Assembly (NCBI GenBank): GCA_946699065.1
Contig: CAMPDV010000004.1
Location: 1 to 64,000 of the forward strand
Reading direction: 5' to 3'
DNA from: Loxodes magnus
Taxonomy: Eukaryota > Ciliophora > Karyorelictea > Loxodida > Loxodidae
Length of the DNA: 64,000 nt
Under the pieces are notes generated by a model. The model was not told where the DNA came from, ran no database searches, and was given only the letters and a program-made list of their open reading frames with translations. The translations under genes were made by a program, and so were the position numbers. The number at the start of each line of letters is the position of its first letter. Within the stretch, counting starts at the first letter, position 1. Positions 1 through 64,000 of this stretch are shown piece after piece.

Positions 1-3000
1 AATTGATCTCATGTCACTTGCTAAAGCTACTGATAGAACGTAATCCCCATGACCCTTCAAAGTTCTCGTACAGCTTCCAGTCTGCACATCCCAAATCTTT
101 ATGGTTTGATCCCAACTTCCTGAGACAATTGATCTCATGTCACTTGCTAAAGCTACTGATAGAACGTAATCCCCATGACCCTTCAAAGTTCTCGTACAGC
201 TTCCAGTCTGCACATCCCAAATCTTTATGGTTTTATCCCAACTTCCTGAGACAATTGATCTCATGTCACTTGCTAAAGCTACTGATAGAACGTAATCCCC
301 ATGACCCTTCAAAGTTCTCGTACAGCTTCCAGTCTGCACATCCCAAATCTTTATGGTATCATCTGAACTTCCTGAGACAATTGATCTCATGTCACTTGCT
401 AAAGCTACTGATAGAACGTAATCCCCATGACCCTTCAAAGTTCTCGTACAGCTTCCAGTCTGCACATCCCAAATCTTTATGGTTTTATCCCAACTTCCTG
501 AGACAATTGATCTCATGTCACTTGTTAAAGCTACTGATACAACGGCATACCCATGATCCTTCAAAGTTCTCGTACAGCTTCCAGTCTGCACATCCCAAAT
601 CTTTATGGTCTGCACATCCCAAATCTTTATGGTTTTATCCCAACTTCCTGAGACAATTGATCTCATGTCACTTGTTAAAGCTACTGATACAACGGCATAC
701 CCATGATCCTTCAAAGTTCTCGTACAGCTTCCAGTCTGCACATCCCAAATCTTTATGGTTTTATCCCAACTTCCTGAGACAATTGATCTCATGTCACTTG
801 TTAAAGCTACTGATCGAACGGAATTCCCATGACCCTTCAAAGTTCTCGTACAGCTTCCAGTCTGCACATCCCAAATCTTTATGGTTTTATCCCTACTTCC
901 TGAGACAATTGATCTCATGTCACTTGCTAAAGCTACTGATAGAACGTAATCCCCATGACCCTTCAAATACAGCTTCCAGTCTGCACATCCCAAATCTTTA
1001 TGGTTTTATCCCAACTTCCTGAGACTGATCTCATGTCACTTGTTAAAGCTACTGATACAACGTAATCCCCATGACCCTTCAAAGTTCTCGTACAGCTTCC
1101 AGTCTGCACATCCCAAATCTTTATGGTTTCATCTGAACTTCCTGAGACAATTGATCTCATGTCACTTGTTAAAGCTACTGATACAACGGCATACCCATGA
1201 CCCTTCAAAGTTCTCGTACAGCTTCCAGTCTGCACATCCCAAATCTTTATGGTTTTATCCCAACTTCCTGAGACAATTGATCTCAAGTCACTTGCTAAAT
1301 CTACTGATAGAACGTAATCCCCATGACCCTTCAAAGTTCTCGTACAGCTTCCAGTCTGCACATCCCAAATCTTTATGGTATCATCTGAACTTCCTGAGAC
1401 AATTGATCTCATGTCACTTGTTAAAGCTACTGATCGAACGGAATTCCCATGACCCTTCAAAGTTCTCGTACAGCTTCCAGTCTGCACATCCCAAATCTTT
1501 ATGGTTTGATCCCTACTTCCTGAGACAATTGATCTCATGTCACTTGCTAAAGCTACTGATAGAACGTAATCCCCATGACCCTTCAAAGTTCTCGTACAGC
1601 TTCCAGTCTGCACATCCCAAATCTTTATGGTATCATCTGAACTTCCTGAGACAATTGATCTCATGTCACTTGTTAAAGCTACTGATCGAACGGAATTCCC
1701 ATGACCCTTCAAAGTTCTCGTACAGCTTCCAGTCTGCACATCCCAAATCTTTATGGTTTTATCCCTACTTCCTGAGACAATTGATCTCATGTCACTTGCT
1801 AAAGCTACTGATAGAACGTAATCCCCATGACCCTTCAAAGTTCTCGTACAGCTTCCAGTCTGCACATCCCAAATCTTTATGGTTTTATCCCAACTTCCTG
1901 AGACAATTGATCTCATGTCACTTGTTAAAGCTACTGATACAACGTAATCCCCATGACCCTTCAAAGTTCTCGTACAGCTTCCAGTCTGCACATCCCAAAT
2001 CTTTATGGTTTCATCTGAACTTCCTGAGACAATTGATCTCATGTCACTTGTTAAAGCTACTGATACAACGGCATACCCATGATCCTTCAAAGTTCTCGTA
2101 CAGCTTCCAGTCTGCACATCCCAAATCTTTATGGTTTTATCCCAACTTCCTGAGACAATTGATCTCATGTCACTTGTTAAAGCTACTGATACAACGTAAT
2201 CCCCATGACCCTTCAAAGTTCTCGTACAGCTTCCAGTCTGCACATCCCAAATCTTTATGGTTTGATCCCTACTTCCTGAGACAATTGATCTCATGTCACT
2301 TGTTAAAGCTACTGATAGAACGGAATTCCCATGACCCTTCAAAGTTCTCGTACAGCTTCCAGTCTGCACATCCCAAATCTTTATGGTATCATCTGAACTT
2401 CCTGAGACAATTGATCTCATGTCACTTGCTAAAGCTACTGATACAACGGAATCCCCATGACCCTTCAAAGTTCTCGTACAGCTTCCAGTCTGCACATCCC
2501 AAATCTTTATGGTTTGATCCCTACTTCCTGAGACAATTGATCTCATGTCACTTGCTAAAGCTACTGATAGAACGTAATCCCCATGACCCTTCAAAGTTCT
2601 CGTACAGCTTCCAGTCTGCACATCCCAAATCTTTATGGTATCATCTGAACTTCCTGAGACAATTGATCTCATGTCACTTGTTAAAGCTACTGATCGAACG
2701 GAATTCCCATGACCCTTCAAAGTTCTCGTACAGCTTCCAGTCTGCACATCCCAAATCTTTATGGTTTTATCCCTACTTCCTGAGACAATTGATCTCATGT
2801 CACTTGCTAAAGCTACTGATAGAACGTAATTCCCATGACCCTTCAAAGTTCTCGTACAGCTTCCAGTCTGCACATCCCAAATCTTTATGGTTTGATCCCA
2901 ACTTCCTGAGACAATTGATCTCATGTCACTTGTTAAAGCTACTGATCGAACGGAATTCCCATGACCCTTCAAAGTTCTCGTACAGCTTCCAGTCTGCACA

Positions 3001-6000
3001 TCCCAAATCTTTATGGTTTTATCCCAACTTCCTGAGACAATTGATCTCATGTCACTTGTTAAAGCTACTGATAGAACGGAATTCCCATGACCCTTCAAAG
3101 TTCTCGTACAGCTTCCAGTCTGCACATCCCAAATCTTTATGGTTTGATCCCTACTTCCTGAGACAATTGATCTCATGTCACTTGTTAAAGCTACTGATAG
3201 AACGGAATTCCCATGACCCTTCAAAGTTCTCGTACAGCTTCCAGTCTGCACATCCCAAATCTTTATGGTATCATCTGAACTTCCTGAGACAATTGATCTC
3301 ATGTCACTTGCTAAAGCTACTGATACAACGGAATCCCCATGACCCTTCAAAGTTCTCGTACAGCTTCCAGTCTGCACATCCCAAATCTTTATGGTTTGAT
3401 CCCTACTTCCTGAGACAATTGATCTCATGTCACTTGCTAAAGCTACTGATAGAACGTAATCCCCATGACCCTTCAAAGTTCTCGTACAGCTTCCAGTCTG
3501 CACATCCCAAATCTTTATGGTTTGATCCCAACTTCCTGAGACAATTGATCTCATGTCACTTGCTAAAGCTACTGATAGAACGTAATCCCCATGACCCTTC
3601 AAAGTTCTCGTACAGCTTCCAGTCTGCACATCCCAAATCTTTATGGTTTGATCCCAACTTCCTGAGACAATTGATCTCATGTCACTTGCTAAAGCTACTG
3701 ATAGAACGTAATCCCCATGACCCTTCAAAGTTCTCGTACAGCTTCCAGTCTGCACATCCCAAATCTTTATGGTATCATCTGAACTTCCTGAGACAATTGA
3801 TCTCATGTCACTTGCTAAAGCTACTGATAGAACGTAATCCCCATGACCCTTCAAAGTTCTCGTACAGCTTCCAGTCTGCACATCCCAAATCTTTATGGTT
3901 TGATCCCTACTTCCTGAGACAATTGATCTCATGTCACTTGTTAAAGCTACTGATACAAAGGCATACCCATGACCCTTCAAAGTTCTCGTACAGCTTCCAG
4001 TCTGCACATCCCAAATCTTTATGGTTTCATCTGAACTTCCTGAGACAATTGATCTCATGTCACTTGTTAAAGCTACTGATCGAACGGAATTCCCATGACC
4101 CTTCAAAGTTCTCGTACAGCTTCCAGTCTGCACATCCCAAATCTTTATGGTTTTATCCCTACTTCCTGAGACAATTGATCTCATGTCACTTGCTAAAGCT
4201 ACTGATAGAACGTAATCCCCATGACCCTTCAAAGTTCTCGTACAGCTTCCAGTCTGCACATCCCAAATCTTTATGGTTTTATCCCAACTTCCTGAGACAA
4301 TTGATCTCATGTCACTTGTTAAAGCTACTGATACAACGTAATCCCCATGACCCTTCAAAGTTCTCGTACAGCTTCCAGTCTGCACATCCCAAATCTTTAT
4401 GGTTTCATCTGAACTTCCTGAGACAATTGATCTCATGTCACTTGTTAAAGCTACTGATACAACGGCATACCCATGACCCTTCAAAGTTCTCGTACAGCTT
4501 CCAGTCTGCACATCCCAAATCTTTATGGTTTTATCCCAACTTCCTGAGACAATTGATCTCAAGTCACTTGCTAAATCTACTGATAGAACGTAATCCCCAT
4601 GACCCTTCAAAGTTCTCGTACAGCTTCCAGTCTGCACATCCCAAATATTTATGGTATCATCTGAACTTCCTGAGACAATTGATCTCATGTCACTTGTTAA
4701 AGCTACTGATCGAACGGAATTCCCATGACCCTTCAAAGTTCTCGTACAGCTTCCAGTCTGCACATCCCAAATCTTTATGGTTTGATCCCTACTTCCTGAG
4801 ACAATTGATCTCATGTCACTTGTTAAAGCTACTGATAGAACGGAATTCCCATGACCCTTCAAAGTTCTCGTACAGCTTCCAGTCTGCACATCCCAAATCT
4901 TTATGGTATCATCTGAACTTCCTGAGACAATTGATCTCATGTCACTTGCTAAAGCTACTGATACAACGGAATCCCCATGACCCTTCAAAGTTCTCGTACA
5001 GCTTCCAGTCTGCACATCCCAAATCTTTATGGTTTTATCCATACTTCCTGAGACAATTGATCTCATGTCACTTGTTAAAGCTACTGATTCAACGGAATTC
5101 CCATGACCCTTCAAAGTTCTCGTACAGCTTCCAGTCTGCACATCCCAAATCTTTATGGTTTCATCCCAACTTCCTGAGACAATTGATCTCATGTCACTTG
5201 TTAAAGCTACTGATAGAACGTAATCCCCATGACCCTTCAAAGTTCTCGTACAGCTTCCAGTCTGCACATCCCAAATCTTTATGGTATCATCTGAACTTCC
5301 TGAGACAATTGATCTCATGTCACTTGCTAAAGCTACTGATAGAACGTAATCCCCATGACCCTTCAAAGTTCTCGTACAGCTTCCAGTCTGCACATCCCAA
5401 ATCTTTATTGTTTGATCCCTACTTCCTGAGACAATTGATCTCATGTCACTTGTTAAAGCTACTGATACAACGGCATACCCATGATCCTTCAAAGTTCTCG
5501 TACAGCTTCCAGTCTGCACATCCCAAATCTTTATGGTTTTATCCCAACTTCCTGAGACAATTGATCTCAAGTCACTTGCTAAAGCTACTGATAGAACGTA
5601 ATCCCCATGACCCTTCAAAGTTCTCGTACAGCTTCCAGTCTGCACATCCCAAATCTTTATGGTTTGATTTGCACTTCCTGAGACAATTGATCTCATGTCA
5701 CTTGCTAAAGCTACTGATTAAACGTAATCCCCATGACCCTTCAAAGTTCTCGTACAGCTTCCAGTCTGCACATCCCAAATCTTTATGGTTTGATCCCTAC
5801 TTCCTGAGACAATTGATCTCATGTCACTTGTTAAAGCTACTGATACAAAGGCATACCCATGACCCTTCAAAGTTCTCGTACAGCTTCCAGTCTGCACATC
5901 CCAAATCTTTATCTTTTGATCCCTACTTCCTGAGACAATTGATCTCATGTCACTTGTTAAAGCTACTGATACAACGGCATACCCATGATCCTTCAAAGTT

Positions 6001-9000
6001 CTCGTACAGCTTCCAGTCTGCACATCCCAAATCTTTATGGTTTGATTTGCACTTCCTGAGACAATTGATCTCATGTCACTTGTTAAAGCTACTGATACAA
6101 AGGCATACCCATGACCCTTCAAAGTTCTCGTACAGCTTCCAGTCTGCACATCCCAAATCTTTATCTTTTGATCCCTACTTCCTGAGACAATTGATCTCAA
6201 GTCACTTGCTAAAGCTACTGATAGAACGTAATCCCCATGACCCTTCAAAGTTCTCGTACAGCTTCCAGTCTGCACATCCCAAATCTTTATGGTTTGATTT
6301 GCACTTCCTGAGACAATTGATCTCATGTCACTTGTTAAAGCTACTGATACAACGGCATACCCATGACCCTTCAAAGTTCTCGTACAGCTTCCAGTCTGCA
6401 CATCCCAAATCTTTATGGTTTTATCCCAACTTCCTGAGACAATTGATCTCAAGTCACTTGCTAAATCTACTGATAGAACGTAATCCCCATGACCCTTCAA
6501 AGTTCTCGTACAGCTTCCAGTCTGCACATCCCAAATATTTATGGTATCATCTGAACTTCCTGAGACAATTGATCTCATGTCACTTGTTAAAGCTACTGAT
6601 CGAACGGAATTCCCATGACCCTTCAAAGTTCTCGTACAGCTTCCAGTCTGCACATCCCAAATCTTTATGGTTTGATCCCTACTTCCTGAGACAATTGATC
6701 TCATGTCACTTGTTAAAGCTACTGATAGAACGGAATTCCCATGACCCTTCAAAGTTCTCGTACAGCTTCCAGTCTGCACATCCCAAATCTTTATGGTATC
6801 ATCTGAACTTCCTGAGACAATTGATCTCATGTCACTTGCTAAAGCTACTGATACAACGGAATCCCCATGACCCTTCAAAGTTCTCGTACAGCTTCCAGTC
6901 TGCACATCCCAAATCTTTATGGTTTTATCCATACTTCCTGAGACAATTGATCTCATGTCACTTGTTAAAGCTACTGATTCAACGGAATTCCCATGACCCT
7001 TCAAAGTTCTCGTACAGCTTCCAGTCTGCACATCCCAAATCTTTATGGTTTCATCCCAACTTCCTGAGACAATTGATCTCATGTCACTTGTTAAAGCTAC
7101 TGATAGAACGTAATCCCCATGACCCTTCAAAGTTCTCGTACAGCTTCCAGTCTGCACATCCCAAATCTTTATGGTATCATCTGAACTTCCTGAGACAATT
7201 GATCTCATGTCACTTGCTAAAGCTACTGATAGAACGTAATCCCCATGACCCTTCAAAGTTCTCGTACAGCTTCCAGTCTGCACATCCCAAATCTTTATTG
7301 TTTGATCCCTACTTCCTGAGACAATTGATCTCATGTCACTTGTTAAAGCTACTGATACAACGGCATACCCATGATCCTTCAAAGTTCTCGTACAGCTTCC
7401 AGTCTGCACATCCCAAATCTTTATGGTTTTATCCCAACTTCCTGAGACAATTGATCTCAAGTCACTTGCTAAAGCTACTGATAGAACGTAATCCCCATGA
7501 CCCTTCAAAGTTCTCGTACAGCTTCCAGTCTGCACATCCCAAATCTTTATGGTTTGATTTGCACTTCCTGAGACAATTGATCTCATGTCACTTGCTAAAG
7601 CTACTGATTAAACGTAATCCCCATGACCCTTCAAAGTTCTCGTACAGCTTCCAGTCTGCACATCCCAAATCTTTATGGTTTGATCCCTACTTCCTGAGAC
7701 AATTGATCTCATGTCACTTGTTAAAGCTACTGATACAAAGGCATACCCATGACCCTTCAAAGTTCTCGTACAGCTTCCAGTCTGCACATCCCAAATCTTT
7801 ATCTTTTGATCCCTACTTCCTGAGACAATTGATCTCATGTCACTTGTTAAAGCTACTGATACAACGGCATACCCATGATCCTTCAAAGTTCTCGTACAGC
7901 TTCCAGTCTGCACATCCCAAATCTTTATGGTTTTATCCCAACTTCCTGAGACAATTGATCTCAAGTCACTTGCTAAAGCTACTGATAGAACGTAATCCCC
8001 ATGACCCTTCAAAGTTCTCGTACAGCTTCCAGTCTGCACATCCCAAATCTTTATGGTTTGATCCCAACTTCCTGAGACAATTGATCTCATGTCACTTGTT
8101 AAAGCTACTGATACAAAGGCATACCCATGACCCTTCAAAGTTCTCGTACAGCTTTCAGTCTGCACATCCCAAATCTTTATGGTTTTATCCCAACTTCCTG
8201 AGACAATTGATCTCATGTCACTTGTTAAAGCTACTGATACAACGTAATTCCCATGACCCTTCAAAGTTCTCGTACAGCTTCCAGTCTGCACATCCCAAAT
8301 CTTTATGGTTTGATCCCTACTTCCTGAGACAATTGATCTCATGTCACTTGTTAAAGCTACTGATAGAACGGAATTCCCATGACCCTTCAAAGTTCTCGTA
8401 CAGCTTCCAGTCTGCACATCCCAAATCTTTATGGTATCATCTGAACTTCCTGAGACAATTGATCTCATGTCACTTGCTAAAGCTACTGATACAACGGAAT
8501 CCCCATGACCCTTCAAAGTTCTCGTACAGCTTCCAGTCTGCACATCCCAAATCTTTATGGTTTGATCCCTACTTCCTGAGACAATTGATCTCATGTCACT
8601 TGCTAAAGCTACTGATAGAACGTAATCCCCATGACCCTTCAAAGTTCTCGTACAGCTTCCAGTCTGCACATCCCAAATCTTTATGGTTTGATCCCAACTT
8701 CCTGAGACAATTGATCTCATGTCACTTGCTAAAGCTACTGATAGAACGTAATCCCCATGACCCTTCAAAGTTCTCGTACAGCTTCCAGTCTGCACATCCC
8801 AAATCTTTATGGTATCATCTGAACTTCCTGAGACAATTGATCTCATGTCACTTGCTAAAGCTACTGATAGAACGTAATCCCCATGACCCTTCAAAGTTCT
8901 CGTACAGCTTCCAGTCTGCACATCCCAAATCTTTATGGTTTTATCCCAACTTCCTGAGACAATTGATCTCATGTCACTTGTTAAAGCTACTGATACAAAG

Positions 9001-12000
9001 GCATACCCATGACCCTTCAAAGTTCTCGTACAGCTTTCAGTCTGCACATCCCAAATCTTTATGGTTTTATCCCAACTTCCTGAGACAATTGATCTCATGT
9101 CACTTGTTAAAGCTACTGATACAACGTAATCCCCATGATCCTTCAAAGTTCTCGTACAGCTTCCAGTCTGCACATCCCAAATCTTTATGGTTTCATCTGA
9201 ACTTCCTGAGACAATTGATCTCATGTCACTTGTTAAAGCTACTGATCGAACGGAATTCCCATGACCCTTCAAAGTTCTCGTACAGCTTCCAGTCTGCACA
9301 TCCCAAATCTTTATGGTTTTATCCCTACTTCCTGAGACAATTGATCTCATGTCACTTGCTAAAGCTACTGATAGAACGTAATCCCCATGACCCTTCAAAG
9401 TTCTCGTACAGCTTCCAGTCTGCACATCCCAAATCTTTATGGTTTTATCCCAACTTCCTGAGACAATTGATCTCATGTCACTTGTTAAAGCTACTGATAC
9501 AACGTAATCCCCATGACCCTTCAAAGTTCTCGTACAGCTTCCAGTCTGCACATCCCAAATCTTTATGGTTTCATCTGAACTTCCTGAGACAATTGATCTC
9601 ATGTCACTTGTTAAAGCTACTGATACAACGGCATACCCATGACCCTTCAAAGTTCTCGTACAGCTTCCAGTCTGCACATCCCAAATCTTTATGGTTTTAT
9701 CCCAACTTCCTGAGACAATTGATCTCAAGTCACTTGCTAAATCTACTGATAGAACGTAATCCCCATGACCCTTCAAAGTTCTCGTACAGCTTCCAGTCTG
9801 CACATCCCAAATATTTATGGTATCATCTGAACTTCCTGAGACAATTGATCTCATGTCACTTGTTAAAGCTACTGATCGAACGGAATTCCCATGACCCTTC
9901 AAAGTTCTCGTACAGCTTCCAGTCTGCACATCCCAAATCTTTATGGTTTGATCCCTACTTCCTGAGACAATTGATCTCATGTCACTTGTTAAAGCTACTG
10001 ATAGAACGGAATTCCCATGACCCTTCAAAGTTCTCGTACAGCTTCCAGTCTGCACATCCCAAATCTTTATGGTATCATCTGAACTTCCTGAGACAATTGA
10101 TCTCATGTCACTTGCTAAAGCTACTGATACAACGGAATCCCCATGACCCTTCAAAGTTCTCGTACAGCTTCCAGTCTGCACATCCCAAATCTTTATCTTT
10201 TGATCCCTACTTCCTGAGACAATTGATCTCATGTCACTTGTTAAAGCTACTGATACAACGGCATACCCATGATCCTTCAAAGTTCTCGTACAGCTTCCAG
10301 TCTGCACATCCCAAATCTTTATGGTTTTATCCCAACTTCCTGAGACAATTGATCTCAAGTCACTTGCTAAAGCTACTGATAGAACGTAATCCCCATGACC
10401 CTTCAAAGTTCTCGTACAGCTTCCAGTCTGCACATCCCAAATCTTTATGGTTTGATCCCAACTTCCTGAGACAATTGATCTCATGTCACTTGCTAAAGCT
10501 ACTGATTAAACGGAATCCCCATGACCCTTCAAAGTTCTCGTACAGCTTCCAGTCTGCACATCCCAAATCTTTATGGTTTTATCCCAACTTCCTGAGACAA
10601 TTGATCTCATGTCACTTGTTAAAGCTACTGATACAACGGAATTCCCATGACCCTTCAAAGTTCTCGTACAGCTTCCAGTCTGCACATCCCAAATCTTTAT
10701 GGTTTGATCCCTACTTCCTGAGACAATTGATCTCATGTCACTTGTTAAAGCTACTGATAGAACGGAATTCCCATGACCCTTCAAAGTTCTCGTACAGCTT
10801 CCAGTCTGCACATCCCAAATCTTTATGGTATCATCTGAACTTCCTGAGACAATTGATCTCATGTCACTTGCTAAAGCTACTGATACAACGGAATCCCCAT
10901 GACCCTTCAAAGTTCTCGTACAGCTTCCAGTCTGCACATCCCAAATCTTTATGGTTTGATCCCTACTTCCTGAGACAATTGATCTCATGTCACTTGCTAA
11001 AGCTACTGATAGAACGTAATCCCCATGACCCTTCAAAGTTCTCGTACAGCTTCCAGTCTGCACATCCCAAATCTTTATGGTTTGATCCCAACTTCCTGAG
11101 ACAATTGATCTCATGTCACTTGCTAAAGCTACTGATAGAACGTAATCCCCATGACCCTTCAAAGTTCTCGTACAGCTTCCAGTCTGCACATCCCAAATCT
11201 TTATGGTTTGATCCCAACTTCCTGAGACAATTGATCTCATGTCACTTGCTAAAGCTACTGATAGAACGTAATCCCCATGACCCTTCAAAGTTCTCGTACA
11301 GCTTCCAGTCTGCACATCCCAAATCTTTATGGTATCATCTGAACTTCCTGAGACAATTGATCTCATGTCACTTGCTAAAGCTACTGATAGAACGTAATCC
11401 CCATGACCCTTCAAAGTTCTCGTACAGCTTCCAGTCTGCACATCCCAAATCTTTATGGTTTTATCCCAACTTCCTGAGACAATTGATCTCATGTCACTTG
11501 TTAAAGCTACTGATACAAAGGCATACCCATGACCCTTCAAAGTTCTCGTACAGCTTTCAGTCTGCACATCCCAAATCTTTATGGTTTTATCCCAACTTCC
11601 TGAGACAATTGATCTCATGTCACTTGTTAAAGCTACTGATACAACGTAATCCCCATGATCCTTCAAAGTTCTCGTACAGCTTCCAGTCTGCACATCCCAA
11701 ATCTTTATGGTTTCATCTGAACTTCCTGAGACAATTGATCTCATGTCACTTGTTAAAGCTACTGATCGAACGGAATTCCCATGACCCTTCAAAGTTCTCG
11801 TACAGCTTCCAGTCTGCACATCCCAAATCTTTATGGTTTTATCCCTACTTCCTGAGACAATTGATCTCATGTCACTTGCTAAAGCTACTGATAGAACGTA
11901 ATCCCCATGACCCTTCAAAGTTCTCGTACAGCTTCCAGTCTGCACATCCCAAATCTTTATGGTTTTATCCCAACTTCCTGAGACAATTGATCTCATGTCA

Positions 12001-15000
12001 CTTGTTAAAGCTACTGATACAACGTAATCCCCATGACCCTTCAAAGTTCTCGTACAGCTTCCAGTCTGCACATCCCAAATCTTTATGGTTTCATCTGAAC
12101 TTCCTGAGACAATTGATCTCATGTCACTTGTTAAAGCTACTGATACAACGGCATACCCATGACCCTTCAAAGTTCTCGTACAGCTTCCAGTCTGCACATC
12201 CCAAATCTTTATGGTTTTATCCCAACTTCCTGAGACAATTGATCTCAAGTCACTTGCTAAATCTACTGATAGAACGTAATCCCCATGACCCTTCAAAGTT
12301 CTCGTACAGCTTCCAGTCTGCACATCCCAAATATTTATGGTATCATCTGAACTTCCTGAGACAATTGATCTCATGTCACTTGTTAAAGCTACTGATCGAA
12401 CGGAATTCCCATGACCCTTCAAAGTTCTCGTACAGCTTCCAGTCTGCACATCCCAAATCTTTATGGTTTGATCCCTACTTCCTGAGACAATTGATCTCAT
12501 GTCACTTGTTAAAGCTACTGATAGAACGGAATTCCCATGACCCTTCAAAGTTCTCGTACAGCTTCCAGTCTGCACATCCCAAATCTTTATGGTATCATCT
12601 GAACTTCCTGAGACAATTGATCTCATGTCACTTGCTAAAGCTACTGATACAACGGAATCCCCATGACCCTTCAAAGTTCTCGTACAGCTTCCAGTCTGCA
12701 CATCCCAAATCTTTATGGTTTTATCCATACTTCCTGAGACAATTGATCTCATGTCACTTGTTAAAGCTACTGATTCAACGGAATTCCCATGACCCTTCAA
12801 AGTTCTCGTACAGCTTCCAGTCTGCACATCCCAAATCTTTATGGTTTCATCCCAACTTCCTGAGACAATTGATCTCATGTCACTTGTTAAAGCTACTGAT
12901 AGAACGTAATCCCCATGACCCTTCAAAGTTCTCGTACAGCTTCCAGTCTGCACATCCCAAATCTTTATGGTATCATCTGAACTTCCTGAGACAATTGATC
13001 TCATGTCACTTGCTAAAGCTACTGATAGAACGTAATCCCCATGACCCTTCAAAGTTCTCGTACAGCTTCCAGTCTGCACATCCCAAATCTTTATTGTTTG
13101 ATCCCTACTTCCTGAGACAATTGATCTCATGTCACTTGTTAAAGCTACTGATACAACGGCATACCCATGATCCTTCAAAGTTCTCGTACAGCTTCCAGTC
13201 TGCACATCCCAAATCTTTATGGTTTTATCCCAACTTCCTGAGACAATTGATCTCAAGTCACTTGCTAAAGCTACTGATAGAACGTAATCCCCATGACCCT
13301 TCAAAGTTCTCGTACAGCTTCCAGTCTGCACATCCCAAATCTTTATGGTTTGATTTGCACTTCCTGAGACAATTGATCTCATGTCACTTGCTAAAGCTAC
13401 TGATTAAACGTAATCCCCATGACCCTTCAAAGTTCTCGTACAGCTTCCAGTCTGCACATCCCAAATCTTTATGGTTTGATCCCTACTTCCTGAGACAATT
13501 GATCTCATGTCACTTGTTAAAGCTACTGATACAAAGGCATACCCATGACCCTTCAAAGTTCTCGTACAGCTTCCAGTCTGCACATCCCAAATCTTTATCT
13601 TTTGATCCCTACTTCCTGAGACAATTGATCTCATGTCACTTGTTAAAGCTACTGATACAACGGCATACCCATGATCCTTCAAAGTTCTCGTACAGCTTCC
13701 AGTCTGCACATCCCAAATCTTTATGGTTTTATCCCAACTTCCTGAGACAATTGATCTCAAGTCACTTGCTAAAGCTACTGATAGAACGTAATCCCCATGA
13801 CCCTTCAAAGTTCTCGTACAGCTTCCAGTCTGCACATCCCAAATCTTTATGGTTTGATCCCAACTTCCTGAGACAATTGATCTCATGTCACTTGCTAAAG
13901 CTACTGATTAAACGGAATCCCCATGACCCTTCAAAGTTCTCGTACAGCTTCCAGTCTGCACATCCCAAATCTTTATGGTTTGATCCCTACTTCCTGAGAC
14001 AATTGATCTCATGTCACTTGTTAAAGCTACTGATAGAACGGAATTCCCATGACCCTTCAAAGTTCTCGTACAGCTTCCAGTCTGCACATCCCAAATCTTT
14101 ATGGTTTGATCCCTACTTCCTGAGACAATTGATCTCATGTCACTTGTTAAAGCTACTGATAGAACGGAATTCCCATGACCCTTCAAAGTTCTCGTACAGC
14201 TTCCAGTCTGCACATCCCAAATCTTTATGGTATCATCTGAACTTCCTGAGACAATTGATCTCATGTCACTTGCTAAAGCTACTGATACAACGGAATCCCC
14301 ATGACCCTTCAAAGTTCTCGTACAGCTTCCAGTCTGCACATCCCAAATCTTTATGGTTTGATCCCTACTTCCTGAGACAATTGATCTCATGTCACTTGCT
14401 AAAGCTACTGATAGAACGTAATCCCCATGACCCTTCAAAGTTCTCGTACAGCTTCCAGTCTGCACATCCCAAATCTTTATGGTTTGATCCCAACTTCCTG
14501 AGACAATTGATCTCATGTCACTTGCTAAAGCTACTGATAGAACGTAATCCCCATGACCCTTCAAAGTTCTCGTACAGCTTCCAGTCTGCACATCCCAAAT
14601 CTTTATGGTTTGATCCCAACTTCCTGAGACAATTGATCTCATGTCACTTGCTAAAGCTACTGATAGAACGTAATCCCCATGACCCTTCAAAGTTCTCGTA
14701 CAGCTTCCAGTCTGCACATCCCAAATCTTTATGGTATCATCTGAACTTCCTGAGACAATTGATCTCATGTCACTTGCTAAAGCTACTGATAGAACGTAAT
14801 CCCCATGACCCTTCAAAGTTCTCGTACAGCTTCCAGTCTGCACATCCCAAATCTTTATGGTTTTATCCCAACTTCCTGAGACAATTGATCTCATGTCACT
14901 TGTTAAAGCTACTGATACAAAGGCATACCCATGACCCTTCAAAGTTCTCGTACAGCTTCCAGTCTGCACATCCCAAATCTTTATGGTTTGATCCCAACTT

Positions 15001-18000
15001 CCTGAGACAATTGATCTCATGTCACTTGCTAAAGCTACTGATACAACGGCATACCCATGATCCTTCAAAGTTCTCGTACAGCTTCCAGTCTGCACATCCC
15101 AAATCTTTATGGTTTCATCTGAACTTCCTGAGACAATTGATCTCATGTCACTTGTTAAAGCTACTGATCGAACGGAATTCCCATGACCCTTCAAAGTTCT
15201 CGTACAGCTTCCAGTCTGCACATCCCAAATCTTTATGGTTTTATCCCTACTTCCTGAGACAATTGATCTCATGTCACTTGCTAAAGCTACTGATAGAACG
15301 TAATCCCCATGACCCTTCAAAGTTCTCGTACAGCTTCCAGTCTGCACATCCCAAATCTTTATGGTTTTATCCCAACTTCCTGAGACAATTGATCTCATGT
15401 CACTTGTTAAAGCTACTGATACAACGTAATCCCCATGACCCTTCAAAGTTCTCGTACAGCTTCCAGTCTGCACATCCCAAATCTTTATGGTTTCATCTGA
15501 ACTTCCTGAGACAATTGATCTCATGTCACTTGTTAAAGCTACTGATACAACGGCATACCCATGACCCTTCAAAGTTCTCGTACAGCTTCCAGTCTGCACA
15601 TCCCAAATCTTTATGGTTTTATCCCAACTTCCTGAGACAATTGATCTCAAGTCACTTGCTAAATCTACTGATAGAACGTAATCCCCATGACCCTTCAAAG
15701 TTCTCGTACAGCTTCCAGTCTGCACATCCCAAATATTTATGGTATCATCTGAACTTCCTGAGACAATTGATCTCATGTCACTTGTTAAAGCTACTGATCG
15801 AACGGAATTCCCATGACCCTTCAAAGTTCTCGTACAGCTTCCAGTCTGCACATCCCAAATCTTTATGGTTTGATCCCTACTTCCTGAGACAATTGATCTC
15901 ATGTCACTTGTTAAAGCTACTGATAGAACGGAATTCCCATGACCCTTCAAAGTTCTCGTACAGCTTCCAGTCTGCACATCCCAAATCTTTATGGTATCAT
16001 CTGAACTTCCTGAGACAATTGATCTCATGTCACTTGCTAAAGCTACTGATACAACGGAATCCCCATGACCCTTCAAAGTTCTCGTACAGCTTCCAGTCTG
16101 CACATCCCAAATCTTTATGGTTTTATCCATACTTCCTGAGACAATTGATCTCATGTCACTTGTTAAAGCTACTGATTCAACGGAATTCCCATGACCCTTC
16201 AAAGTTCTCGTACAGCTTCCAGTCTGCACATCCCAAATCTTTATGGTTTCATCCCAACTTCCTGAGACAATTGATCTCATGTCACTTGTTAAAGCTACTG
16301 ATAGAACGTAATCCCCATGACCCTTCAAAGTTCTCGTACAGCTTCCAGTCTGCACATCCCAAATCTTTATGGTATCATCTGAACTTCCTGAGACAATTGA
16401 TCTCATGTCACTTGCTAAAGCTACTGATAGAACGTAATCCCCATGACCCTTCAAAGTTCTCGTACAGCTTCCAGTCTGCACATCCCAAATCTTTATTGTT
16501 TGATCCCTACTTCCTGAGACAATTGATCTCATGTCACTTGTTAAAGCTACTGATACAACGGCATACCCATGATCCTTCAAAGTTCTCGTACAGCTTCCAG
16601 TCTGCACATCCCAAATCTTTATGGTTTTATCCCAACTTCCTGAGACAATTGATCTCAAGTCACTTGCTAAAGCTACTGATAGAACGTAATCCCCATGACC
16701 CTTCAAAGTTCTCGTACAGCTTCCAGTCTGCACATCCCAAATCTTTATGGTTTGATTTGCACTTCCTGAGACAATTGATCTCATGTCACTTGCTAAAGCT
16801 ACTGATTAAACGTAATCCCCATGACCCTTCAAAGTTCTCGTACAGCTTCCAGTCTGCACATCCCAAATCTTTATGGTTTGATCCCTACTTCCTGAGACAA
16901 TTGATCTCATGTCACTTGTTAAAGCTACTGATACAAAGGCATACCCATGACCCTTCAAAGTTCTCGTACAGCTTCCAGTCTGCACATCCCAAATCTTTAT
17001 CTTTTGATCCCTACTTCCTGAGACAATTGATCTCATGTCACTTGTTAAAGCTACTGATACAACGGCATACCCATGATCCTTCAAAGTTCTCGTACAGCTT
17101 CCAGTCTGCACATCCCAAATCTTTATGGTTTTATCCCAACTTCCTGAGACAATTGATCTCAAGTCACTTGCTAAAGCTACTGATAGAACGTAATCCCCAT
17201 GACCCTTCAAAGTTCTCGTACAGCTTCCAGTCTGCACATCCCAAATCTTTATGGTTTGATCCCAACTTCCTGAGACAATTGATCTCATGTCACTTGCTAA
17301 AGCTACTGATTAAACGGAATCCCCATGACCCTTCAAAGTTCTCGTACAGCTTCCAGTCTGCACATCCCAAATCTTTATGGTTTGATCCCTACTTCCTGAG
17401 ACAATTGATCTCATGTCACTTGTTAAAGCTACTGATAGAACGGAATTCCCATGACCCTTCAAAGTTCTCGTACAGCTTCCAGTCTGCACATCCCAAATCT
17501 TTATGGTATCATCTGAACTTCCTGAGACAATTGATCTCATGTCACTTGCTAAAGCTACTGATACAACGGAATCCCCATGACCCTTCAAAGTTCTCGTACA
17601 GCTTCCAGTCTGCACATCCCAAATCTTTATGGTTTTATCCCAACTTCCTGAGACAATTGATCTCATGTCACTTGTTAAAGCTACTGATAGAACGGAATCC
17701 CCATGACCCTTCAAAGTTCTCGTACAGCTTCCAGTCTGCACATCCCAAATCTTTATGGTTTTATCCATACTTCCTGAGACAATTGATCTCATGTCACTTG
17801 TTAAAGCTACTGATTCAACGGAATTCCCATGACCCTTCAAAGTTCTCGTACAGCTTCCAGTCTGCACATCCCAAATCTTTATGGTATCATCTGAACTTCC
17901 TGAGACAATTGATCTCATGTCACTTGCTAAAGCTACTGATACAACGGAATCCCCATGACCCTTCAAAGTTCTCGTACAGCTTCCAGTCTGCACATCCCAA

Positions 18001-21000
18001 ATCTTTATGGTTTTATCCATACTTCCTGAGACAATTGATCTCATGTCACTTGTTAAAGCTACTGATTCAACGGAATTCCCATGACCCTTCAAAGTTCTCG
18101 TACAGCTTCCAGTCTGCACATCCCAAATCTTTATGGTTTCATCCCAACTTCCTGAGACAATTGATCTCATGTCACTTGCTAAAGCTACTGATACAACGGA
18201 ATCCCCATGACCCTTCAAAGTTCTCGTACAGCTTCCAGTCTGCACATCCCAAATCTTTATGGTTTTATCCATACTTCCTGAGACAATTGATCTCATGTCA
18301 CTTGTTAAAGCTACTGATTCAACGGAATTCCCATGACCCTTCAAAGTTCTCGTACAGCTTCCAGTCTGCACATCCCAAATCTTTATGGTTTCATCCCAAC
18401 TTCCTGAGACAATTGATCTCATGTCACTTGTTAAAGCTACTGATAGAACGTAATCCCCATGACCCTTCAAAGTTCTCGTACAGCTTCCAGTCTGCACATC
18501 CCAAATCTTTATGGTATCATCTGAACTTCCTGAGACAATTGATCTCATGTCACTTGCTAAAGCTACTGATAGAACGTAATCCCCATGACCCTTCAAAGTT
18601 CTCGTACAGCTTCCAGTCTGCACATCCCAAATCTTTATTGTTTGATCCCTACTTCCTGAGACAATTGATCTCATGTCACTTGTTAAAGCTACTGATACAA
18701 CGGCATACCCATGATCCTTCAAAGTTCTCGTACAGCTTCCAGTCTGCACATCCCAAATCTTTATGGTTTTATCCCAACTTCCTGAGACAATTGATCTCAT
18801 GTCACTTGCTAAAGCTACTGATTAAACGTAATCCCCATGACCCTTCAAAGTTCTCGTACAGCTTCCAGTCTGCACATCCCAAATCTTTATGGTTTTATCC
18901 CAACTTCCTGAGACAATTGATCTCAAGTCACTTGCTAAAGCTACTGATAGAACGTAATCCCCATGACCCTTCAAAGTTCTCGTACAGCTTCCAGTCTGCA
19001 CATCCCAAATCTTTATGGTTTGATTTGCACTTCCTGAGACAATTGATCTCATGTCACTTGCTAAAGCTACTGATTAAACGTAATCCCCATGACCCTTCAA
19101 AGTTCTCGTACAGCTTCCAGTCTGCACATCCCAAATCTTTATGGTTTGATCCCTACTTCCTGAGACAATTGATCTCATGTCACTTGTTAAAGCTACTGAT
19201 ACAAAGGCATACCCATGACCCTTCAAAGTTCTCGTACAGCTTCCAGTCTGCACATCCCAAATCTTTATCTTTTGATCCCTACTTCCTGAGACAATTGATC
19301 TCATGTCACTTGTTAAAGCTACTGATACAACGGCATACCCATGATCCTTCAAAGTTCTCGTACAGCTTCCAGTCTGCACATCCCAAATCTTTATGGTTTT
19401 ATCCCAACTTCCTGAGACAATTGATCTCAAGTCACTTGCTAAAGCTACTGATAGAACGTAATCCCCATGACCCTTCAAAGTTCTCGTACAGCTTCCAGTC
19501 TGCACATCCCAAATCTTTATGGTTTGATCCCAACTTCCTGAGACAATTGATCTCATGTCACTTGCTAAAGCTACTGATTAAACGGAATCCCCATGACCCT
19601 TCAAAGTTCTCGTACAGCTTCCAGTCTGCACATCCCAAATCTTTATGGTTTGATCCCTACTTCCTGAGACAATTGATCTCATGTCACTTGTTAAAGCTAC
19701 TGATAGAACGGAATTCCCATGACCCTTCAAAGTTCTCGTACAGCTTCCAGTCTGCACATCCCAAATCTTTATGGTATCATCTGAACTTCCTGAGACAATT
19801 GATCTCATGTCACTTGCTAAAGCTACTGATACAACGGAATCCCCATGACCCTTCAAAGTTCTCGTACAGCTTCCAGTCTGCACATCCCAAATCTTTATGG
19901 TTTTATCCCAACTTCCTGAGACAATTGATCTCATGTCACTTGTTAAAGCTACTGATAGAACGGAATTCCCATGACCCTTCAAAGTTCTCGTACAGCTTCC
20001 AGTCTGCACATCCCAAATCTTTATTGTTTGATCCCTACTTCCTGAGACAATTGATCTCATGTCACTTGTTAAAGCTACTGATCGAACGGAATCCCCATGA
20101 CCCTTCAAAGTTCTCGTACAGCTTCCAGTCTGCACATCCCAAATCTTTATGGTTTTATCCCAACTTCCTGAGACAATTGATCTCATGTCACTTGTTAAAG
20201 CTACTGATAGAACGGAATCCCCATGACCCTTCAAAGTTCTCGTACAGCTTCCAGTCTGCACATCCCAAATCTTTATGGTTTTATCCATACTTCCTGAGAC
20301 AATTGATCTCATGTCACTTGTTAAAGCTACTGATTCAACGGAATTCCCATGACCCTTCAAAGTTCTCGTACAGCTTCCAGTCTGCACATCCCAAATCTTT
20401 ATGGTATCATCTGAACTTCCTGAGACAATTGATCTCATGTCACTTGCTAAAGCTACTGATACAACGGAATCCCCATGACCCTTCAAAGTTCTCGTACAGC
20501 TTCCAGTCTGCACATCCCAAATCTTTATGGTTTTATCCATACTTCCTGAGACAATTGATCTCATGTCACTTGTTAAAGCTACTGATTCAACGGAATTCCC
20601 ATGACCCTTCAAAGTTCTCGTACAGCTTCCAGTCTGCACATCCCAAATCTTTATGGTTTCATCCCAACTTCCTGAGACAATTGATCTCATGTCACTTGCT
20701 AAAGCTACTGATACAACGGAATCCCCATGACCCTTCAAAGTTCTCGTACAGCTTCCAGTCTGCACATCCCAAATCTTTATGGTTTTATCCATACTTCCTG
20801 AGACAATTGATCTCATGTCACTTGTTAAAGCTACTGATTCAACGGAATTCCCATGACCCTTCAAAGTTCTCGTACAGCTTCCAGTCTGCACATCCCAAAT
20901 CTTTATGGTTTCATCCCAACTTCCTGAGACAATTGATCTCATGTCACTTGTTAAAGCTACTGATAGAACGTAATCCCCATGACCCTTCAAAGTTCTCGTA

Positions 21001-24000
21001 CAGCTTCCAGTCTGCACATCCCAAATCTTTATGGTATCATCTGAACTTCCTGAGACAATTGATCTCATGTCACTTGCTAAAGCTACTGATAGAACGTAAT
21101 CCCCATGACCCTTCAAAGTTCTCGTACAGCTTCCAGTCTGCACATCCCAAATCTTTATTGTTTGATCCCTACTTCCTGAGACAATTGATCTCATGTCACT
21201 TGTTAAAGCTACTGATACAACGGCATACCCATGATCCTTCAAAGTTCTCGTACAGCTTCCAGTCTGCACATCCCAAATCTTTATGGTTTTATCCCAACTT
21301 CCTGAGACAATTGATCTCATGTCACTTGCTAAAGCTACTGATTAAACGTAATCCCCATGACCCTTCAAAGTTCTCGTACAGCTTCCAGTCTGCACATCCC
21401 AAATCTTTATGGTTTGATCCCTACTTCCTGAGACAATTGATCTCATGTCACTTGTTAAAGCTACTGATACAAAGGCATACCCATGACCCTTCAAAGTTCT
21501 CGTACAGCTTCCAGTCTGCACATCCCAAATCTTTATCTTTTGATCCCTACTTCCTGAGACAATTGATCTCATGTCACTTGTTAAAGCTACTGATACAACG
21601 GCATACCCATGATCCTTCAAAGTTCTCGTACAGCTTCCAGTCTGCACATCCCAAATCTTTATGGTTTTATCCCAACTTCCTGAGACAATTGATCTCAAGT
21701 CACTTGCTAAAGCTACTGATAGAACGTAATCCCCATGACCCTTCAAAGTTCTCGTACAGCTTCCAGTCTGCACATCCCAAATCTTTATGGTTTGATCCCA
21801 ACTTCCTGAGACAATTGATCTCATGTCACTTGCTAAAGCTACTGATTAAACGGAATCCCCATGACCCTTCAAAGTTCTCGTACAGCTTCCAGTCTGCACA
21901 TCCCAAATCTTTATGGTTTGATCCCTACTTCCTGAGACAATTGATCTCATGTCACTTGTTAAAGCTACTGATAGAACGGAATTCCCATGACCCTTCAAAG
22001 TTCTCGTACAGCTTCCAGTCTGCACATCCCAAATCTTTATGGTTTGATCCCTACTTCCTGAGACAATTGATCTCATGTCACTTGTTAAAGCTACTGATAG
22101 AACGGAATTCCCATGACCCTTCAAAGTTCTCGTACAGCTTCCAGTCTGCACATCCCAAATCTTTATGGTATCATCTGAACTTCCTGAGACAATTGATCTC
22201 ATGTCACTTGCTAAAGCTACTGATACAACGGAATCCCCATGACCCTTCAAAGTTCTCGTACAGCTTCCAGTCTGCACATCCCAAATCTTTATGGTTTGAT
22301 CCCTACTTCCTGAGACAATTGATCTCATGTCACTTGCTAAAGCTACTGATAGAACGTAATCCCCATGACCCTTCAAAGTTCTCGTACAGCTTCCAGTCTG
22401 CACATCCCAAATCTTTATGGTTTGATCCCAACTTCCTGAGACAATTGATCTCATGTCACTTGCTAAAGCTACTGATAGAACGTAATCCCCATGACCCTTC
22501 AAAGTTCTCGTACAGCTTCCAGTCTGCACATCCCAAATCTTTATGGTTTGATCCCAACTTCCTGAGACAATTGATCTCATGTCACTTGCTAAAGCTACTG
22601 ATAGAACGTAATCCCCATGACCCTTCAAAGTTCTCGTACAGCTTCCAGTCTGCACATCCCAAATCTTTATGGTATCATCTGAACTTCCTGAGACAATTGA
22701 TCTCATGTCACTTGCTAAAGCTACTGATAGAACGTAATCCCCATGACCCTTCAAAGTTCTCGTACAGCTTCCAGTCTGCACATCCCAAATCTTTATGGTT
22801 TTATCCCAACTTCCTGAGACAATTGATCTCATGTCACTTGTTAAAGCTACTGATACAAAGGCATACCCATGACCCTTCAAAGTTCTCGTACAGCTTCCAG
22901 TCTGCACATCCCAAATCTTTATGGTTTTATCCCAACTTCCTGAGACAATTGATCTCATGTCACTTGTTAAAGCTACTGATACAACGGCATACCCATGATC
23001 CTTCAAAGTTCTCGTACAGCTTCCAGTCTGCACATCCCAAATCTTTATGGTTTCATCTGAACTTCCTGAGACAATTGATCTCATGTCACTTGTTAAAGCT
23101 ACTGATCGAACGGAATTCCCATGACCCTTCAAAGTTCTCGTACAGCTTCCAGTCTGCACATCCCAAATCTTTATGGTTTTATCCCTACTTCCTGAGACAA
23201 TTGATCTCATGTCACTTGCTAAAGCTACTGATAGAACGTAATCCCCATGACCCTTCAAAGTTCTCGTACAGCTTCCAGTCTGCACATCCCAAATCTTTAT
23301 GGTTTTATCCCAACTTCCTGAGACAATTGATCTCATGTCACTTGTTAAAGCTACTGATACAACGTAATCCCCATGACCCTTCAAAGTTCTCGTACAGCTT
23401 CCAGTCTGCACATCCCAAATCTTTATGGTTTCATCTGAACTTCCTGAGACAATTGATCTCATGTCACTTGTTAAAGCTACTGATACAACGGCATACCCAT
23501 GACCCTTCAAAGTTCTCGTACAGCTTCCAGTCTGCACATCCCAAATCTTTATGGTTTTATCCCAACTTCCTGAGACAATTGATCTCAAGTCACTTGCTAA
23601 ATCTACTGATAGAACGTAATCCCCATGACCCTTCAAAGTTCTCGTACAGCTTCCAGTCTGCACATCCCAAATATTTATGGTATCATCTGAACTTCCTGAG
23701 ACAATTGATCTCATGTCACTTGTTAAAGCTACTGATCGAACGGAATTCCCATGACCCTTCAAAGTTCTCGTACAGCTTCCAGTCTGCACATCCCAAATCT
23801 TTATGGTTTGATCCCTACTTCCTGAGACAATTGATCTCATGTCACTTGTTAAAGCTACTGATAGAACGGAATTCCCATGACCCTTCAAAGTTCTCGTACA
23901 GCTTCCAGTCTGCACATCCCAAATCTTTATGGTATCATCTGAACTTCCTGAGACAATTGATCTCATGTCACTTGCTAAAGCTACTGATACAACGGAATCC

Positions 24001-27000
24001 CCATGACCCTTCAAAGTTCTCGTACAGCTTCCAGTCTGCACATCCCAAATCTTTATGGTTTTATCCATACTTCCTGAGACAATTGATCTCATGTCACTTG
24101 TTAAAGCTACTGATTCAACGGAATTCCCATGACCCTTCAAAGTTCTCGTACAGCTTCCAGTCTGCACATCCCAAATCTTTATGGTTTCATCCCAACTTCC
24201 TGAGACAATTGATCTCATGTCACTTGTTAAAGCTACTGATAGAACGTAATCCCCATGACCCTTCAAAGTTCTCGTACAGCTTCCAGTCTGCACATCCCAA
24301 ATCTTTATGGTATCATCTGAACTTCCTGAGACAATTGATCTCATGTCACTTGCTAAAGCTACTGATAGAACGTAATCCCCATGACCCTTCAAAGTTCTCG
24401 TACAGCTTCCAGTCTGCACATCCCAAATCTTTATTGTTTGATCCCTACTTCCTGAGACAATTGATCTCATGTCACTTGTTAAAGCTACTGATACAACGGC
24501 ATACCCATGATCCTTCAAAGTTCTCGTACAGCTTCCAGTCTGCACATCCCAAATCTTTATGGTTTTATCCCAACTTCCTGAGACAATTGATCTCAAGTCA
24601 CTTGCTAAAGCTACTGATAGAACGTAATCCCCATGACCCTTCAAAGTTCTCGTACAGCTTCCAGTCTGCACATCCCAAATCTTTATGGTTTGATTTGCAC
24701 TTCCTGAGACAATTGATCTCATGTCACTTGCTAAAGCTACTGATTAAACGTAATCCCCATGACCCTTCAAAGTTCTCGTACAGCTTCCAGTCTGCACATC
24801 CCAAATCTTTATGGTTTGATCCCTACTTCCTGAGACAATTGATCTCATGTCACTTGTTAAAGCTACTGATACAAAGGCATACCCATGACCCTTCAAAGTT
24901 CTCGTACAGCTTCCAGTCTGCACATCCCAAATCTTTATCTTTTGATCCCTACTTCCTGAGACAATTGATCTCATGTCACTTGTTAAAGCTACTGATACAA
25001 CGGCATACCCATGATCCTTCAAAGTTCTCGTACAGCTTCCAGTCTGCACATCCCAAATCTTTATGGTTTTATCCCAACTTCCTGAGACAATTGATCTCAA
25101 GTCACTTGCTAAAGCTACTGATAGAACGTAATCCCCATGACCCTTCAAAGTTCTCGTACAGCTTCCAGTCTGCACATCCCAAATCTTTATGGTTTGATCC
25201 CAACTTCCTGAGACAATTGATCTCATGTCACTTGCTAAAGCTACTGATACAACGGAATCCCCATGACCCTTCAAAGTTCTCGTACAGCTTCCAGTCTGCA
25301 CATCCCAAATCTTTATGGTTTTATCCATACTTCCTGAGACAATTGATCTCATGTCACTTGTTAAAGCTACTGATTCAACGGAATTCCCATGACCCTTCAA
25401 AGTTCTCGTACAGCTTCCAGTCTGCACATCCCAAATCTTTATGGTTTCATCCCAACTTCCTGAGACAATTGATCTCATGTCACTTGTTAAAGCTACTGAT
25501 AGAACGTATCCCCATGACCCTTCAAATGACCCTTCAAAGTTCTCGTACAGCTTCCAGTCTGCACATCCCAAATCTTTATGGTATCATCTGAACTTCCTGA
25601 GACAATTGATCTCATGTCACTTGCTAAAGCTACTGATAGAACGTAATCCCCATGACCCTTCAAAGTTCTCGTACAGCTTCCAGTCTGCACATCCCAAATC
25701 TTTATGGTATCATCTGAACTTCCTGAGACAATTGATCTCATGTCACTTGTTAAAGCTACTGATCGAACGGAATTCCCATGACCCTTCAAAGTTCTCGTAC
25801 AGCTTCCAGTCTGCACATCCCAAATCTTTATGGTATCATCTGAACTTCCTGAGACAATTGATCTCATGTCACTTGCTAAAGCTACTGATACAACGGAATC
25901 CCCATGACCCTTCAAAGTTCTCGTACAGCTTCCAGTCTGCACATCCCAAATCTTTATGGTTTTATCCCAACTTCCTGAGACAATTGATCTCATGTCACTT
26001 GTTAAAGCTACTGATCGAACGGAATTCCCATGACCCTTCAAAGTTCTCGTACAGCTTCCAGTCTGCACATCCCAAATCTTTATGGTTTCATCCCAACTTC
26101 CTGAGACAATTGATCTCATGTCACTTGTTAAAGCTACTGATAGAACGTAATCCCCATGACCCTTCAAAGTTCTCGTACAGCTTCCAGTCTGCACATCCCA
26201 AATCTTTATGGTTTCATCCCAACTTCCTGAGACAATTGATCTCATGTCACTTGTTAAAGCTACTGATCGAACGGAATTCTCATGACACTTCAAAGTTCTC
26301 GTACAGCTTCCAGTCTGCACATCCCAAATCTTTATGGTTTCATCCCAACTTCCTGAGACAATTGATCTCATGTCACTTGTTAAAGCTACTGATAGAACGT
26401 AATCCCCATGACCCTTCAAAGTTCTCGTACAGCTTCCAGTCTGCACATCCCAAATCTTTATGGTTTGATTTGCACTTCCTGAGACAATTGATCTCATGTC
26501 ACTTGCTAAAGCTACTGATTAAACGGAATCCCCATGACCCTTCAAAGTTCTCGTACAGCTTCCAGTCTGCACATCCCAAATCTTTATGGTTTGATCCCTA
26601 CTTCCTGAGACAATTGATCTCATGTCACTTGTTAAAGCTACTGATAGAACGGAATTCCCATGACCCTTCAAAGTTCTCGTACAGCTTCCAGTCTGCACAT
26701 CCCAAATCTTTATGGTTTGATTTGCACTTCCTGAGACAATTGATCTCATGTCACTTGCTAAAGCTACTGATTAAACGGAATCCCCATGACCCTTCAAAGT
26801 TCTCGTACAGCTTCCAGTCTGCACATCCCAAATCTTTATGGTTTGATCCCTACTTCCTGAGACAATTGATCTCATGTCACTTGTTAAAGCTACTGATCGA
26901 ACGGAATCCCCATGACCCTTCAAAGTTCTCGTACAGCTTCCAGTCTGCACATCCCAAATCTTTATGGTTTTATCCATACTTCCTGAGACAATTGATCTCA

Positions 27001-30000
27001 TGTCACTTGCTAAAGCTACTGATACAACGGAATCCCCATGACCCTTCAAAGTTCTCGTACAGCTTCCAGTCTGCACATCCCAAATCTTTATGGTTTTATC
27101 CCAACTTCCTGAGACAATTGATCTCATGTCACTTGTTAAAGCTACTGATCGAACGGAATTCCCATGACCCTTCAAAGTTCTCGTACAGCTTCCAGTCTGC
27201 ACATCCCAAATCTTTATGGTATCATCTGAACTTCCTGAGACAATTGATCTCATGTCACTTGCTAAAGCTACTGATACAACGGAATCCCCATGACCCTTCA
27301 AAGTTCTCGTACAGCTTCCAGTCTGCACATCCCAAATCTTTATGGTTTTATCCCAACTTCCTGAGACAATTGATCTCATGTCACTTGTTAAAGCTACTGA
27401 TAGAACGGAATTCCCATGACCCTTCAAAGTTCTCGTACAGCTTCCAGTCTGCACATCCCAAATCTTTATTGTTTGATCCCTACTTCCTGAGACAATTGAT
27501 CTCATGTCACTTGTTAAAGCTACTGATCGAACGGAATCCCCATGACCCTTCAAAGTTCTCGTACAGCTTCCAGTCTGCACATCCCAAATCTTTATGGTTT
27601 TATCCCAACTTCCTGAGACAATTGATCTCATGTCACTTGTTAAAGCTACTGATCGAACGGAATTCCCATGACCCTTCAAAGTTCTCGTACAGCTTCCAGT
27701 CTGCACATCCCAAATCTTTATGGTTTTATCCCAACTTCCTGAGACAATTGATCTCATGTCACTTGTTAAAGCTACTGATACAACGGCATACCCATGACCC
27801 TTCAAAGTTCTCGTACAGCTTCCAGTCTGCACATCCCAAATCTTTATGGTATCATCTGAACTTCCTGAGACAATTGATCTCATGTCACTTGTTAAAGCTA
27901 CTGATACAACGTAATCCCCATGACCCTTCAAAGTTCTCGTACAGCTTCCAGTCTGCACATCCCAAATCTTTATGGTTTCATCTGAACTTCCTGAGACAAT
28001 TGATCTCATGTCACTTGCTAAAGCTACTGATACAAAGGCATACCCATGACCCTTCAAAGTTCTCGTACAGCTTCCAGTCTGCACATCCCAAATCTTTATG
28101 GTTTTATCCCAACTTCCTGAGACAATTGATCTCATGTCACTTGTTAAAGCTACTGATCGAACGTAATCCCCATGACCCTTCAAAGTTCTCGTACAGCTTC
28201 CAGTCTGCACATCCCAAATATTTATGGTATCATCTGAACTTCCTGAGACAATTGATCTCATGTCACTTGTTAAAGCTACTGATCGAACGGAATTCCCATG
28301 ACCCTTCAAAGTTCTCGTACAGCTTCCAGTCTGCACATCCCAAATCTTTATGGTATCATCTGAACTTCCTGAGACAATTGATCTCATGTCACTTGTTAAA
28401 GCTACTGATCGAACGGAATTCCCATGACCCTTCAAAGTTCTCGTACAGCTTCCAGTCTGCACATCCCAAATCTTTATGGTTTCATCTGAACTTCCTGAGA
28501 CAATTGATCTCATGTCACTTGTTAAAGCTACTGATCGAACGGAATTCCCATGACCCTTCAAAGTTCTCGTACAGCTTCCAGTCTGCACATCCCAAATCTT
28601 TATGGTATCATCTGAACTTCCTGAGACAATTGATCTCATGTCACTTGCTAAAGCTACTGATACAACGGAATCCCCATGACCCTTCAAAGTTCTCGTACAG
28701 CTTCCAGTCTGCACATCCCAAATCTTTATGGTTTTATCCATACTTCCTGAGACAATTGATCTCATGTCACTTGTTAAAGCTACTGATTCAACGGAATTCC
28801 CATGACCCTTCAAAGTTCTCGTACAGCTTCCAGTCTGCACATCCCAAATCTTTATGGTTTCATCCCAACTTCCTGAGACAATTGATCTCATGTCACTTGT
28901 TAAAGCTACTGATAGAACGTAATCCCCATGACCCTTCAAAGTTCTCGTACAGCTTCCAGTCTGCACATCCCAAATCTTTATGGTATCATCTGAACTTCCT
29001 GAGACAATTGATCTCATGTCACTTGCTAAAGCTACTGATAGAACGTAATCCCCATGACCCTTCAAAGTTCTCGTACAGCTTCCAGTCTGCACATCCCAAA
29101 TCTTTATGGTATCATCTGAACTTCCTGAGACAATTGATCTCATGTCACTTGTTAAAGCTACTGATCGAACGGAATTCCCATGACCCTTCAAAGTTCTCGT
29201 ACAGCTTCCAGTCTGCACATCCCAAATCTTTATGGTATCATCTGAACTTCCTGAGACAATTGATCTCATGTCACTTGCTAAAGCTACTGATACAACGGAA
29301 TCCCCATGACCCTTCAAAGTTCTCGTACAGCTTCCAGTCTGCACATCCCAAATCTTTATGGTTTTATCCCAACTTCCTGAGACAATTGATCTCATGTCAC
29401 TTGTTAAAGCTACTGATCGAACGGAATTCCCATGACCCTTCAAAGTTCTCGTACAGCTTCCAGTCTGCACATCCCAAATCTTTATGGTTTCATCCCAACT
29501 TCCTGAGACAATTGATCTCATGTCACTTGTTAAAGCTACTGATAGAACGTAATCCCCATGACCCTTCAAAGTTCTCGTACAGCTTCCAGTCTGCACATCC
29601 CAAATCTTTATGGTTTCATCCCAACTTCCTGAGACAATTGATCTCATGTCACTTGTTAAAGCTACTGATCGAACGGAATTCTCATGACACTTCAAAGTTC
29701 TCGTACAGCTTCCAGTCTGCACATCCCAAATCTTTATGGTTTCATCTGAACTTCCTGAGACAATTGATCTCATGTCACTTGTTAAAGCTACTGATCGAAC
29801 GGAATTCCCATGACCCTTCAAAGTTCTTGTACAGCTTCCAGTCTGCACATCCCAAATCTTTATGGTTTGATCCCAACTTCCTGAGACAATTGATCTCATG
29901 TCACTTGTTAAAGCTACTGATACAACGGAATCCCCATGACCCTTCAAAGTTCTCGTACAGCTTCCAGTCTGCACATCCCAAATCTTTATGGTTTTATCCC

Positions 30001-33000
30001 AACTTCCTGAGACAATTGATCTCATGTCACTTGTTAAAGCTACTGATCGAACGGAATTCCCATGACCCTTCAAAGTTCTCGTACAGCTTCCAGTCTGCAC
30101 ATCCCAAATATTTATGGTATCATCTGAACTTCCTGAGACAATTGATCTCATGTCACTTGTTAAAGCTACTGATCGAACGGAATTCCCATGACCCTTCAAA
30201 GTTCTCGTACAGCTTCCAGTCTGCACATCCCAAATCTTTATGGTTTTATCCCAACTTCCTGAGACAATTGATCTCATGTCACTTGTTAAAGCTACTGATC
30301 GAACGGAATTCCCATGACCCTTCAAAGTTCTCGTACAGCTTCCAGTCTGCACATCCCAAATCTTTATGGTATCATCTGAACTTCCTGAGACAATTGATCT
30401 CATGTCACTTGCTAAAGCTACTGATAGAACGTAATCCCCATGACCCTTCAAAGTTCTCGTACAGCTTTCAGTCTGCACATCCCAAATCTTTATGGTTTCA
30501 TCTGAACTTCCTGAGACAATTGATCTCATGTCACTTGTTAAAGCTACTGATACAACGGAATCCCCATGACCCTTCAAAGTTCTCGTACAGCTTCCAGTCT
30601 GCACATCCCAAATCTTTATGGTTTTATCCCAACTTCCTGAGACAATTGATCTCATGTCACTTGTTAAAGCTACTGATCGAACGGAATCCCCATGACCCTT
30701 CAAAGTTCTCGTACAGCTTCCAGTCTGCACATCCCAAATCTTTATGGTTTTATCCCTACTTCCTGAGACAATTGATCTCATGTCACTTGCTAAAGCTACT
30801 GATAGAACGTAATCCCCATGACCCTTCAAAGTTCTCGTACAGCTTCCAGTCTGCACATCCCAAATCTTTATGGTATCATCTGAACTTCCTGAGACAATTG
30901 ATCTCATGTCACTTGCTAAAGCTACTGATACAACGTAATCCACATGACCCTTCAAAGTTCTCGTACAGCTTCCAGTCTGCACATCCCAAATCTTTATGGT
31001 ATCATCTGAACTTCCTGAGACAATTGATCTCATTTCACTTGCTAAAGCTACTGATACAACGGAATCCCCATGACCCTTCAAAGTTCTCGTACAGCTTTCA
31101 GTCTGCACATCCCAAATCTTTATGGTTTGATCCCAACTTCCTGAGACAATTGATCTCATGTCACTTGTTAAAGCTACTGATCGAACGGAATTCTCATGAC
31201 ACTTCAAAGTTCTCGTACAGCTTCCAGTCTGCACATCCCAAATCTTTATGGTTTGATTTGCACTTCCTGAGACAATTGATCTCATGTCACTTGCTAAAGC
31301 TACTGATCGAACGGAATTCCCATGACCCTTCAAAGTTCTCGTACAGCTTCCAGTCTGCACATCCCAAATCTTTATGGTTTGATTTGCACTTCCTGAGACA
31401 ATTGATCTCATGTCACTTGCTAAAGCTACTGATTAAACGGAATCCCCATGACCCTTCAAAGTTCTCGTACAGCTTCCAGTCTGCACATCCCAAATCTTTA
31501 TGGTTTGATCCCTACTTCCTGAGACAATTGATCTCATGTCACTTGTTAAAGCTACTGATCGAACGGAATCCCCATGACCCTTCAAAGTTCTCGTACAGCT
31601 TCCAGTCTGCACATCCCAAATCTTTATGGTTTTATCCCTACTTCCTGAGACAATTGATCTCATGTCACTTGTTAAAGCTACTGATACAACGGCATACCCA
31701 TGATCCTTCAAAGTTCTCGTACAGCTTCCAGTCTGCACATCCCAAATCTTTATGGTATCATCTGAACTTCCTGAGACAATTGATCTCATGTCACTTGCTA
31801 AAGCTACTGATCGAACGGAATTCTCATGACACTTCAAAGTTCTCGTACAGCTTCCAGTCTGCACATCCCAAATCTTTATGGTTTCATCTGAACTTCCTGA
31901 GACAATTGATCTCATGTCACTTGTTAAAGCTACTGATCGAACGGAATCCCCATGACCCTTCAAAGTTCTCGTACAGCTTCCAGTCTGCACATCCCAAATC
32001 TTTATGGTATCATCTGAACTTCCTGAGACAATTGATCTCATGTCACTTGCTAAAGCTACTGATACAACGGAATCCCCATGACCCTTCAAAGTTCTCGTAC
32101 AGCTTCCAGTCTGCACATCCCAAATCTTTATGGTATCATCTGAACTTCCTGAGACAATTGATCTCATGTCACTTGTTAAAGCTACTGATCGAACGGAATT
32201 CCCATGACCCTTCAAAGTTCTCGTACAGCTTCCAGTCTGCACATCCCAAATCTTTATGGTATCATCTGAACTTCCTGAGACAATTGATCTCATGTCACTT
32301 GCTAAAGCTACTGATACAACGGAATCCCCATGACCCTTCAAAGTTCTCGTACAGCTTCCAGTCTGCACATCCCAAATCTTTATGGTTTTATCCCAACTTC
32401 CTGAGACAATTGATCTCATGTCACTTGTTAAAGCTACTGATCGAACGGAATTCCCATGACCCTTCAAAGTTCTCGTACAGCTTCCAGTCTGCACATCCCA
32501 AATCTTTATGGTTTCATCCCAACTTCCTGAGACAATTGATCTCATGTCACTTGTTAAAGCTACTGATAGAACGTAATCCCCATGACCCTTCAAAGTTCTC
32601 GTACAGCTTCCAGTCTGCACATCCCAAATCTTTATGGTTTGATCCCAACTTCCTGAGACAATTGATCTCATGTCACTTGTTAAAGCTACTGATCGAACGG
32701 AATTCTCATGACACTTCAAAGTTCTCGTACAGCTTCCAGTCTGCACATCCCAAATCTTTATGGTTTCATCTGAACTTCCTGAGACAATTGATCTCATGTC
32801 ACTTGTTAAAGCTACTGATCGAACGGAATTCCCATGACCCTTCAAAGTTCTCGTACAGCTTTCAGTCTGCACATCCCAAATCTTTATGGTTTCATCCCTA
32901 CTTCCTGAGACAATTGATCTCATGTCACTTGTTAAAGCTACTGATACAACGGAATCCCCATGACCCTTCAAAGTTCTCGTACAGCTTCCAGTCTGCACAT

Positions 33001-33959
33001 CCCAAATCTTTATGGTTTCATCTGAACTTCCTGAGACAATTGATCTCATGTCACTTGTTAAAGCTACTGATACAAAGGCATACCCATGATCCTTCAAAGT
33101 TCTCGTACAGCTTTCAGTCTGCACATCCCAAATCTTTATGGTTTTATCCCAACTTCCTGAGACAATTGATCTCATGTCACTTGTTAAAGCTACTGATACA
33201 ACGGAATCCCCATGACCCTTCAAAGTTCTCGTACAGCTTCCAGTCTGCACATCCCAAATCTTTATGGTTTTATCCCAACTTCCTGAGACAATTGATCTCA
33301 TGTCACTTGTTAAAGCTACTGATCGAACGGAATTCCCATGACCCTTCAAAGTTCTCGTACAGCTTTCAGTCTGCACATCCCAAATCTTTATGGTTTGATC
33401 CCAACTTCCTGAGACAATTGATCTCATGTCACTTGTTAAAGCTACTGATCGAACGGAATTCTCATGACACTTCAAAGTTCTCGTACAGCTTCCAGTCTGC
33501 ACATCCCAAATCTTTATGGTTTCATCCCAACTTCCTGAGACAATTGATCTCATGTCACTTGTTAAAGCTACTGATCGAACGGAATCCCCATGACCCTTCA
33601 AAGTTCTCGTACAGCTTCCAGTCTGCACATCCCAAATCTTTATGGTATCATCTGAACTTCCTGAGACAATTGATCTCATGTCACTTGCTAAAGCTACTGA
33701 TAGAACGGAATTCCCATGACCCTTCAAAGTTCTCGTACAGCTTCCAGTCTGCACATCCCAAATCTTTATGGTATCATCTGAACTTCCTGAGACAATTGAT
33801 CTCATGTCACTTGCTAAAGCTACTGATACAACGGAATCCCCATGACCCTTCAAAGTTCTCGTACAGCTTCCAGTCTGCACATCCCAAATCTTTATGGTTT
33901 TATCCATACTTCCTGAGACAATTGATCTCATGTCACTTGTTAAAGCTACTGATTCAACG
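1..33959. repeat. 126-bp coding tandem array (WD40 satellite)
   Basis: The period is exactly 126 bp, about 269 copies by arithmetic after allowing for four small indels. The array starts mid-unit at base 1 and so continues to the left; homology to the unit ends at 33959. Most differences between units sit at a few columns: the two or three residues after GHG, the residue before SVAL, A/T before SD, M/L before RSIV, and the triplet after SGS. The segment from 25.5 to 34 kb carries more variant types, such as CHENSV and QTESC, than the rest, which is built of repeated blocks. Confidence 0.97.
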
Positions 33960-34124
33960 CGAAACTAATGAACTTATAAAAAAAACATTTTTTGTTCCAA
34001 TCACAAATTATTTAGTCCGATCGACACCATATATACAAAGCTAACCCCGATTTTTCTTTAGCGGTATTAAAGTTTAACTAACGGTTTTTTTATTTTCCGA
34101 CTTATCAACTATTTTTTTTTTCAT
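1..34124 (-). CDS. Giant WD40-repeat protein, about 269 near-identical blades, 3' end beyond window
   Basis: Read with TAA as Gln, the minus strand encodes a tandem series of 42-residue WD40 blades, each with the GH and WD dipeptides and the core SGS-x-D-x-TIKIWD. WD40 blades form beta-propellers used for protein binding; the partner here is unknown. I chose the ATG at 34124-34122: 46 codons, a 22-nt intron (33965-33986), then directly into blades. No effector domain (NACHT, kinase, TIR) is visible. Apparent breaks at 5718, 7608, 10506 and 13 other places are TAA codons at one site of the blade (GHGDYV-Q-SVAL or the DSV form). Two true frame disruptions occur, near 25508 (net +11 bp) and 967 (-7 bp); the WD40 frame resumes after each, so they may be real mutations or assembly errors. 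The plus strand is also open but is antisense. The WD40 call is secure; the exact start is moderately so. Confidence 0.85.
10506..24743. repeat. Higher-order repeat blocks of 126-bp units (23, 27, 18, 18, 27 units)
   Basis: In-frame TAA codons mark block boundaries. From 10506 a 23-unit block (2898 bp) runs to 13403. Then a 4-unit block that is identical in translation at 13404, 16806, 19074 and 21342 opens blocks of 27 units (13404-16805, 3402 bp), 18 units (16806-19073), 18 units (19074-21341, 2268 bp) and 27 units (21342-24743). The 958-residue segments starting at 10506, 13908 and 21846 translate almost identically. This is the nested pattern expected from unequal exchange of multi-unit segments. 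Confidence 0.88.
33965..33986 (-). other. 22-nt intron in the giant WD40 gene
   Basis: On the minus strand this is a GT...TAG segment. Removing it joins the lysine-rich first exon to the first blade in frame (GTKN then FRVESVAL). Without removal the first exon is out of frame with the blades. Confidence 0.6.
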
Positions 34125-34777
34125 CTTTTTTCAGTGAAGCTTATTTATTTTTTTCAAGTTTTCATAATATATTTTATTAAGAAGTTTTCCAATTTGGATG
34201 AACTGATATGACTCTTTAAACGTCCTAAGATGTCAAGAAGTTTTAATATTTTTCTAATATTAAATATTTGAATTGAAAGATCTGACTGCCTACAAGGTTT
34301 TACGCGCTCTGGAATCTTTTTTGTTTATTTATAAAAATAATTTTTATTAATATTAATTCAAAATAGTTATAAATGAGAGTTAAATTGGTAAGATGTTGAT
34401 TTTTATAACTTTTTATAATCATTTATAAACTACAAAAAATCACTAATTTTTATTAGTTTATTGATTTAAATTTCTTCATTATAAACTTACATTTGTCATT
34501 TTATCCTATTTTCATCACCTCAAAAAGCTTAATGATAGTTTTTATTTTTGTATTTATCTTTAAGGATATTAATATGGTATTTCGACTTCTAGCAAATGGA
34601 GCCAAATTTTCTAATTCTACTTTCTTTAAAAACTTTTGATTCTATTAAAAAATATTTTTCGTTCTAATGGTATATAAATTAAAGAGTCTAATTAGTATAA
34701 ATATATTTATTTGTCAAAAAACCATAAATCATAATTGAGTTACTTTAGAATATTTAAACTAATTTAAGCAATTAATT
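34125..34777. promoter_or_regulatory. Divergent intergenic region
   Basis: 653 bp of AT-rich DNA lie between the start of the minus-strand giant WD40 gene and a plus-strand small gene, so it probably contains both promoters. No individual element can be named. Confidence 0.35.
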
Positions 34778-35242
34778 ATGGAGGAAATTTTCAAGAAGGG
34801 CTTTTATAATACCTAGAAAAAGATGGAGAAATAAGAATCCAAACTTCGTTTTCCCATGATATCTTACATATCTTTTACTTCTTCATTTGCCACATAGGAG
34901 TAACTCTAAATAACACCTCTCAAACAACTCTAGAAATACCAATATGCAATTACATTGACTTAGAAACTTTCCAAAAAGCAAAAATTTTGCAACTTTCAGG
35001 TGTAGAATATGACATTTAGCCTAAACATAGACCTCATAAATTTCAATTAAGAATAGATCTTAGGAATGACAAATATGGATATGGCTAAGCTTGTCGAATC
35101 ATTAATTGGATAAAATCAAGATCTGGAAAGGCAGATTGATGAATTAGTCTAAGCCCAAAAATGTTATGTTGAAGATGAAGAAATCCATGACTCATAACTC
35201 AAAAAATAAGAAATATCCGATAATGAACATCAGAATCGATGA
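34778..35242 (+). CDS. Hypothetical 154-residue protein with C-terminal coiled coil
   Basis: With TAA and TAG as Gln this is one frame from ATG to TGA with no internal TGA. The last 60 residues are rich in Glu, Gln and Lys (DLERQIDELVQAQK) and look helical and coiled. I do not recognise a family. Another frame over 34790-35080 is also open and protein-like, so either frame or a spliced mix could be right. It is transcribed away from the giant WD40 gene. Confidence 0.4.
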
Positions 35243-37871
35243 ATTTATACGGTAGATGGATTAATTCTATTAAATGAGCATAAATATTTATTTTTAATTA
35301 CAATAAATCTAATTGTAGCAAAAACAGAAAATTTAAGACCAACCAATATTCCATTGGAAATAGAATAGGAAAACAATAAAATAGCAGAGACAAAAGAATA
35401 CATTAGGAAAAATCTTCACATTTGTGGTAGCACATATTTAAGGAAAAATACCTTTTTAGATAAACTTTTCAGAAACTAACTTTACTTAAACATTTTTTAA
35501 TTTAATTCCATTTTTGATAATTAAAACCTCTTAGATTAAAAAAAAAAGTAATTTTAAGATTTAAAGTTGTTTTACTAACTTTTTCTGCTTTAACAAAATA
35601 AAGCAAAATTGTTGAAATTGTTTTTTTATTTTCAAGCAAAAAAATCTATATCTTAGATATTTAAAAAAAATTGTTCAATAATACAATTTTTCAAATAACA
35701 AAGTACTATTCAGTAAAAAAAAGTAATATTTATAGTTCTACAAAAGAATTAAGCACTTATCTTAGTTATTAATATTTAAATTAAAAATAAAAAAAGTGAA
35801 CTTAAAAAATAAATAAGCAAAATAATTAAGAAATAGAAATTAAAAAAAATGTAACGTATAAAAAAGTAAAAAATAAATAGGAATACAAAATAAACTAATT
35901 AAAAATCGATAAACAAAGTTTGTAATTATTTTAAACAAAATTCAATATAAAGAATAATAAAACCTGAAATAAATATACACTATAGATATAAAATTGCAAA
36001 TACTTTAAATTAAAGAATGTTAGCAATTGCAAATGCAAATGCAAAATCCAAATTCTGTAAAAAGCCAAAATCATTAAAAATATTTAGCTTAACAAAACAT
36101 TATCTATAAATTTGGAAAAAATAAAAAAAAGAAATAAGTTATTCTTTATAAAAAATCAACGAAAAATATTTATAAAATCACACTTAAACAACTAAAATGT
36201 ATAATAATACTAAAAAATGAAAATATAATATAAAAAATATTTTTATGAAAGATTAAAAAATATTTTAGCTTGAATGAAGAAAATTGTTAAATCTTTACAG
36301 AGTTATAAAAATATGAAAATTAAACAATTAAAAATAAAAGCTAAGATGATATAAAAGTTAATCTCAAAAAATTTCTTAATTCATGTGCATCTCTATAGCA
36401 AAACATAAAATTTAAGTTTTTAAATTTTGCTTTAATTTAGTTTAAGTAAAATAAATTAAGTATAAAAATTTTAAAGTTTTTGTAGCCTTAAATTATTCAA
36501 ATTTTCTATAATTCTCATATATTAGACATGGAGGCTCGTTATTCTTTACAACTATTTTATCTATCATTCTTTTAACTTTTGATATATCTTAGACTCAAGT
36601 GACACTATTTTCTATACAAAGCATTTGCTTATCACATTATTAGCATCTCATATAAATTAGATATGAAAGAAAATATTTTTTATGCAATTTATTTTTATAT
36701 CATTCTTAATTTAAGTGATATATAATAGACGAGAGGGTCAATTTTTTATATGCTTTTTATCGAATTTGATTCATATGCATTAGATGTGTAGACACGTTTT
36801 ATTATCAAATGCACTTATCAATTTATTTTATACCATATACTTATATATTATCTGCTTTCTAATCTATGCATATAAGACTCATCATATGTTGTTCTTAATA
36901 TAATTTTTATTCCAAAACTTTTACATCCATTTCATAGACATTTATTTTTAAACATTTGTGATTTGATTCTTAATGATATCAAGCCTTTATTACTTTCGCT
37001 TTATTAACTTCTCAGTCCTGATAAAATATCTTATCCCAACATAAAAATCGCTTGTTCATCTTCGTTTTTTCTCTTATATTATCATTTTAAACTTACTTAA
37101 TTATTCTCATTAAACCAGTACCTTCTAGATTCATTTCTCTTTTATGTTAAACATTTTCATTTTATTTATAAATATTTTGTATCTATTATCCCTTTTATAT
37201 GATACGCTTTTTTTAAGCTTTCTGTCTTTATACATAAGACGTGGGGTCACTTATTTTCTACTGATTTTTGCATTTTTTGTTTTAGAGGTTTATATAGCCA
37301 AATTTTGTTATATTATTATCAAATAAGTATAGAAAATTAAAGAAGCTTCAAGCAAAATCGACTAAACCTTAATAGATTAATATTTATCTACTCAGTCAAT
37401 TTTTAAATACTAACATAAGGTAAATGAGAAATGCTTCTCTATATTAGGAACTTAATTTCGTATAATTATAAAAGCTATAAGATCAAGTATCGAGACACTA
37501 ATTAAAAATGATTTTTGGTAGATCTATGTGAAGCATAAAATAAAAGTGGTAAACACTAAAAACGATATAATAAAATAGTAACCGTATAAATAGATAAAAC
37601 ATGGAATGTAATTGAATATTGCTTTGCTTTGATCTGCTTTTTACAAATTTAGTAATCTTATGAAGTAAATTTTTAGACTTTTACTACTTAAATTAGTTCT
37701 AAAGACTTAGTTTTAGTTGTTATATAAATGACAATCAAGATTTATTTGTTTGAAATCTACGGCTTAGAGTCATTTTGCGACTACTGAGATAGTTGCTTTA
37801 TATTGGAAATATGAAATTTATTTATTTAATTTATACTTCAAAACAATTTAAATTAAAAAGAAACAAAATAG
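35243..37871. other. Long AT-rich non-coding stretch
   Basis: About 2.6 kb rich in A and T runs. The first 200 bases could be a 3' extension of the upstream ORF. I see no recognisable protein or RNA. The part from about 36510 to 37245 is pyrimidine-rich and carries a faint spaced motif, annotated separately. Confidence 0.5.
36515..37245. repeat. Very diverged spaced motif, roughly 55-90 bp apart
   Basis: A motif like TTAGAC or ATAAGAC followed by a G-rich patch recurs near 36522, 36590, 36657, 36726, 36779, 36868 and 37225, each followed by a T-rich tail. The first four spacings are close to 68 bp. Copies are so diverged that this may be chance in low-complexity DNA. Confidence 0.25.
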
Positions 37872-38672
37872 TCATTTGTCTTTTAGGGTCAACAAATTAT
37901 TAACATCAATTGCTAACTGCCGCACCGGCTTGCCTGTTTTGTTATTTTGGTAAGTTCCCCAAGCGTCTTTGATGGTATAGCTTCATCTATTATCCAGGCT
38001 TTTCGGTATTGCTAGTTGAAGTTGTCTTAATCCTTTTCCTCTATATGCTGATGCAAATAAAGAGTCGTTCTATGAAGCAGCTAAATTAGTGACAGGATTC
38101 ATTTCAAATTACTCTTTATAAGCTGATTATCAATACGTCTCAATTGGAAGTTACTTAGGCTTTTCAAAACTCTTCAACCTTGATCTTCTTTCCACTTCAT
38201 TATCATGTTCTTAAACTTTTTGAGAATACTAGGAAGGAGATTATTCTTGGATCTACAAATTTGGATTTAAACTATTTCTTGATGTAGAAAAGCCTCTTTC
38301 ACTCATGCATCCATAGAACTTTTACTTATTAACCTAATACCAAGGATCTTTCTCCATCATTATCTGCAATTAACCCTTTTTTTAGTCTTCATTTTTAAGA
38401 TGAAATCTATTTTCCACTTTTTCCTCTAGTGTCCTTCTTGATTGAATCGTTCTAAAAGGAGTTATTGATTTATTTTATAAAGAGAACATCGCACTCTAAG
38501 CTAGTGGATTGTATTTGTCTTTTACAGATTTAGGAGCAGATCTAATAGATGCTGACCTGTTTTGAATTCTTTAGCTTTGTCTAGAATGATCTTTGAAGTA
38601 TTTCTATTTATATATCTCTAAAGCTTTCTATTCTCTATTAGCGGCCTACTCTAGCGTCTTTTAGTAATACAT
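37872..38672 (-). CDS. Hypothetical 266-residue basic protein
   Basis: One minus-strand frame ends at TGA (37874-37872). I took the ATG at 38672 as start because upstream sequence in this frame becomes TGA-rich, though the frame stays readable to about 39010 if TGA is Trp. The N-terminal half is charged and helical (EQAANREQKALEIYKQKYF), then Ser/Arg-rich, and the C-terminal third is ordered with aromatic residues (IETYWQSAYKEQFE, RWSYTIKDAWGTYQ). Two in-frame TGA codons read well as Trp. I do not recognise the family. It lies downstream of MCU on the same strand. Confidence 0.6.
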
Positions 38673-39689
38673 CTTTTATAGAAACGGTTACTTGTATTCA
38701 ACTAAAATTTAACTAAATTTATCAAAAAACCCAAAAATTCAATTTACTACAATAACAATGTTAGCCTTATCAAAAACTTTCCCTGGTATATTCTTTAGCT
38801 CTTCGCTATGTCTTCATTTTGATAAACTTTGACCTTTAAAACTAATAATGACACTACTCTATATAATAGGCTTTAGTAGTGTGATTTACTATCTTTACAA
38901 TAGCCTTTTACAGTAAACAGATGAGTTACTCTCTATAAAGTCTCATTAATAGTCTTTCCATTAGATTCACTTAATAAAGCCTTCATTCTTATGGATACCA
39001 AATTTATTTCTTTCTTCCTCTCTAGTTAGGAGTTAATTATATCATTTACCTAGATTTAACAAGGGAAATAGTTCTAATGACAGTAGAATAAAAGAGTAAA
39101 TTGATGGGATTTATTACTATGACTGAGTTCATAAACTTAAGGTTAGTTATATATAGTAAAGCTAAAGAAGTACAAAGCATTAAGAACGAAAAAGATAGAG
39201 TGATTCATATAGCTGTTAAAGAGAATAACCAGCTAATATATTTAAATCTAGGCTATTAGTTAGAACAAATATGGGTATTAAGATAAGGAGAAGCTATTAG
39301 TATTTGAAAGTATCATCTGCTTACACTATAGAACATGTTTCTTTTAAACTACTACTATACTATTTAAGGTATGCTCATATTAAATATCATAGCAGTTTGG
39401 TTTCTTAATAATATACCATTATTGTTCCCTTTGTTATCTTTTCATTTAAAGACGCTGTTTATTCTAATAGCTTGTATACTATGTCTTAGTTAAAAACTTT
39501 TGTTTGCTAATTTCAGTCTATAAAGCTTGCCTTTTCTATAACTAGCTCTTTTATTTTCTTTTGAGCACTATAAAGTATAAAGCTATGAACTAAAGTAGTT
39601 TGATAGTATATTAAAAAATGACTACAATAGGATAATATAGGAATATCATATTGGTAGTTGTATTTAAATAGTTAATGTGCATGTAAATA
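38673..39689. other. Unresolved region between two minus-strand genes
   Basis: Both strands have open stretches under this code. A plus-strand ATG at 39077 opens 76 codons to TGA at 39307 with a purine-rich, protein-like part (KAKEVQSIKNEKDRVIHIAV). A minus-strand reading from an ATG at 39132, with a 28-nt GT...TAG intron, would extend the downstream gene to 410 residues but contains several closely spaced TGA codons. I cannot choose between them. Confidence 0.3.
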
Positions 39690-40649
39690 TCAATCGATAT
39701 TTTCCCTTAGCAGTTCTAACTAGCTCTCTAATTTTTCCTCTTATTCCTTAAGCCATTTATATCGTTCGCTGTCATATTAGTACTTTATTTTGTACTTCAT
39801 TATTTTCCCGTATTTCAGGTACTCCCAAAAATTTTCCCACTCGCTTTATTCGACTTTATATTTCAGATATGTATAAGCGTAAAAGCAAGTAGTAACCTAT
39901 CCTATTGTGTATGTAAAAGGCTCCATGAGATCCCATCCTAACCATTCTACCTTTAGAACTGTATAGTAAAATAAGACTCATTAGAATGAAAGAGCACTGA
40001 GTCCTGCTAACAAGCGCATATTACTTACAAGCTGAAACTTTCTATCTATCTTGTTTTTAATTTCTTATATAGGAACCAATTCCTTTCTAATAAGCTCGAG
40101 TTACTTTTCAATATTAAACATATCTTCATAAGGAGAATGAGAGCTTCCGTACTATTTAACTATTTTGTCTATCTTTTGCTAGAATTACTCAAAGTTGCTT
40201 TAATCACTAGTACTTAGCATTAGAGATTTGAATACATTATCTAAAAAGACTTTCTGCTTTTATTGTATTGTTGTACAGGTTTCAAGCTCTTCTTACCAAG
40301 GAGATTTTTATTTTACCTGGCAAATATTGGATACTATAAGCTCAAATTTATCTTTTTAGTTAATTTCAAGCAAAAGAGCGTTATCTCTCTATAAGATCTG
40401 ATTGAAGTTAACATCATTTTTATAAGGGATTTTAGTTTAATGATTCACTGCCTTAATAGCTTTAATGTAAGAGCACTCCAACCCTAGAATTTTCAAGAAC
40501 TAGCCTAAATTTCAATCTTTAGATGTATAAATAATGAAGGGCTGGTTTAAGACAGGATACTGAAATGTTATCTAATATCCATCTAAAGTTTCGAATACTC
40601 TTATTTATTAAGCGCTTAACCTTCTTAAAAGAGCTTTCCTTACTATCAT
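39690..40649 (-). CDS. MCU: Mitochondrial calcium uniporter pore subunit (MCU)
   Basis: Single-frame 319-residue protein, close to the usual MCU length. The N-terminus (MIVRKALLRRLSAQQIRVF) is basic and amphipathic, as in a mitochondrial presequence. The pore signature WDLMEPFTY at about residues 239-247 is the family's WDIMEP motif, whose acidic residues line the Ca2+ selectivity filter. It is flanked by two hydrophobic helices (about 222-236 and 248-260) and followed by a charged C-terminal helix, with a coiled-coil segment before the first membrane helix. MCU carries Ca2+ across the inner mitochondrial membrane. A TGA at codon 224 reads as Trp; the gene ends at TGA (39692-39690). A plus-strand ORF starts 107 bp upstream, so the promoter may be shared. 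Confidence 0.9.
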
Positions 40650-40756
40650 ATGTTATCAACTATAAAATAGCCTAATTTACTCAAAATAACTACTAATATT
40701 CTAATGGTCTAAAGTATTCAAATCTACTTACTAAGGATTTAACTCTGTCAAAAGTA

Positions 40757-41473
40757 ATGTCTTTGGAACTTTTTAAAGGAAGAAAGTATATAAGAGCGAG
40801 ATTTCGTAAGAATGTATTAGAAGGATTAGAGGAACTTCTGCTTTTATAACCATCAGCAAGTTATAAGTATATATCTATAGCTTAGGATGGACTAGGCAAT
40901 GAAATGTAGTATCTCAATAATTAAAACTTAAAATAGAAAAGTAGAAAACAAGCTAGAAGAGATAGTTTTTAAGTGTTATATGTGAAGTAGAATGAACTTT
41001 AGGAAATTGAGGTAATATCATGTTTAATATTAAAGCATCTATAAAGCAAAAATTTAGCCAATTGTAAACAAACTTTTATAAGCATAAGATTTTAGAGAAA
41101 ACGATTAGAATCTAGCAGGTTAATATTTTTGATGTGTTATGGCTTTATATAAATGCCATTAAAACGATATACTAAATTATTAAGAAACTAGATAAGAGAT
41201 TCGCTCAGATCTTTAATTAAATTTTTGCTTCAAGTGTTTGAATTTTTTGTGAAGGTTTAGTTTTAATTCACTTTTATTTAAATCTTACTTAGAATAAGAA
41301 TGGAATTAAGTCTATTACCTCAAGATTATATCTTAGCCTGTTTGGTGATTTTTACTTAGTTCTTTGAAAAATTACTCTTTTACTGTTTGAAGAAATTTCT
41401 AGTATTTAAAAGCTAATATTTAATCATGCTCCATAAAAACCAAACATAGACCATAAAATTTAAAAATTATTGA
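40757..41473 (+). CDS. Hypothetical 238-residue ORF
   Basis: A plus-strand frame runs from ATG to TGA without internal TGA. The first 150 codons are basic and purine-rich (RKNVLEGLEELLLLQPSASY, SRKQARRDSFQVLYVKQNEL). The last third is hydrophobic (PQDYILACLVIFTQFFEKLL) but overlaps, on the opposite strand, the 3' end of the neighbouring minus-strand gene. One of the two ends is therefore probably wrong. No family is recognised. It diverges from MCU. Confidence 0.35.
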
Positions 41474-42459
41474 TTACTTTACTGATCAAAATTCAATTCA
41501 GTAGCTTAGATTTATTCATAGACCTTATTTACAAAGAATAGAGTTTAAGCTTTCAAGAATCCTAAAGCAGACAATTTTTGTCTTTGCTTAATAAAGTAAA
41601 GATTTACAGAGTTATCTCAGCTTTTTAAAATGATCCTTTAAATTCTGCTCCATTTATCAAAGCTTGTTAAACATTTTATTAGCATTTCCTAGTTAACGCT
41701 GTGCTTCTTTCCCATTAGATAAGTATATTTCATTGCTTGATATGAACATTTAACTGACATTTTCTCTTAAAGCTTCTTAATCTGGTAATCTTCTAAAGTT
41801 CCCTTAATTAAGTTTTCTATCGAAGAGACTTAATCGCACTCCGTTTCATAGACGATTAATTATAAGTATCTTTCTGTCTGAATTTAGAATCCCTTTTTAC
41901 TTATTTTTACTCATCTAGAGTCTGAAGTTTAATTCACAAGAAGCTAGATCAGATACTTTTGTTCACTAAGGCCATCTTTGATAATTCGGAAAATGGATAT
42001 AGTTTCTGTATTCTAAGCTTATCTTCTTTATAAAGTTTTCAAGCTTCAGCAAAAGTTAAGAATATCCAAAGATAAATCTCTAAGATTTGCTTATAAATTT
42101 TAACACTAAGGCTTGCCTTTTTAGCTTAGCAATCGATACATAAAGATCCTAAGAAAAGCCTTATAAGTATTCTCAAAGTTAGTGCTTAGATAAAAATAGC
42201 ATTTTAGCAATGACGTGATCACTTAGTATACAATATCAACATATTTCAACCATTTTATGTCATTCTATCCATTAATGATGATTGAAATATTAGATAGGCA
42301 AGAATATCAGCTGTATCAAAATGAGATAAATAAGGATAAAATATATGTAGAATGATACCTTTTTAGGGACATTTAATGCCTTTATGTTGCTCAATTAATC
42401 CATTTTATTTAATCTAAAGTAGTGACTATTTCTTGCTGAGGGATAGAAAGCAAATGCAT
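41320..42459 (-). CDS. Membrane protein with possible PAS-like sensor region
   Basis: One minus-strand frame from ATG (42459-42457) to TGA (41322-41320) gives 379 residues. The first 130 are hydrophobic and aromatic-rich and could hold membrane helices (STYILSLFISFWYSWYSCL). A middle segment (about residues 165-215; SRWVKISKKGFQIQTERYLQ then LIVYETECDQ) resembles the beta-sheet and exit helix of PAS domains in ciliate sensor proteins, but this is a shape match only. A Lys/Glu-rich helix follows. It starts only 41 bp after the stop of the IQ/ankyrin gene. The 3' end is uncertain: another frame near 41180-41480 is also protein-like and a plus-strand ORF overlaps. No histidine-kinase core is seen. 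Confidence 0.5.
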
Positions 42460-42500
42460 TGAATATTTTTTAAGAATAAAATTTGATAATCAAATGTAAG

Positions 42501-44696
42501 TCAAAGATCTGAACGAACTGTTAGAACTCGCCTGATAGCTTTTTTTAATCTACTTGGAAACTGTTCAGATTAGCGTCTAAATATATGATCATTCTAATCC
42601 AAATTCAAAAGAGTCATGTTGCTCTTAGTATAATCTGTGATATTCACTTTGCTCTACTAACTAGCCTATTTTGCTATTTACTCTTTTTATTGCTAATTTT
42701 TAATTACTTCCAATCCTTTCTCGATCACAGTTTTGCTTAAATTTTTCTTATAAGTGGCAATAATGCTTCGTTTATCTGGAATGCTTTACTCCAATTATTA
42801 TAAACTAACTTCCTGGTTTCTTAGTTTAAAAAACTTCTAAAGGCTAAATAGTTAAATGCATTCTTTGCTAGCATAATCAAAGGGAAATTTTTATAGATTG
42901 TTGATTACTTTTAAGCTAAGATTTAGCTAAATGAGATTTTCAATAAGTTAATGATTTCCTGATATCCAAGCACCATGCATAATTGTATTTCCATCTTCGT
43001 TAAAAGAATCAAGTTTAGCTGAGTAGTTAAACAAAAACTAAAACATTAAGATGTTTCCATTCTTGCAAGAGTAGTATAAAACTGTATTACCTTTTGAGTC
43101 TCTCTCGTTAACTTCTATCATTGATACTGTATGGGCTATTTTCTTCATTTAATCAAAATCATTATTCTTAGCGCTCAGTATAAATTTGGCTATTCTTTAA
43201 CTACTATTTTACTTCATTTTAGTAACTCGCTTTGGAGTAAGTAAAATATCTATTTCTTTTCTTTCCCTAGTCGTTTATAATTGAATAGGTCTTTTAGGAC
43301 TTTTAATTTGAATTCTTATTTCAGGTCTTGAGGTTTCTCTCAATTTTCGCTAATATCTCGTATCTATTAGCAACCTTTAGAATTATCTCTTCTGCTTGAG
43401 CATTTTTCATGTTGCTTATATTTTAGCAGCTGCAAGTTACTAGCTCAAATTTTTTTTAATATCCTTTCTAAAATGTTCAAAAGTAGGGCCTCCTGTATAA
43501 AAATTAGGTAGTTTCTGGCTATTTTCTATTACAATTTAAGCTCTAGTTTTTTCATGAATAGTGTTAAATCTATAAGGAATTGTCTTAGTAGCATTATTAG
43601 TTTCTAAAGCATTAACCACTCTTGAATAAAACCCCTTTTTACGGTTAACATACTCCATCTCTTTCTCTTAATTTTGAGATCTTAGCTTCTAAGCCGATTA
43701 AGCTCTAACTTTTTATTTACTTCTATGCATAACATCTAATAAGAATTTCCTTCTTTATTGCATTGCAATCTCTTACTACCATTTAAACTTATTAACGATT
43801 CTATCAGCAATGTCAGCTTCAACTCTTTCGATTTTATTTTTAAATCTATTAATAGTTTTCTGCATTTCCTTCTTATCAATGCAGTTATTCAATTAAGCGT
43901 CTTTATTTAGCGCTTCAATTATTTCCTCATAATTCATCTCTTTTTACTTTTTGGTTTATTCCTTCAAATCCTTCTTTTAGGTATTACATACAATACTAGA
44001 TATTGCCATTTCATTATAACATGAGTAAGGAGCTGCAAAATACTGGTGTTTTGCCTAGTTTCTTAACTATTTGAATTTTTATTCCATATTATTTTCTCAA
44101 TTTATTTCATTCAACTGCCCTATCTATTTCTTAAGGTTTATTAGTCTCTATTCTTCAAGTCTTTTCTACACACAGCATTAGCACCCTTTTTTATGCTCCT
44201 TTTCTTTTTTTTTCTTTTTTTTAGGATTAGACTGAATAATTTCCAGCATCTACTGCTTTACTTTATTTTCTAGAGCTGTAAATTTAGTTTTAAGCTTGAT
44301 ACATTAAAAGGGTCTTTCTTCTTGGCTTCTGTTTTACTTAAACTTTTAAATGGTTTAATTTCTATTTTGCTTCATAGTTTCCAAGTTACTTAGAGTTTTC
44401 TTAATATCCTTCATAGCTTAATCTAAAAATATCCTATCCTTCTCTTATTCAGTTTAAGCTTTATTAAGTCTATCAAATTTTACCTTAAAGGATTTCAAAA
44501 AATCTTGTCTTCGAGTAGTTTCATCCAACTAGAAATTATCAAAGTCTTATGCTTATCTGTTAGGCTAAGCGCTTTATGTTATCTTTCTAACCTAAACTTC
44601 CTCATTTTACTAGTCCATTTCATTTTCAGAGAGAGATTAGGTTCCAAGTGGATTGTACTCCTGTACTATCTTCCCTTATTTAAGAAATCTGGACAT
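42501..44696 (-). CDS. IQ-motif and ankyrin-repeat protein, 731 residues
   Basis: A single frame from ATG (44696-44694) to TGA (42503-42501). Residues 1-420 are charged, helical and lysine-rich, with a poly-Lys tract near residue 158. An IQ motif (KIQATWKMLKQKRQF) lies at about 424-440; its Trp is encoded by TGA at 43409-43407, where IQ motifs often carry Trp or Ala. IQ motifs bind calmodulin or related light chains. Ankyrin repeats follow at about 525-610 (RDSKGNTVLYYSCKNGNI, EDGNTIMHGAWISGNHQLIE), then a helical tail. This suggests a Ca2+/calmodulin-linked scaffold. It is 231 bp downstream of the V-ATPase gene on the same strand. Confidence 0.8.
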
Positions 44697-44927
44697 TTTC
44701 AATAAATTAATCTTAAAAGTCTCTAGTTTCTATTAGAATCTACTTACCTTACTTATTAACCTAATTTTACAGCTATAGGTATTATAGCATGGCTAGGTAG
44801 CAATTAAGAGGTAGTATAGAAATATAGTAAAAGAGCATTTAAATGTCCATTTATATGGGTTATCATTAGAAAAAGGAAGGAAGAATAAATAAATTTTTGA
44901 AATATTGAATAATCAAAATCAGTGAAC

Positions 44928-47309
44928 TCAACTCTCTTCTATGATATTCTCAAAACTAAAGGGATTGAACTTCTCTCCGTTCGCACTGTAGAACTTATTT
45001 TAGAACTCAACCCTGAATATTAAATATTACCAATGTAACCTTAAAGCATGTAAAAAGCACTCTAAGGAGTCCATACAAATTAGAACTGCGAAATTAGCAT
45101 TGACGAATATTAAAACGCCAAGTACTAGTAAAAATGGATTCTAAGTGTCCATCGTTGCTGCTATACATTTATCAAAGAACACTTCTGTCAGCTTACTGTG
45201 TGCTAAACTTAGTGCCCACAGTCTTAAATAACTTGCTGTATTGGAAACAGTTCCTAGGACAAACTCAATCGTTTCAATAGTATGATGAATGAAGACTTCT
45301 GAATTATAGGTTTTCTCCTCGTTGATGTCATTTTCAGGATTTATCAAATCCTGCTAAGACAGTTAAACATATCCAGAAGCTTAGATTTTTTACTTAATTT
45401 GCATGACTGCAATTTTAGCAAATCACATCCAAAAAACAGACGCAATAGCTAGAATCACTAAAATGACTTAAATGGCTTCTTATTTATTTTATATTGTAGG
45501 CATTACACCATTCAGCAGCCCTCCATTAAGTCCCATGTTAACTATGGTTTGAATTAAATTAGGTGCATGATCACCATCAGTGTATACTTAGCTCCATTTT
45601 AGAAAAATAAGCAAATCCATATATCCAAAAGTGCATAAAAGGAATATTAGCTGTGGAACGAAAACACATGTAAAATCAGCAAACTTCTAGAAATATAGGC
45701 AGTTAGAACCTTTAAGGACGATTCCTAAGAGCATGTGAAGTACGCCAATGATAACTGATAGTTTCATCTTAAAGGAATTGGTAAACTCAATTTTATTTTT
45801 GGCAAGACTTCAATCGGGATCTAAGCCAAATGAATAAGTATCTTGATTTTTACCGAATAAGTCAAAAGAGATTGAAAAAAATTCGTTATAAATAAGTCCG
45901 CAGTATATTGAAAATAACCCCATCATCAATATCATATATCTTGCTCTATAAAAAAATGAAAAAGATTTTCCAAAAAAGATAGCAAAAATTCCTAAAATTA
46001 CGAATATCAATCCATGACCTACATCGCCAAACATTACACCGAATAAGAAGGGAAATGTAACGCATGTTCATATAGCTGGATTCATTTCTTAATAGTTCGC
46101 AACACCATAAGTATCAACTATTTACTAAAAAGGATCTGTAAAATCATTTGTTTCGAACTAAGTAGGAACTCCCTTTTCGTAATTATGTTGGTATCTCCTA
46201 AATTCTCCCTTGTACGAATTTTTATACTTACTCGAAACTCTTGCTAAGGCTCTTTGTACTTCCTCTTCTTTTTCTACTGGACATCAAGCATCTCCATGTA
46301 TAAGATTATTTTTTTATTCAAAACTATTCAAATTTAAGTAAATAAGTTTTTCTCTTTTGACAAACCATTTAAATTCTTCAATCAATGAAGGTCCTTAGAG
46401 TGTTCTAGAACTACTTAAGGATTTTAGTAAGTCCAAAATCTTAGAAGTGGTTGCTTAAAGAACAGATTCTCTTTGATGAATATCGAGATCTATTTTCTCT
46501 ATGCTTTCTTCAAAATTTAGCCTTCTACTGATAAAATGCCAATTAATACCAAAATTCTTGCAAAGAGTTTAAATCTTTTGCCTAAACAATTGTTGCTCAT
46601 CTCTTTTATAGAATATTATAATTACTGATTTCTCCTTAAAATCTTTCAATTCTTAATTCTTTATATCTATATCAACCACTAAGACATTCCCTCTAGAAAT
46701 CCTGAACAGCATTCTTTTAAATCTAAACAGTTCTTCTTTCTTTATGATTCCGCATATTTACTCAAACATTGATTGTTACTCTTCTTAGAGTTCAAAATCT
46801 GACTAAGGTTGCTACTATTCGACTTCATTATTTTCTTTTAGCTATTCAATAAGATAGACTTGGCTTTCTACAAGCATTTGCTTATATTCTATTAAATCCT
46901 ACTGCTTCTTTTCAAGGCTTTCATATACTTCTAGTTGCTATTTGAACTCTATCTCTTTCTATTTCATCTCTTACTCTATTTCTTCTATATAAGTTTAAGG
47001 AGGAGCTTCTCTGGAAGCCTGAATCAACTCTAGATTTTCTTCAAATATCCTAGCATCATCAATTTCAGCTTTCTTGACTTTAACCTAAAATGCATCAATT
47101 TAATGGTAGAAGTATCTAAGAATTCTATCAATTTCTTCTAGTCTCTTTAAATAGATAGTATGCGTACGGTCTATTATAGATTAGTTCTAGTTTAAATCTA
47201 CAAACTGAAGACAAGACTACTACCCTAGTTCTGCCATTATTTAGTAAGAAGATTCAGAGGGGACAATTAGACTGTACAAGCACATTTCTTAAGAGCGGAA
47301 GAATCCCAT
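44928..47309 (-). CDS. ATP6V0A: V-type H+-ATPase subunit a
   Basis: The 787-residue protein fits the family length (about 800-850). It begins [20 protein letters not shown], matching the family start, with a coiled-coil cytosolic half followed by about eight membrane segments. Landmarks are [17 protein letters not shown], the segment [19 protein letters not shown] with the essential Arg at about residue 696, and the end LRLHW-VEFQNKFYS. The subunit forms the proton half-channels of the Vo sector, which acidifies vacuoles and contractile-vacuole or endosomal membranes. An 18-nt intron lies at 45013-45030. In-frame TGA at 46286-46284 gives the Trp of the family's WCPV-like motif (codon 342). 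It ends at TGA (44930-44928). Confidence 0.95.
45013..45030 (-). other. 18-nt intron in V-ATPase subunit a gene
   Basis: Minus-strand GT...CAG. It keeps frame (18 nt), but removing it restores the conserved run RLHW-VEFQNKFYS, which the unspliced reading interrupts with six extra residues. Confidence 0.8.
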
Positions 47310-47685
47310 TTTATGATAATTGATTGTTTACTTTTAAATTAAACTTCCCTAAGCTCTAGTTTCTTAATCGTTTCTAAAACTGGCTAAATAACCATTCCTT
47401 ATATATTCAGCAAACCTCTTCACTTAGAAGAAGATACTGAATGTACCAATGTAGATAAAAAAGCTTTTTGGGGTTTATTAATGAGAATAAAAAGATCGAG
47501 TGGAGTTAATCTTCACTGAGATTTTAATTACCTCTCTCATTAAAATTAGATAAGGGTAAAAATGATAAAGGAAGGTAAGTTAAAGGATGTTAATTCTATT
47601 TAAGAGCGTAAAATTAGGAGACAAAGGATATAAAAATATAATTGAAAGAATGAGAAAAGTAGTGAGGAATGAAAATGGTTTAAAT
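47310..47685. other. Gap between V-ATPase gene start and HNH-like gene
   Basis: 376 bp upstream of V-ATPase subunit a. It should contain that gene's promoter and the uncertain 3' end of the AP2/HNH-like gene. No element is recognised. Confidence 0.3.
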
Positions 47686-48177
47686 TTACTTTTTATATTG
47701 TAAATTAAAAAGCCTATTATTAAATTTATTCCCATCAATATGAACTATCCTTCCTTTGCTACTTACTATTTCTCTATGGAAATAAATGAAGTTTCCTCTT
47801 TTGATTCTGTCTTTAATTGCATATACTCCGTGCTAACAAGGTTACCAATACCATTTTTCTACTAAATCCTTAAAAACGGTATCGCAAAGAAAAACTTTTT
47901 GGTTTCTTAATGACACCATTAAAAATTAGCCGTTGTCATCAATACAGTATCTGTATTAGTTTCTTAATAGATTCTGCTCTTTGCAATAGTTGTAGAGAAC
48001 TGATTGAGCTCTCTAAAAGCTTTTATCAAGTGATTCGCTTTCGCTTATTCTTTCTTTATGGATTATAATATCATGGAATCTACAAATAAATGTCTATCCC
48101 ACTCTACTGATAGACCCTCTAGACTTTCCTCCCGTTCACCCTGAAAGAATTTTAAAGCTCTAATTTATAATTTCCAT
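47686..48177 (-). CDS. AP2/HNH-endonuclease-like protein (3' end uncertain)
   Basis: Read from ATG at 48177. The C-terminal half matches the pattern of HNH homing endonucleases fused to AP2-type DNA-binding domains: a Gly-Gln-Phe-Leu strand, D-x3-KDLVEKWYWQP, YAI, then FHREIVSSKGRIVHIDGNKF and NNRLFNLQ, with the His...Asn...Asn spacing of the HNH fold. Such proteins cut or bind DNA, and AP2 regulators are thought to derive from them. About 164 codons are clear. The in-frame sequence beyond NLQ stays open but looks non-coding, so an intron or a different end is likely. One TGA (about codon 14) would be Trp. It could be a domesticated DNA-binding protein or a mobile-element remnant. Confidence 0.65.
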
Positions 48178-49039
48178 ATTATCTCTCTTTTATTAGTTAA
48201 AACATAGCCAACAAATATCTATTTTGTATTCAACTTTATTTATTCATTTCATACTTAAATTAGTCTATTTAACAGTATCATTACTATATAATTTTTATAT
48301 TTCAAGAAACTTCTCAATATTATAGCAGCGCTTATCATGTGACCTTTAATATGAAGGTTTGTTTAAAAACTGGATTTGTTTGAAGTTAAATTAATCAAAT
48401 TGCTTTTATCAAAGTAAATCCCTTCTTATTAACGAAATAAATATGACTTATCTCCTTATAAGTGAGTTGTTCTAAACTAGACTAATGAACTAATATCATA
48501 TCTTATCTATAAATCCCATCAAATTTCTTTTTGCCATACATAGTACAGATTATAGAATCTTTGGTATTTAATAGCTAGCTAATGTGGTAAACTATATTGC
48601 TTTAATTATTCCCTATATTTTATTTTTAATAGTATTTATAGTTTTTTAATTAGATTTTTATTAAAAAGAATTGACTATAAATTAGAACTACTTGCTTGAC
48701 TAGTAACTCCTAAGTAATTAAATAAGTGATTTGCTTTATTGCTTATTCTTTTTTATAGCTTCACCTTTAATATTCTTAAGCTAACCATTATAATAATGCA
48801 CTCCTTTGCTTGTTTTATAAGCATTTAATCTGTTTAAGCTTTGTACTTTAGAGTGTATAAATTTAAAATTTGATGATAGAATTTATCTAAGTTAAACTAA
48901 GTCTATGTAGTTCATTTTTATTATTCCTTTTTGTAAAGCAAATTGCTATACAAAAGTTTAGATTTAATCTAAAGTATTTAAAGGGTTAGAATTGTAAAGA
49001 TAGCAAGGTGTTAATGAGCTTTATAATTATTTAAGCTGT
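48178..49039. other. AT-rich intergenic region
   Basis: About 860 bp between the AP2/HNH-like gene and the cyclic-nucleotide-binding gene on the same strand. I see no conserved motif, RNA or credible gene. Confidence 0.4.
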
Positions 49040-51058
49040 TCATTTTATGTTTTCAGTTATTTTATTTTCTTCATCCAAGAAAGGTTTCTTAAATACTTAG
49101 TATTTCAATTAGTTGCTCTATCATTTAAATATCTGATCTTCACCATTGATATAAGCTATCTATTTTATTGTATCTTAGTTTCATTTTTTACTAGCTTTTA
49201 TGCTGTTTCCATTTATTTTTTGAGATAGTAAATCATTTACAAGTCTAGTATTAGGACTGTTTATCTCTCTATTATTGCTAGTAAAGGAGCCTAGTTTATG
49301 TTAAGATTTTTAAAGGTTTCATTACCTTTCTGGTGTAAAGCACTTTCTTCTTTAGTGAATTAATTTACTTCCACTTCTATTTTATTTTAGAAGATTAAAT
49401 ACTCTTGGAGAAACTATTTGTTTTATTGAATCAGGTACAAGATTTTAAATCTCTTCTTCTTATTCTTTTGTTTCTTAAGTACCTTAGGAATAAAAAAAGT
49501 TTTGAATTTTGGGTGCATGAGGAATTAATATTTGCTTTTAGCCAAAGATATCTCACTCTTGATTATTTAAGCTTTACCTATAAAATATTTCTTTTTATCC
49601 TTCGTTAATCGTTTTTTGACTTTCTTGCTTTGGCGTTTAATTATTCTATCAGTTATCTGAAATTGACCTTCTATGATTGAGTAGTTTATTTTAAGTATTT
49701 CATTTATAAAAATTATTTTAGAAATTAGTTCAATGTACAGATCTTTTCCACATCTTCATCGGTTCTTCTCTATCTTAATTCTACCATTGGCCAGAGTTTA
49801 TTTCTTATCTTAATATTACAGTTTTTTATCCAACCTTCTTTGGCTTAAATACCTTTTGTGGATTTGTTTTCTTTTTGTATCTAAACTCTGAAACTTAAAG
49901 TTAGTTAATTAGCTATTAGACGATTATCTTTTACTTTCCTTACTACTTCATATTACTGACTACCATCTACTTAATTTTTGGTGAGTTACTACCAGTATTT
50001 TTTCTTTTTTCCTCCTTTAATTTCTGTTTATTTTTTTCTATTACTTGCTATTTTATCAGTTTTATTACATTTTAATCTATTTTACTTAAGTTTTCCTTAA
50101 TGATGTATATCACTTAAAGCTTATGCTTGCTTTTAATAGTTTGTGGTTCACATTCATCAAATAAGCAGGAATAATATCCTACCACGTCTCCTACTGATAA
50201 CTACTCCTCATTCTATTACTTTACCTTTAAGTCATTTTTTGTATCTACCTATATCTCTTACAATTTGAGCACTTATTTACCATCTTATTCCTAACCTTTA
50301 TATCTTTCTTAATCGCTTTGCTCCTTCTGATCTATCTCACATATGAAATATAAAGAATCTGACATTTAATTTTAAAGCACAATAGCTTAGTTCTAATCAA
50401 ATATTTTAGAGTGTACACAAAGTAAAAGTTTATGAAACTACAATACATCCAAAGTTTGGCATCCAGGAATTAGCTTTAGAGCATCTTACTACCTTTTTTT
50501 GATTAGTGTGCTAAATTATTCTTTTAAATACTTATTAAACTTCTTTTGCTCTATCATTAGCAACTCTACTGCAGTTAGTGAACCTGCTGAGCTTGTCCTT
50601 TTGGTGTTTTGAATTATCTCATTTTCTCCAAAAAACATTCCAGTTGTTAGAATGTTAGGTAGCTGATATGTCTATGAATCAAATACCTAGATAGACCCAT
50701 CAGATAGTTACTGATATTTAATGAAATGGTTAACTTAGACTTGACCTTGTAGGATTATATAAGCAAACTTAGTACTGTCTCCTTTATTGTATATATGAGC
50801 ATATTAAGGAAGCTTCAAGCATTTAAACGTATTAACCACTTCAATTAGATTCCTCACATCAAAATCTTTAAGTAGTCAGTATAGCTCATTTAGCTGCTTA
50901 ATAAATACTATTAAGCATGCTTTCTTTAAATGACTTTTATAAGACAACTGTTCAAGTGTCTAGCTATTACTCTAATTGTTAATATGCAGGCTTTTAAAAA
51001 TGACCTACATTACAGCCATTCGAATTAGCATCATTCCATTTTACTTTGGCATTTCCAT
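49040..51058 (-). CDS. Protein with two cyclic-nucleotide-binding domains and a disordered tail
   Basis: One uninterrupted frame from ATG (51058-51056) to TGA (49042-49040), 672 residues. The first CNB domain (about 80-190) shows IYNKGDSTKFAYIILQGQVQ, then TGMFFGENEII and a basic stretch (KRTSSAGSL) where the phosphate-binding cassette sits. Canonical cassettes have the pattern RxA after a small residue, so cNMP binding may be weakened. A second, degenerate CNB follows from about 215 (DQNQAIVLQNQMSDSLYFI, then SVGDVVGYYSCLF). The last 300 residues are Gln/Asn/Lys-rich, disordered, and hold most of the gene's TGA codons, read as Trp. It may be a cAMP/cGMP sensor or regulatory subunit-like protein. 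It starts 136 bp after the RBR ligase gene ends. Confidence 0.82.
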
Positions 51059-51194
51059 TTTATATTCTTAAGTGATTAAAAAAGTAAAAAAAGGGAGTGA
51101 AAAGGTATAAAAATAGTTCTTTAGTGTGTAATAAATTTAAATATTTAAGGCTGTTAATCATACTACAAGACTACCACTTATAGCTCCTTTAACT

Positions 51195-52974
51195 TCAGGA
51201 CTTTTGCGAAACCTATTAAAATACTCGGGCAAAATACACTCTGCATTTAAGTTGCTTACATCCTTTGAAAATTCCTCTTAAGATCTTATACAGATTATTT
51301 ATTATCAGCACAACTATTACAAAAGGGTTTAAGACAAAGGCAAATATTAAGCATATTAAAAATAGCTTTCACTAGCAGCATAGGTAGTCACAGTCTACGA
51401 TTGCTTCTCTACCTGTTCCTTTCTACATCCATCAAATAGGAAATTTAAACAACGCATAGAGAATGATAAAAATGAGTAAAAAGGGGAATAAAAGAATGAA
51501 AAGGAATTCTTTTATTATGCATGGAAAGAATTTCAGCTAGTTCAGAATTTAGATTTCTCAGCTAAAATAAGTACTTACTATTTCTTTGCGTACAAGCATT
51601 TTCTATAATGAGTTTCATTTAATCCAGACCTATTAAATGATAAACCTACCTGCATTAAAAGCAAAACTAATGTCCACATAGACATTTCATCTAATCGCAT
51701 CCTTCTATCTTTTCAATTCTTCTAGTACAGTTTGGACAAATCTAAATTTACTTCCCTTGAGCTCAATAATTATATAAAGTATCTTAAACTTACTCGCAGC
51801 TTTTGTTTTCATGCCATCCTCTCATACATGTTCAACAATATTCCTTTTTACAGTCTTTACACTAAACTTTTCAATTATCTTCTTAAGCAATAAGATAGCC
51901 TGAGCAGTTAGGAGTGGTACATCATTTGGCATATTAATTCATATTAACATAATTAATAACTTTGAACTTTTGATACTTCAAATACATATCGTGATTGATT
52001 ATCTTTTTAATGAACCTCTCACTTATCTGTTATCTACACTAAAACTAAGGACAGCAAATAAAGTCCACTTTCAGTTGAAAAATTTCGGACTTTAGAAAAT
52101 CTTTTAAGCACGTGAAGCAAAAATAGTGCTAGCATTTCAACTATTTCATGTTGTTCAGGTAAAAATACTCGTAACATACGTTACATCTATATCTTTTTTC
52201 CTCCTTTTACTTAGAATTTTTTGCTTCTTCATTTTGATTTTCGTTTTTTCCACTATCTGAATCTTCTTCATCCATTGCTTCATATTCTGCGTTTTAGCAA
52301 AGCAAAGGATCAAAAATCATATCTGTAGTTGAATTTTCAAGAATAACAGGCATGTTTTCATTAGAGTTTCTATACTGCTGGAACTTTCTATTTATGTTTT
52401 TTACTACTTTCCTCTTTTAAGCGTCTAACTCTGCAAATTATAGGATTTATGGCTTTACAATGTTGGCATGTTAAGAAGCAAGGTTGTCACATATTTTGCA
52501 TTTTTCTTGCAAGTTAATGAAAGATTATCTTTACTTGGCGTTGTCAGTTCTTCTTACAAAATCATGCAGATATAACCCTTCATTATCTTACAGTAGCATT
52601 TGAATTGCTTCTGTTACTGTTACTAATCCAACATTCTTCAATAGCTTAGATATTTATTAGCTTTCGAACCCAATCTCTGATAATTATAAAATCAAATCTT
52701 ATCTTTAAGCCTACATAGAGTTTGCTACCATAAAGTTCTTTGGAACTAGAGCGGCTTAAGAAGGTTATCTTTCAACTAAGAAGTTTTGAGAATTGTTTTC
52801 TTCAACCTTTACTGGAATCTCTCTTTTCTAATTTCAAGAAGAAGCTTTTCTAAGTTTTTTAGGTTGACTGACTTAAATCTAATTTAAATTGGTAGTCTAG
52901 ATATCAATTTGGAATTCTTCTTTCTCAGAAAGTTCAATTTCGTTAAAGTTATGATAATTAGCTACAAAGGCCAT
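51195..52974 (-). CDS. RBR-type E3 ubiquitin ligase with UBA-like domain and two C-terminal membrane helices
   Basis: Removing two introns (20 and 17 nt) gives 580 residues. A UBA-like helix bundle (SEIGFESQQISKLLKNVGLV) lies near 120-155. RING1 starts at about 262 (RCNVCYEYF, CQHYFCFTC, CPQFQC). The IBR has WCTTPNC, CKDCKKEYCWTC and GWHENKSC, and RING2 (about 411-440) has CPNC, EGCDQMKCLCGHQFCFQC. The first Cys of GCDQMKC is at the place of the catalytic Cys that carries ubiquitin in RBR ligases. Two hydrophobic helices near 475-498 and 523-548 anchor it to a membrane, as in RNF19/RNF144-type ligases. TGA at 51924-51922 encodes the conserved Trp before the IBR Cys, and a second TGA the Trp of YCWTC. 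It ends at TGA (51197-51195). Confidence 0.93.
51562..51578 (-). other. 17-nt intron in RBR ligase gene
   Basis: GTAAGT...TTAG on the minus strand. Removal restores the frame that encodes the two membrane helices. Confidence 0.78.
51630..51649 (-). other. 20-nt intron in RBR ligase gene
   Basis: GTAGGT...ATAG on the minus strand. Removal joins RING2 (FCFQC) to the following His/Cys-containing segment (RSGLNETHYRKC). Confidence 0.78.
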
Positions 52975-53455
52975 GCAATAATTAAGAAATTACCGTTTTA
53001 TACTAAAAAATGGGTTTCAAATAAACAAAAAAATATGCTTTAGTTTTAATTTAGCCTTTCTCTTTTCTCTATCTTAGGCTAATATTTTACCTTTTAGTGC
53101 CTTTTAATTGAAAACATGCTTTTAATAAATTACCTTTTAAGCTTTATTTTTATTGCTTTAGATGATATTAATTCAAATTTCCTTCCTTTTCAAGTTTTAT
53201 TGTATGAGACACTTCTACATTTTTCTTAGGCTATCCAATATTTAATGATTAATAAAGATTTATATTAAAGCTCTACAGATACCTATTTTATTAATGGTAT
53301 ACCTATTATGATATACGGTAATTTAAATAACACTCTGAGTGCGCTTTTCTAATTTCTCACTTACTCAGTCTATAATATGCTTGATTATTATCTGCTATAT
53401 TTATAATGCCATAAAAGAGCTGTTTAAATAGAAGTCATTCGGATAGCTTTACGAC
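52975..53455. other. Intergenic region upstream of RBR ligase gene
   Basis: About 480 bp, AT-rich, likely including the RBR promoter and the 3' flank of the next minus-strand ORF. Nothing specific is seen. Confidence 0.35.
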
Positions 53456-53821
53456 TCAAGTATCTTTTAATTTTTCAGATGCTTTGTACACTAGCGTTAG
53501 ATTACGCTTCTCTCTTAAAGCAGCAAAAAGACCTAATAATTCTATAATTTGCCCTACGATAATTTTTCCATTTCTCAAACTGATTTTAAATGACCCTTAA
53601 GTTCTAAAATTACCCTTAGATTGTATGCTAATCATTTATGACACTTAGATAATACTATAGCCAAAGCCTTCTTAATATATAGCAAATTTGGTGGTTTTAA
53701 AACAGAGATCACGAGTTTAATGAGTTTGACACTTACAAATACAAACGATCTTTATTCTATAGTTATCTATGCCTTTCTCTATTACTATGGTATTAGATTT
53801 AACTATCCATAAGATACTCAT
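53456..53821 (-). CDS. Hypothetical 121-residue protein
   Basis: Frame from ATG (53821-53819) to TGA (53458-53456) with no internal TGA and varied composition: a Cys-containing strand (YRIKIVCICKCQTH), a central region (FAIYQEGFGYSIIQVSQMIS), and a helical end (GQIIELLGLFAALREKRNLT). The frame stays open about 20 codons upstream of the ATG, so the start could be earlier. Family unknown. Confidence 0.42.
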
Positions 53822-54398
53822 TTCTCCATCTAATTTAGCTTTATAGACTCCTCATTTAAAAACCTAGTAAATAAAGTAAAAGGAAAGGATTTAAAGGCTA
53901 TTAGATAAATAGAGCAGTTATATGGAACTTATAGAGATATGATCCATTCTAAGGTTAATAGACTGATTGCTAGCTTTAGTTCTTAATTTAAAAAGCAATA
54001 ACATATTGTATCAGAATTGAGCATTTAAGCTTATATATCTAATTAAGCTATTTAATCGAAAATATTGCAAGCATAGCTTTGTATCTTAGTCATTGAAAAT
54101 TAACCAAAGGAGTATTTTAGGATCCAAGTACCTACTATTAAAAATATCTTAGTCAATATCTTCGAATTACTTGAGAATGAACATATTGCAATAATCACCC
54201 TAAAAGCATTAGAAGCTTCTTTCTCTTAATGAGTAAGATTAAGTTTAATCTACATAATTAAACTAACTAATTTAAGCCGCCTAGTAACTTAAATAAAACT
54301 AGAGGCAAAAGTAAGCAACATATTTGAAAGATAACAGTAGAAGTAAATAAACTAAATAAATAGCTAAGAAATAGAAAAATAAGAGCATGTTCGTTATT
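53822..54398. other. Intergenic region, no feature recognised
   Basis: About 580 bp of AT-rich DNA between two minus-strand hypothetical genes. No convincing ORF on either strand. Confidence 0.3.
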
Positions 54399-55462
54399 TC
54401 ACTAAATACAAACTTTCAAATCTGGAATTTTTATATTAGCTGACTTGTGAAAAATTTAAATCTAATTATTAAAAACCTTAAAATTGAATAATAATAGTAT
54501 CTATTCACATGCTTTATATACTTCCATAAGGTAATAAAATTGTTTATTTACACTTTGATCATCATTCCTACTTTACTTGTTGCTCTTTTTCTTTCTTGTT
54601 TTTCTTCTATTTCTTCATTTTTTCCAGATCATTCTATCATTGTAGTAGTTCATTTTCATTTCACTAGAGAATTTAAATTCTTCTTCCATCTAGCTTATAG
54701 TTAAAGCTTTTAATTCTAGGATATATTTCTTTTAACTGCTTTCAAATTTGAAAATTTAAGACTAAGATTGCTTTTATTTAATGTTGATCTTTAATAAATC
54801 ATGAACTTTTAAATCATGAAATTCCTAGATAAGATCTTGCAGAGCTTCACATTATTATATATATACAAAGCTATCCAAGTCTCACAGATTGAAAATCTCA
54901 GAGTGGCTAATTTTGAAGTGTCCTTATTACAAGTAATATCAGAAATGATAGCAAAAGGTTCTAAATTTGTTTATTTTAGTAATTGTAGAACTTGGAATTT
55001 ATCTTGGCTCTTTTTCATTTTCTTCAAAATAAAAATGTGCAGTTTACATTTATCTCATCCTGTCTAAAGCAACTTAAAAGAACTTTTTTTGATTTTATCT
55101 ACACTTTATTCTAGAATTGTTTATAGTCTTCAATGTTCTATTATTCATCAATTTCAAAATATTAGGTTAGTTTATCCAAGTTTTTAAATATCTCATTTTA
55201 TCAATTCTTGCTTTGCTAAAAAGCTAAACAGTATCAGAGTCAGGAGCTTTTAGTGTATCTTATCATCATGTTAAATAAGATTTTAAGTCCCTCATAGTTA
55301 TGTAGTACTTTATTCAAATTAAGTCTATAAAGCAAGATTCTTAAAAAGCTAAGTTTGAACTTTAGAATACACTTTATACCACTCTCCTTTAACTAGTGTG
55401 ACTATCTCTCTTCCTTTTTTCCGCTACCCTAAGAATAGCTTATGGAATAACTTCTGAACCAT
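54399..55462 (-). CDS. Hypothetical protein, several short introns likely
   Basis: Three minus-strand open stretches in different frames are protein-like: near 55460-55180 (WYKVYSKVQTQLFKNLALQT), near 55185-55000 (LTQYFEIDEQQNIEDYKQFQ) and near 54870-54399 (EALQDLIQEFHDLKVHDLL, then MEEEFKFSSEMKMNYYNDRM and a Lys/Arg-rich stretch). The last ends at TGA (54401-54399). The frame changes suggest tiny introns that I could not place. An alternative start is the ATG at 55018. It is a charged, helical protein of unknown family. Confidence 0.4.
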
Positions 55463-56681
55463 ATTCTGTTTTTAAGAGTTAAAAACTTGAAAAAACCTAT
55501 TTAAAGCTTAAAGAGTGGAATTCTAATATTAATACCTTCTCACTCCCATTTCTTAGTGCTATTACTTATATATTCACACTTACTAGCATCAAGACTCAGG
55601 TTTACTCATCCAAACACTTTACACGCTTTTTAATCAAAAATTAGCATCAGTTTCATTAGAAGTTTCTTAACAAATCTTCCTTCTAAGCTTTATTAACTAA
55701 TAAACGTCTACAGCTAGAAATAGTATAATGGAAAGGGATTTTATATACTAGAGGCGATGGAAGTAAAGAAAGTTAGCTTTAGAATGATTCAAAAAAGGAA
55801 CTAAGCGGAAAGCATTTTATATACGTTAAAACGTAAATTTTGCTTTGTTAAGGGAATAAATGAATTAGCTCCTTTCGGACTAGATATGTCTAAATAAATA
55901 AGGCTATGTAGTATCTTAAAATGGATAGCTACTATATGAAGCTTTAAGTGAAACAGCTTAGAATATATATATCCTAATCTAAGTTAAATTAGCAAACTAC
56001 TGATTAATAATAGGTTGCAAATATACTAGCATAAGTAAAACAATTATAAGTGATTACTTACTAAATTTTTCCTCTCCATTTAGTAAAGAAAAATGTCGTT
56101 TCTGTATTACAGTTAGTTAAGATAATAAATTAGGAGAAGCTTTATACCATCCTATCAGAGATTAAAAGTCAGTTATTTAATTTAAAAAATGCTTATAACT
56201 AATAATCATCAAGTTCGCTAACCATTAAATTGAGTGATATGATCCACTTAATATAGAGCTATGGTGTATTATTATACTCTATATGATATCGGAGGATACT
56301 AATTAGTAATTAAAGACAGTTAATCCAGAAATGAAGCATCATATGGATATAGTTAATAATACTTAACTAGAGATTGTAAGAAAGCAGAGATAGTAAAGAT
56401 AGAGCTAGCATAAAATATTACTTCCTTCTTCCTTTTTCTTTGCAATTAGCTTGTCAGATTCAACGAATAGAGAGATCTAGCGTAAAATATAACTTCTGGT
56501 AACTACTAATCTGTTCTTGTATCTTAAGTTTAATATAAAGGTAAAAAGCTGCTAGTTTATAAAATACAGTTAGAAGATATTAAGAGAGTAAGGATATAGT
56601 AGGAGGGTATAAGGAGGAGTTCTTGTTAGTATAGGTGATATAAATTAAATAAAGCTAGTTCTTAGTATTTAATTGATAAAT
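55463..56681. other. Divergent intergenic region
   Basis: About 1.2 kb between the minus-strand hypothetical gene and the plus-strand RBM25-like gene. It is AT-rich with no gene recognised and presumably holds promoters for both sides. Confidence 0.35.
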
Positions 56682-58299
56682 ATGATTTAGCAAGCTATTA
56701 CCTTTAATATCAGTCCTGATCAACCTATTATTGCTCCAAGTAAGATCTTATGCAGATCCTGAAACTCTTCCTCCTCTTCCTAGCGAATTATTAGGAACTA
56801 TCACTCTTGAAGGAGAACTTCCTACTAAAAATGAAAGATGTACCAAGGTGTATGTTGGAAAAATTCCCTTAGGAGTTTCTGATTTCTTTATGGAGTAAAT
56901 TTTAAAGGAATGTGGGCCTTTAGTCAGTTGAAAAAGAGCAGTTGATGCATAAGGGAAGTTAAAAGCTTTTGGTTTTGCAGAGTTTTAAAATGTGGAAGGA
57001 ATGCTAAGATGCTTAAGACTGCTAAATGAACTGTAAATGTTTGGGAATAAATTAATAGTAAGAGTAGATCAAGCAACTGAGCTGTTTATAACTGAATGAG
57101 GTGAAATAAAACGATCCGAATGGGAAAGACAAAGGCAATAGACAAGAAATTCGAAGAGTTGGGAAGAGTTCATAGTATAAGATGATGAATAAGTAAATTA
57201 TAATATAAATGTCATTATACATAACAGGGAATCAGCAGGCATTGATTATAAAAAAGAGGAAGGATCTAAAGAAAACTAAAGAGAAAAAGATAGATCTAAA
57301 AGAATCGAATCTCGCTATAAAGATCGGTAAACTCAATTCTAATAAATAGAAAAAGATTGATAGAAGAGAGAAAAACAGAAAAAACTAGACAGATAAAAAA
57401 TGAAAGAAAAGGAAAATAAGAAGACAGATAAGCATAAACTCATTTAAGAAGATTTAAATTTTGATACAGATGAAGATGAAGAATGCTTAAGAAAGCATGA
57501 AAGCTATAGAAAAAAAATCAAAGAAGTTCTATAAAAGAGAGATAAGGAAAAGTAATAGGATTTAGAAGACGAAATGAAGGTGTTCTAGATTTTGAATCCA
57601 GGAGCTGCAACATAAGAAGAACTTTAGAAATAAACTCAAGAACTTGAATAAAGAAGGAAACTACAGCTAGAGTCATATAACCTAGTGAGTGAAGTATTAA
57701 ACTCAGCAAGTATGAGTTTTTAGATAAATAGTCAAAATGTTTGGATGTAGAAGCCAACTCCTTTTATCGATAATTTCGAAAAAACCAAAAATATAGAGTA
57801 AGGAGAGAATAGAATGTAAGTCGAAGATAATAAAAATGAAAGAGAAGCAAGCGAAAGTCTTCTTCAGTATTAAGCTGAAATGCAGTAGTAAAGAGAATAA
57901 TACTTAAATGACAAAAAGCTATTTAACAAGAAACTGAAATTCTTAAAAAAATGTCTTTAGAATATTCCAAAACACAGAAAGGATTTGTACACTTAAAATA
58001 TTGATTGATACATGTTAGCTTAACATAGAATTGTGGAAAAACTACATCCATTTGTCTCTAAAAAATGCGAAAAATATTATGGACAGAGAGATAACGAAAT
58101 AACATAATACATAATAAAATAAATCTCTAATGGAAAAAAGCCAGAGGATTTGGAGAAACTACTATAAGAAACTTTAGTTGATGATACTAATGACAAAGAA
58201 TCATGCAAGAAAGCAGAGAAAGATGCTTAGCGTTTCGTGAAGAGTTTATGGAGAATGATGTTATTCGAAAATTTAAAGTTAAACAGCAAGGAATAATGA
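56682..58299 (+). CDS. RBM25: RBM25-like splicing factor (RRM plus PWI)
   Basis: With one 16-nt intron removed the gene encodes 533 residues. An RRM at about 50-125 shows RNP2 KVYVGKIPLG and RNP1 KAFGFAEF, with RBM25-typical SDFFMEQILKECGPLVSWKR. A charged Lys/Glu/Arg region follows, then a C-terminal PWI domain (about 425-530; KHRKDLYTQNIDWYMLA, HPFVSKKCEKYYG, FVKSLWRMMLFEN). PWI domains bind RNA and proteins in the spliceosome, and RBM25 is a U1-associated splicing regulator. TGA encodes conserved Trp at codon 78 (VSWKR, 56929-56931) and at codon 437 (DWYML, 58006-58008). It ends with TAA (Gln) then TGA (58297-58299). Confidence 0.93.
56740..56755 (+). other. 16-nt intron in RBM25-like gene
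   Basis: GTAAG...GCAG. Removing it joins the start (SPDQPIIAP) to NPETLPPLPS in frame and makes the coding length divisible by three. Confidence 0.82.
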
Positions 58300-58629
58300 A
58301 CATTTAATGGCCATTTTTATTATCTAAAAATCATTTTTTTAAAGCTTTAAGCTAAAAATATTCTTAATAAAGGTAAAATATAACAAATAGAGTAAATCTG
58401 AAAATCTAGGTTAAGAAAGAGAAAACGGAATAGAAATTGATAACTTGATATCTAAAAGGAAGTGAAGTTAAAACTAGCTAATCAGATATCTTCCATAATG
58501 TCACAGTATTGGAATTAATTATTAATAGTCAGTATGTTAAGACTTAATAATCTTGCGTATTAAGAGTAAATATAATTGGATAGTTAGACAATAATATATC
58601 TTTAAAGTATCTAAGATATCTTTTATAAT
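58300..58629. other. Intergenic region upstream of kinase gene
   Basis: About 330 bp after the RBM25-like stop. It may include the unrecognised 5' end of the kinase gene. Confidence 0.3.
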
Positions 58630-59554
58630 GTAACTTTAGGAAGCGGATTTTAGTTAAGCTTAAAAGCTTTAGCTCAGATGAATCAATTAGTAGTTCAGTC
58701 TTAAAGGAAATAACGATGATATAGCAACTTTAATCTCATCCTAATATAATTTAGTTTAAAGGAGTCTAGCAGATTAAAAACTAGCTATTGCTTATTATGG
58801 AATATATGCCTAGCGATTTAGCAGACTACAGTAGGTCATAATATCAAAATAAGAAAACAGAAAAAAAGTTTAGAAAGCAGGAAAGAATTTTCCGAAGCAA
58901 TTTTTACAGGGACTTGCTCATATCCATTATAACAATATCATTCATAGAGATTTAAAACCTGAAAACTTACTAACCAATCCACAAACTGAAGAGCTAAAAA
59001 TTATAGATTTTGGACTTTCTGAGTTCGTTTAATGTCCTATTAAATACCTTTTAAATGGAGCTACAGGAAAATAACCTTTTTACGCCCAGAGTAGTTTATA
59101 CCGATGTTTTGTCCTTAGTTATACGCTTAAAAGGATAAAAAGTATTAATAAAGTATCTTAACCTATATAACTCCAGCAGTAGATATCTTTGCAGCAGGTT
59201 GTGTATTTTATGAAATTACTCATAACAACTAGCGGCTCTTCTAAGCAGAATCCTTTATGTTGAAAGAGATGGAAATGTACACACTTCTAGGGATTCACGA
59301 CTAAAGCTTCAAAGAGTTTTGACTCATGATTAACATTTTAAAAGGAAGCAATTGGTTAAGGTTTAACACTGTTGAAGAGTGATATTCAAAAATACTGTCA
59401 TTAGATTTGAAGCAAAACAAGCCAAGATTGAATGAAAAATGCTAAAATATGGAAAAAAAGTGCGTTTGATTTACTCGAAAAGATGCTAAAGTTCAACCTT
59501 TATGAGAGAATAACAGCATTAGAAGCTTTATAGCCTGCCTATTTTAATTAATGA
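58630..59554 (+). CDS. CMGC-like Ser/Thr protein kinase, multiple frame changes
   Basis: Recognisable kinase segments in order are a possible glycine loop (TLGSGF), VKLKSF, the alpha-C and beta-4 region ([20 protein letters not shown]), hinge [11 protein letters not shown], catalytic loop [33 protein letters not shown] and the C-lobe end [11 protein letters not shown] with RITALEAL, stopping at TGA (59552-59554). These lie in reading phases 0, 2, 0, 1 and 2. Each switch can be explained by a GT...AG intron of suitable length (for example 58831-58853, 59027-59066, 59091-59118, 59397-59412), but none is certain. The APE motif is not clear. The 5' end is not resolved. It may be active and intron-dense, or a decaying copy. 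Confidence 0.7.
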
Positions 59555-60061
59555 CTAAACAAACAAAAAAAGTTTAAATAGCATATCAAGAATTTTAATC
59601 TTAAGAGTCAAAAAATATATATTCTCATATCAAGTTAGTCTAGAGTATACTGCTAATAACTATGCAATATCTTCATGAAATATAAAACGTTTCACTATAT
59701 CAAAAATAAGATAAAAGTTGCTCAATATCAGTATTTTTTAACATTTACCTTAAGATGTGAAAATTAAGGAAGAAGTTGATTACCTTGAATAGTTTTTATG
59801 ATATAGTTAGTAATAAATGATACTATACTGAATCTATAAGATATTGCAAATCTATCATCTAAATAAGCTAAAATTCTCTCTTTTTATTACCAAAAGTTCT
59901 ATTCACTTGATAAGCTAGAATACCATATCTAATCCATTAATTATTTTGCCTATCAGATTACATTCCCTAGTTATAATATCTATTGGTATTAATATTATGT
60001 AGACTATCTAAGCATTAGTAGCATAAAACTGGAAGATATTTAAATAAAGTAATTAAAATAA
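59555..60061. other. Intergenic region between kinase and AP-3 mu genes
   Basis: About 500 bp, AT-rich, no gene or RNA recognised. It presumably contains the AP-3 mu promoter. Confidence 0.35.
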
Positions 60062-61371
60062 ATGATAGAATCAATTTTCTTTTCAAGGCTTGATGGGTAA
60101 TTTACTATTATGTAGAGAGTTATTACTTGAGAAGAGATATTAAGGAATTGACCAACGAAAAATATTCTAAGACTTCACTAAACAAACAGTAACTTTATTT
60201 CATTCTATGCTAGACTATTAAAACAATTAACCAACAAGAGCCTTTTATGGTAATTTCAGATCACGTTGTTATCTACATTTAGCACGAAGATGTGCTATTA
60301 ATAGCTATCTTGAGTATGGAGCAGAACATTATTAACTGCTTTTGTATCCTATAACAAATAATAGATTCATGCGTTCAAGTGTTTTAGAAGTTCAATAGTG
60401 ATATCATAAGACAGAACTACTCTTAGATTATTATCATGCTAGAGGATTATTTAGACTATGGAATCCCTAGTGTTGCTTAAAACTATGTGCTAGATAGACT
60501 TATGACACCTGAGTCTTTTTTTGAAAGATTGAGTGTTTAGTTTGCTAATGAAAAAACAGTGAATAGTTTGTAAAATTATCTAAGCTAATAATTAAGCAAT
60601 GAGGCTTTAACTGAGTACCCTTGGAGACCTCGTTCCATGAAATACACAGTTAATTCAGTTTATTTAGATCTAGTAGAGTATTTAAACATTTGCTATGATA
60701 GAATGGGAAACTAGCAAAATATGTTTATCGAAGGAGATTTAGTAGTTACAAGCGAACTTTCTGGAACACCTGAACTATCAGTGTCACTTCAAACGCCAGT
60801 AAAATTTGATTTTTACTCTTTTCATCCTTGTGCGCTCGCTAAAAAAATTAAGTTTGACTAGCAAAAGCAGATAAATTTCGTTCCACCTGATGGGAAATTT
60901 GTATTGATGAGCTATGGAACGAGAACAGCTTAGTCAGTTACAGTTCCTTTCAATATATAGAGAACATTGAATAAAAGACATGGAAACAAATATGATTTTC
61001 AAGTTACTGTTTCCCCTAAAGTAGTAGCTGTGGAGACCAAGAAATTCACTTTTGAGGATTTTTCCCTTACTTTCTAGTTTCCTCTACCTATAGTATCTCA
61101 AACACTTTCAGTTGATTTTGGTGCTTTTAGTTTTGACGAATAAACTGGAATAGCTCATTGAAATCTAAAAAACCTGGATAGAGAATTCCATCTAAGAGGA
61201 GAGCTAATGCTAGAAGATGAAAGCATAATCATTTTTGTGAAGTTCACCTGTATAGGATTCAGTTTAACTGGTACAAAAGTAGAGAAGCTAACAGCAAGTG
61301 GAGACAGATATTAACCGTATAAAGGAGCAAGATGTGTAACAAAAGCAGGAGACTATGAGATAAGGTTTTGA
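60062..61371 (+). CDS. AP3M: AP-3 adaptor complex subunit mu
   Basis: Removing two introns (19 and 25 nt) gives 421 residues, matching the family (about 418). The N-terminal longin-like domain begins MIESIFFSRLDGELLLEKRY, like the family start. The mu homology domain shows LSGTPELSVSL, FVPPDGKFVLMSYGTRT, AHWNLKNLDREFHLRGEL and YQPYKGARCVTKAGDYEIRF, with features typical of AP-3 rather than AP-1 or AP-2. The complex sorts cargo from endosome or Golgi to lysosome-type organelles, and mu binds Tyr-based signals. The Trp of AHWNL (codon 352) is TGA at 61159-61161, while the TGA at 61369-61371 ends the protein. The next gene begins 36 bp later. Confidence 0.94.
60097..60115 (+). other. 19-nt intron in AP-3 mu gene
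   Basis: GTAATT...TGTAG. Removal joins SRLDG to ELLLEKRY, restoring the conserved N-terminus. Confidence 0.82.
60189..60213 (+). other. 25-nt intron in AP-3 mu gene
   Basis: GTAACT...GCTAG. Removal joins DFTKQT to TIKTINQQEPF and puts both halves in one frame. Confidence 0.8.
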
Positions 61372-61407
61372 TAATAATAACTTAAATATTTAAAAATCCC
61401 TTTTAAA

Positions 61408-64000
61408 ATGCAAGTATTTAATGATATTAAATAAAAGCTTGTTCTAGCTGAAAAACAAGCTGACTTTAAGATAAGTGAAACTATCCAACTCAAACTAGAG
61501 GAAATACTCAACTCCATTTCTTAGTCTTATAACACACACTAAACCTTTCTAGAATAATTAATTAACAACTAAAGCTCGGATAATCAAGCACAGTTAGAAA
61601 AGGTAAGTAGTCTGATTTCAGAAAAAATTCCTAATCAGCTTTAGTAGATAATGAGTAAGTAAGGAAATAAAGATAACTATGAGAAACTTCAATTGCAGAT
61701 GAAGTAGCAAGAAAGTAGCATTTAGCAGACTTTGCAGAAAGTGCTCACCTAGGTATCTATCAATAACTAAACCATCGACTCATTTTCTAAGACTCAGGAG
61801 TAACTAGATTTTCTAAGAGAAAAGTTGTGTCAGTTAACAACTGAAAACTTCGAATTAAAAGAAGCAATCTAGAAAGAAGTGAATTAGAAAGCTGAAATAA
61901 TGAACCAATTAAACTTGCAAGTGAAAACTAATAACATGAGACTAGAATTCTAGAAGGAGAATACCTAACTTAAGTAACTTACTAATAAGCAACAAGAGCA
62001 GATTTTTGAACTTCAGTAGAACTTTAATTAGCAATTGTTTCAAAAAGAGGAACTAGAAAACCAAGTGCTGATTTCTTAGAAGAATGAAACTAAAATTTAG
62101 GAGGAACTTAAGAAACTGATTGAGAAGCTTTAGCATAAGAACCAGGAACTTGAGAAAGAAAAAAAAGAGAAAAAAGAAGTGAGAGAATAAATAAAAAAGC
62201 AAGAGCAGAATTATCTTTTCTAGAAGAACGAGCTTTAATAAAAAAATGATGACTTAGAAAGTCAGTTCAAAAGTCTCAAGGCTATAAACACGGATTAAGA
62301 AAGCAAACTAAATTCTTACCAGGAAAAAGAGTATGAACTTAACTCTAAAATTAGAGAACTTGAAAAGGAACTGAGCAAGTTAAAGAATTAATACTAGCAG
62401 CAGAATTAAGAAAAAGTGTTTGAAGTATAAAAGTATAAAAGTGAACTCTAATAATGCTAGATAACTATTAAAGAAATCACTTAAGAAAAGGAAACTTTTC
62501 TGGCAGAAAAATCTAAAGAACTCGAATAGTGCAAAGAAAAAGCTTAAGAACTTGAAAAAAAATTAAATGAATAGGCCCAGTATAAAGAAGAGCTTGAATC
62601 CTAGAAAAATGAACTTTAGTTCTTAAGAGATTAAAACTAATAATTGCAAGAATAGATAAGCAAGGAAATTCAAAACTGTAAAAGCATCCTATAGGAAATG
62701 AATGAAAATAAAACCCAACTTATTGAAAAAGACTAGCAACTTCAGGAATTAAATGTTCAGGTTTAAAGCTTAAAATCAAAAATTCAGCAACTCGAAAAAG
62801 AAAAAGGAGAGGAAAACTAGTAATTAAGCTAATAGAGCAAGAATCTAAAAGAGTTTTAATAGCTTAGTTAAAATTAAGTAGCTTAAAGTCAAATAATCCA
62901 AAGTAATGATTAATAAATAAGCCAAAGTGTAGAATCGTAATAAGTATAAATATATCTAAGCTAAATTTAGCAAAAAAGTAATGAAATTGAAAGCATGAAG
63001 AGTCAAATTCAATAGTAGCAGATAATTATTATAGACTTATAACAAAAACAGAAGTAATTAGAAAACCTTCAATCTATAAACCTTCAACTAACTCAAAATA
63101 ATCAGTTGCTAGATTAAAAAATGAAAGAGCTTTAAGCAAAAGTAATTCAAGATAAAAACTTCAATGAGCAACTGATTTCTTAGCTTTAAATAAAAAACAC
63201 GAAATTAAACCTTAAAATCTAGTAATCTCAAGAGAATTTAGAATCAGTGTCAAAGAAGCTTGGCTTAATAGAAATATCTAAGAAGTAGATGAGCAGTTAA
63301 TTAAAAAGGCAATGCTAAGAAAAGGAAGATCAAATAGTATAATTGAACAAGCAAATATAAGAGCATAAACTGTCTCTTCTTACCTCAACTTAATAAATAA
63401 ACTTACTTAATGAGGAAAATAATTCATTCAAGCTATAAATTTTGAACTTAAAACAGAGCTTAGAGGAACAAAGCGCTGAAAAGATAACTATGCAAAGCAA
63501 AGAGAACTAAAAAAACAGTCAAATTATATAAGAAAAAGAAAACGAAATTGCCAAGCTTAAAGAATAGACTTAGGAATATCTAAGCTAAATACAAACTCTT
63601 TAGAATCAAATCTAAGAGATGAAAACTACAATTCAAAACTAATAAACATAGGCACAAGAGATTTAAAAAGCTAAAAAGGTATAAGAAGCAGAGAAATTCA
63701 CTTAAGTCTAGAGTCTTATTGAGTAGATCTAGTAACTGACATAATAGAATGAGAATAATATTGAAAATATGAGCTTGATATAAAAGCTATAGGATGATAT
63801 TTAGAAATTAAATAAAGAAAAGACAAATTGAGAATTATAAAGTGTCCAGCTGAAGTAGCTTTAGTAAAAAGTATTCTAGTAAGCTAAAGTTATTAAAGAC
63901 TAAGAAATGTGATTGTCATAGAGTAAAAAGATTTAAGCATGCTTAGAAGGAAACTTTTAGGAATTTATAGACTTTTCTGAAGGATCTATAATTAAAAACC
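61408..64000 (+). CDS. Long Gln-rich coiled-coil protein, 3' end beyond window
   Basis: From ATG 61408 one frame runs 864 codons to the window edge. The sequence is dominated by Gln, Glu, Lys and Leu with heptad character throughout (for example LEKKLNEQAQYKEELESQ), and TAA/TAG supply a large share of the Gln. Two TGA codons (63829-63831 and one near 63909) are followed by more coiled coil in the same frame, so they are read as Trp. Such proteins in ciliates are often cytoskeletal, basal-body or vesicle-tethering. Its position just after AP-3 mu makes a tether role conceivable, but that is inference. Confidence 0.8.

Follow-up and report, generated by a model that had tools for sequence, protein, structure and literature searches.

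A 34-kb tandem array of WD40 blades in Loxodes magnus, perhaps a satellite derived from coding sequence

The first ~34 kb of the stretch of Loxodes magnus DNA analysed here (64,000 nucleotides, C4:1-64,000, hereafter the window) is, on the minus strand, one tandem array of WD40 blades (1 to ~33,959, with the 5' edge placed by eye). The array itself is real. We suggest, with a probability only just above one-half (about 0.52), that it is a satellite of coding origin, which would have expanded from a WD40 gene resembling HET-E or the WRAP proteins. The ancestral unit would have been a single blade or a small group of blades from a WD40 protein with high internal identity, whose variable residues may have diversified through selection on the protein, at its interaction face. 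Unequal exchange and block duplication would then have produced, in Loxodes magnus, very long arrays and two families of units, and this satellite-scale DNA would now be drifting. We infer that exchange and duplication made the arrays, that hypervariability predates the expansion or was partly inherited through it, and that no single protein is translated from the arrays as they now stand.

The array is highly regular. TRF gives a period of 126 bp with 264.6 copies and 94% matches over positions 608-33,953. Cutting at a fixed anchor produces 269 intervals, of which 265 are exactly 126 bp long and the others measure 137, 123, 119 and 24 bp, once each. Since the 24-bp interval is an insertion, the array counts 268 units plus a partial unit at either end. 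A sequence-only reading of the same DNA had proposed an exact 126-bp period and at least 269 blades. The period was nearly right (265 of the 268 units), but three units differ from it (137, 123 and 119 bp); the array that it described exists, but one of the 269 intervals is the 24-bp insertion. Its near-identical 42-residue WD40 blades are confirmed: the encoded unit is IKIWDVQTGSCTRTLKGHGDSVLSVALTSDMRSIVSGSWDET, a piece of 300 residues (33,101-34,000) matches Pfam PF00400 with an E value of 1.4e-74, and the 265 exact units comprise 70 distinct sequences in DNA and 68 in protein. The best PDB relative of this piece is 2ymu (4e-113), which we take to be Nostoc Npun_R6612. A single-sequence structure model of 14 blades is weak and all beta, with a mean pLDDT of 52.5 (25.8-35.8 in four further models). 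GC content is 41.9% in the array vs 27.9% in 34,000-64,000, and tRNA and Rfam scans over the window gave no match. The array passes position 1, the first base of contig C4, and hence the contig begins inside the array, which is open at its left. There are also higher-order blocks: we found 28 pairs of runs with at least five identical successive units, the longest run having 19 units, and among lags of 1 to 30 units identical pairs are most frequent at a lag of 27. A multi-kb tandem array with higher-order repeats and a frame that is not maintained has the traits of a satellite.

The phases of the intervals divide the array into stretches of 67 (33,895-25,443), 195 (25,442-883) and 7 intervals (882-103, including the 24-bp insertion), and under table 6 the stop-free runs have 2,841, 8,206 and 344 codons. 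The features of the array and of its reading frame are the following.

1..33959, minus strand: WD40 tandem array with a 126-bp unit, 268 units and a partial one at each end (TRF, anchor cutting)
33986..33988, minus strand: in-frame ATG, 10 codons ahead of the first blade residue (by eye, ORF list)
25443..33895, minus strand: frame segment 1, 67 units, the final one broken, in the same frame as the upstream ATG (phase count)
25440..25577, minus strand: frame break 1, a 137-bp unit with a 12-bp in-frame duplication and a 1-bp deletion
883..25442, minus strand: frame segment 2, 195 units, the final one broken (phase count)
880..999, minus strand: frame break 2, a 119-bp unit with a 7-bp deletion
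103..882, minus strand: frame segment 3, with 6 units; a 24-bp insertion near 604-754 preserves the frame

Neither one continuous WD40 frame nor a single gene of at least 269 blades, both of which had been proposed, withstands this count: as assembled, the array has three frame segments of ~67, 195 and 6 units. The first 66 units of segment 1 include 39 distinct sequences. Segment 2 lies within an 8,206-codon run free of TGA (25,583-965) and has higher-order repeats, with identical runs of up to 19 units. The first break depends on a single missing base, which could be a consensus error, so this break is uncertain. Close to the second one, 3 bp are deleted and the 24-bp piece is inserted, both without loss of the frame.

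Some other elements of the proposed gene have counterparts in the sequence. The in-frame ATG at 33,988-33,986 is a candidate start codon, and an in-frame TGA lies upstream of it (34,001-34,003, minus strand, by eye). A putative intron at the 5' end of the array could not be recognised by eye. Reading TAA as Gln is indeed needed, in 16 of the 265 window units and always at codon 23. At this same codon TGA is absent from the window array and present in all nine other array pieces; among array units it is frequent at codon 23 only, where the karyorelict code would make it Trp. This pattern of TAA and TGA at codon 23 would also be expected if the arrays are untranslated. Table 27, in which TAA and TAG are Gln and TGA is Trp or stop, fits as anticipated: it is the code used for the published macronuclear (MAC) assembly of Loxodes magnus (PMC11441545). 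Table 27 has no unconditional stop, and therefore an open frame alone is little proof of a gene in this organism.

The differences between units are structured by codon. Across 828 pooled units, amino-acid entropy is highest at codons 23, 39, 21, 41 and 20. The same five rank first in each of the seven samples of at least 45 units, and four of the five are on top in the three smallest samples (24 and 13 units for the two pieces of C5226, 29 for C4455). In the counting used for HET-D and HET-E they are positions 14, 30, 12, 32 and 11, with an offset that we set from the G-H motif. The sites of high dN/dS given for the blades of HET-D and HET-E are 10, 11, 12, 14, 30, 32 and 39 (PMC12222747). 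All five top codons are thus among seven HET sites out of 42, for which the chance is 2.5e-5 (calculated by hand), and HET positions 10 and 39 hardly vary in the Loxodes arrays. By their own count, Paoletti et al. identified codons 7, 9, 25 and 27 and located them atop a modelled propeller (PMC1805685). Among relatives, a median of 5 of the seven most variable columns are HET sites (158 of 240 proteins were readable in a 42-residue register). This overlap indicates that the hypervariable pattern is shared by WD40 arrays of high identity generally and is not specific to fungi.

Mean pi at codon positions 1, 2 and 3 is 0.547, 0.332 and 0.174 in the five codons vs 0.017, 0.012 and 0.021 in the other 37. 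The third-position diversity of the five comes chiefly from codons 39 and 41, and the third positions of codons 20, 21 and 23 are nearly fixed: each of the 828 units has GAT, AAT or TAT as codon 20, and 804 of them have A as the last base of codon 23. Between distinct units of the window there are on average 5.96 nonsynonymous changes and 0.59 synonymous ones, and pN/pS is 3.04 in the WD40 frame vs 0.44-1.77 in the five other frames. Counted per allele, the window has 27 nonsynonymous vs 5 synonymous changes, an excess that is not significant (p 0.21). We take this codon-structured diversity as a probable mark of past selection on the protein. Local hypermutation in place of selection is not favoured, given the nearly fixed third positions of codons 20, 21 and 23. 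The hypervariable recognition surface that had been proposed is supported as history, by five of the seven HET sites and these third positions. For codon states that are private to one family and occur at least twice, the count is 16 in the five hypervariable codons vs 32 in the other 37. Those at the hypervariable codons could result from continuing diversification or from the sorting of older variants.

Indels that shift the frame are found repeatedly at codons 19-23 and at codon 39. Local hypermutation was considered for this reason and could still apply to the indels. Their recurrence where units differ may also come from mis-repair between differing units.

Relatives of the array are abundant in the genome. 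In the macronuclear assembly (705,730,643 bases, or 705.7 Mb, in 7,843 contigs), a 20-base core has 1,746 exact copies, 261 of them inside the window, and its reversed control has 0. A protein search gave at least 166 matches (108 of 43,762 first-look candidates scored) and places arrays on at least nine contigs: C4, C18, C2883, C3737, C4016, C4455, C5226, C6338 and C7635. Every match listed is on these nine contigs, and with 108 candidates scored a small gene elsewhere may have been missed. We examined 880 units from ten array pieces on the nine contigs, covering C4 entirely and the others in part; C5226, which has arrays in both orientations, was divided by strand into two pieces, and five intervals longer than 240 bp were excluded. 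Exactly 126 bp was found for 828 of the 880 units, and part of the remaining 52 are in frame. Some sister arrays have many more frameshifts than the window array, and none occurs among the 45 units sampled on C18 or the 76 sampled on C2883. Codon 36 separates two families: it is TCA in C4, C4016, C3737 and C4455, and mostly TCG or TCT in C18, C6338, C7635, C2883 and C5226. The 828 units have 200 distinct combinations of the five hypervariable codons, of which 10 are common to both families. It is plausible that there are two loci, one per family, each fragmented over several contigs. The published macronuclear assembly has 706 Mbp, was made from PacBio CCS reads and is reported to contain 231 Mbp of tandem repeat, for which its authors suspect misassembly (PMC11441545); the word WD40 is absent from the main text of that paper.

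Outside the five hypervariable codons, constraint is hard to see. In the other 37 codons, 14 of 59 single-base variants are synonymous, for an expected fraction of 0.199 given the mutation spectrum. Purifying selection was thus undetected in these codons (omega ~0.8, p 0.42), a result that leaves room for moderate constraint. When variants seen fewer than three times are dropped, 9 of 35 are synonymous (omega 0.66, p 0.28), and in C4 alone the 37 codons have 13 nonsynonymous and 2 synonymous variants. Weak constraint per unit is not decisive, since single units would be dispensable even in a functional giant protein.

The arrays have abrupt edges. We found 5' edges on two contigs only, C4 and C18, at different phases of the unit; the C4 array begins within a unit, behind the 10-codon leader with the ATG. 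Two features lie beside it.

34031..34366, no strand: dispersed repeat, ending ~70-95 bp from the 5' edge of the array (genome search)
33960..38000, no strand: AT-rich flank, GC 22.7%, no Pfam family over the cut-off in the three minus-strand frames

With 36 of 196 candidates scored, the dispersed repeat has at least 24 matches, 69-74% identical and spread over at least 22 other contigs; the query was 801 long and the matches end at its positions 649-670. BLAST found no match between the C4 and C18 flanks outside the units, which would have indicated a shared N-terminus, and a T-rich likeness of these flanks seen by eye was lost on alignment and rejected. At the other end, 3' edges are known for one phase, to which the pattern search was limited: the genome has two exact copies of its pattern, one on C2883 and one on C3737. 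The flanks beyond these edges are T-rich and 89% alike over 1,614 aligned columns, and by eye they differ in frame and in the first in-frame TGA. We therefore reject a shared C-terminus: the two flanks are homologous, yet by eye they are not conserved as coding sequence beside the array. We scanned with Pfam the three sense-strand frames, read through TGA, in the two 5' flanks (~4 kb on C4 and 4.2 kb on C18) and in the two 3' flanks (4.9 kb on C2883 and 2.1 kb on C3737). No HET or other effector, N-terminal or C-terminal domain appeared in these four flanks, and no family passed the cut-off in the ~4 kb before either 5' edge. The sole family over the cut-off, the reverse transcriptase PF00078 (E 2.9e-11 on C2883 and 8.2e-16 on C3737), lies about 1.6 kb past the 3' edges. 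Below the cut-off, one frame of a flank matches UPF0058 (E 0.0091), and Rfam gave a single sub-threshold match (E 2.1) on two flank loci. No telomere was recognised by eye at the far end of C2883, and C3737 starts in a different satellite.

The likeness to HET-E raises the question of a NACHT partner. A Pfam scan of ten pieces of the window gave nothing linked to the array, whether NACHT or another partner. In the genome, PF05729 has 31 matches (best 37.8 bits) and PF24883 has 2 (34.1 and 32.8 bits), none of them on array contigs. We judge these matches weak because their bits are low and because both families also match control genomes: PF05729 in 11 of 14, over the cut-off in 3, and PF24883 in 9 of 14, over the cut-off in 5. 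A blade-profile search at E 10 found no related blade at eight NACHT loci (~3.4 kb each) or in the window beyond 34,000. A linkage of NACHT and WD40 is hence rejected in the regions scanned, with weak NACHT matches lying on other contigs. We also made two protein searches for relatives, with 8,000 candidates scored in each. No ciliate name appears among the best 120 of 7,946 and the best 120 of 7,871 matches, in which many rows are unnamed. The best identity to the consensus blade is 27 of 42 residues, among 158 usable proteins of the 240 fetched.

A coding-derived satellite fits these results best. It is favoured by the frame breaks and the frameshifts in sister arrays, by the different phases of the 5' edges, by flanks free of recognised coding domains other than the reverse transcriptase, and by the lack of detected purifying selection. 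It is also favoured by the dispersed repeat near the 5' edge, the block duplications, the 1,746 copies of the 20-mer, the 231 Mbp of published tandem repeat and the differing frame and first TGA at homologous 3' edges. Several results speak against it: the 8,206-codon frame free of TGA, the absence of TGA from codon 23 in the window, the samples of C18 and C2883 free of frameshifts, the private states piled at hypervariable codons, which fit continuing selection, and the dependence of frame break 1 on one missing base. The earlier reading had offered three roles, a hypervariable recognition surface, a very long scaffold and an amplification tolerated because it is in frame. The last of these survives in part, since amplification of a coding blade fits best, but the array is not strictly kept in frame. 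The single-gene reading is unsupported as it was formulated, and the diversity of the units points to an ancestry in a WD40 protein of recognition type.

The strongest rival to a satellite is an expressed gene, or several, to which the array would belong wholly or in part. The products would be giant multi-propeller proteins whose hypervariable face acts as a HET-E-type sensor or in the recognition of self, non-self or prey. We consider this unlikely. It would account for an in-frame ATG near the first blade, for ~67 and ~195 in-frame blades without TGA, for the contrast in pN/pS between the WD40 frame (3.04) and the five others (0.44-1.77), for top five codons that are published diversifying positions, and for a TGA frequent only at codon 23, where it is Trp in the karyorelict code. 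Yet the frame is broken in the window and in sister arrays, the four scanned flanks have no effector or NTPase domain, no common start or end was found, and the other codons have no detectable constraint. In a more specific form, which we hold to be slightly less probable still, translation of the arrays, at least over stretches of tens to hundreds of blades, would yield giant multi-propeller proteins with a combinatorial hypervariable face, and diversification would be ongoing in each array. This form would imply a HET-E-like recognition surface without the NLR core, in a ciliate.

The arrays could also be a silent reservoir of blade variants, from which gene conversion would feed a WD40 gene that is expressed at another place in the genome. 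The 200 five-codon haplotypes among 828 units, on a near-constant backbone, are what such a reservoir would contain. This is nevertheless quite improbable: the listed genome matches are confined to the nine array contigs (108 of 43,762 candidates scored), the NACHT matches off these contigs are weak, and the eight loci that we checked have no related blade. It is similarly improbable that the assembly created most of the copy number and order of the units, by expanding or chimerising an array that is shorter in reality, because the 70 distinct window units, the array-private variants and the two codon-36 families cannot come from one short array and PacBio CCS reads were used for the assembly (PMC11441545), even if contig C4 ends inside the array, exact runs reach 19 units, C5226 has both orientations and tandem-repeat misassembly is suspected in the same paper.

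The known counterparts closest to the arrays include three types of systems. The HNWD genes of Podospora anserina (HET-D, HET-E and HET-R, which are NACHT-WD40 NLRs) have the same 126-bp, 42-residue unit, a near-identical backbone with high internal identity and reshuffled units, such reshuffling being a known process in these genes. Their variable positions (10, 11, 12, 14, 30, 32 and 39) include the five that vary in Loxodes (11, 12, 14, 30 and 32). However, active HNWD alleles have 10-12 units and the Loxodes window has 268, in a broken frame, with positions 10 and 39 that hardly vary and with no NACHT or HET domain found. Hallmarks of the HNWD genes are missing: there is no NACHT upstream in the ~4 kb before each of the C4 and C18 arrays, no HET or other effector domain appears in the four scanned flanks, and no intact ORF runs through the repeats as assembled, with the caveat that break 1 is possibly a base error. 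The second type are the WRAP and recently amplified WD40 propellers of cyanobacteria, such as Nostoc Npun_R6612, which likewise have near-identical blades with little or no synonymous change. These propellers are within ordinary genes, whereas the Loxodes array greatly exceeds them in length and has a broken frame. The WRAP of Nostoc is described as having zero synonymous substitutions, and frame-disrupted propellers do occur (PMC9218822). Together, they provide small-scale precedents for both amplification and breakage. Finally, satellites and higher-order-repeat DNA share with the Loxodes arrays their length, blocks, differing phases of 5' edges and variants private to each array. They differ in that the Loxodes unit is a recognisable protein blade, with a diversity that follows codon structure, and in that two Loxodes 3' edges have one phase and homologous flanks.

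These findings extend to a ciliate the hypervariable, high-identity type of WD40 repeat that is already familiar in bacteria and in the non-self recognition of fungi. They provide a clean case in which to ask whether protein diversification at five codons persists after a coding repeat turns satellite-like, and they raise the question of coding origins for the heavy load of tandem repeats in Loxodes. We found no published account of such an array in the main texts of the open full-text literature, and the scale of the array is beyond any reported in the literature covered. The highest blade count given in the text of a survey of repetitive propellers is 47, in a NACHT ATPase of Penicillium camemberti (PMC9218822). 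This predicted gene resembles the Loxodes array in its over-long run of near-identical WD40 blades, but its 47 compare with ~195 in a single frame, and 268 array units in all, in Loxodes. If translated, the ~195 in-frame blades would be well above that surveyed maximum.

Codon 23, one of the five hypervariable codons of the WD40 repeat, is TGA in 109 of the 828 exact 126-bp units pooled from the ten array pieces. TGA is present at this position in all nine pieces other than the array of C4, the contig of the window, where it occurs in none of the 264 units and TAA turns up instead. Outside codon 23, only two TGA codons were found among the 828 units. Under table 27, the karyorelict genetic code, the TGA at codon 23 would be read as tryptophan.

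The two 3' array edges, on the sister-array contigs C2883 and C3737, are both adjoined by an element with a reverse transcriptase domain (PF00078):

C2883:37,001-44,000, at about 4,000-6,400 within this interval, reverse transcriptase element (PF00078)
C3737:17,400-19,700, reverse transcriptase element (PF00078)

The element on C2883 is flanked by inverted repeats (~240 bp, 84%), and an inverted relative with 73-75% identity lies at window positions 54,487-55,661. By eye, the far end of C3737 (C3737:1-700) consists of a different tandem repeat, AT-rich and about 90 bp in size.

Arrays in opposite orientations were observed on a single 28-kb contig, C5226 (one locus at C5226:5,900-8,400), and frameshifts are numerous in them. 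This could reflect either a true inverted arrangement or a chimeric contig.

Elsewhere in the genome, two loci gave weak matches to NACHT-like NTPase domains, and neither is linked to the WD40 arrays:

C104:483,712-484,215, weak NACHT-like match, also matching NPHP3_N (PF24883)
C3:365,223-365,726, weak NACHT-like match, also matching NPHP3_N (PF24883)

The window also contains the following genes and candidates:

42,501-43,403, ankyrin gene
44,928-48,233, V-ATPase 116-kDa subunit gene
49,730-50,857, cyclic-nucleotide-binding gene
51,922-52,731, RING-type candidate, below the cut-off
58,509-59,213, protein kinase fragment
60,127-61,161, adaptor medium subunit gene
61,408-63,831, open frame of 807 codons, 104 of them glutamine under table 6

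By eye, the product of this last frame looks coiled-coil-like.
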